Made by a program: the position numbers and the translations under genes. The notes beneath the pieces were generated by a model, which saw nothing but the letters and a program-made list of their open reading frames with translations, searched no databases and was not told where the DNA came from. A DNA stretch of 64,000 nucleotides from Kineosporia succinea (lineage in GTDB: Bacteria > Actinomycetota > Actinomycetes > Actinomycetales > Kineosporiaceae), in contig NZ_JAUSQZ010000001.1 in assembly GCF_030811555.1 (NCBI RefSeq), forward strand, positions 682,001 through 746,000, given 5' to 3'. Numbering within the stretch: the stretch's first letter is position 1; each line of letters starts with the position of its first letter. This document shows, one piece after another, positions 1 through 64,000 of this stretch.

Positions 1-3000
1 GAGCGCGAGCAGGAGCTGGCCGAGCGGCAGCGGCTGATGGGCCGGGTCGCCGAGTCCGAGGCCCGCTACCGGATGCTGGTCGAGAGCTCCCCCGACGTGA
101 TCGCCCGTCTCTCGCCCGACGGCGACGTGCGCTACGCCTCGCACGCGCTGCAGGCCGTGCTCGGTGTGAGCCCGGAGCAGGCCACCTCCACCCAGGACAT
201 CGTCGACACCCTGGTGCACCCCGACGAGCTCGAGACCGCGCAGCAGGCCCTGGCCGACGTGAAGGCCGGGCACCGCCGCGACTTCACCACCCGGCTGCTG
301 CGCACCACCGACCGCACCTACCGCCAGCTGGAGGTGACGATGCTGCCCCTGCAGGACGCCGACGGCACCGTCACCGAGGTGATGCTGACCGGGCGCGACG
401 TCACCGAGAAGATGGTGGTGCAGCAGGCCCTGGGCGCGGCCACGGCGGAGGCGATCCGGCGCGGCAACCAGCTCGAGGAGGCCCAGGAGATCGCCGAACT
501 GGGCAGCTGGACGGTCGATCTGGGCACCGGCGAGTCGTGGTGGTCGCCGCAGCTGTTCCGGCTGTTCGGCGCCGACCCGCACTCCGTGACGCCCTCGATC
601 GAGCAGGCCCGCGCCTACAACCACCCCGACGACCGCGAGCGCGTGCGCGAGGCCACCGCCCGGATCATCGAGGGCGGCGCGTCCGAGCAGATCGAGTACC
701 GGATCGTGCGGGCGAACGGTGAGGAGCGCACCGTGCTGGCCCGCGGGCGGCGCGAGTCCGACGGCGACAGCGGAACACACCGCATCGTCGGCACCATCCA
801 GGACATCACCGAGCTGCGCCGCACCGAGCGTGAACTGCGCAGCGCGCGGGACCTGTTCGCCCAGGTGCTGGACTCCACCGAGCACGCGTTCATCGCGATC
901 GACCCGGAGGGCCACATCACCATGTGGAACCGGGGCGCGCAGCTGATGCTGGGTTATACGGCCGATGAGGTCCTGGGCACGAAGAAGGGCCTGACCTGGC
1001 ACGACCCGGCCGAGATGGAGCGGATCGCGGCCGAGATCGGGGTGCCGTTCGGGCTGGCCATGTTCGTCGAGCACGCCGGGCACCCGGCGCTGATGCGGCC
1101 ACGCACGTACATCGCGAAGGACGGCACGAGGCGCACGGTCTCGGTGACCATGCGGGCGATGCACGACGGCGACCCCAGCCTGGTCACCGGTTACATCGGC
1201 GTGGTCACGGACATCACCGCCCGGGTGAACGCGGAGAAGGAGCGGGACGCGCAGAGCCACATGCTGCGCGCGGTGATCCAGAACAACCAGTCGATCATCA
1301 CCGTGAAGGACCTGAACGGCCGCTACCTGATGGTGAACCGGGCCTTCGAGAGCGCGTTCGGTATCCCCGAGGCCGAGATCGTGGGGGCCACCGACGACCT
1401 GATCGACCCGCAGCTGGCCACGCGCTGGCGGGCGAACGACCTGCGTGGCCTGAACGGCGCGGTGCCGGTCGACGAGATCGCCGACCTGCCCGACGGCCGG
1501 CACTGGTACGAGACCGTGCGGATCCCGCTGCAGGACGAGGCCGGTGAGGTCACCGCGATCTGCACGGTGGCGCTGGACGTGACCGAACGGCGCCGGGCCG
1601 AGGCCGAGAAGGCCGCGGCGATGGAGGCGATGACCGGGGCCCGCGACGCGGCGGTCGCGGCCACGAAGGCGAAGTCGGCGTTCCTGGCCACGATGAGCCA
1701 CGAGATCCGCACCCCGATGAACGCCGTGATCGGGATGACCGGGCTGCTGCTGGAGACCCCGCTGAACGACGAGCAGCGCGAGCTGCTGCACACCGTGCGC
1801 TCGAGCGGCGACCAGCTGCTGGCGATCATCAACGACATCCTCGACTTCTCCAAGATCGAGGCCGGCGACCTGGAGCTCGAGGAGCACCCGTTCGAGCTGC
1901 GGGACTGTGTGGAGGGCGCGATCGCCCAGTTCGCCGGGTCGGTCAAGAATCTCGACCTGATCTCGCACGTGGACGAGGACTGCCCGGCGGTGGTGGTCGG
2001 TGACGTGATCCGGCTGCGCCAGGTGATGACGAACCTGGTGAGCAACGCGATCAAGTTCACCCCCGAGGGCGACGTGCTGCTGCGGGTCGAGCTGCTCGAC
2101 GACGGCCCGCAGCATCCGGTGGACATCGAGGAGACCAGCTGGGACGCCGAGGAGCCGAGTCCCCGTCTGCGGCTGCGGTTCACGGTCGCGGACTCCGGGA
2201 TCGGCATCTCCCCGGAGAACATGGGACGCCTGTTCAAGTCGTTCAGTCAGGTGGACGCGTCGACGACGCGTCTGTACGGCGGCACCGGGCTGGGTCTGGC
2301 CATCAGCAAGGCGATCGTCGAGGCCATGCACGGGCAGCTGACGGTCACCAGTGAGGTCGGGGTCGGCTCGCAGTTCACCTTCACCGTGGCCCTGGGCCGG
2401 TTCAGCGGGCCGCAGGCGCTGCGCAAGCGGCCTCCGGCGAACGTCGCCGGGCGGCACGTGCTGATCGTCGACGACAACGACACCAACCGCCGCGTCCTGC
2501 GGCTGCAGCTCGAGGGTTACGGCATGTCCTGCCAGGACAGCGCCTCCCCGCTGTCCGCCCTGGCCCTCATCGGCAGCGGGGTGCAGTTCGACCTGGCCGT
2601 GCTCGACTACGCGATGCCGGTCATGGACGGCGTGCAGCTCGCCCTCGCCCTGCGCCAGCTGCCCGGCGGCAAGGACCTGCCGCTGGTGCTGCTGTCGAGC
2701 ATCGGGCGCCGTGACCGCAGCCACGAGAAGGTCTTCGCGTCGGTGCTCACCAAGCCGATCCGCAGTGCGGCGCTGGCCGAGGTGCTGGGGCAGGTGCTGG
2801 CTCCCGAGGCAACGGCGGACGACGTGGTCGCCTCCCGGCCGACCACCCCGGTCCCCGGGCTCACGAACGAGGGCGACCACCCCGTCCGCAAGCCGGTCGT
2901 GCCCCCGCAGGGCACCCGCACCGCACCTCGCGACCGCGACCTCAGTACCGCCGGGAAGCTGCGCATCCTGCTGGTCGAGGACAACGAGATCAACCAGAAG

Positions 3001-3330
3001 GTGGGCAAGCTGATGCTGGCCAAACTCGGCCACACGGTGGAGGTCTCGGCCAACGGCGCGGAGGCCGTGGAGGCGGTCGGCCGGTTCGACTACGACGTGG
3101 TGCTGATGGACATGCACATGCCGGTGATGGACGGGCTGGAGGCGACCCGGACGATCCGTGCCCAGCTGCCCGCCGAGCGGCAGCCCACGATCATCGCGAT
3201 GACCGCCAGCGTGACCAAGGAGGACCGGGACGCCTGCGCCGAGGCCGGTATGGACGGGTACCTGTCCAAGCCGGTGCGGGCCGAGCACCTCACCGAAGCG
3301 CTGGGTGGAGTGCCTGTGCGTAACGGATAA
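1..3330 (+). CDS. Hybrid sensor histidine kinase with PAS repeats and two receiver domains (5' partial)
   Basis: The frame is open from the first base, so the true start lies upstream and the N-terminus is missing. Numbered from the first Met in view (base 37), there are four PAS-like domains at about residues 10-125, 150-260, 270-390 and 405-520. A HisKA domain follows with the phospho-acceptor in MSHEIRTPMNAVIG (His555), then an HATPase with the N box NAIKFTPEG, DSGIGIS and GGTGLGLAIS. Two receiver domains end the protein, the first with Asp857 in LDYAMPVMDG and the second with Asp1025 in MDMHMPVMDG. No membrane segment is visible in this part, so it may be a cytoplasmic redox or ligand sensor, or membrane input may lie in the missing part. 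There is no Hpt domain, so phosphotransfer would need a separate Hpt protein or act autoregulatorily. The family is certain; the signal is unknown. Confidence 0.95.
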   Translation, partial: EREQELAERQRLMGRVAESEARYRMLVESSPDVIARLSPDGDVRYASHALQAVLGVSPEQATSTQDIVDTLVHPDELETAQQALADVKAGHRRDFTTRLLRTTDRTYRQLEVTMLPLQDADGTVTEVMLTGRDVTEKMVVQQALGAATAEAIRRGNQLEEAQEIAELGSWTVDLGTGESWWSPQLFRLFGADPHSVTPSIEQARAYNHPDDRERVREATARIIEGGASEQIEYRIVRANGEERTVLARGRRESDGDSGTHRIVGTIQDITELRRTERELRSARDLFAQVLDSTEHAFIAIDPEGHITMWNRGAQLMLGYTADEVLGTKKGLTWHDPAEMERIAAEIGVPFGLAMFVEHAGHPALMRPRTYIAKDGTRRTVSVTMRAMHDGDPSLVTGYIGVVTDITARVNAEKERDAQSHMLRAVIQNNQSIITVKDLNGRYLMVNRAFESAFGIPEAEIVGATDDLIDPQLATRWRANDLRGLNGAVPVDEIADLPDGRHWYETVRIPLQDEAGEVTAICTVALDVTERRRAEAEKAAAMEAMTGARDAAVAATKAKSAFLATMSHEIRTPMNAVIGMTGLLLETPLNDEQRELLHTVRSSGDQLLAIINDILDFSKIEAGDLELEEHPFELRDCVEGAIAQFAGSVKNLDLISHVDEDCPAVVVGDVIRLRQVMTNLVSNAIKFTPEGDVLLRVELLDDGPQHPVDIEETSWDAEEPSPRLRLRFTVADSGIGISPENMGRLFKSFSQVDASTTRLYGGTGLGLAISKAIVEAMHGQLTVTSEVGVGSQFTFTVALGRFSGPQALRKRPPANVAGRHVLIVDDNDTNRRVLRLQLEGYGMSCQDSASPLSALALIGSGVQFDLAVLDYAMPVMDGVQLALALRQLPGGKDLPLVLLSSIGRRDRSHEKVFASVLTKPIRSAALAEVLGQVLAPEATADDVVASRPTTPVPGLTNEGDHPVRKPVVPPQGTRTAPRDRDLSTAGKLRILLVEDNEINQKVGKLMLAKLGHTVEVSANGAEAVEAVGRFDYDVVLMDMHMPVMDGLEATRTIRAQLPAERQPTIIAMTASVTKEDRDACAEAGMDGYLSKPVRAEHLTEALGGVPVRNG

Positions 3331-3451
3331 AACTTGTCCGGTCCCGCAATCACGTGCGAACTGGTCACATTCGCTCTGAAACCTCTAGAGTCACTCCGCG
3401 ATCCGTGCGTCAGGGATGCGGGTGCGACAGAGGCAGGAGCATCCAGGGCGG

Positions 3452-4885
3452 ATGGGCGTTCGGCTACGTGTCTGGGCCAGTCTGCTCACGCTGCTGCTCG
3501 TCCCGGTCGGGACGCTGCTGGTGCTGTGCGCCCTGGCGGCGACCGTTCTGCTGGGCTACGAGAACGCCGGCATCGGCCCGCAGGCGCTGGCCCCGGCCTT
3601 CCTGCTCGGCCTGGTCGGGCTCGTCGTGCTGCACGGTCTGCCCGGGCGGCGTCCGGTGCCGCGGCCCGAGGGCCTGGAGATCCTCCCCGAGGAGGAACCC
3701 GGCCTGTGGGGCGAGATCGAGGACATCTGCGAGGTGCTCGGTGAGGACCCGCCCGACCACCTGGTGATCGACGGGCGTCCCCGCACCGCCGTGACCGAGC
3801 AGCACGACCTGCGCGAGATGGTCATCGGCCTGCCGCTGCTCGTCGGGCTCAGCCGGGTGGAGCTGCGCTCGCTGATGACGCACGAGATGGCCCACTTCGC
3901 CCACGGCACCACCCGGGGCACCTGGTTCGTGCTGCGCGCCCAGTACTGGCTGCGCTCCACCGTCGGCACGCTGCGGCGCAGCCCTCTGCGCCGCCTGATC
4001 ACCCTGTATCTCAAGCTGTACAGCGCGGTCTCGGGCCCGGCGCGGGCCCACCACGAACTCGGCGCCGACATCTGGGCGGGCCGGCTGGCCGGGCCCGAGG
4101 TGGCGGCGCAGGCCCTGCGGCAGCGGCAGTTCGTCGACGAGGCCTGGCGGCGGGTGCTCGAGCAGTACGGCCGGGCGCTGGTGCCGCGCGGGCCCCGGGC
4201 GAGCCTCGCCGAGGCCCTGACCGAGCTGATGCACGACTCCCGCGAACTCGTCGAGACCGAGGCCCACCGGCGGCTGTTCGGCATGTCGCAGTACGACGCG
4301 CACCCGCCCGACGAGGAACGCATCGCGACGCTGCGCAGCCTGCGGTTCCACGACCGGCCCCGGCTGCCGCTGGAGCATCCGCACGAACCGGCCTGGACCT
4401 GGCTGAACGACGCGCCCGGCCTGTTCGACGAGGTGGAGATCGACGCGGTCGCCCCGGATCCGGACGAGCGGTTCTCCAGCTGGGCCACCGTGCTCACCCG
4501 GCAGCTGGTGAAGGACTCCCGGGAGAAGGCGGGCGACCTGCTCGACGCGCTCCACCGGATGAACCCCGGGTCGCCGCCGACCCTCGACGGCCTGCTGCGG
4601 GCCGTGGCCTCGGGCCGCGCCCAGCGCCTCACCGACGACCTGCCCGGTTCGCTGCGCGCCGCGGTGATCGTGGCGCTGGCCCAGGAACGGCGGGTGCGCG
4701 CCGAACCCGACTTCTCCCCCGGCGGCCCGCTGCGGATCACGCTGGTCACCCGCGACGGCCAGACCTGGGACTGGCCGTTCGACGAGGTGATCGCCGACGC
4801 CGTGCGCGACCCGCGCGAACTGGAGACGCTGGCACAGGCCCTGGAGTCGGCGGACGTCGACCTGCGGGAGCCGGTGGAGGCCTAG
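3452..4885 (+). CDS. Membrane-anchored M48-like zinc metallopeptidase
   Basis: The protein has 477 residues from the chosen start. The N-terminus has two hydrophobic stretches (about residues 5-35 and 45-65), followed by a soluble domain. That domain carries the zinc motif HEMAH (His144, Glu145, His148) and, further on, an ELGAD segment that matches the third-ligand region of M48/HtpX/Ste24-type peptidases. The protease should face the membrane and act on membrane or misfolded proteins, but the substrate cannot be inferred. An in-frame ATG at 3416 would add 12 Arg-rich residues. I preferred 3452 because the hydrophobic segment follows directly, although neither start has a strong ribosome binding site. 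It stands alone, about 120 bases after the kinase gene and on the same strand. Confidence 0.85.
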   Translation: MGVRLRVWASLLTLLLVPVGTLLVLCALAATVLLGYENAGIGPQALAPAFLLGLVGLVVLHGLPGRRPVPRPEGLEILPEEEPGLWGEIEDICEVLGEDPPDHLVIDGRPRTAVTEQHDLREMVIGLPLLVGLSRVELRSLMTHEMAHFAHGTTRGTWFVLRAQYWLRSTVGTLRRSPLRRLITLYLKLYSAVSGPARAHHELGADIWAGRLAGPEVAAQALRQRQFVDEAWRRVLEQYGRALVPRGPRASLAEALTELMHDSRELVETEAHRRLFGMSQYDAHPPDEERIATLRSLRFHDRPRLPLEHPHEPAWTWLNDAPGLFDEVEIDAVAPDPDERFSSWATVLTRQLVKDSREKAGDLLDALHRMNPGSPPTLDGLLRAVASGRAQRLTDDLPGSLRAAVIVALAQERRVRAEPDFSPGGPLRITLVTRDGQTWDWPFDEVIADAVRDPRELETLAQALESADVDLREPVEA

Positions 4886-5076
4886 GCCGGTTCGGGTCGG
4901 CACCGACCGGGCCACCACGAACCAGGTGCGCACGTCACCCGGACCTTCTGTGACCGATGGGCGGCAGGCGGCGAGTGATCGATGCCCGTCAAACACTTGG
5001 CCGGATCCGGGACTACTCACCGCACGGTCGCGGTTGGCACCTGGAGGAAGAACCTCACGACGAAGGGCAAGCAACC

Positions 5077-6072
5077 GTGGCCACTCCCCAGACCGGCCTG
5101 TCGATCCTCGACCTCGCCCCGGTGGCGAAGGGCCAGAGTCCCGGCGAGGCGATCGCCGCCAGCGTCGCCCTGGCGCAGACCGCGGAGCGCACCGGCTACA
5201 AGCGGGTCTGGTACGCCGAGCACCACAACATGGCCGCGATCGCGTCGTCCGCCACCAGCGTGCTGATCGCCCACGTCGCCGCGAACACGAGAACGATCAA
5301 GCTCGGCTCGGGCGGGATCATGCTGCCCAACCACTCGCCGCTGGTGATCGCCGAGCAGTTCGGCACGCTGGCCGAGATCCACCCGGGCCGGATCGAGCTC
5401 GGCCTGGGCCGCGCCCCCGGCTCCGACCAGGCCACCACCTACGCGCTGCGCCGTGACCCGGCCACCGCCGAGAACTTCCCCACCGACGTGCAGGAGCTGC
5501 GGGGATTCCTGAAGGGCGAGTCCCGGGTCCGCGGGGTGCAGGCCATCCCCGGCAAGGGCACGAACGTGCCGCTGTTCATCCTCGGTTCGTCACTGTTCGG
5601 CGCCCAGCTGGCCGCCGCTCTCGGCCTGCCCTACGCCTTCGCGTCGCACTTCGCCCCGGCCGCGCTGCACCAGGCCGTCGAGATCTACCGCCGCGACTTC
5701 CAGCCCTCGGCCGACCTGGCCGCGCCGCACGTCATCGCCGCGCTGAGCGTGTACACCGACGAGACCACCGAGGCCTCGCTGGCCGCGCTGCGCCAGGCCA
5801 AGATCCAGCGGGTCGGCCTGCTCTACGGCCGGGGCCGCACGATCACCGAGGCGGAGGCCGAGCAGATCGTCGACTCCGGTGAGGCGCTGCAGCTCGAGGA
5901 GATGGCCAAGTACTCCGCCGTCGGCACGCCGGCCGAGGTCAAGGACTACCTCGAGCAGTTCCAGAAGTCCTCCGACGCCGACGAGCTCATCGTGGCGTTC
6001 GGGCACAACGACGCCGCGGCCCGGCTGCGGGCGGTCGAGATGACCGCCGAGGTCATGGGGCAGACGGCCTGA
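5077..6072 (+). CDS. LLM-class flavin-dependent oxidoreductase
   Basis: A 331-residue luciferase-like monooxygenase-fold protein. Diagnostic stretches are [10 protein letters not shown] near residue 45, the [14 protein letters not shown] strand and loop, and [12 protein letters not shown], all typical of the MsnO8/YhbW-like subgroup that uses reduced FMN or F420-like cofactors. The GTG at 5077 is the likely start because AAGGG lies nine bases upstream and the conserved fold begins immediately after it; an open frame extends upstream to 4957 without recognisable sequence. The substrate is unknown. It converges on the methyltransferase gene with no intergenic gap. Confidence 0.9.
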
Positions 6073-6846
6073 TCACCGGTTCTGATCGGTCCGGCGTTCG
6101 GCACTGATCAGAACCGGCCGCACCACACCGTCTTTCAGCAGGCGGCCGATGCGGCGCTCCTGTTCCAGCGCCGCATCGAGCCGCCGGTCGCCGCGGTGCC
6201 GCTGCCGCACCCGGGCCTCGACCTCGTCGGCGAGCTGACGCCACTCCCCCTCCTGGCGGTCGTGCAGAAGGTCGCCGGCGATCGTCGAGACCATCTCCAG
6301 CCCCTGATCGCCGAGCAGCCCGGGCAGCTCCGCCTCCTGCGGGAAATCATTGCCCTCGGGGGCCCCGCGCGGGCGGGGCACGTCAGCGGTGAACACCAGA
6401 ACACCCAGTCGGGCACCGGGTTTCAGTACGCGGGCGATCTCGGCGAGCAGCGCGGTCCGGTCCGGCGTCGTGCACAGCACCCCCAGGCACCACGCCGCGT
6501 CGGCCGACCGGTCGGCCAGTGGCAGGGCATCTCCCCGAGCGGTCCAGCCGGGGACGCCCAGGAGCACCCGAGCCTCCCGGCTCGCCTCGGGCATCGGCTC
6601 CAGCACCAGGGCACGCACCCCGTACTCCCGCTGCGCGAAGGCGGCGGGCCCACCCAGGCCGCCCCCGACGTCCACCATCAGGGTGTTCGCCCGCAACCGG
6701 CACTCGCGGGCCAGCCAGCGCAGCATCGCCGGTCCGGCGCTGCCCCGGCAGGCCGCGGGAATCGCGTGCCGGGAACCGATCTCGCGCACGGCGTCGGCGG
6801 TCCAGGCGGCCATCAGCCCGAACTCGGTCTCCATCGCCTCGTTCAC
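6073..6846 (-). CDS. Class I SAM-dependent methyltransferase
   Basis: A 257-residue protein with the Rossmann motif I VDVGGGLGGPA at about residues 59-69, an acidic motif II region (LVLEPMPEA), and a motif IV/post-IV region (GDALPLADRSADAAWCLGVL) typical of the Methyltransf_11 family. The acceptor is unknown. Its ATG overlaps the stop of the upstream MTHFR-like gene by four bases (ATGA), so the two are translationally coupled. A folate-linked methyl supply for this methyltransferase, or joint use in a specialised one-carbon reaction, is an inference from that coupling. The last dozen codons form one arm of a strong hairpin (6076-6117). Confidence 0.85.
   Translation of the reverse strand: MNEAMETEFGLMAAWTADAVREIGSRHAIPAACRGSAGPAMLRWLARECRLRANTLMVDVGGGLGGPAAFAQREYGVRALVLEPMPEASREARVLLGVPGWTARGDALPLADRSADAAWCLGVLCTTPDRTALLAEIARVLKPGARLGVLVFTADVPRPRGAPEGNDFPQEAELPGLLGDQGLEMVSTIAGDLLHDRQEGEWRQLADEVEARVRQRHRGDRRLDAALEQERRIGRLLKDGVVRPVLISAERRTDQNR
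6076..6117. terminator. Bidirectional hairpin between LLM and methyltransferase genes
   Basis: Perfect 12-bp inverted repeat, CCGGTTCTGATC at 6076-6087 and GATCAGAACCGG at 6106-6117, with an 18-base loop. It starts four bases after the LLM stop codon and lies inside the last codons of the methyltransferase gene. It has no clear T tract on either strand, as is common in high-GC actinobacteria. Confidence 0.7.
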
Positions 6847-7826
6847 GGCCGGTCCCGCAGGGCGTTCCCGACCGCGGCCTTGATCTGCGCGCCCAGCACC
6901 TCGCCCCGCCCCGAAGCCAGACCCGACAGGTTCACCCCGACCACCCCGTCCACCCGCAGGAGCGCCCTGGCCTCGGCGACCGCCGCCGCGATCCCCGCCT
7001 CGACCGGATCCGGCGCGTTCAGAACCCTCTGCACCGCAACCGGATCCAGCCCGAGACCGGGAAGACCCAGGGCCTGCGCCGACCGTTCGTCGGTGTAGAC
7101 GGCGACCCCCGCGACCACCGGGAGAGTCACGCCGGCCGCGCGGGCCGCGTCCACGAAAGCCGCCACCCGCGAGGGGGAACCGACGTGGTTCAGCAGACAG
7201 ATCTGCGCCCCCGCACGCTGTTTCTCGCGAAGACGACCGGGCCGCAACGCGATCGGCGGGGCGTCGGGCGACTCGGCCACCGCCACGAGCGGCCCGGTGC
7301 CGGAGGCGAGCGCCGCGAGCCGGGTGCTGTCGATGTCGAAGACCTGGGTGACGTCCGGACGCACGTCGTGAGCCCGTCCGTCACCGGTCACGCAGAGCAC
7401 GGCGGTCGCTCCTGCCACGGCCAGACCGGCGAGCTCCTGCTCGAGCACCACCCGGTTGCGGTCGCGGCAGGTGAGGGTGATCCAGGCCGGCAGACCCGCG
7501 TCCACCAGCAGTCTCGTCATCAGGGTGGGCGGCAGGTCGGGGCGGTTGTGATGCTCGCCCACGAGCACCCCGTCGCACGAGCCGGCCAGGGCCGCGGTGA
7601 CGGTGGAGATCGAGTCGAGGGCGTAGGGCCGCACCGTGAAGTCGGTCAGGATCACGGGTTTCGTCAGGTCGGGCCGCCACTCGGCCACCGGCGGGCCGAT
7701 CCAGGGCACCACCTCGCCGGACGCCGCGAACGGGCACGGAAGATCGGCCATCTCGCAGGTCAGGTCGGGACGGACCCCACCACAGGGACCGTACTCCATG
7801 CGTTTCGGGCAGGTGGACGTCTGCAC
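6843..7826 (-). CDS. MTHFR-like protein with N-terminal Cys-rich motif
   Basis: 327 residues. The N-terminus has CPKRMEYGPCGGVRPD followed by two more cysteines (TCEM, PCPF), a pattern known from the MTHFR C-terminal zinc-like domain that in actinobacteria is found fused in front of a methylenetetrahydrofolate reductase-type TIM barrel. The remainder has barrel features such as LVGEHHNRPDLPP, TLTCRDRN and LCVTGDG. The flavin/folate reductase fold is likely; true MetF activity is not certain, since the protein differs from classical MetF in order and sequence. It starts with GTG at 7826, has a weak ribosome binding site, and is coupled to the downstream methyltransferase by a 4-base overlap. 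Confidence 0.75.
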   Translation of the reverse strand: MQTSTCPKRMEYGPCGGVRPDLTCEMADLPCPFAASGEVVPWIGPPVAEWRPDLTKPVILTDFTVRPYALDSISTVTAALAGSCDGVLVGEHHNRPDLPPTLMTRLLVDAGLPAWITLTCRDRNRVVLEQELAGLAVAGATAVLCVTGDGRAHDVRPDVTQVFDIDSTRLAALASGTGPLVAVAESPDAPPIALRPGRLREKQRAGAQICLLNHVGSPSRVAAFVDAARAAGVTLPVVAGVAVYTDERSAQALGLPGLGLDPVAVQRVLNAPDPVEAGIAAAVAEARALLRVDGVVGVNLSGLASGRGEVLGAQIKAAVGNALRDRP

Positions 7827-7874
7827 GTCACGAGTCTGGGAGTGCCCGCGGGCGACCGCATCCGGACCGGGCCC

Positions 7875-8495
7875 CTACGGTTCGGCCTGCGGAAATTCGG
7901 TGCGGGCCGTGGGGCACTGCACGAACCCGATGCCGCCGAGGTCGGGAAGGAGCCTCACGTCACTCTTGCGCGGCTTGTCGTCGTCCGGGCTCAGGTAGGT
8001 GACCCGGGCGCGCAGCGGGTACCGCTCGGGACAGCTGTCGGGGAGATTCCAGCGCACCGTGTAGAAGCGCGTGGCCCTCGGCCGGATCACGGCTTTCGCG
8101 CCCTTGCGGCCGGGTTTCGCGCAGTCGCCGCCGGCCCGGGTGACCCCCAGCTGGCGCAGCGCGCCGACGGCGGGCGAGCTGATCTTCGAGACCAGAACGA
8201 TGGACGCGTCGGTGTTCGCGAGCGCGAACGTCACGGTCAGCTGGTTGCGGTGGTCGGTGCGGACCGGGCAGACCTCGCGCAGCGACACCGGGGCCTCGTC
8301 GATCTGCACCGCGGTGGCGAAGGGGGTCGGGGACGGGACGGCGTCGTGACGGGGCGCGTCGGCGGTGCCGACGACGACGCTGCCCAGGAGGGTGACGCTG
8401 ACGGTGCCGAGGACGTAGAGGCACAGGCGCGCGGGTGAGGACGGCGGGTCGTCGGCAGGCCCGTCGGTCTCCGGCACCAGGTCGAGCGTCTTCAC
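7875..8495 (-). CDS. Uncharacterised membrane-anchored extracytoplasmic protein
   Basis: 206 residues from GTG at 8495, chosen because GGAG lies seven bases upstream. A short cytoplasmic N-terminus is followed by one hydrophobic segment (ARLCLYVLGTVSVTLLGSVV, about residues 23-45), then a soluble domain of about 155 residues predicted to lie outside the membrane. That domain contains four cysteines (VCPV, DCAK, SCPE, QCPT) that could form two disulfides, consistent with an extracellular site. I do not recognise the family. It follows the GT39 gene on the same strand but is separated by a strong hairpin, so it probably has its own promoter. Confidence 0.7.
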   Translation of the reverse strand: MKTLDLVPETDGPADDPPSSPARLCLYVLGTVSVTLLGSVVVGTADAPRHDAVPSPTPFATAVQIDEAPVSLREVCPVRTDHRNQLTVTFALANTDASIVLVSKISSPAVGALRQLGVTRAGGDCAKPGRKGAKAVIRPRATRFYTVRWNLPDSCPERYPLRARVTYLSPDDDKPRKSDVRLLPDLGGIGFVQCPTARTEFPQAEP

Positions 8496-8532
8496 GGTCC
8501 CACTCCAGCGTGAGAACGAGGGCCCACATGAT

Positions 8533-8577
8533 GGTGCGGTGGCACTGCGGGGAGGGGATCCGCAGCACCACCGCACC
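8533..8577 (-). terminator. Hairpin downstream of the GT39 gene
   Basis: Ten-base arms GGTGCGGTGG (8533-8542) and CCACCGCACC (8568-8577) enclose a second stem CTGCGG/CCGCAG (8545-8550 and 8560-8565), separated by a symmetric CA/CA internal loop. It sits between the stop of the GT39 gene (8658) and the start of the next minus-strand gene (8495), where a terminator is expected. Confidence 0.65.
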
Positions 8578-8657
8578 GGTTCAGGGGCCGTTTCCAGCTT
8601 TCCGGCTCGCTGGTCGATCGGGTTCAGCTCAGCCGGTCGTGCGGCCTTCCGGAGCGG

Positions 8658-10910
<2,253 letters not shown>

Positions 10911-10973
10911 GGTGACGACCTTTCACCCGGCCCCTGCACGCGGGCCGACTGTCACCTGTACGTCAGCTATGCA

Positions 10974-12518
10974 TCAGCCCTTGATGCCCGGGACCATGAA
11001 CGACGCCGCCAGGTCGAACTCCTTGACGTCGACGTCGTGCTCCACCAGGAACTCGCGAAGCACATCGATGGCCCGGCGCTTGAACGCGTTGTGGTAGACC
11101 CGCTCGTCGGCCGCGCCGAAGTGGTTACCGTTGGCCGCGGCGGCCGTTCGGTCGCGCAGGCTCGGCGCGGCGGCCCAGCTCAGGTCGTTGCGCTCCTCGA
11201 GCTGCTGGTCGAGGTCGATGCGGTCGGCCTTCTCCTGGCGGTCCATGCGGATCTTGCGCACGGCCCGCGACGGGCTGCCCCACAGCAGCGGCCAGACCAT
11301 CGGGAACACGGTGCGCAGCAACGGGAGCCGGTGCGCGCCCGGCCCCAGCGGGATCTTCACCACGTCGCCGTAGTCGGGCTTGAGCGGGCGCAGCGCGGTG
11401 ACCGCCATCTCCACCTCGAGCATCGGGCCCTGCTTCTCGACCCGGACGAAGAGCGTGACCACGACCTGGCCGTCCCAGCCGGTGACCTCGAAGTAGGTGT
11501 AGGGCCGGGCCGAGCGGTGCTGCTGGCGCATCGCCCGCTCGATGACCTCGGGCCGGACCTCGGACACCGGGCGGCGGAAGCGCAGCTCGTAGTCCTTGTC
11601 GGGCAGAACGGGGCCGTAGCGGAACAGGCCACCGACCGCGCGGGCGTGACCACCGATGACGTAGAGCCGGTGGCCGGTCTTGGGCTTGTTCTCCATCGTC
11701 AGCGGGATCTGCTCGAGCAGGTAGCGGTGCAGGTCGATGCTCTCGAACAGGCGCGGCTCGGAGCGCTTGCCCAGCCCGGGGTCGAGCGTGCCGACCCGGG
11801 TGTCGATGGTGAAGCTCCACTTGTCGATCTGCTCACCGGAGCCGTTGAACGGGGTAGCGCCGGCGAAGACGATCACGTTGGCCCGGCCCGAGCTGCGGAT
11901 CGGGCCCTCGATCTCCTCGGGCAGCGGCGGGGGCTCGACCGCGTTCAGGCCCTTGATGCCGATGGAGGCCAGCGCCGAGTCGTGCACGGCGCGGTAGTGC
12001 CACCAGATGATCGCGAATCCGGCCACGTACGAGCCGACCAGCGCGAAGAAGCCGAGCATGAGCAGGCCGCCCGCGCCCAGGTCGCCGGTGAAGATCGAGA
12101 CCAGGGCGATCTCGAGGATGATCGCGACCGCGGCGGTGACCACGAGCAGCCACAGGTCGCGGGTCTCGCGGCGCTGCTTGGCCTGGGCGGCGTGCCGGGC
12201 CAGGGCCACGGCGTCGACCTGCCAGTTCGGCGACATCGCCTTCCAGTCCGGGTAGACGAGGTCGTTGAGGACCTCGCCGCCGAACGAGGCGTTCAGGTGG
12301 ATGGCCGAGCAGAGCTGACGGGTGATGCCGTCGCCGGCCGGGGTGAACGGCTGCACGCGGCGGCCCGCACCGGGGCGGTTGCCCCACGGTGGCTGCAGGG
12401 CCTGCCGCACCCGCACCTCGGGCGGCTCACCGCCGGAGCTCCCGCCGGTGAGCAGGCGTGGCTTGTCGACGGCGGTCCTGCCGGCTCCGCCGTGTCGCGA
12501 AGTCTCCGAGGGCGGCAT
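10974..12518 (-). CDS. Uncharacterised membrane protein, copy A of a duplicated family
   Basis: 514 residues. About 140 N-terminal residues (Pro/Gly-rich, then PNWQVDAVALARHAAQA at about residue 110) precede two adjacent hydrophobic helices (about residues 138-160 and 168-190). A large, probably cytoplasmic domain with conserved stretches such as PFNGSGEQIDKWSF, RLYVIGGHARA and DGQVVVTLFVRVE follows. The C-terminus has HFGAADERVYHNAFKRR. The protein at 29115-30584 is a full-length homologue with matching blocks in the same order. I do not recognise the family. In both loci the gene is divergent from a sugar transferase gene, which suggests a role connected with polysaccharide initiation or its control. 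The ATG at 12518 has GGGAG six bases upstream. Confidence 0.75.
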   Translation of the reverse strand: MPPSETSRHGGAGRTAVDKPRLLTGGSSGGEPPEVRVRQALQPPWGNRPGAGRRVQPFTPAGDGITRQLCSAIHLNASFGGEVLNDLVYPDWKAMSPNWQVDAVALARHAAQAKQRRETRDLWLLVVTAAVAIILEIALVSIFTGDLGAGGLLMLGFFALVGSYVAGFAIIWWHYRAVHDSALASIGIKGLNAVEPPPLPEEIEGPIRSSGRANVIVFAGATPFNGSGEQIDKWSFTIDTRVGTLDPGLGKRSEPRLFESIDLHRYLLEQIPLTMENKPKTGHRLYVIGGHARAVGGLFRYGPVLPDKDYELRFRRPVSEVRPEVIERAMRQQHRSARPYTYFEVTGWDGQVVVTLFVRVEKQGPMLEVEMAVTALRPLKPDYGDVVKIPLGPGAHRLPLLRTVFPMVWPLLWGSPSRAVRKIRMDRQEKADRIDLDQQLEERNDLSWAAAPSLRDRTAAAANGNHFGAADERVYHNAFKRRAIDVLREFLVEHDVDVKEFDLAASFMVPGIKG

Positions 12519-12960
12519 TCAGGCTCCCTGCGTCGCTCAATGACCGTTGCTTGGTCGGCACCCGTCCCGACAGTAGTCAGCCGTCCAGACGCACACCCGG
12601 TCTAGATGATGCACCGTGTAATAGCGCAACAGCGACACCCCGGGGCGAGTCGCCCATCTTTCCCGCATCACATTCCGGATCGACCGGCAATGGACCCGGT
12701 GTTCAGTCGCATTGCCGTGCCGGTGCCGACCACTGAAAGACCCCGGAGATCACGCGAGCCTCAAGCGCCTCCCAATTCCGGGCAATTCACACATTCCACT
12801 GACCTGGAGCGATTCCATGTAACCAGCTGTGAATAACCGACCTCAAGCAGTGATGAATGCCCTAAGGTGTGATCGCCCGGACCACCGCTGAAGAGGTCTG
12901 CGACGAGCGGGCCGGGATTCCGAGATCGACCCGACTGGAGTGTTCTGGGGGTTTGTCCTG
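12519..12960. promoter_or_regulatory. Divergent intergenic region, membrane protein A / sugar transferase A
   Basis: 442 bases without a plausible gene. It is clearly AT-richer than the flanks between about 12770 and 12880, where promoters for the rightward sugar transferase are expected; TAAGGT near 12871 is a possible -10 element. No strong inverted repeat or tRNA is visible. Confidence 0.4.
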
Positions 12961-14682
12961 ATGTCGCGCCGCCAACGCTCCGGGGAAAAGACGAGCCCCA
13001 TCGGTCACGGCCTGCGCGTCAGCCCCGGCAAACGCGAGCGGCACTCTGAATTCACCGATCCCGGCGCCACCGCCGCACCGGGGCTTGTGGGCAGTGCGGG
13101 TGCAGCGTCAGGCTCGGGTGTCCCGGGTCCGGCCGGCCCGCCGGGCCCCGTGACCGGCGCCGCGGAGGCGCCGGACCGTCCGCCCGGTTCGCCCGCCGAC
13201 CCGCCGGCGTCGCGGGTCGACATGCCCGGGTCGTCGCGGCTCGACCCGCCCGGGTCCCTGAAGGGCCTGCCCCGGCACGCCGACATCGACGCCCGGGCCG
13301 CGCTCACCCGCTACCGCCACCACGTCGTCCTCGCTGATGCCCTCTGCGCCGGCGTCGCCGCCCTGTTGGCCGTGCTGCTGCGCTTCGACGGCGAGGCCCC
13401 CGGGTTCTGGTCGTGGGTGCCGATCGTGCTGCCGCTGATCTGGATCGGCATCGCCGGCATGGACCGGGTCTACGAACGCCGCTTCCTGGGCGCCGGCACC
13501 GAGGAGTTCCAGCGGGTGCTGCGCTCGGGCGTGGTGCTGTTCGCGGCCATCGCCGTCACGTCGTTCCTGTCCAAGGCGTACGTGTCGCGCTCGGTCGTGG
13601 TCTTCGCGGTGCCCGTCACCGTGCTCGGTGCCCTGGCCGTGCGCAAGGTGCTGCGGATCCGGCTGCACCACGCCCGCGCGGCCGGCATCGGCCTGGAGCG
13701 CACCATCGTGCTGGGTGACGCCGAGGGTGCGCTCGAACTCGTGCACCTGCTGCGGCACAACACCCACCGAGGCATGGTGCCGGTCGGCATCTGCCTGGCC
13801 ACCAGCCCGGTGACCCCCAGCGACATGGACGGGGTGCCGGTGATGGGGGGCCCGGCCGACGTGCTCGAGGCGGTCGAGGCCACCCAGGCGCACGTGGTGG
13901 CGGTGGTGTCGCACCCCGATCTGTGGGGCCATCCCCTGCGTGAGCTGGCCTGGGCCCTCGAGGACCTCGACGTGGAGCTCATCGTCTCGCCCGGCATCGT
14001 CGAGGTGGCCGGACCCCGACTGTCGATCCGCCCGCTGGCCGGACTGTCGCTGCTGCACCTCGAGCAGCCCACCGCCGACGGCGGGGACCTCCTGCTCAAG
14101 GCCGCCTTCGACCGGATCCTGGGCAGCGCGATCCTGCTCGTCCTCGCCCCGTTGCTGGCCGCGATCGCGATCGCGGTGCGGGTGACCAGCCCTGGCCCGG
14201 CCCTGTTCCGGCAGACCCGCGTGGGCGTGGGCGGCCGCGAGTTCTCGATCTACAAGTTCCGCTCGATGGTCACCGACGCCGAGCACCGCCTCGACGACCT
14301 CACCACCCACGACGAGGGCAACGGCGTCCTCTTCAAGATGCGCACCGACCCCCGCGTCACGCCCCTCGGGGCCCGGCTGCGCCGCTACTCGCTCGACGAA
14401 CTCCCCCAGCTCATCAACGTCGCCAGGGGAGACATGTCCCTGGTCGGCCCTCGCCCCCCGCTCCCCCGGGAGGTGGCCGGCTACTCCGACGACGCCGTGC
14501 GGCGCCTGCGCGTACGCCCCGGCATGACCGGCCTCTGGCAGGTGTCCGGCCGCTCCGACCTGAGCTGGGAGCAGTCCCTCCTGCTCGACCTGCGCTACGT
14601 GGACAACTGGTCGATGACCCTCGACCTCAGCATCCTCTGGCGCACCGTCCGGGCCGTGGTGAAGGGCAACGGCGCCTACTAG
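12961..14682 (+). CDS. Polyprenyl-phosphate sugar-1-phosphate transferase (exopolysaccharide initiation), copy A
   Basis: 573 residues. About 105 Pro/Gly-rich N-terminal residues are followed by four hydrophobic helices, a CoA-binding-3-like nucleotide domain (about residues 250-370), a further helix, and the bacterial sugar transferase domain. The last carries KFRSMVTDAEHRL, RYSLDELPQLINV, SLVGPRPPLP and RPGMTGLWQVSGRSDLSW, matching WbaP/CpsE/GumD-type enzymes that load the first sugar-phosphate onto undecaprenyl phosphate. The ATG at 12961 is preferred because GGGGG lies nine bases upstream; an upstream in-frame GTG at 12940 lacks one. It is closely similar to the enzyme at 31214 from about residue 130 onward, with the long N-terminus being the main difference. 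A repeat array begins 38 bases after the stop. Confidence 0.9.
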   Translation: MSRRQRSGEKTSPIGHGLRVSPGKRERHSEFTDPGATAAPGLVGSAGAASGSGVPGPAGPPGPVTGAAEAPDRPPGSPADPPASRVDMPGSSRLDPPGSLKGLPRHADIDARAALTRYRHHVVLADALCAGVAALLAVLLRFDGEAPGFWSWVPIVLPLIWIGIAGMDRVYERRFLGAGTEEFQRVLRSGVVLFAAIAVTSFLSKAYVSRSVVVFAVPVTVLGALAVRKVLRIRLHHARAAGIGLERTIVLGDAEGALELVHLLRHNTHRGMVPVGICLATSPVTPSDMDGVPVMGGPADVLEAVEATQAHVVAVVSHPDLWGHPLRELAWALEDLDVELIVSPGIVEVAGPRLSIRPLAGLSLLHLEQPTADGGDLLLKAAFDRILGSAILLVLAPLLAAIAIAVRVTSPGPALFRQTRVGVGGREFSIYKFRSMVTDAEHRLDDLTTHDEGNGVLFKMRTDPRVTPLGARLRRYSLDELPQLINVARGDMSLVGPRPPLPREVAGYSDDAVRRLRVRPGMTGLWQVSGRSDLSWEQSLLLDLRYVDNWSMTLDLSILWRTVRAVVKGNGAY

Positions 14683-14720
14683 AGCGCCCCGCCACCTGCC
14701 CCGTAAGCGTCCCGCCACAG

Positions 14721-15006
14721 CACGCGTCCCCTTCCAGCGTGCGTCCCCTTCCAATCACGCGCCCCCTCCCAAACGCACGCCCCCTCCCAGGCGCGTGTCC
14801 CCTTCCAAGCACGCGTCCCCTCCCAGGCACGCGTCCCCTCCCAGGCACGCGTCCCCTCCCAAACGCGCGCCCCCTCATAAGCACGCGCTCCTTCCAAGCA
14901 CGCGTCCCCTCCCAAACGCGCGCCCCCTCCTAAGCACGCGCTCCCTCCCAAGCACGCGCCCCCTCCCACACGCGCGCCCCCTCCCAAACGCGCGCCCCCT
15001 CCCAGG
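14721..15006. repeat. 18-bp tandem repeat array, 16 copies
   Basis: Sixteen head-to-tail units, fourteen exactly 18 bases and two 17 bases long, with consensus CACGCGYCCCCTCCCARR. Units differ mainly at the first two and last two bases, where CA..GG, CA..AG and CG..AA types alternate. Decayed copies continue to about 15030. There are no spacers, so it is not a CRISPR array. Read on the minus strand it would give Trp/Gly/Glu/Arg hexapeptides, but no translation signal supports that. Confidence 0.9.
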
Positions 15007-15116
15007 CACTTCTCCCTCCACGCACGCGCATCCCCGCACGCCACGCGAGCGAACGCGCGTCCCGCCCCCGCCCGAACCGCATCCCAACCGAACCGCGCAC
15101 CACCCGAAGCGAAAGT

Positions 15117-15152
15117 TCGGTGCTTTCGATTATCGATAATCGAAAGCACCGA
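15117..15152. promoter_or_regulatory. 36-bp perfect palindrome with AT-rich centre
   Basis: Bases 15117-15152 equal their own reverse complement over all 36 positions. The outer arms read TCGGTGCTTTCGAT and the centre is built on TTATCGATAA, strikingly AT-rich for this genome. It may be a binding site for a dimeric DNA-binding protein, or form a cruciform or hairpin. No convincing gene starts beside it. Confidence 0.8.
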
Positions 15153-15393
15153 CCATGCGCCGAGCCGCCATGCCGCTGACGGGTAAAGGCACGCGGGAGC
15201 GGATGAAGATTCGAGGACAGAGGCACCGCCGCCGAGGCAAGAAGGCTGCGGACGCGGCAGGGGCCCGGTGTCAGGCGTCCGGTTCGGCAGATCCGGCACC
15301 AGGTCAACGGTCCCGTGGCCTCTCGCCCGGCAGCACCGTGTCAGCCCGCCCGGCGCACGCCCGATCGATCCCCGGTGCCAGGCACCCGCCCGT

Positions 15394-15561
15394 CAGCCCT
15401 GAGCCCGGCAGCCCTGAACCCGGTAGCCCGGCAGCCCTGAACCCGGTAGCCCGGCAGCCCTGAACCCGGTAGCCCGGCAGCCCTGAACCCGGTAGCCCGG
15501 TAGCCCTGAACCCGGTAGCCCGGTAGCCCGGTAGCCCTGAACCCGGCAGCCCTGAACCCGG
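15394..15561. repeat. Compound tandem array of 15-bp and 8-bp units
   Basis: Eight 15-base units YAGCCCTGAACCCGG and six 8-base units YAGCCCGG; most alternate, giving a 23-base super-unit. The 8-mer is the 15-mer with seven internal bases (TGAACCC or an equivalent frame) missing, so both probably come from one ancestral motif. The array lies about 65 bases after the stop codon of the leftward FHA gene. Confidence 0.9.
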
Positions 15562-15627
15562 CACCGGCTCGATGGATCCCGGGTGCTGCATCTCTCCCGG
15601 TGATCCCGAAGCGTCGGGGCTCGGGCC

Positions 15628-16485
15628 TCAGTGGTCTTCGGGGTCGTCCTCGTGGTCGGGGCCGTCGACGCCGTCCGGATTGGCCGCGGCCACCGCGAAC
15701 CAGGTCTGGGCCTGGGCCAGGTCGGCGTGCGTGATCGTGCCGCTGCGGATGGCCCACATGGCCAGGGGCAGGCGGAAGTCCTCGGCGGCGTCGGGGCGCT
15801 CGCGGGAGACCAGTCCGGGCACGCCGTGGCTGTCGAGCTTCTCGCGCACCTGCTTGAACACGTTGCGCACATAACCAGGGCGGCGCCCGACCCGCTCGGC
15901 CACCTGGCGATAGGTCGCGGCGCTGGCCTCAGTGCCGGAGCGGGTCAGCAGCGGCTCGCACAGTGCGGTGAGCAGGCGGCGCTGGGCGGGCGTGAGGATG
16001 ATCGGCGGCACGACCACGGTCGGCGAGTCGTCGGACTCGTCGTCGACCTCGGACGGTGAGGGCGGCAGGCCCCGCGCGTCGACGTGCACGACGTAGTCGC
16101 GACCGAAGCGGCCGGTGACGATCACGTCGAACTGGCGCCAGGGCAGCGAGGTGGTGGCGGCGCCGGGCTCGACCGTGCGCGTGGCCCCGGTGGGCGGGCG
16201 CAACTGAAGCAGCTTCGACGAGGAGACGTTGCGGATCAGCACGCAGTCGGCCAGCACCCGCACCGTGGCCGCATGCCGGGAGACGTGGTCGTCTTCCGGC
16301 TCGTAGGCGATGCGCAGGTCGCAGTTGCGGCTACGGCCGATCGTGACCTCGTGACCCGGCGGCACGGCGCGGCGCTGCTGCCCCTCCGTCACGGAGAAGA
16401 GCACGGCGGCCGGCCCGGCCTCACCGAACGTCGGCTGGCTCATCGCGCCACTCGGCACCTGCTGGGTCATGACCGTCTGCCCCAT
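15628..16485 (-). CDS. FHA-domain protein with C-terminal winged-helix-like region
   Basis: 285 residues from ATG at 16485, chosen because GGAAGG lies nine bases upstream. An N-terminal FHA domain (about residues 25-125) shows VTIGRSRNCDLRI and VSRHAATV, which carry the Gly-Arg, Ser and Ser-x-x-His positions of phosphothreonine-binding FHA domains. After an acidic linker with DDESDDSPTVVV, a region of about 80 residues (LTPAQRRLLTALCEPLL, TYRQVAERVGRRPGYVRNVF) resembles a DNA-binding helix-turn-helix of the type seen in other actinobacterial FHA proteins. This suggests a regulator read out by Ser/Thr kinase phosphorylation. No kinase gene is nearby. Confidence 0.8.
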   Translation of the reverse strand: MGQTVMTQQVPSGAMSQPTFGEAGPAAVLFSVTEGQQRRAVPPGHEVTIGRSRNCDLRIAYEPEDDHVSRHAATVRVLADCVLIRNVSSSKLLQLRPPTGATRTVEPGAATTSLPWRQFDVIVTGRFGRDYVVHVDARGLPPSPSEVDDESDDSPTVVVPPIILTPAQRRLLTALCEPLLTRSGTEASAATYRQVAERVGRRPGYVRNVFKQVREKLDSHGVPGLVSRERPDAAEDFRLPLAMWAIRSGTITHADLAQAQTWFAVAAANPDGVDGPDHEDDPEDH

Positions 16486-16758
16486 CCGCGCAGTCCTTCC
16501 CGGGAAGTCCGCGCCCTGCACACATGGCTCCCACTTTCGCTCATTCGCCCGGATCTGTCACCGGTCACCGCAAGGTACGGCACGAACAGCCCATTGACGA
16601 CGGAAAGAAAGTGGTGAGCCGATGTGATCTCGGCGATCGGCTAAGACCTTCGCACTGCATCCACATTGCATCGACACTCCCCTGCTGGGGCAAAGACTCT
16701 GCAGCAGAGCAGGACTCGGCATCCGCTCGGCCACTCGACGAGACCCCCGCGAAGGCGA

Positions 16759-16789
16759 GTATCCACCCGACCCCTGTGCGGGTGGATAC
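16759..16789. other. Perfect 11-bp stem-loop
   Basis: GTATCCACCCG (16759-16769) and CGGGTGGATAC (16779-16789) flank a 9-base loop. It lies about 270 bases upstream of the FHA gene start and 205 bases beyond the end of the coiled-coil gene. It may be a terminator for an unrecognised short transcript, or a protein-binding site. A further partial copy of the arm (GGATACC) occurs shortly after it. Confidence 0.55.
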
Positions 16790-16935
16790 CGCCCCATGAG
16801 GCAGCAGTGACTTATGGATACCCCTGGCAACCAATGAGCGGCCGGTCAATTCAGGACAACCCGAGAGGCTAATTCCGGGTAGTGCAGGGGTGCATCGAGA
16901 GCGCTCGGTGAGGGCATGGTCGCTCCGGGACAAAG

Positions 16936-16974
16936 CACCGTTCCCCGGCACCTGTCAGGTACCGGGGAACGGTG
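16936..16974 (-). terminator. Terminator hairpin of the coiled-coil membrane operon
   Basis: The 39-base element has 13-bp outer arms CACCGTTCCCCGG and CCGGGGAACGGTG, then an inner 5-bp stem ACCTG/CAGGT around a single T, interrupted only by one C/A mismatch. It begins 22 bases after the leftward stop at 16996. Confidence 0.8.
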
Positions 16975-16995
16975 GTGACTCCTCGAGCGGTCCGG

Positions 16996-19900
16996 TCAGC
17001 GGACCGTCTCGTCGTGATCGGCCTGGGCCTCCGCCTCGGGGGCGCCACCCTGCACCGGGATCTGCCCGGTGAAGGGCATCAGCGCGCCCGGCGGCTTGCC
17101 GTGACCGATCACCGCGGTGAACCCGCCGCGCGGACGGCGGGTGGGGCGCCGTCCCCAGAACCCGGTACGCGGTGCCTCACCGGCGGACGGGCGCTTCTCG
17201 CCGAGGGTCTGCACCTCGCCGCCGACCCGCTCGCCCGGGGTCATCCAGCGCGGCCGGATCTCCGGGGCGGGCCGGGCGTCCTCGAACTCAGGCTGCGGCT
17301 CGTCCGTGCCGGGCCCGGCAGCCGGCAGCACCGGCAGCACCGGCAGGGGGATCGGGTTGGTCGGGGGCGAGTCCACGTCACTGATGGTGGACGCGTCGGT
17401 CGCCTCGGTCTCCCCGGCCACCTGGGCGCCGAGGTCGGCTTCGGCGGCGAGGTCCTCGGCGAGGTGCGCCGTCGGCTCGTCGAAGCGCTCGTCGTCCCGT
17501 CCGTCGAACCTCTCGTTGCTCGGCTCGGCGGAACGGCCGCTCAGCAGCGGGAGGTCGATCGGGCCGGAGATGGCGTCCTTGGTCAGGCCGGCGTGTCCGC
17601 CGGGACGACGGGCCGAGACCGGCTCGGTCCGCGGCCCGGGCGGCTGGATCAGCGAGCGCAGCGCCTGCACCGGACGATCGTCCCGGACCGGGGCGCTCCA
17701 GCTCCGGTCACGGCCCGGGTCACGGTCACTGCCCGGGTTGCCGTTCCGGTCGCCACCACGGTCGCCACCACGGTCGTCGCCACGGCCACTGCTGCGGTCG
17801 GTGACGCGGTCGGTGCCATGGTGGCCGCCCTGGTCGGTGCGGGCCCACCAGGATTCGGCCCCGCCCCGGGCGGCGAACAGATCGACGCCGAGACCGGCGT
17901 GCGCGGCCACCGGGACCCCGGCGGGCTGGACCTGGCGGTCCTCCCGCTCGATGCGGGTCAGGTCGATGTGGTGCGGCATCTCGAGCGGACGCAGGTCGAT
18001 CGACCGCATCGCCCCGGCCACCTCGGCGGCCACGTCGGCCGAGTCGAGGTCGATGGGCCGGGCCGCGAGCGCGGACGTGTCCATCTTCCTCAGCGCCTGC
18101 AGCACCCGCCGGGCCTCCGAGGCCCGCTCGGCCGCCTGCGCCCGGAACTGCGCCGCCGCCCGGAACTCCTCGGCCGCCAGCTCGCGCTGGGTGCGCAGCT
18201 CGTCGGCCTCGGCCCGCAGCCGCTCGGCCCGCTCCCGCTCGAAGCGCAGCTGCTCGACCCGGGCCCGGGCCACCTGCTCCAGTTCCAGCCGGGCCTGGCC
18301 GGCCAGATCCTGCTCACCCAGTTCCCGGTCGGCGCGGGCCTGCTCGGTCCGCACCAGCTCCAGGCGCTCACGCTCGGCCAGCTCGACCTCGAGGCGCTGG
18401 ATCCCGGCCAGTTCCCGCTCCCGCAGGGCCCTCTCGGCCTCCTCGATCTCGGCCCGCAGCCGCGCCAGACGCTCTTCCTCGGCCCGCTCGGCCGCCGCCT
18501 GCTCGGCGGCGAGACGGGCGGCACGCTCGGCCTCGGCGCGCTCGAGACGCATCGCCTCGGCCCGCTCCTGCTCCTCGCGCACCCGCTCGGCCTCTTCGAG
18601 CTCCGCCCGCAGCCGCGCCAGACGCTGTGCCTCGACCCGCTCGGCCGCCGCCTTCTCCGCCGCGACCCGCGAGGCCGCGGCCCACTCCTGCACGGCCCAC
18701 TCGGCGCGGGCCCGCTCGACACCGGCCTGCTCGGCGGCGGCCCGGGCCTGCGCCCGCTCCGCCTCCTCCACGACCGACCGTTCCCGGGAAGCCTTCTCGG
18801 CCGCCCGCTTCGCCTGTGTCGCCGCGAAGAACACCGGCTCCAGCTCGGGCGAGGGCTCCTCGTCGGAGTCACTCAGCAGCGGCGCGGCGAGCGGGTCGGA
18901 CAAGGGGTCGGACAGGACGTCGCCCGCCCCGTCCTGAGCCTCGGCTGCCTCCCGGTCGGCCGCCTCGAGGTCGACAGAGGAGCCGACGGAGGAGGCGACA
19001 GAGGACCCGTCGACGGTCACCGGGCCCGACACGGCTCCGGACACGAGGTCGGCCGCGGCCACCGTCGCAGCTCCGACTCCCGACCCGGCACCGTCCCCGG
19101 CCGTCGCGGCCGCAGCTGACGCACCGGCCACCGCGGTCGTCCCGGTCTCTGCCCCGGCCACCCGCTCGCCCGGGGCACGACCCTCGAGGCCCTCCCGGGC
19201 GGCACCGGAATCAACCGGGCCACGCACCGAACCATCCACCGGACCACGCACCGAACCGCCGGCCGGGACGTCATCGGGGACCGACGCGTCCTCAATACCG
19301 GACCCGACGCCCTCCGAAGCCGCACTCGCGACCTCGGCCTCACGCACCGAGGACCCCGCGGGAACCAGGCGCATCGGCCCGGTCGCGCCGCGCACGTCCA
19401 CCACCGCGACCTCGTCACCCGCCGGGATCCCCTCGCGGGCGTCAGCCGAAGCCGCGTCGTCCGCCGGACGCCCGACCGTCGACGCGTCACGCAGGTCGAT
19501 CACCGGCGCCGGCTGGGTCTCGTCGAGACGGGACACGAAACCGGTGCGCGGGGCCAGCGCGTCCTCGAAGTCGTCGTCGGCCAGGTCGGGCACGGCCTCG
19601 AGGGCCCGCACCGCGGCCAGCTCGTCGTCGTCCTCGAGCATCGACACCAGGTCGGCGACGGACTCGGCCGACAGCAGCAGCTCTTCCGTGGAAACGTCTT
19701 TCGCCCCACGTACCGCACCCGTGGGCACCCCGACCGCGGGCACCTCCCCGGTCGGCACCGACACCAGACGGCGCGGCTTCGGACCGGATCCGGGCGTCGG
19801 CATCTCCTCGACGCTGTCGTCGAGACGGCTGCGGCGCTCACCCATGATCTGGCGCTGGAAGCTGACGGCCCGCACCCACACGTCCGTCACCTCGACCTCG

Positions 19901-20370
19901 CCCGGCTCCGGCGCGGCGTAGGGCCAGAACGGGCCGCCCGGCGGCAGCAGACTGCCCGGGCCCACCGCACTGATCAGACTGCTGGCCAGCGCACTGTCGA
20001 GCACCGGACGGCTGCTCGCGTGCCGCCCGGCCTTGGGGCGCCGGCCCACGCGGGCCACCCGGTCGCAGAAGTCGATCATCGCGAAGACGCGGAAGTCGTT
20101 GACGTCGATCTCGCCCATGCGCACCGCGTCGACCAGGTCGTCACGCAGCACCGCAGCCTGGTGACGGCGCGAGCTACGGCGCACCGCACGCACCACCAGC
20201 ACCACGAGGACCAGCAGCAGCGCAGCCACGGCAACTCCGGTCACGGCCAGGCCCTGCTCCGGATGCAGCTCGAGATGGTCACGGGTGCGCACGGCGGAAT
20301 CAGCCGCGCCGTCGAACATCTCGGTGGCGAGCCGGCGCACGTCGGCCGCCCTCGCACTGAAGTCGCTCAT
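16996..20370 (-). CDS. Large single-pass membrane protein with long coiled coil
   Basis: 1124 residues. A short N-terminus precedes one strong membrane helix (about residues 40-63). A conserved-looking segment of about 100 residues follows (DLVDAVRMGEIDVNDFRVF, DFCDRVARVGRRP), then acidic, Ala/Val/Ser-rich disordered sequence to about residue 510. A Glu/Ala/Arg-rich continuous coiled coil covers about residues 515-765, and a disordered tail has Asp-Arg-Gly repeats and ends in acidic sequence. The shape is that of a cytoplasmic scaffold anchored at the membrane, possibly for polar growth, division or chromosome organisation; this is an inference from architecture only. Its ATG overlaps the stop of the 90-aa membrane gene by four bases. 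Confidence 0.75.
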   Translation of the reverse strand: MSDFSARAADVRRLATEMFDGAADSAVRTRDHLELHPEQGLAVTGVAVAALLLVLVVLVVRAVRRSSRRHQAAVLRDDLVDAVRMGEIDVNDFRVFAMIDFCDRVARVGRRPKAGRHASSRPVLDSALASSLISAVGPGSLLPPGGPFWPYAAPEPGEVEVTDVWVRAVSFQRQIMGERRSRLDDSVEEMPTPGSGPKPRRLVSVPTGEVPAVGVPTGAVRGAKDVSTEELLLSAESVADLVSMLEDDDELAAVRALEAVPDLADDDFEDALAPRTGFVSRLDETQPAPVIDLRDASTVGRPADDAASADAREGIPAGDEVAVVDVRGATGPMRLVPAGSSVREAEVASAASEGVGSGIEDASVPDDVPAGGSVRGPVDGSVRGPVDSGAAREGLEGRAPGERVAGAETGTTAVAGASAAAATAGDGAGSGVGAATVAAADLVSGAVSGPVTVDGSSVASSVGSSVDLEAADREAAEAQDGAGDVLSDPLSDPLAAPLLSDSDEEPSPELEPVFFAATQAKRAAEKASRERSVVEEAERAQARAAAEQAGVERARAEWAVQEWAAASRVAAEKAAAERVEAQRLARLRAELEEAERVREEQERAEAMRLERAEAERAARLAAEQAAAERAEEERLARLRAEIEEAERALRERELAGIQRLEVELAERERLELVRTEQARADRELGEQDLAGQARLELEQVARARVEQLRFERERAERLRAEADELRTQRELAAEEFRAAAQFRAQAAERASEARRVLQALRKMDTSALAARPIDLDSADVAAEVAGAMRSIDLRPLEMPHHIDLTRIEREDRQVQPAGVPVAAHAGLGVDLFAARGGAESWWARTDQGGHHGTDRVTDRSSGRGDDRGGDRGGDRNGNPGSDRDPGRDRSWSAPVRDDRPVQALRSLIQPPGPRTEPVSARRPGGHAGLTKDAISGPIDLPLLSGRSAEPSNERFDGRDDERFDEPTAHLAEDLAAEADLGAQVAGETEATDASTISDVDSPPTNPIPLPVLPVLPAAGPGTDEPQPEFEDARPAPEIRPRWMTPGERVGGEVQTLGEKRPSAGEAPRTGFWGRRPTRRPRGGFTAVIGHGKPPGALMPFTGQIPVQGGAPEAEAQADHDETVR

Positions 20371-20639
20371 GACGCCTCCGCCCGGGGTGCTCCGCGATAG
20401 GCGCAGTCGGCGTGCAGACCGTCGCGCAGCGCGGTGAGCTCACCGGTCGCCGCCGCGAAATCTTCGTGCCAGCGGTCGTTCTCCATCGACAACTCGGTGT
20501 TTCTCGCTCTCAGCTGGACGTTCTCGCGCCGGTAGCGGACGGCCAACAGCACCACCACGCACCCCAGCACGACGAGGAGGACTCCGGCGCCGCCCACAGC
20601 GGCGCCCGAGAGATCGACCTCCGAAAGGCTCTCCGACAC
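20367..20639 (-). CDS. Small bitopic membrane protein with short coiled coil
   Basis: 90 residues from GTG at 20639, chosen because a GGGAGGGG purine run lies upstream and the frame above it (to 20738) is poor in features. There is one membrane helix (about residues 10-34), then YRRENVQLRARNTELSMEND, a Leu/Asn-spaced helical stretch like those of FtsB/FtsL-type bitopic proteins, though no family match is claimed. It is translationally coupled (ATGA) to the 1124-aa coiled-coil protein, so the two are probably partners. Confidence 0.65.
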   Translation of the reverse strand: MSESLSEVDLSGAAVGGAGVLLVVLGCVVVLLAVRYRRENVQLRARNTELSMENDRWHEDFAAATGELTALRDGLHADCAYRGAPRAEAS

Positions 20640-21048
20640 GGCGAAGCCCCTCCCACATGTTCTTGAGCTTCCGGGCTCCCAGGTTCCGGCGCGCACGACG
20701 CGATCCCTGCTGGCGCGGTCCGGACTCCACTCCGCCATCCGATTTGGCGTAGCTCACTGTAGTGGACCTCAACTCTGAGTTAAAGCTTCCGCGTGTCCGA
20801 ACCGAGTTATGGCACCCGCGATGCACCGACATCGTTGACATCTCAGGCCTTCTCACCGTGCGACACGCCGTAGCCGCAGGTCAGCGCCCTTCCCGGCGCG
20901 GATGCCCGCTTGAACTACTTATGCGCAAATCGACCCACTAGGCTCGGGGGACGACCGGAACCGCTGTCGTGCGGCTCGGTCACGCTGCAAACCGGCGGCG
21001 ACCCTGTCCAGACGACGCGCCACGTGCACCGAGTTGTGGAGGATTCCG
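20640..21048. promoter_or_regulatory. Divergent intergenic region, coiled-coil operon / GGDEF-EAL
   Basis: 409 bases with no plausible gene. AT-richer stretches near 20750-20785 and 20910-20935 are probable promoter zones for the leftward and rightward units. An 11-base inverted repeat AACTCTGAGTT lies at 20771-20781. No other regular structure is seen. Confidence 0.4.
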
Positions 21049-23280
21049 GTGGACTCGACCCCCGACCGGGCCCAGGCGGTACCGCACGGCATCTCGTCCC
21101 GCAGCACCCCCAGACACCTGGTGCGCATCCGGGCCGGGGCCAACGGCGCCCGCACCGTCACCCTCGGCGGTCGCCTCCCGACCACCGTCCTCACCCCCGA
21201 AAACCCCGAAAACCCCCAAGCCCCCCAAGCCCCCCAAGCCCCCCAAGCCTCCGAAGCACCCGAAGCACCCGAAGCCCTGAAAGCCCCCGAGACCCCCGAA
21301 TTCGAGACCACCCCCGACCACGGAACGGGACCCGGCGGCGTGAACCCCGAAGATTCTGGCCCGAGCGACAACCGTCACGTGCTCACCCCCGACCTCGGCA
21401 CCGAGGTCAGCGCCGAGGTCGACACCGTCGTCTTCGCCCTGGAGTGGGCCCGCCTGCTCAGCGGCACCGGCTACGTCACCACCGACCGCACCGTGGTGGT
21501 CGACGAGCTGCACCGCCGCCTGGTCCGGCTGATCGAGGCCCTGCACGGCACCCCGTTCGACCCGTCGGCGGGCGCCGAGGCGGGTGAGGCCCTGGTCGTC
21601 CTGGGCTTCGGCTCCCCCGACGCCCTCGGCCGCACCACCAGCCTCTTCGTGCGCCGGTTCCTGACCAGCGAGACCCGCGAGAATCCGGCCGGCACCCCCG
21701 AGGACGTCCAGACCCGCGTCGCCGAGCTGATCGGCGCCGTCGGCCAGGGCTTCGCCCGTGCCCTGCGCGATCGCACCCTGCAGCAGCAGGACGCGATCCG
21801 CAGCTCCGCGCTCCTGGCCCTGGAACGCGCCCAGGCCGGCCGTCGCGAGGCCGAGCTGCGCGACCCGGTCACCGGGCTGCTCAACCGCCGAGGCTTCGTC
21901 TCGGCCCTCACCGACCTGCTGGCCACCTCTCCCCCGGGCGTGCTCGGCGTCTGCCTGCTCACCCTGGGCGGGTTCGAGCCGCTCGACCGGGGTTTCGGCA
22001 CCGCGGTCGGCGACCAGCTGCTGCGCACGGTGTCCGAGCGCCTGTCCGCCCGCTTCGGCGGCCCGGCCGAGCTGATCGGCCGGATGGGCCGCGACGAGTT
22101 CATCGTCGCCGCCGTCGCCCCCGGCGCGAAGGGCACGCCGAGCACGGTCGAGAACATCATCCAGCGCGTCGCCGACGCCCAGGACGCGGTGCGCGCCCCG
22201 ATCACCCTCGACGACCGCGCCCTGGTGCTGACCCCGTCGGTCGGCGTGGTGTCGCGTCAGACCGCCCAGGCCGAACCGGAGACCGTTCTGCGCGACGCCG
22301 GGCTGGCCGGTTCCTGGGCCCGCGAGCGCGGTCCCGGCTCGATCGCGGTGTTCGAGCTGGATCGCGCCGCCCGGCAGGTCGCCGGGCTCACGTTGGCGGC
22401 GGAGCTGCCGGCGGCGATCGAGTCGGGACGCCTGCTGGCCCACTACCAGCCGATCGTCGGGCTGCGCACGGGGCGGGTCGAGGCCGTGGAGGCCCTGGCC
22501 CGCTGGGAGCACGAGCGGCGGGGCCTGCTCGAGCCGGACGCGTTCATCCCGCTCGCCCAGCGCGCCGGGCTGATCGAGGAGCTCGGCCGCAGCATGCTGG
22601 AACGGGCCGCGCGACAGGCACTCTCCTGGCACCGCACGCTCACGAACGGGCCGGTGGTGTCGGTCAACCTCGACCCGCAGCAGCTCACCGGGCCGGGCAC
22701 GGTGCGCGACGTGGTCACCGTGCTCGAGCGCACCGGCCTGCCCCCGCACCGCCTGCAGCTGGAGATCACCGAGCACGCCGATCTCACGTCCCCGGCGGTG
22801 CGGCGGGTGGTGCGCGACCTGGCCCACATCGGGGTCGGCCTGGCCGTCGACGACTTCGGCACCGGCCGGGCCCATCTGGCCCGACTGCCCGAACTGCCCG
22901 GGCTCGGCGTGACCACCCTGAAGCTGGCCGCGGACTTCCTGAAGGCCGGCGAGACCCCGGGCCCCCGCCCCACCGACACCCCGGGCGAGCAGCCGCCCTG
23001 GCACCACCGCTTCGGCCCGGCCCGCCTCCGGCACTACCTGGGCCGCGACGCCACCCCGGCCGAAGACGACCAGGAACGCGAGACCGACGCCCGCCGCGAC
23101 GTTCTCGCCTCCACGATCGACCTCGCCCACCGCCTGGGCCTGCAGGTCACCGTGGAGGGTGTCGAGACCGCCGACGACGCCGCCCTCATCACCTCACTGG
23201 GCGCCGACCACGCACAGGGCTCGTTCTACAGCGTCCCGCTGCCCGCGACCGAGGCCACCCGCTACGTGAGCCGTCCCTGA
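21049..23280 (+). CDS. GGDEF-EAL protein, EAL intact and GGDEF degenerate
   Basis: 743 residues from GTG at 21049 (TGGAGGA lies about five bases upstream). The N-terminus has a disordered stretch of Pro/Ala/Glu repeats (about residues 45-90) and an uncharacterised helical domain of about 150 residues. The GGDEF-like domain has RMGRDEF, where the second glycine of the signature is Arg, and it lacks an RxxD inhibitory site, so cyclase activity is doubtful. The EAL domain keeps VEALARW, VSVNLDPQQL, LEITEH, VDDFGTG, VEGVET and QGSFYS, so c-di-GMP hydrolysis is likely. A 55-residue insertion precedes the last EAL helices (about residues 640-680). It is convergent with, and overlaps by 19 bases, the dehydratase gene. 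Confidence 0.9.
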   Translation: MDSTPDRAQAVPHGISSRSTPRHLVRIRAGANGARTVTLGGRLPTTVLTPENPENPQAPQAPQAPQASEAPEAPEALKAPETPEFETTPDHGTGPGGVNPEDSGPSDNRHVLTPDLGTEVSAEVDTVVFALEWARLLSGTGYVTTDRTVVVDELHRRLVRLIEALHGTPFDPSAGAEAGEALVVLGFGSPDALGRTTSLFVRRFLTSETRENPAGTPEDVQTRVAELIGAVGQGFARALRDRTLQQQDAIRSSALLALERAQAGRREAELRDPVTGLLNRRGFVSALTDLLATSPPGVLGVCLLTLGGFEPLDRGFGTAVGDQLLRTVSERLSARFGGPAELIGRMGRDEFIVAAVAPGAKGTPSTVENIIQRVADAQDAVRAPITLDDRALVLTPSVGVVSRQTAQAEPETVLRDAGLAGSWARERGPGSIAVFELDRAARQVAGLTLAAELPAAIESGRLLAHYQPIVGLRTGRVEAVEALARWEHERRGLLEPDAFIPLAQRAGLIEELGRSMLERAARQALSWHRTLTNGPVVSVNLDPQQLTGPGTVRDVVTVLERTGLPPHRLQLEITEHADLTSPAVRRVVRDLAHIGVGLAVDDFGTGRAHLARLPELPGLGVTTLKLAADFLKAGETPGPRPTDTPGEQPPWHHRFGPARLRHYLGRDATPAEDDQERETDARRDVLASTIDLAHRLGLQVTVEGVETADDAALITSLGADHAQGSFYSVPLPATEATRYVSRP

Positions 23281-24236
23281 GAGGTCAGCAGCTCCGCGAA
23301 CCGGTCCAGGTCCACGTTGCCGCCACTCAGCATCACCCCGATGCGGCGGCCGGCCAGCTCGCCCCGCGCCAGCCGCAACGCCGCGGCCAGCCCGAGCGTG
23401 CCGGTGGGCTCCACCACCATCTTCGTGTTCACCGCGAGAAGCCGCACGGCGGAGCCCAGTTCGGCGTCCGACGCGGTGAGCACGTCGGTCGCCAGCTCCC
23501 GGATGATCGCGAAGGTGTGCTGCCCCAGCGCGGTGGTGGCCGCCCCGTCCGCGATCGTCTGCGGGGTGGGGATCGTGACGATCGACCCGCTGCGGAACGA
23601 CTGCGCCCCGTCGTCACCGGCCTCCGGCTCGACCCCGTAGATCCGGGCGGTGGGCGCGAGATGCCGCACCGAGAGCGCTGTTCCGGACAGCAGGCCACCA
23701 CCGCCGAGGGGCACGAACACCGCGTCCAGGTCCGGCACGTCTTCGAGCAGTTCCTTCGCCGCCGTGCCCTGACCCGCGATCACCGAGGGGTGGTCGAAGG
23801 GCGGCACGAGCGTCAGCCCCCGGGTGCGCGCGAGCTCGGCCGCGATCGCCGCACGGTCTTCGGTGTAACGGTCGTACGACACCACCGCGGCGCCGTACTC
23901 CTTGGTGGCCGCCAGTTTCGAGGCCGGGCTGTCGTGCGGCATCACGATCGTGGCCGAGATCCCGAGAATGCGCGCGGCCAGCGCCACGGCCTGGGCGTGG
24001 TTGCCGGACGAGAACGCGACGACCCCCGCGTCCCTCTGTTCCGGAGTCAGCTGGGCCAGCGTGTTGAACGCGCCGCGGATCTTGAAAGCCCCGGCCCGCT
24101 GCAGGTTCTCGCACTTGAAGAAGATCTCGGCCCCGGCCTGCTCGTCGATGCGGCGGCTGGTGACGACCGGCGTGCGGTGCACCACTCCAGCGATACGCTT
24201 CGAAGCGGCCTCGACGTCGGAGTACGTGACAGACAT
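23262..24236 (-). CDS. PLP-dependent serine/threonine dehydratase
   Basis: 324 residues, a fold type II PLP enzyme. Lys52 in AFKIRGAFN is the Schiff-base lysine; SSGNHAQAV and the phosphate-binding loop PLGGGGLLSG are both present, with SGGN near the C-terminus. It lacks the C-terminal ACT-like regulatory domains of biosynthetic IlvA, so it resembles catabolic threonine dehydratase, serine dehydratase or serine racemase. The ATG at 24236 lies about 25 bases from the divergent VOC gene. Confidence 0.88.
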   Translation of the reverse strand: MSVTYSDVEAASKRIAGVVHRTPVVTSRRIDEQAGAEIFFKCENLQRAGAFKIRGAFNTLAQLTPEQRDAGVVAFSSGNHAQAVALAARILGISATIVMPHDSPASKLAATKEYGAAVVSYDRYTEDRAAIAAELARTRGLTLVPPFDHPSVIAGQGTAAKELLEDVPDLDAVFVPLGGGGLLSGTALSVRHLAPTARIYGVEPEAGDDGAQSFRSGSIVTIPTPQTIADGAATTALGQHTFAIIRELATDVLTASDAELGSAVRLLAVNTKMVVEPTGTLGLAAALRLARGELAGRRIGVMLSGGNVDLDRFAELLTSQGRLT

Positions 24237-24261
24237 GCACGCATCCTAGAAGGAGCTCCTC

Positions 24262-24648
24262 GTGTCCCGACCACCCCTGACCCTCAGCGGCATCGTGCTC
24301 GGCACCGACGACGTGAGAACGCTCTCGGAGTTCTACCTGCGTCTGCTCGGCTGGGAGCTGGAACAGGACGAGCTGCCGCACTGGCGCAAGCTCCGGTCAC
24401 CGCAGGGAGGCACCGGCCTGTCGTTCCAGCTCGAAGACGGCCACGTCCGCCCGGTCTGGCCGGCGCCGAATCCCGCCGCCGGAGACCAGCAGATGCAGAT
24501 CCACCTCGACATCCAGGTCGAGGATCTCGACACCGGTGAACAGTGGGCCCGGGAGTGTGGTGCCGAGCGGCACGCGTTCCAGCCGCAAGACGATGTGCGG
24601 GTCATGATCGACCCGTCCGGCCACCCGTTCTGCCTGTTCCTCCACTGA
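24262..24648 (+). CDS. VOC-superfamily (glyoxalase/bleomycin-resistance-like) protein
   Basis: 128 residues with the paired beta-alpha-beta-beta-beta architecture of VOC proteins: GIVLGTDDVRTLSEFYLRLL at the N-terminus, HLDIQVEDL in the middle and DPSGHPFCLF at the C-terminus. Start GTG at 24262 follows AAGGAG by six bases. The substrate cannot be told. It is divergent from the dehydratase. Confidence 0.85.
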   Translation: MSRPPLTLSGIVLGTDDVRTLSEFYLRLLGWELEQDELPHWRKLRSPQGGTGLSFQLEDGHVRPVWPAPNPAAGDQQMQIHLDIQVEDLDTGEQWARECGAERHAFQPQDDVRVMIDPSGHPFCLFLH

Positions 24649-24695
24649 CAGCCCGGCGGGGGACGTGGCGGTCACCGGAGCGCCGACCGCCACGT

Positions 24696-25817
24696 TCACG
24701 TCGGCAGCAGGGGCCACAACCGGGTCCAGGCCTCCTCCGCCGCCCCGGCCACCGGCCCGCCCTCGCGCAGCTCCGCCGCCAGCACCGGCGGCGGGTCGGC
24801 CCGCCGGAAGGCCATGAGCCCGGCCAGGTACGCGTCGTCCAGCGCCCGCGACGCGGAGGCCAGGTAGTCCACACCCAGCCCACCGACCGTCACCAGGTCC
24901 GGGTCGACCGCGTTGACCAGCCCGGCGATCCCCCGCCCGAGCCGCGCCGCCACCACCTCGACCGCCCGCCGTTCCTCGGCCCCGTCCGACGCCAGCACCC
25001 GCCGCGCGTAGGCCACCGGATCGGCGGGCACCGGCCGGCCGAGCAACCGGGCCAGGGCCGACCCGTCGAGCGACGCACCCCAGCACCCCCGCGCCCCGCA
25101 GGGGCACTCCACGTCGTCCCCCGCGAACGGCACGTGCCCGAACTCCCCGCCCAGCCCGACCGCCCCGGTGAGCACCCGCCCACTCTCCACGAGCGCGCCG
25201 CCCAGTCCCGCGTCCACCCGCACGTGCAACGCCACCGACGCCCCCACCGCCGCCCCCCGGCGCGACTCGGCCGAGGCCGCGAACGTGGCGTCGTTGCCCA
25301 CCGCCGTCACCGGCGCCTTGGGCCAGAGCACCCCCAGGTCGAGACCGGGCCAGTTCAGCGTGCTCGCCTCGACCAGCCGGTCCATCGCCACCAGGCCGGG
25401 CACCGAGACCCCCATCCCGCGGATCCGCCCGCGGAACCGGCGCCGCAGCTTCGTCAGCCGGTCGCGGACCTCGAGCACCACCCGCTCGCCGTCGCCGTAG
25501 GCCCGGTCCAGATCGCCGGCGTCGCAGGCGACCACCTCACCCCCGAGCTGCACCACCTCGGCACGCCAGGTCTCGTGCGCGAACGCCACCGCCAGCACCA
25601 GCGGCCCGCGCGGGTGCGGCTGCAGCACGGTGGTGGGCCGGCCCCGCCCGGTCGGCTCGGCCGGACGCTCGCTGATCAGCTCGGCGGCCGTGAGCCGGGC
25701 CACCAGCTCGGTGGCCGCCCCGGTGCCGATCCCGACCCTGCGGGCCGCGTCCGCCCTTGTCACGTCGGGATTTTCGTGCACCACCCGGAGCAATTCGGAC
25801 GCCCTGGTCCCGATCAC
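24696..25817 (-). CDS. ROK-family transcriptional repressor
   Basis: 373 residues. An N-terminal winged helix (about residues 1-65, with RADAARRVGIGTGAATELVA) is followed by a sugar-kinase-like ROK domain. That domain has the ROK signature region GLGGALVESGRVLTGAVGLG, and the zinc motif EFGHVPF..CPCGARGCW, which supports a real ROK protein. It starts with GTG. It is divergent from an MFS pump with only 42 bases between them, so it probably controls that gene, with a sugar or related ligand as effector. Confidence 0.88.
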   Translation of the reverse strand: MIGTRASELLRVVHENPDVTRADAARRVGIGTGAATELVARLTAAELISERPAEPTGRGRPTTVLQPHPRGPLVLAVAFAHETWRAEVVQLGGEVVACDAGDLDRAYGDGERVVLEVRDRLTKLRRRFRGRIRGMGVSVPGLVAMDRLVEASTLNWPGLDLGVLWPKAPVTAVGNDATFAASAESRRGAAVGASVALHVRVDAGLGGALVESGRVLTGAVGLGGEFGHVPFAGDDVECPCGARGCWGASLDGSALARLLGRPVPADPVAYARRVLASDGAEERRAVEVVAARLGRGIAGLVNAVDPDLVTVGGLGVDYLASASRALDDAYLAGLMAFRRADPPPVLAAELREGGPVAGAAEEAWTRLWPLLPT

Positions 25818-25836
25818 GACCGGTCAACTCCCTGTT

Positions 25837-25860
25837 TTTACTCGAATCCAGAGTTTAATA
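25837..25860. promoter_or_regulatory. AT-rich imperfect inverted repeat between ROK and MFS genes
   Basis: TTTACTC and GAGTTTAA flank a 7-base centre in the 42-base gap between the ROK and MFS genes. The sequence is AT-rich in a 72% GC context and lies next to the MFS start, so it is a candidate operator/promoter. Confidence 0.5.
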
Positions 25861-27119
25861 TGAAGCACGTGTCCAGCCCCACCCGCACCTGCGTAGCCTC
25901 GCCCCCCGCCACCACAGCGCCGGACCGCCCCAACTATGCCGCGCTGTTCGTCCTCGCGACGTGCTCGTTCATCTACGTCACCGCCGAGATGCTCCCCGTC
26001 GGCCTGCTCCCGCAGATCAGCGCCGACCTGAACGTCACCGAGGCCCAGGTCGGCCTGCTGCTCACCTCCTACGCCGCGGTCGCCGCCGTCACCACCATCC
26101 CGATGACGGCCCTGACCATGCGCTTCACCCGCAACCGGCTGCTGGCCGGCACGCTCGCCGTGTTCGTGGTGGCCCAGCTGGTGGCCGCGCTGGCCCCGTC
26201 GCTCACCGTTCTGTCGATCACCCGGATCTTCTCGGCCGCCGCGCACGGCGTGTTCTGGGCGATCGTGGCCCCGATCGCCGCGCGGCTGGCCCCGCCCGGG
26301 CAGACCGGCAAGGCCACCTCGATCGTCTTCACCGGGTCGGCGGTGGCCATGGTGCTCGGCGCCCCGATCGGCACGGTGATCGGCCAGGCCTCCAGCTGGC
26401 GGGTGGCCGTGGTCACGGTCGGCGTGGTGGGTGCGCTCAGCCTGCTCTGCATCCTGCTGATCGTGCCGAAACTGCCGGTGCTGCCGAGGGACGCCGCCAA
26501 GACCACGGTCGGTCAGCTCGCCGCCGCGGGGCGCCAGATCCGCTCGCGGGCCACGTTGCCGGGGTGTCTCATCACCCTCACCGCGGTGATCGGCCAGTTC
26601 GCCGCCTACACCTACGTCGCCCCGCTGGTGCGGCGCGACGCCGGGCTCGACGGCCGGGCCCTGGCCGTGCTGCTGCTGGCGTTCGGGGTGGCCGGCGTCG
26701 TCGGCAACGTGCTGGCCGGGCGCTTCATCGACCGCCGCCCCGACCTGGTGATGATGGCGATCTTCGGCACCATGTCCGTGTCGATGGCCGTGCTCGTCGG
26801 CACGCCGGGTGCGGTGGTCACGGTGATCGCGGTCGTCTTCTGGGGCCTGTCCTCGTCGCCGATGTCGATGTCCCTGCAGGCGGCCGTGATCCGGCGGGCC
26901 CCACGCACTCAGGACGCGGCCGCCTCGGTGCAGGTCGTCGCGTTCCAGATCGGCATCGGCGGGGGCGCCTTGATCGGCGAGCGCCTCTACGGCCACGGCT
27001 TCCTGGTGCTGCTGCCGGTGTTCGGCGCGGTGATGACGGCCCTGGCGCTGCTACTTGCCTTCCGGGCCAAGGAGACGTTCCCCCGTCACCCGGTGCCGCA
27101 CGTCGACGCCACGCACTAG
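25860..27119 (+). CDS. MFS transporter (drug/sugar efflux type)
   Basis: 419 residues from ATG at 25860, with twelve hydrophobic helices beginning at about residue 30 (FVLATCSFIYVTAEMLPVGL). That start resembles the AraJ/YdhP/NepI-type efflux branch of the MFS. No ribosome binding site precedes 25860, so the mRNA may be leaderless; an in-frame GTG at 25869 is the alternative. It is controlled in all likelihood by the divergent ROK repressor. Its stop overlaps the convergent GH15 gene by four bases. Confidence 0.85.
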   Translation: MKHVSSPTRTCVASPPATTAPDRPNYAALFVLATCSFIYVTAEMLPVGLLPQISADLNVTEAQVGLLLTSYAAVAAVTTIPMTALTMRFTRNRLLAGTLAVFVVAQLVAALAPSLTVLSITRIFSAAAHGVFWAIVAPIAARLAPPGQTGKATSIVFTGSAVAMVLGAPIGTVIGQASSWRVAVVTVGVVGALSLLCILLIVPKLPVLPRDAAKTTVGQLAAAGRQIRSRATLPGCLITLTAVIGQFAAYTYVAPLVRRDAGLDGRALAVLLLAFGVAGVVGNVLAGRFIDRRPDLVMMAIFGTMSVSMAVLVGTPGAVVTVIAVVFWGLSSSPMSMSLQAAVIRRAPRTQDAAASVQVVAFQIGIGGGALIGERLYGHGFLVLLPVFGAVMTALALLLAFRAKETFPRHPVPHVDATH

Positions 27120-28942
27120 GACCTGTCTTCGCTCCGGTCGAGCCCGGCCACCGCCAGCACCGCGTCGATGTGCGACAGGTGACTCAGCCCCTGGGGCAGG
27201 TTGCCCAGGAAGTCCCCGGTGGCCGGGTCGATCATCTCGGCGAAGATCCCCACGTCGTTGGTCAGGGCGTTCATCTGCTCGAGGAGCTCGCGGGCCTCGT
27301 CGCCCCGGCCCACCGCGACCAGGGCCGACACCATCCAGAACGAGCAGGTCACGAAAGCGCCCTCCTCGACGCGCATCCCGCTGTACCGGTAGAGCAGCGG
27401 CCCCTCGCCCAGCTCGGAGCGCAACGCGTCGATCGTCGACGACATCCGCGGCCCGGTGTCGAACCCGCACAGCGCCCCCTGCAGCACCGACGCGTCCAGC
27501 TCGTCGGAGCCCGCGAACCAGGTGTACGCCTGCCGCGACGACGACCAGCAGAACTCCTCGATCCAGGCCCCGATCCGGTCGCGCTCGGCCCGCCAGCGCT
27601 CCACCGGGCCGGGCAGCTGCCCGAACTCCGACGCCAGCACCACCGCACAGTCGAGAGCCTGCCAGCAGCCCATTTTCGACGACGTGTAGTGCTGGTCGTC
27701 CTCCAGCTCCCAGATCCCGGCGTCGCGCTGCTGCCAGGTGTCGCAGCAGTGGTCGGCCAGACCCGCCAGCAGCCGCGAGGTCCCGAGGTCGAGCACGTGC
27801 CCGGCCTCGACGTAGCTGCGCACCACCGAGAACAGGTCACCGAACATCCCCAGTTGCTGCTGCCCGGCGGCACGGTTGCCCGTCACCACCGGCTGGCTGC
27901 CCTTCCAGCCGGGCACGTCCGCGTAGGTCCGGGAACCGGGCAGGTCACCGTTGAGCCGGTAGAACACCTGCAGCCCGTTGCGCCGGATCGTGGCCAGCAG
28001 CCAGGCGACCGCGGCGTGCACCTCCTCGCGCAGCCCGAGGCGGATCAGGGCGTCGAGCGTGTACGCGGTGTCGCGCACCCAGGTGTAGCGGTAGTCCCAG
28101 TTCTTGCCGCCCGCCGGGTTCTCCGGCAGCGAGGTGGTGGCCGCGGCCGCGATCGCCCCGGTCGGGCTGTGCAGCAGCAGTTTCAGCACCAGGGCGCTGC
28201 GCAGCACCTCGTCGGCGTAGGGGCCGTCGTAGCCGACCTGCCCGGTCCACTCCTGCCAGCCGGCGATCGAGCGGTCGATCCGGGCGTCGATGTCGTCGAC
28301 GTGGGCCAGGTTCAGCGGTTCGGAGTGGGTCCCGACCACCGCGACCAGGTGCCGCGATCCGCCCGAGGTCTCGAAACGTCCAGCGATCTGCTGCTCCTCG
28401 ACCTCGGCGGAACCCGCGTCGCGCAGCCGCACCGCCATCATGACCTCGTCCATGCGCAGCACCGGCCCGTGCGCCGTGTCCTCCACCCAGGGCGAGTACC
28501 CGCCCAGCCCACTGCCCGCCCGCACCCGCCAGGCCATCGGCACGCTGCCCTCGAGACCCTCGACGCGGCGCGCCAGTTCGGCCCAGGGCAGGCGCCCGGC
28601 GACGCCGCTGTTCAGCGAGTCGGTGACCCGTACGCGCCCGCGGGCGGTGGTGTAGGTCGTCTCGACCACGTTGGTACCTCGCACGTACCGGCGTTCCACG
28701 GTCCAGTCGACGGTGGGCGCCAGTTCGAGCCGGCCGCCGTCCTCGGCGTCGAGCAGGGCCGCGAACGGCGGCGCCGAGTCCAGGTCGGGCACCGGGAACC
28801 AGTCCACCGAGCCGCCGCGGCTCACCAGGGCGACCGTGCGCCCGTCGCCCAGGGCGGCGTAGTCGCGCAGGTCGCGGTAGTCGGTGGGGTCGGTGCGGCG
28901 GCCGAGGCTGGGTGTCGAGGGTGAAGCGGACGGGGTGGTCAC
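27116..28942 (-). CDS. Glycoside hydrolase family 15-like protein (glucoamylase/trehalase type)
   Basis: 608 residues. An N-terminal beta-sandwich region (DYAALGDGRTVALVSRGGSV near residue 28, with VDWFPVPD) precedes an (alpha/alpha)6 catalytic region with NWDYRYTWVRDTAYTLDAL and a C-terminal stretch NNLPQGLSHLSHID-like (GNLPQGLSHLSHIDA). These are standard for actinobacterial cytoplasmic GH15 enzymes acting on trehalose or alpha-glucans. There is no signal peptide. Start GTG at 28942. Substrate (trehalose or dextrin) is not decided by sequence here. Confidence 0.85.
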   Translation of the reverse strand: MTTPSASPSTPSLGRRTDPTDYRDLRDYAALGDGRTVALVSRGGSVDWFPVPDLDSAPPFAALLDAEDGGRLELAPTVDWTVERRYVRGTNVVETTYTTARGRVRVTDSLNSGVAGRLPWAELARRVEGLEGSVPMAWRVRAGSGLGGYSPWVEDTAHGPVLRMDEVMMAVRLRDAGSAEVEEQQIAGRFETSGGSRHLVAVVGTHSEPLNLAHVDDIDARIDRSIAGWQEWTGQVGYDGPYADEVLRSALVLKLLLHSPTGAIAAAATTSLPENPAGGKNWDYRYTWVRDTAYTLDALIRLGLREEVHAAVAWLLATIRRNGLQVFYRLNGDLPGSRTYADVPGWKGSQPVVTGNRAAGQQQLGMFGDLFSVVRSYVEAGHVLDLGTSRLLAGLADHCCDTWQQRDAGIWELEDDQHYTSSKMGCWQALDCAVVLASEFGQLPGPVERWRAERDRIGAWIEEFCWSSSRQAYTWFAGSDELDASVLQGALCGFDTGPRMSSTIDALRSELGEGPLLYRYSGMRVEEGAFVTCSFWMVSALVAVGRGDEARELLEQMNALTNDVGIFAEMIDPATGDFLGNLPQGLSHLSHIDAVLAVAGLDRSEDRS

Positions 28943-29030
28943 GCCCCAACTGTCGGGTGAGCCGGGGGTTCCGGCGATTCGGTGCGTGGTCCGGCCGCCG
29001 GTTTCGCGGTGATTGGTTCACAAAAATGAT

Positions 29031-29102
29031 GGACGCGGCGGTCGCCCATCGCCGGGAACCCCACCTTCGGTTCCGTCCCCGACCCGGGCGACCGCCGCGT
29101 CC
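29031..29102 (-). terminator. Long nested hairpin downstream of membrane protein B
   Basis: Perfect 17-bp arms GGACGCGGCGGTCGCCC (29031-29047) and GGGCGACCGCCGCGTCC (29086-29102). Inside the 38-base loop is a second stem, GGAACC/GGTTCC. It starts 13 bases past the leftward stop at 29115 and is a strong terminator candidate. Confidence 0.8.
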
Positions 29103-29114
29103 GCCGTTGACGCC

Positions 29115-30584
29115 CTAGGCGCCGGAGGCCGCGCCGTAGATGCCGCGGGCGTTCTCGTTGGTGTGGCTGATGATGTCGGCGCTCTGCCCGGCGAACTCGG
29201 CCTGATCAACACCCCGTGTCTGCAGGAAGATGCCGATGCACTCCATCGTGCGCCGCACGAAGGCCTGGTAGTAGACCTCCTCGTCGGCGGCCGCGAAGTG
29301 CTCGCCCAGGTCGAAGTTCGTGACCTGCTCGCGCAGGCTCTTCACCGCCCCGAAGTCGACGTCGCGCCGGTGCTCGATCTCGGCGTCGGCCTCGGACGCG
29401 TTCGCCGCCCGCAGCCGGGCCGCCCGGGCCTTCTTCAGCACCTCCGACGGCGCGTTCAGCAGCAGCGCGGTGGCGTCGTGCAGGGCGATCGGCCCCAGCT
29501 CGCGCAGCTCGGCACCGGAGGAGGTGTCGAGGTCGTTCACCTCGTACAGCTGCGGGTGCAGCGGCCGCAGCGCGTACACCTGCCCCTCCACGAAGAGCGT
29601 CTGGTTCGCCACCCAGGCCCGCACGAACAGCGAGACCACCACCTGCCCGCCCAGCGCCGACTGCTGGAAACAGGTGTAGGTGCGCGCACTCTCGTCGCGC
29701 CGGTCGAAGTACGGCCAGAGCGTGGCCGCGTGCACGACGGTGCTGGGGCGGCGCCAGTTCAGTACCTCGTCCATGTCCAGACGCGGCTCCAGCGGACCCT
29801 GCCGGTACAGGTCGACCGACAGCGCGCCCTGGCCACCCCGCACGTAGAGCCGGTGGTGCCCCGACGGACGCGGGCTGATCCGCCCCGGCAGCAGCTCCAG
29901 CAACGCGATCTGCAGGTCGGCCCCGGTGATCCCGGGCCCACCCGCCTCGCTACGCCTACTGATGTCGAGCGTCATCTGCCAGGTGTCGAGCTTGACCCCG
30001 GAGCCCACGAAAGGCGCTGCGTCGGAACGGTAGAGCACGGCGTTGCAGTGGTTCAGGTCGTACAGCGCCTCCTCGGTGGACCGCCGGCGCAGGGGCGGCG
30101 GCGGGTCTTCCCCGGGGTCGCGGGCCACCGAGATCGCCGCCCGGCGGGCCGAGCGCAGCCCGAACCAGACGATGCCGGCCGCGGCCCAGTAGGCGCAGAA
30201 GAGCAGGAACAACACGAAGAGCACGAACTGGAAGAGGTTGAAGACGCCGCTCAGGGTGAGGATCAGGCCGAGCACGGCGATCCCCGCCACGTAGAAGAGC
30301 TCGGTGTTCAGCCACCGGTCACGGCTCGTGCGCAGCCCCTGGGCCCGGGCCGCGTGCCGGGCCAGGGCCACCACGTCGACCTCCCAGTTCGGGGTCAGCG
30401 CCCGCCGCGAGGGGGTCAGCAGGTGCGTCTGCGCCGCGTCGGCGATGTCGTCGTGCAGGTAGCAGGCGGCACACAGCAGTCTCGTCACCAGGTCGTCGGG
30501 TGCCGCCTGCTCCTGGTGGATGTCGTCGGGCGGAGCCAGGTGCCTGCCTGCCGAAGCGGCACCCGTCGCCATGTTCACAGTCAT
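29115..30584 (-). CDS. Uncharacterised membrane protein, copy B of a duplicated family
   Basis: 489 residues from ATG at 30584, chosen because AGGTGAG lies six bases upstream (an in-frame start at 30632 is possible). Like the protein at 10974-12518 it has PNWEVDVVALARHAARA, a pair of hydrophobic helices (about residues 105-155), PFVGSGVKLDTWQ, HRLYVRGG, GGQVVVSLFVRAW and a C-terminal HFAAADEEVYYQAFVRR. Order and spacing match across the whole length, so these are true paralogues rather than sharing one domain. Function unknown. The divergent neighbour is the sugar transferase copy B, as in copy A. Confidence 0.75.
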   Translation of the reverse strand: MTVNMATGAASAGRHLAPPDDIHQEQAAPDDLVTRLLCAACYLHDDIADAAQTHLLTPSRRALTPNWEVDVVALARHAARAQGLRTSRDRWLNTELFYVAGIAVLGLILTLSGVFNLFQFVLFVLFLLFCAYWAAAGIVWFGLRSARRAAISVARDPGEDPPPPLRRRSTEEALYDLNHCNAVLYRSDAAPFVGSGVKLDTWQMTLDISRRSEAGGPGITGADLQIALLELLPGRISPRPSGHHRLYVRGGQGALSVDLYRQGPLEPRLDMDEVLNWRRPSTVVHAATLWPYFDRRDESARTYTCFQQSALGGQVVVSLFVRAWVANQTLFVEGQVYALRPLHPQLYEVNDLDTSSGAELRELGPIALHDATALLLNAPSEVLKKARAARLRAANASEADAEIEHRRDVDFGAVKSLREQVTNFDLGEHFAAADEEVYYQAFVRRTMECIGIFLQTRGVDQAEFAGQSADIISHTNENARGIYGAASGA

Positions 30585-31213
30585 CGGTCGCTCACCTGCA
30601 CTCCCCAGTGCGTCCACGGCCAGGCCCGCCAAGCCCGGTCGCCGCCGGTCCGCGCGTCCGCCTGCGGGAGCCCATCTCCCCCCGCCCGGACCGGTCGGTG
30701 CAAATCACCATCAATCACTCATTGCGACCAGTCAATACCTCCACGCCGCAGCGGCCCGGCACTTGGTGTACCTTTCTGATTGCACTCAGTGATTGATCAG
30801 TACGCACCAATCAGCCGGCCAGGGAAGGCGACGGCGGTCCGCCCGGTTCTTTCCGGCCCGCCCCGACGCCGTTCACCCAGGCGCCGGGCAGCCTCCGGAA
30901 TCCGGGTTCCCTCCGCCGGAACAGCTGATGACACCCGCCGGGACATCACCCCCGCCCCCGCCTCGGCACCGCTTTGCCCAGTGCGGATCGGGGGCAGTGA
31001 AACCCCCCGGGTACGCATCGGCCGATCGGTGACCCCGGTTATCCCCCAGGTGAGCCTCACGGCCCGCCCGAACGGTTCCGAACGTCGCCATTCACGGAAA
31101 GTTCGCACACCGCAAGATCATTCGTCCTAGCCTGAGCATCGGGTTCCGACGTCGGCCAATGGGGGTCAGCACCGGGTCGGACCGTTTTCCGTGCCGTGGG
31201 GGGCCGAATACCG
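30585..31213. promoter_or_regulatory. Divergent intergenic region, membrane protein B / exopolysaccharide operon
   Basis: 629 bases without a plausible gene. AT-rich clusters of CAATCA/TGATTG boxes occupy 30701-30814 (listed separately). The rightward sugar transferase start at 31214 is preceded by a GGGGGG run. The rest shows no strong structure. Confidence 0.5.
30701..30814. promoter_or_regulatory. Cluster of CAATCA/TGATTG boxes
   Basis: Two inverted repeats share this stretch: ATCAATCACT (30710-30719) against AGTGATTGAT (30788-30797), perfect over ten bases, and CTGATTG (30776-30782) against CAATCAG (30808-30814). Additional AATCACC and GTCAATAC elements lie between. The grouping, in a low-GC patch upstream of both divergent genes, is typical of a multi-site operator. 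Confidence 0.55.
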
Positions 31214-32806
31214 ATGTCCGTGTCCGAGGCTTCAGGAGCAGGCCTGACCGTCGAAGAACTCGTCGCCCGGAGAGGGCCGGCCACGTCCGTCCCGCATGCC
31301 CGGGAACCTCTGGCGCCGGTCGTTCCCACGGTGCTCGAGGCCACTTTCGACGAGTTGCTGGTGCCGTCGTGGCGCACCGGGCAGGCCATCACCCGCCGCC
31401 TGGAGCGCCCGCGCACCCTGCTCTCCCGTTACAGCCGGTACGCGCTGACGGGCGATGTGGTGGTCGGCGCCCTGGCCGCGGCTCTCGCCGTACGGGTGCG
31501 GTTCCACACGATTCCCGACACCTACCTCGCGCTGCCGGTGCTGCTGCCGGCCACCTGGGTCGTGATCAACTGGCTCTACCGCACCTACGAGCGCCGCTAC
31601 GTGGGCTCCGGGCCCGACGAGTTCGTGCGCATCGCGCGGGCCGGGCTGATCCTGTTCGCCAGCGTCGCCGCCGTGGCCTACAGCCTGAACGGCAACTTCC
31701 CCCGCACCCTGGCCCTGATGTCGGTGCCGTTCGCGGTGCTCGGCAGCATGACCGTGCGCTGCCTGCTGCGCGCCGCCCTGCACCGCGCCCGCTCCACCGG
31801 GCGCGGCCTGCACCGCACGGTCGTGGTCGGCCGCAGCGACGCCGCGATCGCGCTGATCGAGCAGCTGCGCCACACCGAGAACTCGCTGCACCACGCCATC
31901 GTGCCGGTCGGGGTCTGCCTGCCCGCCGCCGAGGTCACCCCCTCCCACGTGCACGACGTGCCGGTGCTGGGCACACCCGCCGAGGTGCTCGACGCGGTGA
32001 GCCGGGCCGGGGCCGACGCGGTCGCGGTGGTCTCGCAGCCCGACCTGTCCGGGCACGCGCTGCGCCGCCTGTCCTGGGCCCTCGAGGACCGCGGGGTCGA
32101 GCTGCTGGTCTCCCCCGGCATCGTCGAGGTGGCCGGGCCCCGGCTCTCGATCCGCCCACTGGCCGGGATGTCGCTGCTGCACCTGGAACGGCCGGTGCTC
32201 AAGGGCACCCGGCGCGCGCTCAAGGTGGCCTTCGACTACAGCGCCACCCTGGTGCTGCTCACCCTGCTCGGCCCGCTGATGCTGGCCCTGGCCCTGGCCG
32301 TGCGGCTGACCAGCCGCGGCCCGGCGCTGTTCCGGCAGACCCGCGTCGGCACCGACGGCCGCGAGTTCACCGTGTACAAGTTCCGCTCGATGGTGATCGA
32401 CGCCGAGGCCCGGCTGGCCGCCCTGGCCACCGCCGACGAGGGCAACGGCGTGCTGTTCAAGATGCGCCACGACCCCCGGGTCACCCGGATCGGGCGGGTG
32501 CTGCGCCGCTACTCGCTCGACGAGCTGCCGCAGCTGCTGAACGTGTTGCGCGGCAACATGTCCCTGGTCGGCCCGCGTCCCCCGCTCCCCAGCGAGGTGG
32601 CGGGCTACTCCCCCACCGAGGTGCGCCGGCTGCGGGTACGGCCGGGCATGACCGGTCTCTGGCAGGTCTCCGGTCGCTCCGACCTGACCTGGGAGGAGTC
32701 GCTGCGGCTCGACCTGCGCTACGTCGACAACTGGTCGCTGGCGCTCGACCTGTCCATTCTCTGGCGCACCGTCCGCGCCGTCACCCAGGGCTCGGGAGCC
32801 TACTGA
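31214..32806 (+). CDS. Polyprenyl-phosphate sugar-1-phosphate transferase, copy B (first gene of exopolysaccharide operon)
   Basis: 530 residues with four N-terminal hydrophobic helices, a nucleotide-binding-like middle domain (about residues 195-315) and the sugar transferase domain. The latter shows KFRSMVIDAEARL, RYSLDELPQLLNV, SLVGPRPPLP and RPGMTGLWQVSGRSDLTW. The C-terminal half is nearly identical to the copy at 12961. It probably starts repeat-unit assembly on undecaprenyl phosphate. Start ATG 31214 has a GGGGGG run about 11 bases upstream. The next gene begins two bases after its stop codon. Confidence 0.92.
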   Translation: MSVSEASGAGLTVEELVARRGPATSVPHAREPLAPVVPTVLEATFDELLVPSWRTGQAITRRLERPRTLLSRYSRYALTGDVVVGALAAALAVRVRFHTIPDTYLALPVLLPATWVVINWLYRTYERRYVGSGPDEFVRIARAGLILFASVAAVAYSLNGNFPRTLALMSVPFAVLGSMTVRCLLRAALHRARSTGRGLHRTVVVGRSDAAIALIEQLRHTENSLHHAIVPVGVCLPAAEVTPSHVHDVPVLGTPAEVLDAVSRAGADAVAVVSQPDLSGHALRRLSWALEDRGVELLVSPGIVEVAGPRLSIRPLAGMSLLHLERPVLKGTRRALKVAFDYSATLVLLTLLGPLMLALALAVRLTSRGPALFRQTRVGTDGREFTVYKFRSMVIDAEARLAALATADEGNGVLFKMRHDPRVTRIGRVLRRYSLDELPQLLNVLRGNMSLVGPRPPLPSEVAGYSPTEVRRLRVRPGMTGLWQVSGRSDLTWEESLRLDLRYVDNWSLALDLSILWRTVRAVTQGSGAY

Positions 32807-32807
32807 C

Positions 32808-34163
32808 ATGGATTCGACCTCTGAACTTCCGGTGATCCTGCCCCGCGCGACCAAGGTCCCGGCCCCCCGCCAGACCCCCTCGCTGGCCTCGAAACACGTT
32901 CTGGTGGTGGGGATCAACTACGCGCCCGAACCCACCGGCATCGCGCCCTACACCACCGGCATGGCCGACCACCTGACCACCCGGGCCCGCAGCGTCACCG
33001 TGCTCACCGGCATGCCGCACTACCCGAACTGGCAGCTCGACCCGCAGTACCGGTTCCGCCTGCGCACCCGCGAGATCGGCCGGCAGACCGGCGACGAGTT
33101 CGACGGGGTGGCCGGGCTCGGGCCGAACGACGGCCTGCTGATCCGCCGCCTGCGCCACTACGTTCCCTCGCGCCAGAGCGCCGTGCGCCGGGCCGGTTAC
33201 GAGTTCACCTTCATGATGAACTGCCTCAGCGCCAAGGTCGAGCAGCGTCCGGACGTGGTGGTCGCCGTGACCCCCTCGCTCGGCGGGGCGGTGGCGGGCG
33301 CCCGCATCGCCCGGCGCGCCGGGGCCCAGCTGGTCGTCGTGGTGCAGGACCTGATGGCGAAGGCAGCCACACAGAGCGGGATCTCGGGCGGGAGCGGCCG
33401 GGTGGCGGCGGCCACCGCGGCGCTCGAGCGCTACGCGGTGCGCCGGGCCGACCGGGTCGCCGTGGTGAGCGACGCGTTCCGCGACCAGCTGCACGCCTAC
33501 GGGGTGCCCGACGAGCGCATCCGCCTGCTGCCGAACTGGACGCACATCCACGCCTCGGGCCTGTCCGGCCCGGAGGCCCGGCAGGCCCTGGGCTGGCCGC
33601 AGGGCGTGTTCACCGTGGTGCACACCGGAAACATCGGCCTGAAGCAGGATCTCGGCAACCTGGTCGAGGCCGCGCGGATCTGCGCCGAGCACGACGCCGG
33701 GGTGCGCTTCGTGATCATCGGTGACGGCAGCCAGCGGTCGGCCGTGCAGGACCAGGCCCGCGGCCTGGCCAACCTGGAGTTCGTGGACCCCCTCGACGGG
33801 GTGAAGTACCCGCAGTCGCTGGCCGCCGCCGACCTGCTGGTGGTCAACGAGCGGCCCGGGGTCGGCGACATGTCGCTGCCCAGCAAGCTCACCTCGTACC
33901 TGACGGCGGGCCGGGCCGTGATCGCCGCGGTCGCCCCCGACGGCGCCACCGCGCAGGAGCTGCGCCGCACCGACGGCGCCGCCCACCTGGTGGCCCCGGG
34001 CGACCCGAAGGCCCTGGCCGAGAGCGTGCTGGCCCTGCGCCGCAAACCCGCGCACTGCAACGAGATGGGTGTGCTGGGCCGGGTCTACGCCGAGGCGAAC
34101 CTGGGCCGGGACGCCGCCGCGGCCCGGCTCGACGCGCTGATCGAGGAGTGCCTGACCCCGTGA
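32808..34163 (+). CDS. GT4-family glycosyltransferase, WcaI-like
   Basis: 451 residues. The N-terminal GT-B domain begins VLVVGINYAPEPTGIAPYT at about residue 28, followed by TGMPHYPNWQ, which is characteristic of WcaI-like colanic-acid-type enzymes. The C-terminal domain has VVHTGNIGLKQDLGNLVEAA and RPGVGDMSLPSKLTSYLTAG, positions for nucleotide-sugar binding. It would extend the lipid-linked oligosaccharide in the cytoplasm. It is coupled to the sugar transferase (one-base gap) and to the acetyltransferase (GTGA overlap). Confidence 0.88.
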   Translation: MDSTSELPVILPRATKVPAPRQTPSLASKHVLVVGINYAPEPTGIAPYTTGMADHLTTRARSVTVLTGMPHYPNWQLDPQYRFRLRTREIGRQTGDEFDGVAGLGPNDGLLIRRLRHYVPSRQSAVRRAGYEFTFMMNCLSAKVEQRPDVVVAVTPSLGGAVAGARIARRAGAQLVVVVQDLMAKAATQSGISGGSGRVAAATAALERYAVRRADRVAVVSDAFRDQLHAYGVPDERIRLLPNWTHIHASGLSGPEARQALGWPQGVFTVVHTGNIGLKQDLGNLVEAARICAEHDAGVRFVIIGDGSQRSAVQDQARGLANLEFVDPLDGVKYPQSLAAADLLVVNERPGVGDMSLPSKLTSYLTAGRAVIAAVAPDGATAQELRRTDGAAHLVAPGDPKALAESVLALRRKPAHCNEMGVLGRVYAEANLGRDAAAARLDALIEECLTP

Positions 34164-34822
34164 CCGACCCCACTCCCGGTGTCCCGCGCACCCGGCCGGT
34201 CATCGCCGTGCCCGCCCCGGCCCCGCACCCGTCGCCCGCGCTCGACGCCCTGCTCTCCCCGCGCGTCCACGATTCCGGCCGTGACCCCGACCGCGACTCC
34301 GGCCGGGATCTCGACAGGGCCCCCGACCGTGACTTCGACCGGGATCTGGCCGCCTTCACCGGCGCCGGCTACGACAAGGGCCGCTCGAGGCTCTGGCAGG
34401 CTGCCTGGTTCGCCACGATGAACCTCGTCTGGTCGAAATGGTGGCTGCCGGCCCGGTTCCGCCCGCCGATCCTGCGCGCGTTCGGGGCCGTCGTCGGCGA
34501 GCGCGTGCTGATCCGGCACCGGGTGCGTGTGCTCTGGCCGTGGAAGCTGAACATCGGCGACGACTGCTGGATCGGTGAGGGCGCCTGGCTGCTCAACCTC
34601 GAGCCGATCAGCATCGCCGACGACGTCTGTGTGAGCCAGGAAGCCTTGCTGTGCACGGGAAGTCACCGTCACGACGACCCGGCCTTCGAGTTCGACAACG
34701 CCCCGATCACGCTCGGACGGGGCGCCTGGGTGGCCGCGCGGGCGACGGTTCTGCGGGGTGCGGACGTGGAACCGGGTGAGGTCGTGCCGGCGCACGGGGT
34801 GCGCAGCCGTTCGCGGCGCTGA
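34160..34822 (+). CDS. WcaF-like left-handed beta-helix acyltransferase
   Basis: 220 residues from GTG at 34160, which overlaps the preceding stop (GTGA); an in-frame GTG at 34148 is possible. The core has RLWQAAWFATMNLVWSKWWL, then hexapeptide-repeat strands (INIGDDCWIGEG-like, CVSQEALLCTGSH, ITLGRGAWVAARATVLRGAD), which match WcaF-like O-acetyltransferases that decorate exopolysaccharide. The N-terminal 60 residues contain degenerate Asp-Arg-Asp repeats (about residues 35-58), absent from the family norm and likely disordered. Last gene of the operon. Confidence 0.85.
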   Translation: MTDPTPGVPRTRPVIAVPAPAPHPSPALDALLSPRVHDSGRDPDRDSGRDLDRAPDRDFDRDLAAFTGAGYDKGRSRLWQAAWFATMNLVWSKWWLPARFRPPILRAFGAVVGERVLIRHRVRVLWPWKLNIGDDCWIGEGAWLLNLEPISIADDVCVSQEALLCTGSHRHDDPAFEFDNAPITLGRGAWVAARATVLRGADVEPGEVVPAHGVRSRSRR

Positions 34823-35014
34823 ACAACCGGTGCACAAGTGGGCTTCCCCGGAACGCCCCCGGGACCCCGCGTCCCCTCGGATGACCTTTCCCGAAAAGCC
34901 CCGTGGGCCCGGAAGAGCTGTGCCATGCTCGCCGCCACCAGGTCCCGTTCCACCAGTCGCCGCCGTAGGCCCGGACTGGGGAAACAGGGCCCCACACAGC
35001 AGCGGGGGACTGAG

Positions 35015-35602
35015 ATGGAAACGATCGTCGTCGGCTATCTGGCCGCGCTGGCGGCGGGCCGGGCCCGCGCGCTGCCCGACCTGAAGCTCACGCAGCTGCT
35101 CACCCAGCTCTACGACAGCCTGGTGCAGCGGGCCCCGGCGCTGCGGCGCCTGCCCGGTGGTGGGCCGCAGAGCGTGGCCGACGCCGAGCACGAGGTGGCC
35201 CTGGCCCTGCTCGACACCCGGCTGAAACAGTCGGTGCAGCGGGCGCTCGACGACATCGAGGGGCACGGCGGGGCGGTACTCCTGCAGCCCGGGCTGGACA
35301 TCGGCTCGGTGCGGGCCGACCGGCACGGGGTCGCGGTGGGCGGCCGCCTGCAGTACATCCCCGGCCCGGCCGACGGATCCACCGTGCTCACCGCGCTGCG
35401 TGAGACGAAAGGCCTGCTGCGCGTGGCGATCATGACCGGGGTGCTGCTCACGCTGGGCGGTCTGGTCTCGTTCGCGCTGCACGTGACGCTGCGGCCGGGC
35501 GGCGATCCGGGCATCGGGCTGTGGCTCAGCTGGGCCTCGTTCTTCCTCGGCCTGGTCCTCACCGGCGGGGGCACGCTCGCCCACACCAGCCGCTCTAGGT
35601 GA
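35015..35602 (+). CDS. Uncharacterised membrane protein with C-terminal helix pair
   Basis: 195 residues. ATG at 35015 has GGGGG about six bases upstream. The N-terminal 125 residues are soluble and helical (LPDLKLTQLLTQLYDSLV, HEVALALLDTRL), then two hydrophobic helices (about residues 133-153 and 165-185) end the protein. It is not recognised. It lies 192 bases after the exopolysaccharide operon and its end overlaps the convergent TetR gene by eight bases. Confidence 0.65.
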   Translation: METIVVGYLAALAAGRARALPDLKLTQLLTQLYDSLVQRAPALRRLPGGGPQSVADAEHEVALALLDTRLKQSVQRALDDIEGHGGAVLLQPGLDIGSVRADRHGVAVGGRLQYIPGPADGSTVLTALRETKGLLRVAIMTGVLLTLGGLVSFALHVTLRPGGDPGIGLWLSWASFFLGLVLTGGGTLAHTSRSR

Positions 35603-36215
35603 CGACGAGCGAAACCCGCCCGACCGGAGGCAGATTCACCCGTTCGGACGACGCGGCGAACGCCTGCCGGGCCAGCGCCGCGAACCGGCGGGAGGCCGCC
35701 ACCGCCGCGGCCGGCGTCGAGGCCCGGATGCCGCTGTTGGCCATGATCATCACGATCAGGTCCTCGATCACGAAATCGGGCCGCAGGCCGCCGCTCTCCT
35801 TCGCCCGCCGGGCCAGTTCGGCCACCTTGACCAGGGTCTGCGCGCGGCCGGCGGTGAAGTCCAGCGCCTTCGGGTAGGCCGCCATGAACGCGGCGGTGAA
35901 ACCCCGGTCGCGGGCGTGCAGTTCGAACACCTGCTCCATCGCCGTGCAGAATCCGCGCCACGGGTCGGGATCGGTGAGCGCCTCGTCGACAATCTGCCCG
36001 CACCGGTGCATCTGGTGACCGAACGCCTCGGTGACGAGCGCCTCCTTGGTCGGGAACCGGCGGTAGAGCGTGGCCGGGCCGACCTGGGCGCGGCGGGCGA
36101 TCTCGCGCATCGGCACGTCGAGCCCCTCGGCGGCGAAGACCTCGCGGGCCATCTCGACGATGCGGTCGCGGTTGTCGCGGGCGTCGGCCCGCAGGTGAGT
36201 CAAATGCTCCGTCAC
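35595..36215 (-). CDS. TetR-family transcriptional regulator
   Basis: 206 residues. The N-terminal helix-turn-helix (about residues 15-62) includes ARRAQVGPATLYRRFPTKEAL, the TetR signature. The C-terminal ligand domain resembles the SbtR-like subgroup of actinobacteria. It is divergent from the quinone-oxidoreductase-like gene at 36266, with a perfect palindrome between them, so it probably represses that gene and itself. Confidence 0.9.
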   Translation of the reverse strand: MTEHLTHLRADARDNRDRIVEMAREVFAAEGLDVPMREIARRAQVGPATLYRRFPTKEALVTEAFGHQMHRCGQIVDEALTDPDPWRGFCTAMEQVFELHARDRGFTAAFMAAYPKALDFTAGRAQTLVKVAELARRAKESGGLRPDFVIEDLIVMIMANSGIRASTPAAAVAASRRFAALARQAFAASSERVNLPPVGRVSLVVT

Positions 36216-36234
36216 GCTCTCACTTTAACCATGT

Positions 36235-36248
36235 GGACGCCGGCGTCC
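36235..36248. promoter_or_regulatory. Candidate TetR operator palindrome
   Basis: GGACGCCGGCGTCC, a perfect 14-base palindrome in the 50-base gap between the TetR regulator and the oxidoreductase, 17 bases before the latter's ATG. Position and symmetry suit a TetR dimer site overlapping the promoter. Confidence 0.5.
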
Positions 36249-36265
36249 GCTTACGGTCGCTGGTC

Positions 36266-37249
36266 ATGAGAGCACTTCAGTTCAGTGAGTACGGGCCCTC
36301 CAGCGTGCTGCACGTCGCGGACGTGCCCGAGCCGCACGCCGGTCCCGGGCAGGTCCGGATCGCGGTGCGGGCGTCCGGTCTGACGCCCGCGGACACGTAT
36401 TTCCGCTCGGGCCGGTTCCGCGATTGGATGCCCCTGTCCCTCCCGCACACCCTGGGTGTGGACGCGGCGGGCGTGGTGGACGAGGTCGGCGACGGCGTCA
36501 CCGGCACCCGGGTGGGTGACGAGGTGTTCGGCCTGGTCGATCTGGCCTCGCACGGCGGGGCGAACGCGCAGTACGCCGTGCTGGCCCTGTGGGCTGCCCG
36601 CCCCTCCGCGCTGAGCTGGGAGGAGAGCGGTGGGCTGGCCGGCAACGCGGAGACGGCGCAGCGGGTGCTCGACCAGCTCGGGGTCACGGCCGGGGAGACG
36701 CTGCTGATCGAGGGGGCGGCCGGTGGCGTCGGCTCGGTGGCCACGCAGTTCGCGGTGGCCCGGGGGGTGACGGTGATCGGGACGGCCAGCCCGGGCAACC
36801 ACGACTTCCTGCGGGAGCTCGGGGCGCTTCCGGTGGCCTACGGGGCGGGTCTGGGCGAGCGGGTGCGGCGAACGGTGGACGACGTGGTCGGCGCGCGGGG
36901 TTCCGCCGGCTCGGGCTCCGGTCCTCGTGGCGGGCTGGTGGACGCGGTGCTCGACACCGCCGGGAAGGGCTCGCTGCGCGATCTGGTCGAGATCGCGGGC
37001 GGCCCGGAGCGGGTCGTCACGATCGCCGACCTCGAGGGTTCGGCGGAGCTGGGCGTGAAGCTGTCGCGTTCGGCCGGGCCGGGCGCCGACCCGCAGGCCG
37101 CGCACGGCCTGACGACCGCCCACGACCTGGCCCAGCAGGGACGCCTGAAACGCCTCGTGGCCGGGGTCTTCCCGCTGGACGAGGCCGCCCGCGCCCACGA
37201 CCTGAGCGAGACCGGGCACGCCCGGGGAAAGATCGTGCTGGTGCCGTGA
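36266..37249 (+). CDS. NADP-dependent quinone oxidoreductase-like MDR protein
   Basis: 327 residues. The N-terminal GroES-like domain starts MRALQFSEYGPSSVLHVADV and the Rossmann domain has LIEGAAGGVGSVATQFAVA, the zeta-crystallin/QOR pattern. The catalytic-zinc ligands of alcohol dehydrogenases are missing, so it is the zinc-free reductase branch, probably reducing quinones or enones with NADPH. Likely controlled by the divergent TetR gene. A second, less similar MDR gene lies at 57568. Confidence 0.88.
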   Translation: MRALQFSEYGPSSVLHVADVPEPHAGPGQVRIAVRASGLTPADTYFRSGRFRDWMPLSLPHTLGVDAAGVVDEVGDGVTGTRVGDEVFGLVDLASHGGANAQYAVLALWAARPSALSWEESGGLAGNAETAQRVLDQLGVTAGETLLIEGAAGGVGSVATQFAVARGVTVIGTASPGNHDFLRELGALPVAYGAGLGERVRRTVDDVVGARGSAGSGSGPRGGLVDAVLDTAGKGSLRDLVEIAGGPERVVTIADLEGSAELGVKLSRSAGPGADPQAAHGLTTAHDLAQQGRLKRLVAGVFPLDEAARAHDLSETGHARGKIVLVP

Positions 37250-37251
37250 GC

Positions 37252-38448
37252 TCAGGCCGGTGGTTTCGTGGCCGGGGACACCAGCACGGCCACGGCCATC
37301 GCCACGGCGACCGACAGCACGGCGGTGAGCACCGAGAACACCTCGCCCAGCAGCCCGACCAGCGGCGGCCCACCGAGGAAGGCGACGTAGCCCACCGACG
37401 CGACGACGCTCACCCGGGCCGCCGCCCGGGCGGGCTCGTCGGCCGCCGCGCTCATGCCCACCGGGAAGCCCAGCGCCGTGCCGAACCCCCAGAGCACCGC
37501 GCCCACGAAGGCCGGCGGCACGCTCGGCGCGAACACGAAGACCAGGATGCCCAGCGTCGCGGTGACGGCCATGACCTGCATCAGCCCGGACCGGCCGTGA
37601 CGGTCGAGCAGGTGCGGGCCGAACCAGCGCCCGGCGGTCATCGCGGCCAGAACCACCGCGAACCCGAGGGTGCCGACGGCGTCGGACGTCCCGTGCCCGT
37701 CGATGAGAGCCACACTCGCCCAGTCGTTCGCGGTGCCCTCGGCGAACGCGAACGTCAGCACGAACAGCCCGATCAGCAGGGTGCGGGGCTCGACCCAGGC
37801 CGTCAGCGGCGACTGAGGGGCCACCGCCGGCGCACCCGGTTCACGCTCCGGCTCCGGCTCGGTGTCGGGCACGAACCGGCGCACGGCGAGCGGCACGTAG
37901 GCCGACACCGCCACGGCCACCAGCAGCAGGTGCACCGGCGCGGGCACCCCGAGCCACACCATCAGGGCCGACAGCAGCGCCGCGGCCACCGTGCCGATGC
38001 TGAACCCGGCGTGGAACCGCGGCATGATCGCCCGGCCCAGACGGCGTTCCACCACCGCGCCCTGCACGTTCATCGCCACGTCCCAGCCCCCCTGGGCGAA
38101 CCCGAACAGCACCAGGCCGATCACCACCAGCGGCACCCCGGCCTCGTAGCCGAGGGCGATCAGGGCCACCGACGCACCGTCCATGACCGCGAGAGTGGCC
38201 ACCGTGCGCCGGGATCCGAAGCGGGTCACGATCGCCCCGGCCATCGGCAGCGCGATCAGCGACCCGACCGCGATCGCCAGCAGCACCAGGCCGAGCTGGC
38301 CGGCCCCGAGCCCGAGCTTCTCCTTGAACTGGGGAATGCGCGACGCCCAGCTGGCGAAGATGAACCCGGTCGCGATGAAGGCGGCGTAGGTGGCCCGGAT
38401 CCCGGCCCGGGTGTCGTCGAGGGAGGTGTCGACATCGGTGCTCGTCAC
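37252..38448 (-). CDS. MFS transporter, YbjJ/fucose-permease-like
   Basis: 398 residues from GTG at 38448, with AAGGG upstream; an in-frame ATG at 38565 (MKRPYAF) would give a longer N-terminus. Twelve hydrophobic helices, beginning with FIFASWASRIPQFKEKLGLG, a phrase typical of the YbjJ subgroup. Substrate unknown. The gene at 47092 belongs to the same subgroup. It is convergent with the oxidoreductase gene, two bases apart. Confidence 0.82.
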   Translation of the reverse strand: MTSTDVDTSLDDTRAGIRATYAAFIATGFIFASWASRIPQFKEKLGLGAGQLGLVLLAIAVGSLIALPMAGAIVTRFGSRRTVATLAVMDGASVALIALGYEAGVPLVVIGLVLFGFAQGGWDVAMNVQGAVVERRLGRAIMPRFHAGFSIGTVAAALLSALMVWLGVPAPVHLLLVAVAVSAYVPLAVRRFVPDTEPEPEREPGAPAVAPQSPLTAWVEPRTLLIGLFVLTFAFAEGTANDWASVALIDGHGTSDAVGTLGFAVVLAAMTAGRWFGPHLLDRHGRSGLMQVMAVTATLGILVFVFAPSVPPAFVGAVLWGFGTALGFPVGMSAAADEPARAAARVSVVASVGYVAFLGGPPLVGLLGEVFSVLTAVLSVAVAMAVAVLVSPATKPPA

Positions 38449-38673
38449 GGCGGTGTGGCCCTTCGGCACGGCGGAGTCAATGGCCTGGTCGATGAACTCG
38501 CTCTCCGACCTTATCCCGCGCCCGCAACTGAAATGACCGTGCGTGAACGCATATGGCCGCTTCATCCTCCCTCGACGGGTCACGGCCGGATCACCGCTGT
38601 GCGGTCCCTGGTCGTGCGCGGACGGACGGCGTAGTGTCGGCGCCACCGGTGATCACGACCGCAGGAGCCTTCA

Positions 38674-39684
38674 GTGAAGAAGCTGATCAACGCCCCCGAA
38701 GACGTCGTCGTCGAAGCCCTCAGGGGCATGGCGGCGGCTCACCCGCAGCACCTGCGCGTCGACACGGCCAACCGCATCGTCTACCGGGCCACACCGGCCG
38801 CGCCCGGCAAGGTCGCCCTGATCTCCGGTGGCGGTTCCGGCCACGAGCCCCTGCACGGCGGTTTCGTCGGCCCGGGCATGCTCGACGCCGCGATCGCCGG
38901 CGAGGTCTTCACCTCGCCCGTGCCCGACCAGGTGGTCGAGGCGACCCGGCGGGCCGACACCGGCGCCGGGGTCGTGCACATCGTCAAGAACTACACCGGC
39001 GACGTCATGAACTTCGAGATGGCCGCCGAGATCGCCGCCGCCGAGACCGGTGTCGAGGTGGTCTCGGTGATCACCGACGACGACGTCGCCGTGCAGGACT
39101 CGCTCTACACCGCCGGTCGTCGCGGCGTCGGCGTCACCGTGCTGGCCGAGAAGATCGCCGGGGCCGCCGCCGAGCAGGGGCGCCCGCTGCACGAGGTCGC
39201 CGACGTCGTGCGCAGGGTCAACGAGAACGGCCGCAGCATGGGCATGGCCCTCACCAGCTGCACCGTGCCCGCCGCCGGCCGACCCACGTTCGACCTGCCC
39301 GAGCACGAGATGGAGATCGGCGTCGGCATCCACGGCGAGCCGGGCCGCCGCCGGGTGCCGCTGGCCCCGGCGAAGGAGGTCGCGGCGATGCTTCTCGAGC
39401 CGATCCTCGAGGACCTCCGCACCGCCGTGGGAGACACGAAAGACGTCATCGCCTTCGTCAACGGCATGGGCGCCACCCCGCTGCTCGAGCTCTACCTGAT
39501 GTACGGCGAGGTCTCGGCCCTGCTCGCGAAGGCCGGCGTGAACGTGGTGCGCTCGCTGGTCGGGCCCTACATCACCAGTCTCGACATGGCCGGTTGCTCG
39601 GTCACCCTGCTCAGGGTGGACGATGATCTGGTCCGTCTGTGGGATGCCCCGGTCAACACACCGGGACTGCGCTGGGGAGCCTGA
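38674..39684 (+). CDS. dhaK: PTS-dependent dihydroxyacetone kinase, DhaK subunit
   Basis: 336 residues. It contains LISGGGSGHEPLHGGFVG (substrate pocket) and the covalent substrate-binding His220 in GVGIHGEPG. It binds dihydroxyacetone as a hemiaminal, which is phosphorylated by phospho-DhaL. GTG start 38674, preceded by AGGAG. First gene of dhaKLM; the next gene starts on its last base (TGATG). Confidence 0.96.
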   Translation: MKKLINAPEDVVVEALRGMAAAHPQHLRVDTANRIVYRATPAAPGKVALISGGGSGHEPLHGGFVGPGMLDAAIAGEVFTSPVPDQVVEATRRADTGAGVVHIVKNYTGDVMNFEMAAEIAAAETGVEVVSVITDDDVAVQDSLYTAGRRGVGVTVLAEKIAGAAAEQGRPLHEVADVVRRVNENGRSMGMALTSCTVPAAGRPTFDLPEHEMEIGVGIHGEPGRRRVPLAPAKEVAAMLLEPILEDLRTAVGDTKDVIAFVNGMGATPLLELYLMYGEVSALLAKAGVNVVRSLVGPYITSLDMAGCSVTLLRVDDDLVRLWDAPVNTPGLRWGA

Positions 39685-40340
39685 TGAGCGAGATCGTCGA
39701 TGTCACCACCCTGAGGTCCTGGCTGATCCGGTTCGCCGGTGACGTCGAGGAGCACGCGGCCGAGCTGACCGAGCTGGACTCGGCCATCGGCGACGCCGAT
39801 CACGGCTCGAACCTCGCACGGGGCATGAAGGCCGTGGTCAGCGTGCTGGCCGACGACTCGACCCCGCCCAGCATCGGCCCGATGCTCAAGCAGTCCGGCA
39901 TGGCCCTGGTCAGCACCGTGGGCGGCGCGAGCGGCCCGCTGTACGGCACGTTCTTCCTGCGCATGGCCACCGCGGCGGGTGAGTGCGACGCTCTCGGCCC
40001 GGACTCGCTGGCCGCCGCCTTCCGGGCCGGGCTGGAGGGGGTCGTGGCCCGGGGCAAGGCCTCCGCCGGCGACAAGACGATGCTCGACGCGCTGATCCCG
40101 GCCGTCGACGCGTTCGAGGCCGCGCTCGGGGAGGGCAAGCCGTTCGGCGACGCGATCCGGGCCGCGGCCGACGCCGCCGAGGCCGGGCGCGACGCCACGA
40201 CCGGGCTGCTCGCCCGCAAGGGCCGCGCCAGCTACCTGGGCGAACGCAGTGTGGGACACCAGGATCCGGGCGCGACCAGCACGGCCCTGCTGTTCCGGGC
40301 CGCCGCCACCACGATGATCGACGGCGAGGACGGCAAGTAA
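39684..40340 (+). CDS. dhaL: Dihydroxyacetone kinase ADP-binding subunit DhaL
   Basis: 218 residues. LDSAIGDADHGSNLARGM holds the Asp/His residues that bind the two magnesium ions and ADP. The C-terminus has GRASYLGERSVGHQDPGATS, the second nucleotide-contact region. DhaL keeps ADP bound, is rephosphorylated by DhaM and passes the phosphate to dihydroxyacetone on DhaK. Start overlaps the dhaK stop by one base. Confidence 0.96.
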   Translation: MSEIVDVTTLRSWLIRFAGDVEEHAAELTELDSAIGDADHGSNLARGMKAVVSVLADDSTPPSIGPMLKQSGMALVSTVGGASGPLYGTFFLRMATAAGECDALGPDSLAAAFRAGLEGVVARGKASAGDKTMLDALIPAVDAFEAALGEGKPFGDAIRAAADAAEAGRDATTGLLARKGRASYLGERSVGHQDPGATSTALLFRAAATTMIDGEDGK

Positions 40341-40346
40341 CCCGAC

Positions 40347-42821
40347 ATGACGCAACCGGTCGGCACGGCTGAACAGGTGGGCGAGGCCGACCGGGTCGGC
40401 ATCGTCGTGGTCTCGCACAGCCGTCCGCTGGCCCGGGCCGTGGTGGCCCTGGCCGGTGAGATGGCGCCCGGGGTCACGGTCGCGATCGCGGCCGGGCTCG
40501 ACGAGGAGACGCTGGGCACCGACGCGGTCGCGATCTCCGAGGCGATCGCGTCGGTCGACGGCGAGGCCGGCGTTCTCGTGCTGATGGACCTGGGCAGTGC
40601 CGTGCTCTCGGCCGAGCTCGCGCTCGAGTTCGTCGAGGTCCCCGACCGGGTGCTGCTCTGCTCGGCCCCGCTCGTCGAGGGGCTGGTGGCGGCGGTGGTC
40701 ACGGCCGCCTCCGGCGCCACCCGGGCCGAGGTCGCCGCCGAGGCGCGAAACGGCCTCGCGGGCAAGCAGAGTCAGCTGGGCGATCACGGGCGACCGCCGG
40801 ACGACGCGTCGGTCTCGCCTGCCGCTGCGAACCCACCGGCCAGCTTCACCGTCACTCCGGCCCACGGCCTGCACGCCCGGCCCGCCGCGAGACTCGTGAC
40901 GCTGCTGCGCGACCTGGACGCCGTCGTCGAGATCCGCAACGCCACCACCGGTTCCGCCTGGGTCCCGGCCACCAGCCTGTCCCGGGTCGCCACGCTGGGC
41001 CTGCTCAACGGCCACGAGATGCAGGCCCGGGCGAGCGGCCCGCAGGCCGGCGACGCTCTCGCCGCCATCGGCGCCCTGGCCGCCCGCACCTTCGACGAGA
41101 CCACCGAAGACGTCGCCCCACCCGTGGTTCCCGGCGGCCCGATGCCCGCCTCCCCCGGCATCGCGATCGGTTCCGTGCGGCGACCCACCGCCTCCCCCGG
41201 CCTCGAGGCACCCGGGCTCCACGACGTCCTCACGCAGACCCCCGAACTCGAGAAGCGGGCCCTGACCGCCGCTCTCGAGACCGTGCGGGCGCGCATCACC
41301 GCCCTGAAGAGCCGCGTGGCGGCCACCGAGGCCGAGATCTTCGACGCGCACCTCACCCTGCTCGGCGACCCGGCCCTGCTGGACGAGGCGTCGGCCCGGG
41401 TCGACGACGGCGCGTCGGCCGCGCTCGCCTGGGCCACCGCCGCCCGGGAGACCGCCCGGCAGTTCGAGGGCCTCACCGACCCCTACCTGGCCGCCCGGGC
41501 CACCGACGTCCGCGCCGTCGGTGAGCAGGTGCTCGCCGAGCTCCTGCCCGCCGAACCGGCGGCCACCGGCCGGACCCCCCGGGCCGGTGGCGCCGGAACG
41601 ATTCTCGTGGTCGCCGACCTCACCCCGGCCCAGGCCGCGGAACTCGACAGCGGCACCACCCACGGCGTCGTGACGGCGTTCGGCAGCCCGACCGGGCACG
41701 CCGCCATCCTGACCCGGGCCCGGGGCGTCCCGGCCGTGGTCGCCGCCGGCGCCGCCGTGCTCGACCTGCCCGAGGGCACCGTCGTGGCGCTCGACGGATC
41801 CACCGGCGAACTCGTGATCGACCCCGGGACCGCCGTGCAGCAGGCCTTCCGGAGCCGCGACCGCGAACGCCGGCAGGCCACCGAAACCGCTCTGCGGCAC
41901 ACCCACAGCCCCGCCGTCACCCGCGACGGCGTCCGCATCCTGGTCGCCGCCAACGCGTCCACCCCGGCCGAGGCCACCGCCGCCCGCGCCCGCGGCGCCG
42001 ATCTGATCGGGCTGGTCCGCACCGAGTTCCTGTTCCTGGGCCGCGACACCGCGCCCGACCTCGACGAGCAGGAGGCGGCCTACCTCGACCTGGCCGACGC
42101 CTTCGGCGGCGAGCGCATCACCCTGCGCACCCTCGACGTCGGCGGTGACAAACCGCTGGGCTACCTGCCGATGCCGGCCGAGGCGAACCCGTTCCTCGGG
42201 GTGCGGGGGCTGCGGCTCGGGCTGCGCCGCCGTGACCTGCTGACCACCCAGCTGCGGGCGATCGTGCGCACCGCCCGGCAGACGCCGGTCAGCGTGATGT
42301 TCCCGATGGTGACCACGCTCGACGAGCTCCGCACCGCGAGAACCCTTCTGCACGAGGCCTGCGAGGGCACGGTCCCGGCCGGCCTGCGGGTGGGGATCAT
42401 GGTCGAGGTGCCCGCCGCCGCCCTGAAGGCGGCCGCCTTCGCCCCGCACGTCGACTTCTTCAGCATCGGCACCAACGACCTCACCCAGTACACGCTGGCC
42501 GCCGAGCGCGGCAACGACGCGGTCGCGGCACTGGGCGATCCGTTCGACCCGGCCGTGCTGCAGCTCGTGCGGGCCACCGGCAACGGCGCCGCCGGCCAGG
42601 CCGAGGTGGCGGTGTGCGGGGAGTTCGCCGCCGACGTGCGGTCCGTGGCCCTGCTGGCCGGCCTGGGGGTGACGGAGCTGAGCGTGAACCCGCGCTCGGT
42701 GCCGGACATCAAGCACACGATCCGCCGCACCGACCTCGGCGAGGCCCGTGACCTGGCCGCTCGAGCACTGCTCCAGGCCTCCGCGGACCAGGTGCGCGAC
42801 CTGCTCCCGCCCCCCGGTTGA
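40347..42821 (+). CDS. dhaM: DhaM fused to HPr and PTS Enzyme I
   Basis: 824 residues. An EIIA-Man-like DhaM domain (about residues 15-140) with His24 in VVSHSRPLA is followed by an HPr domain (about 165-255) with His176 in HGLHARPAA. An Enzyme I-like region (about 275-820) has the phospho-His in SPTGHAAILTR (His451), VEVPAAALKAA..FSIGTNDLTQYT and Cys757 in CGEFAAD. It thus carries the whole chain from PEP to DhaL in one protein. The start is six bases after dhaL. Phosphorylation of DHA to DHAP feeds lower glycolysis. Confidence 0.95.
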   Translation: MTQPVGTAEQVGEADRVGIVVVSHSRPLARAVVALAGEMAPGVTVAIAAGLDEETLGTDAVAISEAIASVDGEAGVLVLMDLGSAVLSAELALEFVEVPDRVLLCSAPLVEGLVAAVVTAASGATRAEVAAEARNGLAGKQSQLGDHGRPPDDASVSPAAANPPASFTVTPAHGLHARPAARLVTLLRDLDAVVEIRNATTGSAWVPATSLSRVATLGLLNGHEMQARASGPQAGDALAAIGALAARTFDETTEDVAPPVVPGGPMPASPGIAIGSVRRPTASPGLEAPGLHDVLTQTPELEKRALTAALETVRARITALKSRVAATEAEIFDAHLTLLGDPALLDEASARVDDGASAALAWATAARETARQFEGLTDPYLAARATDVRAVGEQVLAELLPAEPAATGRTPRAGGAGTILVVADLTPAQAAELDSGTTHGVVTAFGSPTGHAAILTRARGVPAVVAAGAAVLDLPEGTVVALDGSTGELVIDPGTAVQQAFRSRDRERRQATETALRHTHSPAVTRDGVRILVAANASTPAEATAARARGADLIGLVRTEFLFLGRDTAPDLDEQEAAYLDLADAFGGERITLRTLDVGGDKPLGYLPMPAEANPFLGVRGLRLGLRRRDLLTTQLRAIVRTARQTPVSVMFPMVTTLDELRTARTLLHEACEGTVPAGLRVGIMVEVPAAALKAAAFAPHVDFFSIGTNDLTQYTLAAERGNDAVAALGDPFDPAVLQLVRATGNGAAGQAEVAVCGEFAADVRSVALLAGLGVTELSVNPRSVPDIKHTIRRTDLGEARDLAARALLQASADQVRDLLPPPG

Positions 42822-42936
42822 TCACCACATAGTCACCCCTCCCCGCCGGCCCCGTAATCTTGGGTTAACAACCGGCGAACTCTGTCGTACGCCTTTCTCG
42901 CACCCCTGGAACCGAACAACATTCGGGGTGAACCCT

Positions 42937-44151
42937 GTGGCCGTGACGACAGCAACGGTCATTCTCATCCTGGTCGTCGTGGTAGCTCTGGCCTTCGATT
43001 TCACCAACGGCTTCCACGACACGGCCAACGCCATGGCCACGTCCATCGCGACCGGCGCCCTGACCCCCAAGGTCGCCGTCGCGCTGTCCGGCGCCCTCAA
43101 CCTGGTCGGCGCCTTCCTGTCCGTCGAGGTGGCCCTGACGGTGACCAACGCCGTCATCAAGATCCAGAACTCCGACGGCACCCCCAAACCCGAACTGCTC
43201 GACGGCGGCGGGTCCGACCTGCTGCTCATCGTGCTGGCGGGCCTCATCGGCGGGATCACCTGGAACCTGCTGACCTGGCTGCTCGGCCTGCCCTCCAGCT
43301 CCTCGCACGCCCTGTTCGGCGGCCTGATCGGCGCGGCCCTGGCCGGTCTGGGCACCAGCGGCGTGAACTGGAACGGTGACGGCTCCAAGATCGACGGCGT
43401 GGTGGGCAAGGTGATCCTGCCCGCACTGATGTCACCGATCATCGCCGGGGTCGTGGCCGCCGTCGGCACCTGGCTGGTCTACCGGATCACCGCCGGGGTG
43501 GCTCAGCGCTTCACCGAGAACGGTTTCCGCTGGGGCCAGATCGGTTCCGCCTCGCTGGTCTCGCTGGCCCACGGCACCAACGACGCGCAGAAGACGATGG
43601 GGGTCATCACCCTCGGCCTGATCGCGTCGGGCCACTGGACCGACCCGGAGAACATCCCGTTCTGGGTCAAGGCCGCCTGTGCGATCGCCATCGCCAGTGG
43701 CACCTACCTGGGTGGGTGGCGCATCATCCGCACCCTCGGCAAGGGCCTGGTCGAGATCGCCTCCCCGCAGGGCATGGCGGCCGAGGGCGCGTCCGGCGCC
43801 GTCATCCTGATCTCCAGCCACCTGGGCCTGGCCCTGTCCACCACGCACGTCGCGACCGGCTCGATCCTCGGCTCCGGCGTGGGCAAGCCGGGCGCGACCG
43901 TGCGCTGGCGGGTGGCCGGCCGGATGGTCGCGGCCTGGCTGATCACGCTGCCCGCGGCCGGTCTGGTCGGGGCGATCACCTGGTACGTCGCCGACCTCCT
44001 GGGCGGCGGGCTGCTCGGGGCGATCGTCATCACCGCGTTCCTGGCGGCGGCGGCCGCGTCCATGTACCTGCACTCGAAGAAGACGCCGATCCACCCGGGC
44101 AACGTCAACGACGAGTGGGACACCCCCGCCCAGCAGCCCACCGCAGCCTAG
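42937..44151 (+). CDS. Inorganic phosphate transporter, PiT family
   Basis: 404 residues from GTG at 42937; GTG 42928 is an alternative. Signature FDFTNGFHDTANAMATSIATG occurs at about residues 18-38 and a second copy, GSASLVSLAHGTNDAQKTMG, near 200, as expected for the two halves of PiT (PF01384). About ten hydrophobic helices. Low-affinity phosphate/metal-phosphate uptake driven by the proton gradient. It leads a three-gene operon with the small membrane protein and DUF3349, the same order as pitA-Rv0544c-Rv0543c in mycobacteria. Confidence 0.92.
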   Translation: MAVTTATVILILVVVVALAFDFTNGFHDTANAMATSIATGALTPKVAVALSGALNLVGAFLSVEVALTVTNAVIKIQNSDGTPKPELLDGGGSDLLLIVLAGLIGGITWNLLTWLLGLPSSSSHALFGGLIGAALAGLGTSGVNWNGDGSKIDGVVGKVILPALMSPIIAGVVAAVGTWLVYRITAGVAQRFTENGFRWGQIGSASLVSLAHGTNDAQKTMGVITLGLIASGHWTDPENIPFWVKAACAIAIASGTYLGGWRIIRTLGKGLVEIASPQGMAAEGASGAVILISSHLGLALSTTHVATGSILGSGVGKPGATVRWRVAGRMVAAWLITLPAAGLVGAITWYVADLLGGGLLGAIVITAFLAAAAASMYLHSKKTPIHPGNVNDEWDTPAQQPTAA

Positions 44152-44162
44152 AAGGGCCTGAC

Positions 44163-44471
44163 ATGCACACGCTTTCCCTCGAGTGGCAGGCCATCTGGAA
44201 GATCTTCGTGGTCTCCGTGATTCTCGGTGCCGGCCTGCCCGCCCTCTTCGCCCTCGGCATCCGCGCGATGGCGTTCGGCACCGGCGGCGAGGCCGAGGAA
44301 CACGCCGCCGGTGTCTCCCCCGCCCCGCACCCGGCCGGCCGGGCCCTGGCCTTCGTGATCTTCGCTCTCGTGCTGCTGGTCGTCGCGCTCGGCATCATGG
44401 TGATCGTGGCCGGCGGCTTCGGCAAAGAGGTCAGCTTCGACCACATCTACCCCGTGCTCGCTGACAAATAG
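44163..44471 (+). CDS. Small two-helix membrane protein, Pit-operon partner
   Basis: 102 residues from ATG at 44163, with AGAAGGG seven bases upstream. Two hydrophobic helices (about residues 12-35 and 58-82) joined by an acidic loop with GEAEEHAAG. Twelve bases after the Pit stop and 18 before the DUF3349 gene. The equivalent in M. tuberculosis is Rv0544c, uncharacterised; a modulator of Pit is an inference from synteny. Confidence 0.8.
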   Translation: MHTLSLEWQAIWKIFVVSVILGAGLPALFALGIRAMAFGTGGEAEEHAAGVSPAPHPAGRALAFVIFALVLLVVALGIMVIVAGGFGKEVSFDHIYPVLADK

Positions 44472-44489
44472 GCCGAGTGAGGATCTGAC

Positions 44490-44798
44490 ATGAGTGACGA
44501 GATCTCCATCGTCAACCGGGTGGTGGACTGGCTGCGCGCTGGATATCCCGCCGGTGTGCCCCAGCAGGACTACGTGGTGCTGCTCGGCCTGCTGCGCCGC
44601 AAGCTGACCGAGGCCGAGGTGCATCAGATCTCCGCCGACCTGGCCATGCAGGCCGAGCTCGGCGCCGAGATCACCTCGGCCGACGTCGAGCAGCTGATCG
44701 GCGACGCCACGCTCGACACCGCCTCGCCGGAGGACATCTCCCGGGTCTCGGCCCGGCTCGCGGCGGGTGGCTGGCCGCTGGCCGACATCGAGAGCTGA
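44490..44798 (+). CDS. DUF3349 domain protein
   Basis: 102 residues, all soluble and helical, starting MSDEISIVNRVVDWLRAGYP, which matches the DUF3349 family (Rv0543c in M. tuberculosis). The family fold is known but the function is not. Last gene of the Pit operon; a 30-base palindrome follows. Confidence 0.88.
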   Translation: MSDEISIVNRVVDWLRAGYPAGVPQQDYVVLLGLLRRKLTEAEVHQISADLAMQAELGAEITSADVEQLIGDATLDTASPEDISRVSARLAAGGWPLADIES

Positions 44799-44803
44799 GA
44801 GCA

Positions 44804-44833
44804 TGCGTGGCTGATCCCGGGATCAGCCACGCA
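44804..44833. terminator. Bidirectional terminator palindrome
   Basis: A perfect 30-base palindrome centred on CCCGGG, with arms TGCGTGGCTGATCCC. It lies between the convergent DUF3349 and TIGR03086-type genes and includes the stop codon (44823-44825) of the latter. Confidence 0.8.
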
Positions 44834-45404
44834 CCGCCCAGCGCGGGTCCCGCCCGGTCAGCCCGAGCACCCGCTCGAACACCGGCGCCCCGGCCGGGAC
44901 CTCGACCACCTCACCGAAAATGGCACTGCGCAGCGGCAGATCGCCGTCGGCCCCTTCCTGCGCCGACCAGAACGTGAGCAGCGCACCGGCCACGTCCGGA
45001 TGCACCGTGAGCTCCTGCCCGGTGGCGACGGCCAGGTCCCAGCTGTGCACGACCACCTCGTCGAGCGCCACCAGGGCGCACACCTCCCCCGGCATCGCGA
45101 CGCCCCCGACCGTGGTCACGCCCTGCCAGGCCGACGGGTCGGCCCAGGCGGCGGCCAGCGTGCCGAGCCGGCGCGGCAGCTCGTCGCGCCAGCCCTCGGG
45201 CAGCGCACCGGTGGGCTCGGGCGGGGGGCCTCCGACCGGCAGCGACTGCTTGGCCGCGCCGAGGGTGAAGGCGTACGACAGCCCGAGCAGGTGGTCGAGC
45301 ACCTGCTCGACCGGCCACTTCCCGCACGGTGTCGGGCCTTCCAGGTCACGCACCCCCGGCAGCAGCCGGGCGGCCTCGGTGGTGGCGGGTGTGAAGTCGA
45401 TCAT
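44823..45404 (-). CDS. TIGR03086-type DinB-like metal-binding protein
   Basis: 193 residues with a DinB/mycothiol-maleylpyruvate-isomerase-like helical fold. PTPCGKWPVEQVLDHLLGLS carries the first metal-binding His, and DEVVVHSWDLAVATG the second His/Asp, as in TIGR03086 members. Family members are thought to bind zinc; some are mycothiol-dependent. Substrate unknown. ATG at 45404; 58 bases separate it from the upstream membrane-protein gene on the same strand. Confidence 0.88.
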   Translation of the reverse strand: MIDFTPATTEAARLLPGVRDLEGPTPCGKWPVEQVLDHLLGLSYAFTLGAAKQSLPVGGPPPEPTGALPEGWRDELPRRLGTLAAAWADPSAWQGVTTVGGVAMPGEVCALVALDEVVVHSWDLAVATGQELTVHPDVAGALLTFWSAQEGADGDLPLRSAIFGEVVEVPAGAPVFERVLGLTGRDPRWAVRG

Positions 45405-45462
45405 GACGATCCTCCCCGGGAACGGAAACGTTCACCGCTAGGACGACCACCACGCCCTCAAT

Positions 45463-46743
45463 TCATCGGTACTCACGACGACGGGCCGCGATCCCGGCCC
45501 AGCCGAGCGCGGCGGCCAGCACCCCCACCGCGAGCGTGATCCAGCCGACGAGCCGCAGGTCCTCGCCCGCCGTCCCCCAGGCGTCGTCGGCGGCCTGCAC
45601 CTGCCGGGCCAGCAGGGCACCGCTGTAGGCGTCGAACGTCTCGAACGACCCGACCACCCCACCGGGCGCCGGGTTCGCCGTCATCGCGCGGGCCCGCGTC
45701 CAGTTGCCGGCCTCGGCCTGGTCGACCATCCGCTCGTGCACGCCGGTGTAGTAGCGCAGCTTGCCCGTCACGTCCGCGACGTCCGCGCGCACCTCCCGCG
45801 ACTGACCGGCCGCCGCGTACTCCAGCATCGCGGTGGCGTTGTCGATCGAGCTGCGCCACTCCTTCTCGTCGTCCACCGTGGTGCGGTTCAGCACGCCCAG
45901 GGCCTCGGACGAGCGCGCGTCGAACGCCGAGAACCGGGCCTCGACCACGGCGTCGGCCACCCGCAGCGCGTGGTCCTCGGCCTCCTGCACCTGCTCCCGG
46001 CTGCTCGAGACCACCACCGTGCCCGCGATCGTCACCCCGATCAGCACCACGATCCCGCTCAGCAGGCCGAGATTCAGCAACCGGTGGGTGCGGCGCGTGA
46101 GCCACAGGTGCACGCCGATGATGACGAGCACGGCCAGGATCCCGACCAGCACGGCGACGACCGGTGCGGTGTCGGCGGCCGACTCGTCGTCGGCCAGCCG
46201 GTCCTGACCGGCCTTCTGCACCTCGGCCAGCAACGGCAGCACCCGGTCGTGCAGCGTCGTCGAGGCCTCGGTCAGCGCCGCGGTGGCCTCCGCGGTCCGC
46301 CCCTGCCGGGCCAGGGTGCGCGCGGTGGCCACCTGCATCACGTACCCGCTCAGCCGGTTGTTGGCGGTGGCCAGCCGGGCCGCGTCGGCGTCGGTGCGCG
46401 CCGCGGTCACCAGGCCCAGCAGCGCGGGCTGGGCGTCGTAGGCGAAGAGGCGGTTGCTGAAGAGCTCCGGGTCGGCCCCGGTGAGGACGTCGTTGCCGGC
46501 GTCGGTGTCGGCGATCACCAGGGTGGTGCGCGCGGTCTGGATCCGGACCTGCTGCCCGGCCTCGGCCCGGGCCTGCTCGAGCGCCCCGGCCCGGCGCGCC
46601 AGCCCTTGCCAGCCGCACACCCCGGCGAGCAGAGCCGTCCCCAGCACCAGAATCCCCGCTACTAGAAGGAGATTCGGTGTCGAGCGCCGGACCCGGCCCC
46701 GCCGGACCGAGCCGATGAGCCCACCGCCCTGCTGCTGGTGCAT
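45463..46743 (-). CDS. Uncharacterised membrane protein with periplasmic-like helical domains
   Basis: 426 residues from ATG at 46743 (an upstream in-frame start at 46890 is less likely). Four hydrophobic segments (about residues 24-46, 187-207, 220-242 and 400-420) bound two long Ala/Arg/Glu-rich helical regions, similar in layout to the four-helix sensor domains (CHASE3-like) of receptor proteins, but no output domain (kinase, GGDEF or HAMP) follows. It may work with a separate effector, or be an orphan stress sensor. No family recognised. Confidence 0.65.
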   Translation of the reverse strand: MHQQQGGGLIGSVRRGRVRRSTPNLLLVAGILVLGTALLAGVCGWQGLARRAGALEQARAEAGQQVRIQTARTTLVIADTDAGNDVLTGADPELFSNRLFAYDAQPALLGLVTAARTDADAARLATANNRLSGYVMQVATARTLARQGRTAEATAALTEASTTLHDRVLPLLAEVQKAGQDRLADDESAADTAPVVAVLVGILAVLVIIGVHLWLTRRTHRLLNLGLLSGIVVLIGVTIAGTVVVSSSREQVQEAEDHALRVADAVVEARFSAFDARSSEALGVLNRTTVDDEKEWRSSIDNATAMLEYAAAGQSREVRADVADVTGKLRYYTGVHERMVDQAEAGNWTRARAMTANPAPGGVVGSFETFDAYSGALLARQVQAADDAWGTAGEDLRLVGWITLAVGVLAAALGWAGIAARRREYR

Positions 46744-47091
46744 TTCCGCCGTCCTCGCCTCTTGGTCGTCACGACCAGCCAATCCAGGGCAGGGAAACAG
46801 CGGATGACGACGCGGCGGACGCGTCGCCAAGGCTGGGTAAAGCGGGCAGCGTTCGGCCATCCGTGGGAACTTCGACCCCCGACGTAACACCGCCCCCGCA
46901 CGACAACGATTCCCCTACGCTCGCGTAGCCTACGAAAGCGCAGGTCAGCCCGTTTCCGGCGAGGGATTCCCCTCCGGTTGACCCGCCCGCCGGTCTGCCC
47001 GCACGCTGAGAACGTCTGGCCACGGAGCCAATCCACGCCTGTCAGGCGGTCTTTCTCCCCGCGCACCCGATGTTCGGGAAGTCTCCGCCGG
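46744..47091. promoter_or_regulatory. Divergent intergenic region, membrane protein / MFS
   Basis: 348 bases with no plausible gene. CTACGC-TC-GCGTAG at 46915-46928 is a perfect 14-base inverted repeat and a candidate operator. A looser copy (TACGAAAGCGCA) follows. Confidence 0.4.
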
Positions 47092-48549
47092 ATGGCCGGC
47101 GCATCACGTCGCACCGACCTCAGGCCTGCCGACCGACATCAGAGGGACACTCCTGTGTTTTTCGCTGCCTCGATCTTCTTCACCCTCAACGGCATCACGT
47201 TCGGGAGCTGGGCCGCGCGCGTCCCCGACATCGCGCGCCAGCTCCAGCTCACCCCCGCCTCGCTCGGCGCCGCCCTGTTCTGCATCTCGCTCGGGGCCCT
47301 CGCCAGCATGCAGGTAACCGGTTGTCTCTGTGCACGTTTCGGCTCCGGACGGGTGGGGCAGGTCGCGGTGCCGCTGTTCGCGGCCACCCTACCCCTTCCC
47401 GCACTGGCCGGTAACCTCGCCGAACTCAGCCTCGCGCTGCTGGTTTTCGGCATCGCCAGCGGAGCCGCCAACGTCGCCGCCAACAGCCTCGGCGTGGAGG
47501 TGGAGGCGCGGGCGAAACGGCCGATGATGTCCTCCCTGCACGCCGTCTTCAGCGTCGGCGGCCTGCTCGGCGCGACCGTCGGCGGGCTGCTCGCCGGGTT
47601 CACCCCCTCCACACTTCATCTTTCAAGCATTGCCGGGGCCTCGCTGCTGGCCTGCGTCTGGCTCACCCGGGTCATGGACAAGGTCGTCGGCCCGGCCCAG
47701 GAACGGCACGCGTTCCACCGCCGCGCCCGGCACGCCGTGCACGCCGGCCCGGCCGGGCCGCCGCGCATCACGGTGAACCTGCTCCCGTCCGACGCCGGTC
47801 CCACCATGCCCGGCGGGTTCTCCTCGCACACCGCCGTCATCGTGGCGCTCGGCGGGATCGCCGCCTGCACCGCGTTCGCCGAGGGCGCCCTGGGCGACTG
47901 GGGAGCTCTGCACCTGCGCGAGAACCTGCACGCCAACCCGGGTCTGGCCGCCGCCGGCTACGCCCTGTTCAGTCTGGCCATGGCCACCGGCCGGGTCGCC
48001 GGGCACCGGCTGGTCGCGCGCCTGGGCGACACCCGGGTGCTGATCGGCGGCACGCTGCTGGCGGCGGCGGGCACCCTGACCGCCTCGTTCGGCGCCACCC
48101 TGCCGATCGCGCTGAGCGGTTTCCTGATGGTGGGACTGGGTCTGGCCAACGTGTTCCCGCTGGCCATCGGCCGGGCCGGGATGATCAACGGCGCCCGGGG
48201 CGTGGGCCTGGCCGCGACCGTGGGCTACGTCGGCCCGCTGGCCGGGCCGCCCCTGATCGGCCTGGTCGCGGGCGAGGCCGGGCTGCGGACGGCGCTCAGC
48301 GCGGTCAGCGTGCTGGTGCTGGCGGCGGCGGTGCTCTCGGTGGTGGTCGCGGTGGAGACACCCTCGGCCCTCAGCGTGGCCGCCCGCCTGCGCTCCCGGC
48401 TCACCGGCCTGCGGCAGGGGCTGGGGCAGGGCCTGGGCCTGGGGCAGGGCCTGGCCGCCCGGCTCAGCGACACCGCGCACACCGTGGGCGCCGTGTCCCG
48501 CGAGCAGGCGACCGCGCTGCTGCCGAACCCCAAGGAGTCCACCCCGTGA
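47092..48549 (+). CDS. MFS transporter, YbjJ-like
   Basis: 485 residues from ATG at 47092; GTG at 47155, with GAGGG eight bases upstream, is an alternative that starts directly at the first helix. Twelve hydrophobic helices; the first has TLNGITFGSWAARVPDIARQ, matching the YbjJ subgroup. The C-terminus bears a run of LGQGL repeats (about residues 445-460) outside the conserved region. The GMC oxidoreductase follows 19 bases later and may be co-transcribed. Confidence 0.82.
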   Translation: MAGASRRTDLRPADRHQRDTPVFFAASIFFTLNGITFGSWAARVPDIARQLQLTPASLGAALFCISLGALASMQVTGCLCARFGSGRVGQVAVPLFAATLPLPALAGNLAELSLALLVFGIASGAANVAANSLGVEVEARAKRPMMSSLHAVFSVGGLLGATVGGLLAGFTPSTLHLSSIAGASLLACVWLTRVMDKVVGPAQERHAFHRRARHAVHAGPAGPPRITVNLLPSDAGPTMPGGFSSHTAVIVALGGIAACTAFAEGALGDWGALHLRENLHANPGLAAAGYALFSLAMATGRVAGHRLVARLGDTRVLIGGTLLAAAGTLTASFGATLPIALSGFLMVGLGLANVFPLAIGRAGMINGARGVGLAATVGYVGPLAGPPLIGLVAGEAGLRTALSAVSVLVLAAAVLSVVVAVETPSALSVAARLRSRLTGLRQGLGQGLGLGQGLAARLSDTAHTVGAVSREQATALLPNPKESTP

Positions 48550-48568
48550 GCCGGGTTAGCCTGGCTCG

Positions 48569-50209
48569 GTGGAAGGACGCGGGTTCGACGTCGTGGTGGT
48601 GGGTGCCGGAGCGGCCGGAGCACCGCTGGCGGCACGCCTCAGCGAAGACCCGTCGCGTCGCGTGCTCCTGCTCGAGGCCGGTCCCGACGCCCCCAGCACC
48701 GCCGCGTTCCCACCCGAGATTCTCGACGCCGGTGGGCTGTCCGCGGCCATGCCCGGACACCCGAACAACTGGGCCTTCCTCGCGCGGCTCACGCCCGACC
48801 TCAGCTACCTGGTGGCCCGCGGCAAGATCCTCGGCGGCTCCACTGCCGTCAACGGCACCTATTTCGTGCGGGCCCGGCGGGCCGACTTCGACGCCTGGGC
48901 CGCCGCCGGCCACACCGAGTGGACCTACGAGAAGTGCCTGCCCTACTACCTCCGGCTCGAGACCGACCACGACTACCCGGATTCGCCCGGGCACGGGCAC
49001 GACGGCCCGGTGCCGGTGTCGAGAGCGCCGCAGAACCATCCGGTCACGCAGGCGTTCGCACAGGCCTGCGCCGAGCTCGGTTTCGTCCCCGAACCCGACA
49101 AGAACGCCGAGGGCACCCCGGGGTACGGCCCGCTGCCGGTCAACGCGCTCGACGGGGTGCGCATCAACACCGGCATCGCCTACGTGAACCCGCACCGGCG
49201 GCGGCCCAACCTCACCGTGCGCGGCGACACCCTGGTGCGGCGGGTCCTCTTCGACGGAACCCGGGCCGTCGGCGTCGAGGTCGAGACAGGCGGCCGGATC
49301 GAGGTGATCGACACCCCGCTGGTCGTGCTCAGCGCCGGGGCGATCAAGACCCCGCACCTGCTGGCCCTTTCCGGTGTCGGCCCGGCCGCGGAACTGGAAG
49401 ACGCCGGGATCGATCTGGTTCACGACTCCCCCGGTGTCGGCAAGAACTTCGCCGACCATCCGGATCTCTCGGTGACCTGGACCCCCAGGCGCCGCCTGAC
49501 CGCCCGCGGACAGCGCGAGATGTTCCACAGCGTCCTCAATTTCACCGCCGAGGGCTCACCGCACGACGGCGACCTGGAGATCCTGCCCCAGCTGCGCCCG
49601 CTCGCCGAGGCGCTCGGCCTGAGCACCGGCCCGCGGGGCCTGGCCCCCCTGCTGCGCCGTCCCGTGGCCGTGATCCGCGACCTGCGCGGCGTCTCCTGGA
49701 AAAGGCTGGTGCAGCAGGCTCTCACGCGCAACGACCTGGCGCTCTCGGTGGCGGTGCAGCAAGCCGCGTCGCGGGGCACGATCACCACCGTCTCGGCCGA
49801 TCCGCACGTACCGCCGACGATCGACTACCACTACCTGAGCTCCCCCGAAGACCGGCAGCGCATGCGCGAGGTGGTGCGCACCGCGGTGGCCCTGCTGCGA
49901 ACCCGGGCCTTCGAGAAGCTCTTCCGCCGTCTGAGCGAGCTGGACGACACGGTGCTGAACGACGACACGAAGCTGGACGCCTGGATGCTCGCGCACCTCG
50001 GCACCGCGATCCACGCCTGCGGCAGTTGCGCGATGGGGCCCGCGTCCACCCCCGACGCGGTGGTCGACCAGTACGGACGCGTGCACGGGGTGAGCGGCGT
50101 CCGGGTCGCGGACACGTCGATGCTGCCGGGCACCCCCTCGAGAGGGCCGGCCGCGACCGCGGTGATGATCGGCGAGCGGGTCGCCGATTTCGTCAAAGCA
50201 GGCTTTTAG
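48569..50209 (+). CDS. GMC-family FAD oxidoreductase
   Basis: 546 residues. The FAD dinucleotide motif is VVVVGAGAAGAPLAARL at about residues 8-24 and ARGKILGGSTAVNGTYFVRA covers the GMC signature region. The C-terminus has AIHACGSCAMGPASTPDAV, where GMC enzymes usually carry His-Pro-x-Gly-Thr-x-x-Met-Gly, and GVRVADTSMLPGTPSRGPAA. The His is present but the second catalytic position is altered from common sequences, so alcohol oxidase, dehydrogenase or an electron-transfer role with mycofactocin are all possible. GTG start, weak ribosome binding site; probably co-transcribed with the MFS gene. Confidence 0.88.
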   Translation: MEGRGFDVVVVGAGAAGAPLAARLSEDPSRRVLLLEAGPDAPSTAAFPPEILDAGGLSAAMPGHPNNWAFLARLTPDLSYLVARGKILGGSTAVNGTYFVRARRADFDAWAAAGHTEWTYEKCLPYYLRLETDHDYPDSPGHGHDGPVPVSRAPQNHPVTQAFAQACAELGFVPEPDKNAEGTPGYGPLPVNALDGVRINTGIAYVNPHRRRPNLTVRGDTLVRRVLFDGTRAVGVEVETGGRIEVIDTPLVVLSAGAIKTPHLLALSGVGPAAELEDAGIDLVHDSPGVGKNFADHPDLSVTWTPRRRLTARGQREMFHSVLNFTAEGSPHDGDLEILPQLRPLAEALGLSTGPRGLAPLLRRPVAVIRDLRGVSWKRLVQQALTRNDLALSVAVQQAASRGTITTVSADPHVPPTIDYHYLSSPEDRQRMREVVRTAVALLRTRAFEKLFRRLSELDDTVLNDDTKLDAWMLAHLGTAIHACGSCAMGPASTPDAVVDQYGRVHGVSGVRVADTSMLPGTPSRGPAATAVMIGERVADFVKAGF

Positions 50210-50277
50210 GGCCTGTCCTGGGGATCAGCACCGGAGACGATCGGCCCGCAGTAGGTGATGGTCCTCAGGACAGGCCC
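50209..50277. terminator. Inverted repeat between convergent genes
   Basis: Twelve-base arms GGGCCTGTCCTG (50209-50220) and CAGGACAGGCCC (50266-50277), perfect, with a 45-base loop. It starts on the last base of the GMC stop codon and ends three bases before the stop of the next, convergent gene. Likely bidirectional terminator; the long loop is unusual. Confidence 0.55.
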
Positions 50278-50279
50278 CA

Positions 50280-50579
50280 TCACCAGTTACGCAGGTCGAG
50301 CACATCGAAGGGCCCCTGGGGGTGCACCGGGTCGAGCACCACCACCTGGCGGCCCTCGCGCAGCGTGCGGTCGAGGTAGCGCCACAGCCCGAGCGACTTC
50401 AGCACCCCCTCCTCGATCGAGGAGATGCCGTACTCCGCGAACATGGCCGAGAGCCGGCCGTGCAGGTCGGGCGTCAGGCGCAGCGACAACTCGGTGACCT
50501 CGCCCGACCGCGTGAGCGTGATCGGGTCGTTCTCCGGGCCGGCCGTCTCACTGCCGAACACACTCGTCACTTCTGCCAT
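50280..50579 (-). CDS. Small uncharacterised protein
   Basis: 99 residues from ATG at 50579, preceded by GGGGGAAAG. About 35 N-terminal residues are polar, then VTELSLRLTPDLHGRLSAMF and YGISSIEEGVLKSLGLWRYL suggest a strand-helix-helix arrangement resembling a ribbon-helix-helix DNA-binding domain. That is a shape-based guess only. It ends DPVHPQGPFDVLDLRNW. It is divergent from the 66-aa ORF, with a GTGACGC/GCGTCAC repeat between. Confidence 0.55.
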   Translation of the reverse strand: MAEVTSVFGSETAGPENDPITLTRSGEVTELSLRLTPDLHGRLSAMFAEYGISSIEEGVLKSLGLWRYLDRTLREGRQVVVLDPVHPQGPFDVLDLRNW

Positions 50580-50608
50580 TGACTTTCCCCCGTGTCTTGC
50601 GCTCACTG

Positions 50609-50642
50609 GTGACGCATCGACCCGTACATTACACAGCGTCAC
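50609..50642. promoter_or_regulatory. Seven-base inverted repeat between divergent small genes
   Basis: GTGACGC (50609-50615) and GCGTCAC (50636-50642) with a 20-base spacer, in the 111-base gap between the 99-aa protein (leftward) and 66-aa ORF (rightward). The spacer contains TACATTACAC, AT-richer than the surroundings. Candidate shared operator. Confidence 0.35.
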
Positions 50643-50690
50643 TCCATACTCACAGGAGTTCCACCGCAAGCCGCAGGGGGAAACGGCGCA

Positions 50691-50891
50691 ATGTCAGAGA
50701 GCACGCAGGCCGGCGACCGGCTCGAGTTCACGCGGATGCCGCACCAGCGCGCGGCCACGTCGGTGCGGGAATTACGTGACCTGCCCGAACCGCGGCCGCG
50801 CAAGACCGACTGGATGGTGCTGTGGCCGTACAGCCACTGCCTCCCGCTGGATTCGCACTACTGCTGTGTGCATGCCCACCCGCACGACTGA
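50691..50891 (+). CDS. Putative 66-aa peptide with Cys/His-rich C-terminus
   Basis: ATG at 50691 follows a GGGGGAAAC stretch. The N-terminal 45 residues are charged (MSESTQAGDRLEFTRMP, RKTDW), and the last 20 (WPYSHCLPLDSHYCCVHAHP) contain three cysteines and four histidines. The leader-plus-core layout resembles a RiPP precursor or a metal-binding peptide. No modification enzyme is adjacent, so the gene could equally be an ordinary small protein or a chance frame. Codon use agrees with an expressed gene (third-position G/C), but that is weak evidence at this length. Confidence 0.4.
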   Translation: MSESTQAGDRLEFTRMPHQRAATSVRELRDLPEPRPRKTDWMVLWPYSHCLPLDSHYCCVHAHPHD

Positions 50892-51519
50892 GGCGCTTTT
50901 CATGATGGACGCGTCGGGGCACCTCACACGACGAACGGCGCGACTCGCGGGGGTTGTGTGGGTGGGGATGGACGCGCGCCTCGCCCATCCCCACCCGGCT
51001 CAGGGACATTCGTTCAGGCCGTGATCATGCACAGAGCCCCCGGCGACCGGCTCACCCCGCAGCGCCCGTAGATCGCCGGGAGCCTTGTCCACGATCATGA
51101 CCTCTCTCTTTCCCTGTACGTCGATGGGCCGGCCGTTCGTCGAGGACCGGCCTTCATCAGGAAGGCGGGTCACGGGCCGCGCACCCGGCGGAGGGATGCG
51201 TGCGGGGGGATGTGGTCCGCGTGCGACCAGGCATCGCGGCCCGTGACCACCTGTGATTCGGGCACGTGCTGTCGAACAACCACCTCCGTCTCATGACTCG
51301 CCACGTGACCTTCCAGAAACTCCCCGATCGGGACCCCGTGAACCGATCGGGAAGTTTCTGCAGGGCCACGGGGACCTCTGCGCGTCTTCCCGGGCCTTGC
51401 GAAGAGGGAGACCCAGGCGGCGGCACCATCGGACCGCCGCCCCACCCTCTGTGAACCCGCCCCGCTCCGTACCGTTCGCTGCCGGACACCGGGCTCGACG
51501 GCGTCCTTCGTTCTGGTTC
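50892..51519. other. Long intergenic region with strong stem-loop
   Basis: 628 bases with no convincing gene. A short leftward frame of about 30 codons (51101-51003 area) has a GAGAGG motif upstream but nothing recognisable. A strong stem-loop lies at 51314-51360. The rest is ordinary sequence, AT-richer between 51080 and 51130. Confidence 0.4.
51314..51360. other. 18-bp stem-loop
   Basis: CAGAAACTCCCCGATCGG (51314-51331) pairs with the reverse complement at 51343-51360 over 18 positions, with one difference that is a G-T pair on one RNA strand. The loop is 11 bases. It sits 160 bases beyond the leftward 119-aa gene and about 420 after the 66-aa ORF, too distant to be an obvious terminator of either. 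Confidence 0.6.
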
Positions 51520-51879
51520 CTAGGTGAGCCGGCGACTGGAGACGAGTTCCGGGTCGCCCTCCCGCCGGTCGGCCAGGCCGCCGGTGTTCAGCCACCCGGA
51601 GACCCAGGCCCGCAGCAGCTCCGAGGCCGGGCACCGGCGCAGCCGGCCACAGGTGTGGCACCGCCCCGCCGCGTCGACCGGATGCGCGTCGAGCACGAAC
51701 GTGAGGGCCTCCACCGTGTGCCGCATCCGGCGCCGGGCCACCGCCCGGGTCTCGTCGCCCTCCGACCTCACCTGGCCGCCCGGACCCACGAGAGTCCGGT
51801 CCAGCTCGGCGAGTTCGGTGCGCAGCTGAGCTCTCAGCTCCGCCGCCGAGGTTCCTTCCTGTCTCGGGATCACACTCAT
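51520..51879 (-). CDS. Small protein with CxxCGxxxxC motif
   Basis: 119 residues, ATG at 51879. Helical N-terminus (LRAQLRTELAELDRTLV), a middle with HTVEALTFVLDAHP, then GRCHTCGRLRRCPASELLRA: three Cys spaced C-x2-C-x5-C. The motif is of the zinc-binding-ribbon type found in small actinobacterial proteins near XRE/DUF397 genes. It is translationally coupled (ATGA) to the upstream 150-aa gene, whose protein has the same Cys spacing. Confidence 0.65.
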   Translation of the reverse strand: MSVIPRQEGTSAAELRAQLRTELAELDRTLVGPGGQVRSEGDETRAVARRRMRHTVEALTFVLDAHPVDAAGRCHTCGRLRRCPASELLRAWVSGWLNTGGLADRREGDPELVSSRRLT

Positions 51880-52328
51880 CGCATGATCACCGACCGGAGC
51901 GTTTCGACCGCCTGGTCGTCCACGAAGTACGCCGCCTCCTCGTCGATGGTGAGCCCCAGTCGACCGTCGTGGTCGTAGAGCACGATGTCGTCCTGGATCA
52001 GACGACGGCCTGACGGACGCCACAACCAGTCCGCGAACGGGCCCCGGTGCAGCACCGCCAGCGTCCGGTCGCCCGCCCAGAGAATGACGAGGTCGTCCAT
52101 GACCGCCGCGGTGACGGCGACCCCGGTGTTGTAACCCCGTCCATTGACGAGCGGGAGCTCGACCCGGCCGGTCCGGAGCGTCGAAATGATCCCGGAACAC
52201 GGCCAAATGGCCCCGCACGCCTCACAAAACCCACCGTCATCACGATGAAGACTGATGGTGGGCTCGACCCGACGCGGGACGCGGCGGCGCCGAGGTACTG
52301 CCACATTGCGACTGCGCGTATCGGACAT
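51876..52328 (-). CDS. Small protein with CxxCGxxxxC motif and predicted beta domain
   Basis: 150 residues from ATG at 52328. Arg-rich N-terminus, then FCEACGAIWPCSG (C-x2-C-x5-C) at about residue 35, followed by a beta-rich section (VMDDLVILWAGDRTLAVLHR, DDIVLYDHDGRLGLTID). Not recognised. It is divergent from the XRE regulator gene, with an operator-like region between, and precedes the 119-aa gene with a 4-base overlap. Probably part of the same module. Confidence 0.65.
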   Translation of the reverse strand: MSDTRSRNVAVPRRRRVPRRVEPTISLHRDDGGFCEACGAIWPCSGIISTLRTGRVELPLVNGRGYNTGVAVTAAVMDDLVILWAGDRTLAVLHRGPFADWLWRPSGRRLIQDDIVLYDHDGRLGLTIDEEAAYFVDDQAVETLRSVIMR

Positions 52329-52363
52329 GTCACCCAAGGTGGCGAACGGGGCATGTTCTGTGC

Positions 52364-52412
52364 AACCCTGCATCTCACAGGCAACTGAATGCAGGGTTTG
52401 CCATGCAGGCAA
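52364..52412. promoter_or_regulatory. Inverted repeats between XRE and CxxC genes
   Basis: AACCCTGCAT (52364-52373) and ATGCAGGGTT (52389-52398) are perfect arms, and a second repeat TTGCC-ATGCA-GGCAA (52398-52412) begins at the end of the first. This is in the gap between the divergent 150-aa gene and the XRE regulator, so autoregulation is likely. Confidence 0.5.
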
Positions 52413-52472
52413 TGCCGCACAGGGGCCACGGGGATGGGTTTAAAAGCAGGCTGACACCGAGGGGATGCGGTT

Positions 52473-53312
52473 ATGGCCACGGAAGCAGGGAAGCACGAAC
52501 GACCACCCTCTCTGGCCCAGCGACGAGTGGGCCAGAGGCTGAAACAGATGCGGGAGCGGGCGGGTAAGACCCAGGAAGACGCCGCAACTGCACTCTTGGT
52601 GCATCACACCAAGATTTATCGCATCGAATCCGGTCGCACACTCGCGAAGCCCGGGGACATCCGGGAATTGTCTCGTATTTACGACATTCCAGACATGCAG
52701 GCCGAGGAGCTCATCCACCTCAGCCGAAGTGCCCTGAAACCGGGCATTGTGGACAGTTATCGGGATGTCGTTTCGGGAGATCTCGGACTTCTCGCCGATC
52801 TGGAGGCGGCCTGTACTCAAATGGCCGCCTGGGACGGCGACGTGGTTCACGGACTTCTTCAGACGCCGGCTTATGCCTATGCGATTCTCGGAACCGTGAG
52901 CGGTCTTAGTGACCAGGTTCGACGAAAGCGTCTTGATTTCCGTTTAGAACGTCAGCGCGTGCTAATGTCCAGTGATCCCGCGTGTGACATCAGAATTGTC
53001 CTCGGGGAGGCCGCATTGAAGTACGTCGTCGGCTCGGACGACGTGATGCGGGATCAGATCGATCACCTCCGAGATCTGAGCAGTCAGATCGACATTCGAA
53101 TCCGCCCGTTCTCCGAGGGGCCTCACCCATGGATCGCGGGCGGTGTTTTCACCATGCTGGACTTTCCCGACCCGGCGGATCCCGCCGTGGTCTACACGGA
53201 GAGCCACTTGGACTCGCGCTACATGGAGACAGCGCGCGAACTGGCCGAGTACAGGAAGATTTTCGGCGAACTGTACGGCAAGTCCGTCCCAGTGAAGGAG
53301 TTCGTGACATGA
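52473..53312 (+). CDS. XRE-family regulator with DUF5753 domain (WhiJ-like)
   Basis: 279 residues. The N-terminal HTH (about residues 17-75) has RAGKTQEDAATALLVHHTKIYRIE, and the DUF5753 effector domain (about 95-275) has VHGLLQTPAYAYAILG and LRDLSSQIDIRIRPF. The next gene codes for a DUF397 protein (ATGA overlap). In Streptomyces such pairs (WhiJ, AbaA, BldB loci) act in development and antibiotic production. The gene is AT-richer than its neighbours, particularly between 52600 and 53000, which suggests different history. Confidence 0.9.
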   Translation: MATEAGKHERPPSLAQRRVGQRLKQMRERAGKTQEDAATALLVHHTKIYRIESGRTLAKPGDIRELSRIYDIPDMQAEELIHLSRSALKPGIVDSYRDVVSGDLGLLADLEAACTQMAAWDGDVVHGLLQTPAYAYAILGTVSGLSDQVRRKRLDFRLERQRVLMSSDPACDIRIVLGEAALKYVVGSDDVMRDQIDHLRDLSSQIDIRIRPFSEGPHPWIAGGVFTMLDFPDPADPAVVYTESHLDSRYMETARELAEYRKIFGELYGKSVPVKEFVT

Positions 53313-53521
53313 GCACCACCCCCGACCCGACGCAGTGGATCAAGGCCCGCCGATCCAGCGCGACCGGCTCATGCGTCGAAATGCGGCAGCACCAGGCCGC
53401 TGTCGAGGTCCGCGACACGAAACAGCACGGCCGGGGCCCGACCCTGCGCCTGGCGCCGGCGGGATTCTCCGCCTGGGTCAGCAGCGCCAAGTCCGGCGAA
53501 CTGGACCACCTGGTTCACTGA
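53309..53521 (+). CDS. DUF397 domain protein
   Basis: 70 residues. QWIKARRSSATGSCVEMRQH and VRDTKQHGRGPTLRLAP match the DUF397 family (short beta-rich proteins partnered with XRE-DUF5753 regulators; some are suspected antagonists of the regulator). Start overlaps the regulator stop (ATGA), and a strong hairpin lies about 100 bases downstream. Confidence 0.9.
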   Translation: MSTTPDPTQWIKARRSSATGSCVEMRQHQAAVEVRDTKQHGRGPTLRLAPAGFSAWVSSAKSGELDHLVH

Positions 53522-53617
53522 TCACGCAGCGGAATCGCCTGGAGTCCCAGCGCGACCGGTGGCAGAACGCCGAAACAGCACGGTTCAGCTCGGGGTCGAG
53601 GAGCTGACCAGCACGCG

Positions 53618-53645
53618 GTGCCCGGCCGGGGATCCGGCCGGGCAC
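53618..53645 (+). terminator. Terminator hairpin of the XRE/DUF397 operon
   Basis: Perfect 12-bp stem GTGCCCGGCCGG (53618-53629) and CCGGCCGGGCAC (53634-53645) with a 4-base GGAT loop, 97 bases after the DUF397 stop codon. Confidence 0.75.
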
Positions 53646-53778
53646 TTCGCGTCCTCCTCCCGTCCCGAGCACACGACGACAGGGTTATCCCCCTACTCAC
53701 CCGTCAGTACCGGCGGAGGAGTAGTCTGTCCGAGCAATCCGGAGCCCATCTGGATCCGTCGGTCGGGAGGGAACGACC

Positions 53779-54123
53779 ATGGATGAGACAGAGGTCCGCA
53801 CGCTGGCTCTCGGTTTACCCGAGACGCGCGAGCAGCCCCACTTCACCATGACGTCATTCCGTGTGCGGGGCAGCATCTTCGCCACGATGACACCAGAACG
53901 CGATCAGCTGCACGTGTTCGTCCCCGAGGACGACGTGCACGATGCCGTATCCGAATCCGCCGAGACCTGTGAAGAGCTCTGGTGGGGGCAGAAACTCGAC
54001 GGCGTGAAGGTGACGCTGGAGGGCGCCGATCCCGGCCTGGTCAACACTCTTCTGATCGCGGCCTGGCGGCAGAAGGCCCCGAAGAAGCTCGTGGCCGACT
54101 GGCTGGAGAACACCTCGGCGTAA
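53779..54123 (+). CDS. MmcQ/YjbR-family protein
   Basis: 114 residues. ALGLPETREQPHFTMTSFRV and the C-terminal GLVNTLLIAAWRQKAPKKL match the MmcQ/YjbR fold (YjbR-like, CyaY-like), small proteins of uncertain function, some with DNA-binding or toxin-antitoxin context. No partner is evident; it stands alone. Confidence 0.88.
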   Translation: MDETEVRTLALGLPETREQPHFTMTSFRVRGSIFATMTPERDQLHVFVPEDDVHDAVSESAETCEELWWGQKLDGVKVTLEGADPGLVNTLLIAAWRQKAPKKLVADWLENTSA

Positions 54124-54280
54124 TGGCCCGGTCACGACTTGTTCGTGCCGGTTTGCCCTTACGTCACCACCGCGTCGAACCACGTTCGCACAGAACGAGT
54201 TTCCGGCGCGGCGTCACCCGGATGCGGCCCGTCCCTCTAGACTCAACACAGAGGGCGGCTGCATACGGGGGTTGTGAGCC

Positions 54281-54676
54281 ATGACCGAGAACGACGATGC
54301 CCGACGCTGGGTGTTCGCACGGGGAAGCGCCGGGGTCGACGAGATCCAGGCGGTGGTCGACGAGGTGCTCGAGGAGTCGCTGCGCACGCGGCAGCGGCCA
54401 CCGGTGCCGCGGCAGGCGGGGCCCGAGCCGCAGCAGATGCTCGACCTGACCGAGCTCGAGCCGCGCGTGGTCGATCTCGAGCGCACGATCCGGGTCAGCG
54501 CCAGCGGTCAGGGCAATGCGCCCGACGCCACCGAGATCATCATCGAGATCGGCAAGGGCCTGGCGGTCAAGTTCGCCTGGGAGCTCTGGATCAGCCAGAT
54601 CTGGCCGCGGCTGACCGGCAAGGCCGACGACGCGATCGGCCCGCGCCGCGACGGCCGGCACTCGCGCCGCACGTGA
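54281..54676 (+). CDS. Uncharacterised protein, first gene of HExxxH operon
   Basis: 131 residues from ATG at 54281, GGGGG about nine bases upstream. Acidic N-terminus, then EIQAVVDEVLEESLRTRQRP, a helix, and LDLTELEPRVVDLERTI. The last third has EIIIEIGKGLAVKFAWELWI, an amphipathic beta-helix stretch, and ends in basic residues. Not recognised. Its stop overlaps the next start (GTGA), so it is translationally coupled to the HExxxH protein. Confidence 0.65.
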   Translation: MTENDDARRWVFARGSAGVDEIQAVVDEVLEESLRTRQRPPVPRQAGPEPQQMLDLTELEPRVVDLERTIRVSASGQGNAPDATEIIIEIGKGLAVKFAWELWISQIWPRLTGKADDAIGPRRDGRHSRRT

Positions 54677-55830
54677 CGCCCCCGTCCCGGCGCACGGTGC
54701 GCCGGGTGGACGCGCCCGATCCGGACCGGCTCGTCGAGAGCATCCGGGCGCGCGGTGTCGTGCTCGACCGCTGGCACGACCGGCTCGGTGAGCTGCTCGA
54801 GGTGCGCGGTCAGGACGCCGAGTGCCGGGCGCTGCTCGCCACCCTGCAGTACGCCGCCCGGCCGCCCCGGCACCGGTCGGGCGCCCCGGCCGATCTGCTC
54901 ACCCGGCTGCGCGACGCCCTGAGCCACCAGATCGACCTGATCGTGCGGGCCGCCGCGCTCGACGTCGCGAGCGCGCAGTTCTACCGCGGGCTGCAGGCCG
55001 ACCTGTCCGGCATCTCGCCCGAGGCGCCCGGCGACCCGATCGGGGTGCTGCTGCAACGGGTGGCCGACCAGGTGCACGCGTTCTACGAGCACGCGCTCGG
55101 TGAGCTGCCCGACAGCGCCTGGCCCGCGGTGAGCTGGCAGCTGGCGCCGCTGCGCGACCATCCGCTGCGGGTGAGTCCCGACGCCGATCCGTACACGGCC
55201 GAGGGCTGCACGGTGGTGCTGGCCCCCGACGAGACGCTGGTGAAACTGCGTGCGGTGGCCGGGTATTTCGGTCCCGAGGCCTACCTGTCGCTGCCGCAGA
55301 TCCTCGTGCACGAGTTCTTCGCCCACGTGCCCACGCGTCCGCGCGAGAACCACGACATCGGTGTCTTCACCGAGGGCCTGATGGACTGGGCCGCCCTGGT
55401 GCTGTTCGAGACCACGTTCACCGGCCCGTCCCTGCATCACGGGCAGCACCTGCACGATCTCCGTAAAGACCATCCGGGCCTGGTGCGCAGACGTCACACT
55501 GACGAGGGGGATGTCGCGTTCCCCACCCGGGCGACCGGGCACCTGATGGCGCAGCGGGTCGTGGACTGGTGGGCGGGCCAGAACAGCGGTCTCGACCTGA
55601 CCGGCATCCGGTTGCGGCTGGCCGGGCTGGCCGCCCGGCTGAACGTGTACGACGGGGGTCTGAGCATGGCCGAGAAAGACGTCTTCGTGACCGCCATGAC
55701 TCCCGGCAACCCGGCGATGGCGCAGGCCCTGCGTCATTACCTGCACCATCCCGACGGTCCGCTCGAGCCCCTGCTCGCGGCCGCGGGGGTCAGTCGCACC
55801 GGCGACACCAACTCGAAGGAACCAGCATGA
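54673..55830 (+). CDS. Predicted metallohydrolase with HExxxH motif
   Basis: 385 residues from GTG at 54673. Residues 213-218 read HEFFAH, an HExxxH motif (His213, Glu214, His218). His227 and Glu234/Asp238 in FTEGLMDW follow within 25 residues and could complete a metal site. N-terminal about 130 residues are helical (DALSHQIDLIVRAAALDVA). HExxxH is known from dipeptidyl peptidase III, but the surrounding sequence is not that family as far as I can see, so I call it a metal-dependent hydrolase with low certainty. No signal peptide. It is coupled to genes on both sides (GTGA upstream, ATGA downstream), so the three proteins probably act together. Confidence 0.65.
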   Translation: MTPPSRRTVRRVDAPDPDRLVESIRARGVVLDRWHDRLGELLEVRGQDAECRALLATLQYAARPPRHRSGAPADLLTRLRDALSHQIDLIVRAAALDVASAQFYRGLQADLSGISPEAPGDPIGVLLQRVADQVHAFYEHALGELPDSAWPAVSWQLAPLRDHPLRVSPDADPYTAEGCTVVLAPDETLVKLRAVAGYFGPEAYLSLPQILVHEFFAHVPTRPRENHDIGVFTEGLMDWAALVLFETTFTGPSLHHGQHLHDLRKDHPGLVRRRHTDEGDVAFPTRATGHLMAQRVVDWWAGQNSGLDLTGIRLRLAGLAARLNVYDGGLSMAEKDVFVTAMTPGNPAMAQALRHYLHHPDGPLEPLLAAAGVSRTGDTNSKEPA

Positions 55831-56345
55831 CCACCCATCAGAACAAGCCGTCCGGTCTGGTCGCCACCCCGGCGCCCTCCCCCGGCGCGCCGGACTCCGC
55901 CCCGGTGCGCCGGCCGCGGGGGGCCGGGCGGGGCCGGGCCCCCGACCCCGGGGTGGAGGTGAGGTTCGACCCCCGCCTGGAGCTGGCCGAGCACCTGCTG
56001 CGCCGCAGTCTCGAGGAGGAGCGGGCCGACCGGCCGTCACTGCTCAGGCAGGTGCGTAACCTGCTCGTCGACGCCCGCAACGACGCCACGCCGGCCTGCC
56101 CGGGCGTCCCGGCCCCCCGTCCGGGCGAGCCCGCCGTCGTGGCCGGGCCGGCTCTGCTGGACCTCGACGAGCAGCTGCTGCACCTGGCCGACGACCAGGC
56201 GACCCACCGGGCCCGCCGCATCATGCACGCCCGTCAGCTGCTGCACGACGTGCGGGTGGAGTCCGAGCGCACCCGCTGGCACGACGAGTCCCGGCTACGG
56301 CTGCTGGGCGAGATCCTCAACCGTCTGGAACACGCCCCGGTCTGA
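55827..56345 (+). CDS. Uncharacterised helical protein, third gene of HExxxH operon
   Basis: 172 residues from ATG at 55827 (ATGA overlap). About 45 N-terminal residues are Pro/Ala/Gly/Arg-rich and disordered; the rest is helical with two blocks, RFDPRLELAEHLLRRSLEEE and HARQLLHDVRVESERTRW. Not recognised. Its 3' end overlaps the 3' end of the convergent diguanylate cyclase gene by 51 bases. Confidence 0.6.
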   Translation: MTTHQNKPSGLVATPAPSPGAPDSAPVRRPRGAGRGRAPDPGVEVRFDPRLELAEHLLRRSLEEERADRPSLLRQVRNLLVDARNDATPACPGVPAPRPGEPAVVAGPALLDLDEQLLHLADDQATHRARRIMHARQLLHDVRVESERTRWHDESRLRLLGEILNRLEHAPV

Positions 56346-57437
56346 GTCGTCGAGCACGATCACCCGGCGGCGATCGCCCTCGCGACAGCGCTTGTCCCGG
56401 TACATGGCCCGGTCGGCGTCGCGCATCAGGGTGTCCACCGCGGTGGGCTGCTCGGCCCAGGCCAGGCCCACGCTCACCCCGATCCGCACCGGGATCCCGG
56501 GCTCGTCCAGGCGGAACTCCTCGCCCAGCGAATCCTGCACGGCCCGCGCCCGCGCGACCGCGGCCGCGGGTGAGGGCATCTCGCGCAGCACGGCCACGAA
56601 CTCGTCGCCGCCCATCCGGGCCAGCACCGCGTCCGGGCCCAGCGCCCCGGCGAAACGGGCTGCGGCACAGGCCAGCAGCTCGTCACCGACGCCGTGCCCG
56701 TGCGAGTCGTTGACGGCCTTGAAACCGTCGAGGTCGAGGAACATCAGGGCGACGCCGCGCCCGGGCCGGGCCTGGGCGCTCGCCGCGCGGGCCACCGGTT
56801 CCAGGCCGCGGCGGCTGAGCAGACCGGTGAGCGAGTCGTGGGCGGCGGCGTGCTGCAGCTCCTCGTGCCGCCGCCGCTGTTCCTGCACCAGCGCCGCGCG
56901 GGTCGAGGCGGAGCGCCGGGCCAGGGCCACGCCGCGCACCAGCACGACCCCGCCGACCGTCACCAGCACCACGGCCAGATGGTCGCTGGGCACCGGGCCG
57001 ATGACGCTCGAGACCCAGCCGTGGTGCACGGCGACCTGGGAGGCCGCCGTGCCCAGGAACATCGCGGCCAGGCCGGTCAGGGCGGTGCGGGTGGACGCGT
57101 CGCGCTGCGCCACCTCCATCGCCAGGGCCCCGATCACGACCGGGTAGATGCTCGGCAGCTCGGTGGTGGTCATCGCGATCCAGACCGCGGCCGAGGTCAG
57201 CACCAGGCTCGGGGCGTGCGAGCGCCCGGGGCGGGCCAGACGGTCCTGCACCGGCGCGGTGTAGAGCACGAAGCAGGCGCCCCAGGCGAGCAGCAGCGCC
57301 GGGAGCGGGCTCTGGTGCAGGTCGAGGGTGCGCAGCGCGGCCCAGGCGGCGAGGGTGACGGCCAGCTCGGCCGCCACGACGAGCGCGGCCCGGCGCACGG
57401 AGTCCGGCACGACCGTCATCGGCTGGTTGAGGAGCAT
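56295..57437 (-). CDS. Membrane diguanylate cyclase (GGDEF)
   Basis: 380 residues. Five or six hydrophobic helices fill about residues 15-185, then a GGDEF domain (about 200-365) has DSLTGLLSRRGLE, LDLDGFKAVNDSHGHGVGDE and the intact RMGGDEF, so c-di-GMP synthesis is likely. The position of the RxxD inhibitory site reads LGPD, so product inhibition is probably lost. The signal sensed by the membrane part is unknown. It overlaps the HExxxH operon by 51 bases at the 3' ends. Confidence 0.9.
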   Translation of the reverse strand: MLLNQPMTVVPDSVRRAALVVAAELAVTLAAWAALRTLDLHQSPLPALLLAWGACFVLYTAPVQDRLARPGRSHAPSLVLTSAAVWIAMTTTELPSIYPVVIGALAMEVAQRDASTRTALTGLAAMFLGTAASQVAVHHGWVSSVIGPVPSDHLAVVLVTVGGVVLVRGVALARRSASTRAALVQEQRRRHEELQHAAAHDSLTGLLSRRGLEPVARAASAQARPGRGVALMFLDLDGFKAVNDSHGHGVGDELLACAAARFAGALGPDAVLARMGGDEFVAVLREMPSPAAAVARARAVQDSLGEEFRLDEPGIPVRIGVSVGLAWAEQPTAVDTLMRDADRAMYRDKRCREGDRRRVIVLDDSDRGVFQTVEDLAQQP

Positions 57438-57567
57438 GACCCTTCCAGGACTGGGTGATAACGCCTAAGTATTGGCGCAGTCACCGAGCGTCCTGACGTA
57501 AACCACCCATTTGGCCCAACCCAAACGGCCGGAACGGACAGTCTTCGCGCTCCGGACCCCGGTCAAT

Positions 57568-58506
57568 CTAGGGAATCAGGACGATCTTTCCGCGGGTGTG
57601 CCGCCGTTCGAGGTCGCGGAAGGCGTCGGCCACCTTCTCGAGCGGGTAGGTCGCGGCGACGAGCAGGTTCAGGTCGCGCGTGGCCACCCGGTCGGCGACG
57701 TCGGCGAGCACCTCCTGGCTGGTGGCCCCGGCCGAGCCCTCGGCCTTCACCCCGAGCCGGGCCGCCGCCTCGAACGAGATCACCGTCTCGATGCGGTGCC
57801 GCGGGATGCCCAGCTCCACGGCCAGTTCCACGTACTCGGGGCCGAACAGGTCGATGAACGCGTCGATGCCGTCGGCGCCCGCGGCCTCGCGCAGCCGCCC
57901 GGCCAGTCCGTCGCCGTACTCGACGAGGACCACGCCCAGCCCTTCCAGCCACTCGCGGTTGGCCTGCGAGGCGATGCCGAGCACCCGCACACCCCGGGCG
58001 CGCAGCATCTGCACGACCAGGCTGCCGACTCCCCCGGCAGCGGCCGAGACGGCGACGGTGTCACCGGCGATGGGCGTGACCGCGCGCACGGCGGCGTAGG
58101 CGGTGACCCCCGCGACGTACAGCGCCCCGGCCTCTTCCCAGCCCAGCGCGGCCGGTTTCGGGATCAGCTGCCCCGCGGGCACGACCACGTGCGAGGCCTG
58201 GCTGGAGCGGGCCCCCGACCAGCCGAGCACCTCCTCGCCGACCTGGGGGTCTTCCACCCCGTCGCCGACCGCGAGCACCACACCGGCCAGGTCGCTGCCC
58301 TGGCCGGACGGGAAGGTGGCGGGGAAGAGGTCTTTCGTCGCCCCGCTGCGGATGGCGATCTCGCCCGGGTTGATGCCCGCGGCCCGGACCTCGACGAGCA
58401 CCTCGCCCGGCCCGGGGGCGGTCAGGGGCAGCTCCTCGACGTTCAGGACGCCGGCGTCGCCGTACTCATGGAACCGGACAGCCCGGTAGGTCTGCGGAAT
58501 GGCCAC
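57568..58506 (-). CDS. NADP-dependent MDR oxidoreductase (zinc-free)
   Basis: 312 residues from GTG at 58506, with AGGAG six bases upstream. RAVRFHEYGDAGVLNVEELP begins the GroES-like fold and VSAAAGGVGSLVVQMLRARG is the nucleotide-binding loop. No zinc ligands. Similar in architecture to the enzyme at 36266 and of the quinone oxidoreductase type. No regulator gene adjoins it. Confidence 0.88.
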   Translation of the reverse strand: MAIPQTYRAVRFHEYGDAGVLNVEELPLTAPGPGEVLVEVRAAGINPGEIAIRSGATKDLFPATFPSGQGSDLAGVVLAVGDGVEDPQVGEEVLGWSGARSSQASHVVVPAGQLIPKPAALGWEEAGALYVAGVTAYAAVRAVTPIAGDTVAVSAAAGGVGSLVVQMLRARGVRVLGIASQANREWLEGLGVVLVEYGDGLAGRLREAAGADGIDAFIDLFGPEYVELAVELGIPRHRIETVISFEAAARLGVKAEGSAGATSQEVLADVADRVATRDLNLLVAATYPLEKVADAFRDLERRHTRGKIVLIP

Positions 58507-58587
58507 GTGTCGCTCCTCGTTCGCGTCGGCGCTGCGCAACCACGCCGCAACCCTTTCGGCCCGGGGGATATTCCGGTGGGTGCGACA

Positions 58588-58735
58588 GACCCCGCCCACC
58601 CGGGCACGCCCCCGGCCGGTGGAAGGTTGTCATGGGAGCAGCGCCCGTTCCGGGGATCCGGGAACGGCGTGTGGCCGGTCCCCGCCCACCCGGGGCACGC
58701 ACCCGGCCTGCTGAGGGTTGTCACGGGGGCGGTGC
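58588..58735. repeat. Imperfect ~50-bp direct repeat upstream of the oxidoreductase
   Basis: CCCCGCCCACCCGG begins two approximately 50-base segments at about 58589 and 58680, each continuing with GCACGC, CCCGGCC and GGTTGTCA. The segment between contains a hairpin (58645-58667). Both copies lie in the 252-base gap between the oxidoreductase start and the cardiolipin synthase-like stop. Confidence 0.6.
58645..58667 (-). terminator. Hairpin downstream of the cardiolipin synthase-like gene
   Basis: CCGTTCC (58645-58651) and GGAACGG (58661-58667) with a 9-base loop. It is about 90 bases after the leftward stop at 58759. Moderate stem, no T run. Confidence 0.4.
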
Positions 58736-58758
58736 GGAACCAGCGCGCCGGCCGCGCC

Positions 58759-60240
58759 TCACATCAGGGCGGCCGTCAGCCGGCAGACGTTGTCCACGTA
58801 GCGGCGCCGCCAGGGTTCCTGGAGCCACTCCTCGAGCGTCAGCTCCCGCGAGACGGCGCGGTACTGCTCGTCGTTCGCCTGCAGCTTCGACACCAGGTCG
58901 CCGCCGAAGCCGAGCAGCATCACCTCGTAGGTCAGGGTGAACGAGCGGAAGTCCATGTTCGACGAGCCGATCACCGCGACCTCGTCGTCGACCGTCAGGT
59001 ACTTGGCGTGCAGTACCGCGGGGGCCGGGTAGAGGTAGATGTGCACCCCGGCCTCGAGCAGCGTCCGGTAGTAGGAGCGCTGGGCGTGCCCGACGAGGAA
59101 CTGGTCGGCCTGCTCCCCCACGAACAGCTCCACCCGCACCCCGCGGTAGGAGGCGGTGGTGATGGCGGCCAGCAGCGATTCGTCGGGCACGAAGTACGGG
59201 CTGGTGATCGCGATCTTCTCGTGCGCCATGTGGATGAGCGACACGAACAGCCGCAGGTTCGGCTCGGTCGGGAACCCCGGCCCGGACGGCACGATCTGCA
59301 GCGCGTTCTCGCCCGGGTCGACCGGGTCCTGCACCGGGCGCCGGGCCTGCACCAGTTCGCCGGTCTCGATGAACCAGTCGGTCGCGAACACCGCCTCGAC
59401 GGCCGCGACCACCTCACCGCTGACCTCCAGCGAGAGGTCGTGCCACTTGCGGCCGATCCGGGCGTTGTTCGCACTGCCGTAGTGCGGGTCGATCAGGTTG
59501 TGCGACCCGACGAAGGCGACCTCACCGTCCACCATCAGCAGTTTGCGGTGGTTGCGCAGATCGGGACGGCGCCAGCGGCCCTCGAGCGGATTGATCGGCA
59601 TCATCAGGTGCCAGTCGATCCCGGCCTCGGTCAGACGCCGGCGGAACCCCTTCCAGTCCGGGTACTTCCGGGAGCCCAGGTGGTCCATCAGCAGCCGCAC
59701 GGTGACGCCGCGGGCCACCGCCTTCTGCAGCGCCGAGAAGAACACGTCGGTCGTGTCGTCCCAGGCCATGATGTAGAACTCGACGTTCACGTAGCGCTCG
59801 GCGCGGTCCACGGCGGCCGCCATCGCGGCGTACGTCTCGGCCGCGTCGTCGTGCAGTCCCCGCACCCGGCCGTCCACGCAGGGCATGCCGGTGAGCTGCC
59901 GGTTCTGGTGCAGCAGGCCGGTCAGCGCGGGCGAGGGACTCACCCCCTCGGGGACCAGCGGCAGGTGGGCCGAGCGCCCGGCCAGGATGTGGTTGGCCTG
60001 CGCCTGGATGCGGTAGCGCCGCCCGTGCACGTACGGACTGCCGATCAGCCAGTACAGCGGCAGCCCGACGACCGGCAGGAACAGGATGAGCAGGAGCCAC
60101 GCGGACGACGAGGCGGGCCGCCGGTTCTCCGGCACCGTGCCGACCGCGAAGAACTTGATGACGTACTCACCGACCAGGTAGGTGGTCGTCAGCACCTGTT
60201 CCCAGCCCATGGGGGCGAAGCCTAGGGGCAGGTCGATCAT
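58759..60240 (-). CDS. Cardiolipin synthase-like phospholipase D family protein
   Basis: 493 residues from ATG at 60240 (ATG at 60210 is possible; neither has a strong ribosome binding site). Two hydrophobic helices in the first 60 residues are followed by two PLD domains, with HKD motifs NHRKLLMVDG (His231) and LHAKYLTVDD (His411), each followed by VGSHN or IGSSN. This is the ClsA-type arrangement for making cardiolipin from two phosphatidylglycerols. Confidence 0.9.
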   Translation of the reverse strand: MIDLPLGFAPMGWEQVLTTTYLVGEYVIKFFAVGTVPENRRPASSSAWLLLILFLPVVGLPLYWLIGSPYVHGRRYRIQAQANHILAGRSAHLPLVPEGVSPSPALTGLLHQNRQLTGMPCVDGRVRGLHDDAAETYAAMAAAVDRAERYVNVEFYIMAWDDTTDVFFSALQKAVARGVTVRLLMDHLGSRKYPDWKGFRRRLTEAGIDWHLMMPINPLEGRWRRPDLRNHRKLLMVDGEVAFVGSHNLIDPHYGSANNARIGRKWHDLSLEVSGEVVAAVEAVFATDWFIETGELVQARRPVQDPVDPGENALQIVPSGPGFPTEPNLRLFVSLIHMAHEKIAITSPYFVPDESLLAAITTASYRGVRVELFVGEQADQFLVGHAQRSYYRTLLEAGVHIYLYPAPAVLHAKYLTVDDEVAVIGSSNMDFRSFTLTYEVMLLGFGGDLVSKLQANDEQYRAVSRELTLEEWLQEPWRRRYVDNVCRLTAALM

Positions 60241-60320
60241 GGGGACCGGAGTCCGCGGAATCTGGATCGCCAGGGCGAATAGCGCATGATCACGATGAAA
60301 GTATGGCGTGACCTCCTCTC

Positions 60321-61259
60321 TCAGAACGCAGTGGGCTCGAATCCCTCGGGCGACTCGGTGCTCCCCACGGCCCACAGGCCCACCGTGAGGGCGAACGCGT
60401 CCTCCAGGAGGGCCGCCTGCCAGTCCGGCATCCGGGCCCCGGCCCACTCCCGCCATGCGTGCCCACCCCAGGTACCGGCAACGGCACCGACGGACGCGCC
60501 GATCACCGGCAGGACGACGTTGCGGTTACGCCGGTGGGCCAGGGTGACCGCTCCGGTCACCGCCGCACCGATGCGCGACGCGGCGACCGGACCCCGGGTC
60601 CGGTCCGGGGCGCCGGGCAGCTTGTCCCCCACCAGCTCACCGGCCGTGGTGGCCAGGGCGATCACCTTCGACGCCCGCGACCCGGCGCCCCGCAGCGTGG
60701 GCGCCGCCAGTCCCAACGAACTGCGGCAGCCACTCGCGACCCCCAGGGCGACCGACCGGAGAACGAGAGCCACCCCGGCGGGCTCCACGTCGTCCTCCAT
60801 GGTGCGGGTGGCCCGCAGAACCGCCGCGACCGCGATGCCGTAGCCCAGGTGGGGCACCGCGTCGGCGATCCAGTCGCGGGCCGTCCACGACCGGGGCGTG
60901 GTCAGGCCGAGCAGCGCTGTCGGCCCCTCGGTGGCGACGAGGGCTCCCGCCCCGATCGCCACCGCCTCGACCGGAGCCGGCAGGCGCACCCCGGCCGAGC
61001 GCGCGACGGACGCGGCCACCCCGACGGCGAGGCCGCCGGCCGTGCCGGCGAGGGCGCCGAGCGCACTCACCCGGTTGGAGCGCTCATGGCGTGACCCCGG
61101 CACCGGCAGGTCGAGCGAATCCGAAAGTCGTTCGACGGCACGGGCCGGGAGGGCACTGGCGTCCCGGCCGCGCACGGCCATGTCGGCATGAGTGATGGCG
61201 TTCAGCACGGCGGTGCCGGCCGCTCCGGCCAGCAGGCCGCGGCTCACGATGGAGGTCAT
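60321..61259 (-). CDS. Uncharacterised multi-helix membrane protein (DUF4126-like)
   Basis: 312 residues from ATG at 61259 with GGTGAG upstream. Gly/Ala-rich hydrophobic stretches (LAGAAGTAVLNAITHADMAV, ALAGTAGGLAVGVAASVARS, VTLAHRRNRNVVLPVIGASV) suggest five to seven membrane segments, and SVALGVASGCRSSLGLAAPT resembles the DUF4126 signature. Function unknown. It ends SPEGFEPTAF, whose coding region looks like the T-arm of a tRNA on the other strand; no tRNA can be built from it. Confidence 0.6.
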   Translation of the reverse strand: MTSIVSRGLLAGAAGTAVLNAITHADMAVRGRDASALPARAVERLSDSLDLPVPGSRHERSNRVSALGALAGTAGGLAVGVAASVARSAGVRLPAPVEAVAIGAGALVATEGPTALLGLTTPRSWTARDWIADAVPHLGYGIAVAAVLRATRTMEDDVEPAGVALVLRSVALGVASGCRSSLGLAAPTLRGAGSRASKVIALATTAGELVGDKLPGAPDRTRGPVAASRIGAAVTGAVTLAHRRNRNVVLPVIGASVGAVAGTWGGHAWREWAGARMPDWQAALLEDAFALTVGLWAVGSTESPEGFEPTAF

Positions 61260-61486
61260 GCACTCACCGTCACGTTCCGAAACACGCTCGGCAAGCCGAA
61301 ACCCACCCGACACGGTGCCGTGATCATGCAGGCCACAACGCACTTGCCATTCCGGGGCCGTTCATCTCGTGCCCGCGTGCCGGTGTCGCGAGTTCTGACA
61401 GAATGCACGGACCTGGTTCATCCGCTCGGGTGACGGCACCGGCCCGGCGAGACGGTCCGGCCAGGCAGCACGGGGAGTCGCTGATC

Positions 61487-62239
61487 ATGCCCGGTATCCG
61501 AAGTACCTACGAGACAGACCTTCTCCGGGTCGACGACATCCTCCTGCAGATGTGCGACCTGGCCGACAGCACGATGCGAGACGCCACCACGGCCCTCGTC
61601 GAACGTGACGTGTCGCTGGCCGAGCAGGTCATCGACCGCGACCGGCACCTCGACATGCTGCACCAGGGCCTCGAGAACCGCCTGCTGCGCGTCATCGCCC
61701 GCTGGTCGCCCGTGGCGCGAGACCTGCGCACCCTGCTCGCGGCGCTGCGGGTGGGCGCCGACCTGGCCCGGATGGGCGGGCTGTCACGGCACGTCGCCGA
61801 GCTGGCCCGGCGCCGCTACCCCCGCTGCGCGGCCCCGGGCGCCTCGCACGTGCTGGTGCTGTCGATGGGCCAGGTCGGCGGGCGGCTCGCCACCATGACC
61901 CGTGACCTGCTCGAGGCCCGTGACCTGCGGCTGGTCCGGCAGGTGGCGGCGCTCGACGACCAGATGGACAGCCTGCACCGAAAACTGCTGGCCACGCTGA
62001 TCGCCCCGGACTGGCCGCACGGGGTGGAGCCGGCCGTCGACCTGACCCTGGTGGGCCGCTTCTACGAACGCTACGGCGACCACACCGTCACGATCGCCCA
62101 CCAGGTGCACTTCATCGAGACCGGCGCCCTGCCCGAGCCGCGTCCCCGGGAGGCGATCGACGTGCGGGTGCCGACCACCACGTCCACCATCAGCTCACCA
62201 GTCGTGCACCGTGCCGTCCGCCAGCCGGTTGAACGGTAG
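61487..62239 (+). CDS. phoU: PhoU-family phosphate regulatory protein
   Basis: 250 residues from ATG at 61487 with GGGAG nine bases upstream. Two PhoU repeats: [20 protein letters not shown] and, in the second half, [19 protein letters not shown]. PhoU dampens the PhoR/PhoP response and binds metal clusters. It is not next to pst or phoRP genes, so it may be an orphan copy; a link with the Pit transporter at 42937 is possible but not shown. It overlaps the convergent mannonate dehydratase-like gene by 45 bases. Confidence 0.9.
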
Positions 62240-63424
62240 ATAGGCGCGCTGGTACTCGTATTTCGCGGCCTCGGCCAGATCCAGGTCGACCCCGAGGCCA
62301 GGCCGCTCCCCCGGGTGCAGCAGCCCGTCGCTGAACGTGAACGACTGCCGGAAGACCTCATTCGTGCGTTCGCCGTGCTTCATGTACTCCTGGATTCCGA
62401 AGTTGTGGATCGCCAGGCCCAGGTGCATCTGGGCGGCCAGTCCCACCGGTGAGATGTCGGTCGGGCCGTGCATCCCCGACTTGATCTGGTACTGACTGGC
62501 GTGGTCCAGAACCTTTTTCAGGTGGGTGACGCCCCCGGTGTGCGTGACCGCGCTGCGCACGTAGTCGATCAGCTGCTCACGGATGATCAGCTGGTAGTCC
62601 CACACGGTGTTGAAGATCTCGCCGATCGCCAGCGGCGTGGTGGTGTGCTGCCGCACCAGACGCAGGGCCTCCTGGTTCTCGGCGGGCGTCACGTCCTCCA
62701 GCCAGAACAGGTCGTACGGCTCCAGCGACTTGCCCAGCCGCGCCGCCTGGATCGGGGTCAGCCGGTGGTGCGAGTCGTGCAGAAGCGGCAGCTCGGGCCC
62801 GAACTCGTGGCGCACCGCCTCGAACACGGTCGGCACATGACGCAGGTAGGAGCGGGTGTCCCAGTCCTCCTCGGCCGGCAGATCACCCCGCTGCGCGGGC
62901 TCGTGGTCGTAGCGCCCGCCGTCGTAGGTGGCGTTGGAGGCGATGCCGTAGATCGATTTCAGCCCCGGCACCCCCGTCTGCACCCGGATCGCCCGATAGC
63001 CCTGCTCCTGGTGCTCGCGGATACTGTCGAACAGCTCCGGCAGCTCCTGGCCCGAGGCGTGCCCGTAGGCCAGCAGCCCCGTGCGGGACGCTCCGCCCAG
63101 CAGCTGGTAGAGCGGCATGTTCGCGGCCCTGGCCTTGATGTCCCACAGGGCCACGTCGACCGCCGCGATCGCCGCCATCGTCACCGGACCGCGCCGCCAG
63201 TAGGCGCTGCGGTACAGGAACTGCCAGGTGTCCTCGATTCTCGAGGCGTCACGCCCGATCAGCAGCGGCACCACGTGTTCGCGCAGGTAGGCGACCACGG
63301 CCAGCTCCCGGCCGTTCAGCGTGCCGTCGCCCAGCCCCACCAGCCCGTCGTCGGTCTCCAGACGAAGGGTGACGAAGTTACGGTCGGGACTGGTGACGAC
63401 GACGTCGGCCTTGACGATCTGCAC
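62195..63424 (-). CDS. Mannonate dehydratase-like enolase-superfamily enzyme
   Basis: 409 residues. The N-terminal capping domain is followed by a TIM barrel with [20 protein letters not shown], metal/acid residues in [24 protein letters not shown] and [10 protein letters not shown], and [13 protein letters not shown], as in ManD/RspA proteins that dehydrate D-mannonate or D-gluconate to KDG. Some family members have very low or no activity, so the substrate is uncertain. ATG at 63424, with GGAGGA eight bases upstream. Confidence 0.88.
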
Positions 63425-63737
63425 TGATCCTCCTGGGTTGGCTCCCGGCGACGCTAGGCAGATCGCGAACCCCGGTCAAGGGTCATCCGCCGGCGTGGAG
63501 GGGGCACCCTTTCATTTCGGGAACACCCGTACGATCGACGAAGAAATCACCGGATGACCTTGTCGTGCGTCCAGGCGTTTCTGGAACCATGCCCCCTGCG
63601 CCGCCCGGATTCGCGAGCGGTGCAGGCTCCCCCGGGTCGTTCGCGATCCCCCGGGCCGACGGTGAGCCGGGCACCGCGATTCGGGCGGTCACGGTCGAGA
63701 GAGGCCACAGTCGAGAGCAGAAGCAGAGCGGGAGCAG
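63425..63737. other. Intergenic region between mannonate dehydratase-like gene and ctaD
   Basis: 313 bases with no plausible gene. Promoter sequences for the leftward mannonate dehydratase-like gene are expected within; no clear operator or terminator is seen. Confidence 0.4.
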
Positions 63738-64000
63738 TCAGTCTTCGACACCCCGGTTGCCGGTCCCCTCGCCCGGATGGCCGGCGTTCAGGCCCGGGCC
63801 GCGGTCGCCCAGGTCGGCGTGGTCGGTGGGCCCGCTGGTCTCGTCGAGGGGACGGTCGGCGGCGGCGATCTCCGGGTGGTGCAGGTCGAAAGCCGGTCGC
63901 TCGGAACGGATGCGGGGCAGACGGACGAAGTTGTGGCGGGGTGGTGGGCAGCTCGTCGCCCATTCCAGCGACGCGGCGTAGCCCCACGGGTCGTCGGGCA
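63738..64000 (-). CDS. ctaD: Cytochrome c oxidase subunit I, C-terminus only (5' partial)
   Basis: The leftward frame is open from the window edge to a TGA at 63738-63740. It reads [20 protein letters not shown], then [20 protein letters not shown], which matches the conserved C-terminal region of actinobacterial CtaD (heme-copper oxidase subunit I), followed by an acidic, Gly-rich tail of about 45 residues. The start and most of the gene lie outside the window. Confidence 0.9.

Follow-up and report, generated by a model that had tools for sequence, protein, structure and literature searches.

Exopolysaccharide polyprenyl glycosylphosphotransferases of the WcaJ/WbaP kind (TIGR03025, with the PF02397 domain) are the closest described relatives of the two transferases considered here, both of which belong to that family by its cut-off. 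To our knowledge, few proteins have been described that govern the initial membrane step in exopolysaccharide assembly, and we know of no head-to-head membrane partner that forms part of the TIGR03025, WcaJ or WbaP families. A second described system, BASS amyloid signalling, bears on the relatives of the membrane proteins: in two accounts of it, the C-terminal motif of a membrane-targeting BELL protein recurs N-terminally in an NLR whose gene adjoins or overlaps that of the BELL (PMC7889193, PMC8086366).

The stretch of DNA analysed here (the window; 64,000 nucleotides, C1:682001-746000) comes from Kineosporia succinea, whose 8.07 Mb genome (G000) lies on one contig. The window appears to hold two copies of a Kineosporia-specific module, in which a membrane protein is encoded head to head with a putative initiating sugar-1-phosphate transferase. 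Comparisons within the genus used the window genome and its five nearest relatives (G001-G005), referred to below as the six Kineosporia genomes. Gene calls are from a simple caller of our own that picks starts by composition, and are not an annotation.

8658..10910, minus strand: PMT_2/YkcB-like glycosyltransferase, downstream of membrane protein A and kept there in 6/6 Kineosporia genomes
10974..12518, minus strand: membrane protein A, 514 aa; a pair of transmembrane helices, then an alpha+beta domain predicted to be cytosolic, then helices at the C-terminus; lacks the C-terminal tag described below
12519..12960, no strand: 5' region common to both genes of pair A; conserved blocks in an alignment of 5 Kineosporia genomes
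12961..14682, plus strand: transferase A; PF02397 and CoA_binding_3, TIGR03025, SLDELPQ and KFRSM motifs; start codon unsure
27116..28942, minus strand: GH15 glycoside hydrolase, downstream of membrane protein B and adjoining it in only 3/6 genomes
29115..30584, minus strand: membrane protein B, 489 aa, homologue of A
30585..31213, no strand: 5' region common to both genes of pair B; conserved blocks across 6 Kineosporia genomes
31214..32806, plus strand: transferase B; PF02397 and CoA_binding_3, TIGR03025, SLDELPQ and KFRSM motifs
32832..34163, plus strand: GT4-type glycosyltransferase, after transferase B and kept there in 6/6 genomes
34160..34822, plus strand: gene labelled WcaF-like in the sequence-only reading; Hexapep only below the Pfam cut-off; kept there in 6/6 genomes

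The two divergent pairs

Both membrane protein genes, A and B, have uninterrupted reading frames that close with a stop codon. The sequence-only reading had proposed that the two proteins are homologous and that each gene diverges from a close sugar transferase paralogue, and both proposals were borne out by alignment: the membrane proteins share 34% identity over 445 aa (E 1e-64), the transferases share 60% identity over 465 aa, and both pairs are arranged head to head, with start-to-start gaps of 442 bp (A) and 629 bp (B). Three of the four starts are marked by motifs that recur in the orthologues compared, namely PPSETSRH or PPSKTSRH for membrane protein A, TVNETTG (TVNMATG in the window, where the start is ATG against GTG in the relatives) for membrane protein B, and SVSEASGA or SVSEVSGA for transferase B. 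The start of transferase A is unsure because the ATG at 12961 is not conserved, T or R standing there in 2/4 other Kineosporia genomes compared.

Two differences between the loci had been suggested from the letters, and each needs qualification. The N-terminal extension of transferase A is present (about 111 aa) but does not distinguish it, as transferase B has one of about 66 aa. The lack of further operon genes at locus A holds for transferase A but not for membrane protein A, which is followed on the same strand by the PMT_2/YkcB-like gene throughout the six Kineosporia genomes. At locus B the GH15 gene probably lies outside the module, because it adjoins membrane protein B in only half of those genomes. 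A regulatory element common to both 5' regions was considered and rejected, since the best 21-mer identity between them was no better than in shuffles in 4/5 genomes (98, 85, 36 and 39 of 100 shuffles reached or exceeded it; 2/100 in G003).

Both transferases score above the cut-offs for TIGR03025 (A 411.8, B 420 bits; cut-off 295.55) and PF02397 (220.2 and 227.2; cut-off 27). Their scores lie under the cut-offs for WcaJ (TIGR03023; 317.3 and 324.6 against 410.75) and WbaP (TIGR03022; 313.6 and 314.8 against 403), and so no sugar was assigned to either. Both keep the SLDELPQ and KFRSM motifs, and we take the Asp-Glu pair of the former to be the catalytic active-site dyad.

The membrane proteins matched no family above cut-off in Pfam and NCBIfam scans, in keeping with the earlier view that they have no recognised family. 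By core homology (profile searches, alignments and a 53-row tree) they belong to a broad actinobacterial membrane family. In the fold model of membrane protein A (mean pLDDT 83.7), long helices at 103-144 and 149-186 hold the hydrophobic segments, and a mixed alpha/beta domain at about 200-390 is followed by C-terminal helices. The domain of B modelled alone (mean pLDDT 80.9) has the same order of elements plus one extra short helix. Positively charged flanks mark the cytoplasmic side of a membrane segment (the positive-inside rule), and because such residues lie to either side of the hairpin, the alpha+beta domain is predicted to lie in the cytosol.

No fold was assigned to the membrane proteins. 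Foldseek searches with the whole protein and with the domain returned recurrent but weak matches to the START/SRPBCC (PR10-like) helix-grip fold, none of which reached E<=0.001 (best E 0.029 for whole protein A and 0.07 for the B domain), and target TM-scores were <=0.37 among the matches listed (best 50 per search), with large rmsd. Solved structures gave no match to the family profile at E<=1. Assignment to a defence system was likewise rejected: PADLOC on nine proteins gave three weak matches and none for proteins P0001 and P0002. The best of the three was to mad3 (E 0.00064, 17.4 bits) and covered 33 residues of a single tagged membrane protein. Neither the membrane family nor tag matching turned up in the literature searched, PMC8086366, PMC7889193, PMC12261475, PMC8195603 and PMC13118837 included, a weak statement given that coverage of subscription journals was thin; nor did searches return anything on DUF5955, or on Kineosporia together with the transferase name.

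Retention and joint duplication within Kineosporia

At both loci, the membrane protein gene is head to head with the transferase gene in all six Kineosporia genomes, a count in which locus A of G005 is split over two stretches. Among 13 genomes of the taxonomic family, 7 have a member of the membrane family at E<=1e-5, these being the six Kineosporia genomes and G008. Transferase B is followed in each Kineosporia genome by the GT4 and WcaF-like genes, so that, with the PMT_2/YkcB-like gene at locus A, glycan genes flank both pairs in 6/6 genomes. We count this flanking, and the conserved blocks in both shared 5' regions, in favour of the membrane protein being a partner of the transferase. Against it, most of the region is syntenic across the genus, and the six genomes are therefore not six independent cases. 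The poor match between the 5' regions of the two pairs counts against it as well.

Phylogenies of the two proteins agree. In the tree of the membrane family (53 rows), A and B form sister clades (support 100/98), and the G008 member branches next (99/97). The transferases are also sisters, with support of 92/79 in a tree of 63 rows and 99/97 in one of 48 rows, from which 15 rows had been dropped (long branches and the window genome's copy of a third close Kineosporia transferase, copy C). Groupings of A with C and of B with C were rejected on the 48-row tree (p-AU 0.0018 and 9e-5), the groups having been named after inspection of the tree and with copy C of the window genome left out; the Kineosporia C copies group with other genomes of the taxonomic family. 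As both trees make A and B sisters, sequence comparison indicates that the pair was formed once and duplicated as a unit before the six genomes diverged. The G008 membrane protein, the nearest outgroup, has no transferase within the stretch around it, which counts against a partnership.

The wider family and its tagged gene pairs

The membrane family extends well beyond Kineosporia, 66/394 genomes at class level having a member at E<=1e-5. The stretches surveyed were the regions around the better-scoring matches only. They yielded 67 family genes, from which 12 A/B rows (10 distinct copies and two duplicates) and one repeat of the G008 member were subtracted, leaving 54 distinct members other than A and B. 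No PF02397 gene was found within 5 kb of any of the 54 (G008 member included), a result checked by tblastn; for 6/54 the sequence to one side was shorter than 5 kb. The nearest exception is L097, which has a PF02397-like gene at 5.8 kb and gave the only match among the stretches of these members when Bac_transf domains were searched by tblastn. No family gene was called in stretches L071, L083, L105, L108 and L121, which also gave no transferase match to either of the two Bac_transf domains in tblastn. The window genome has three members of the family, and the 15 kb around the third of them, at 4.21 Mb, contain no PF02397 gene.

We therefore discarded the idea that the membrane family generally accompanies PF02397 genes. 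The sequence-only reading had named occurrence mostly without a sugar transferase as the finding that would speak against it, and this is what the neighbourhood survey returned. Its statement that the two proteins have been kept as a pair holds within Kineosporia, where retention at both loci and the sister trees agree, but not as a rule for the family.

Most other members have a different neighbour. In 46 of 53 (G008 not counted), a same-strand ORF shorter than 320 aa lies downstream within 400 bp, and in the remaining 7 there is no such ORF. These small partners are 84-313 aa long, 34/46 of them between 105 and 145 aa, and the two genes overlap by 4 bases in 11/46. One of five small partners scanned matched DUF5955 (PF19380), for which Pfam lists no function, above its cut-off (29.8 against 27.1 bits); two matched weakly and two not at all. 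No gene of this kind adjoins A or B.

Pair by pair, the glycine-rich tail that ends the membrane protein is matched by the N-terminus of its small partner. When the last 60 residues of the former were aligned with the first 60 of the latter, the mean local score was 63.4 for cognate pairs and 29.9 for shuffled pairings (0/5000 shuffles reached the cognate value), compared with 20.9 for an inner segment of the membrane protein and 23.1 for the C-terminus of the partner. Against composition-shuffled heads, 37/46 pairs were significant at p<=0.01 and 9/46 lay above p 0.01; after dereplication to one member per 45% identity cluster, 21/26 pairs were at p<=0.01 and the cognate head ranked first in 19/26. 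The cognate head came first among all 46 heads for 19/46 members, and among the heads of members <35% identical for 32/46, some heads possibly having been cut by the gene caller. These scores and ranks indicate that the tags, as compared at the sequence level, differ between lineages yet agree within a pair.

Like BASS pairs, the tagged relatives share a short motif between the C-terminus of a membrane protein and the N-terminus of its neighbour's product. They appear to differ in that the partner is a small protein and not a long NLR. A Pfam scan limited to five small partners and five tagged or related membrane members gave no NLR, BELL, CHAT or TIR match, and in our judgement the small partners are too short to be NLRs. 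The wider family thus points to an actinobacterial tag-matching gene-pair system that resembles amyloid signalling by analogy, with a small protein apparently replacing the NLR. It is tempting to go further, to a view that we consider speculative and somewhat unlikely: that the parent family represents a new kind of signalling pair at the membrane, matched by tags and free of an NLR, found across several actinobacterial families, in which a membrane protein with a soluble domain of unassigned fold would use a beta-forming C-terminal tag to recruit or template a small DUF5955-like protein through its lineage-specific matching tag, and that one Kineosporia lineage lost the tag, was rewired to an initiating sugar transferase and was duplicated, so that the platform would now control glycan initiation.

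Membrane proteins A and B themselves have neither the C-terminal tag nor the downstream small partner, and the best scores of their tails against small-partner heads were 34 and 28, against the cognate mean of 63. In alignment, the end of membrane protein B resembles the start of the G008 tail, and this stretch may be a relic of the tag. Because it is the lineage next to a transferase that lacks the tag, partner switching can be put to the test.

Possible roles of membrane proteins A and B

On our best reading, A and B form a tagless Kineosporia offshoot of the two-gene family with matched tags, and this offshoot was recruited to a place next to an initiating transferase. In the ancestor of the six Kineosporia genomes, one member without tag or small partner would have come to stand beside the transferase gene, and trees and synteny show that the resulting pair was then duplicated as a unit. 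The membrane protein would span the cytoplasmic membrane with its two-helix hairpin and expose its alpha+beta domain to the cytoplasm. From that side it would work on the transferase, or on the lipid-linked product of the transferase, as an accessory or regulator of glycan initiation. The glycan would be handled with the PMT_2/YkcB-like enzyme at locus A and with the GT4 and WcaF-like genes at locus B, and the shared 5' region might allow the two genes of each pair to be controlled separately. Physical contact between membrane protein and transferase is likewise an inference. The role of anchor, partner or regulator of polysaccharide initiation, put forward from the letters, is a possible one for A and B. 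We hold tentatively, at a little less than even confidence, the proposal that the target of the membrane protein at the cytoplasmic face is the neighbouring transferase or its product. For control of the initial membrane step in exopolysaccharide assembly, a head-to-head partner that was retained through a duplication offers a concrete candidate.

The main competing explanation is that the two genes are mere neighbours, sharing a 5' region and carried along by segmental duplication, with a membrane protein unrelated in function to the transferase. The absence of PF02397 genes within 5 kb of all 54 other family members speaks for this explanation, as do the high synteny of the region in the genus and the fact that two of the four PF02397 genes in the window genome have no family neighbour. 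It accounts less well for the retention of both genes at both sites in 6/6 genomes while the genes around B changed, the GH15 gene adjoining in only three. We regard it as a real possibility, if on the doubtful side. A narrower proposal, that membrane protein A works mainly with the gene downstream and that the transferase is a secondary neighbour, draws on the adjacency and shared strand of the two genes in every Kineosporia genome and on the PMT_2 and YkcB_C domains of the downstream product. Membrane protein B has no such gene downstream, however, and what the two loci have in common is the transferase. We think this proposal unlikely. Least probable of all, to the point that we give it little weight, is that A and B retain the ancestral function of the tag-bearing family with an unlinked partner acting in trans; their core is conserved with that of the tagged members, but their tails fit no small-partner head well, and a PF19380 search of the window genome found nothing, using a profile that is weak for such partners.

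Copy C, the third close transferase of the genus, has no adjoining membrane-family member, which counts against the reading we prefer. The neighbourhood of copy C is common to the six Kineosporia genomes, G006, G008 and G011 and differs from those of A and B; we read its neighbours from sequence as, presumably, rplY, pth, cysQ, cysD and cysN. The C copies of the other five Kineosporia genomes keep SLDELPQ and KFRSM. In the window genome these motifs are altered to SLDGLPQ and SFRCT, and for this reason its copy C may be inactive, leaving transferases A and B as the intact close paralogues.

Genes flanking the A and B loci

The gene directly downstream of membrane gene A encodes a PMT_2/YkcB-like glycosyltransferase, and it occupies this position in all six Kineosporia genomes (6/6).

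window:8658-10910, PMT_2/YkcB-like glycosyltransferase gene, directly 3' of membrane gene A

In the Kineosporia genomes compared, a gene at window:15628-16485 is convergent with transferase gene A; its product looks putatively FHA-like by eye, and matched Pfam only below threshold. Between the A and B loci lies a gene for a protein of 1124 aa (window:16996-20370), for which a Pfam scan returned no match.

Transferase copy C

Besides A and B, the genome that holds the window has a third close transferase, copy C, with neither the Asp-Glu motif nor KFRSM; both are kept in the other five Kineosporia C copies (5/5).

L191:7310-8644 (a fetched stretch; G000:C1, about 1525312-1526655), transferase copy C

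Tagged and tagless relatives of the membrane proteins

Elsewhere in the membrane family (fetched stretches L070-L131), the Gly-rich C-terminal tail of the membrane protein is matched, lineage by lineage, by the N-terminus of a small protein encoded directly downstream.

L103:7538-9651, tag-matched gene pair
L109:7425-9326, tag-matched gene pair
L090:4545-6323, tag-matched gene pair

A third, distinct Kineosporia subfamily is tagless (L004:4701-6934, L079 and L081), and in these three stretches the next gene encodes a protein of 155-203 aa that replaces the tag-matched small protein. By eye, this protein looks like a putative discoidin-type domain.
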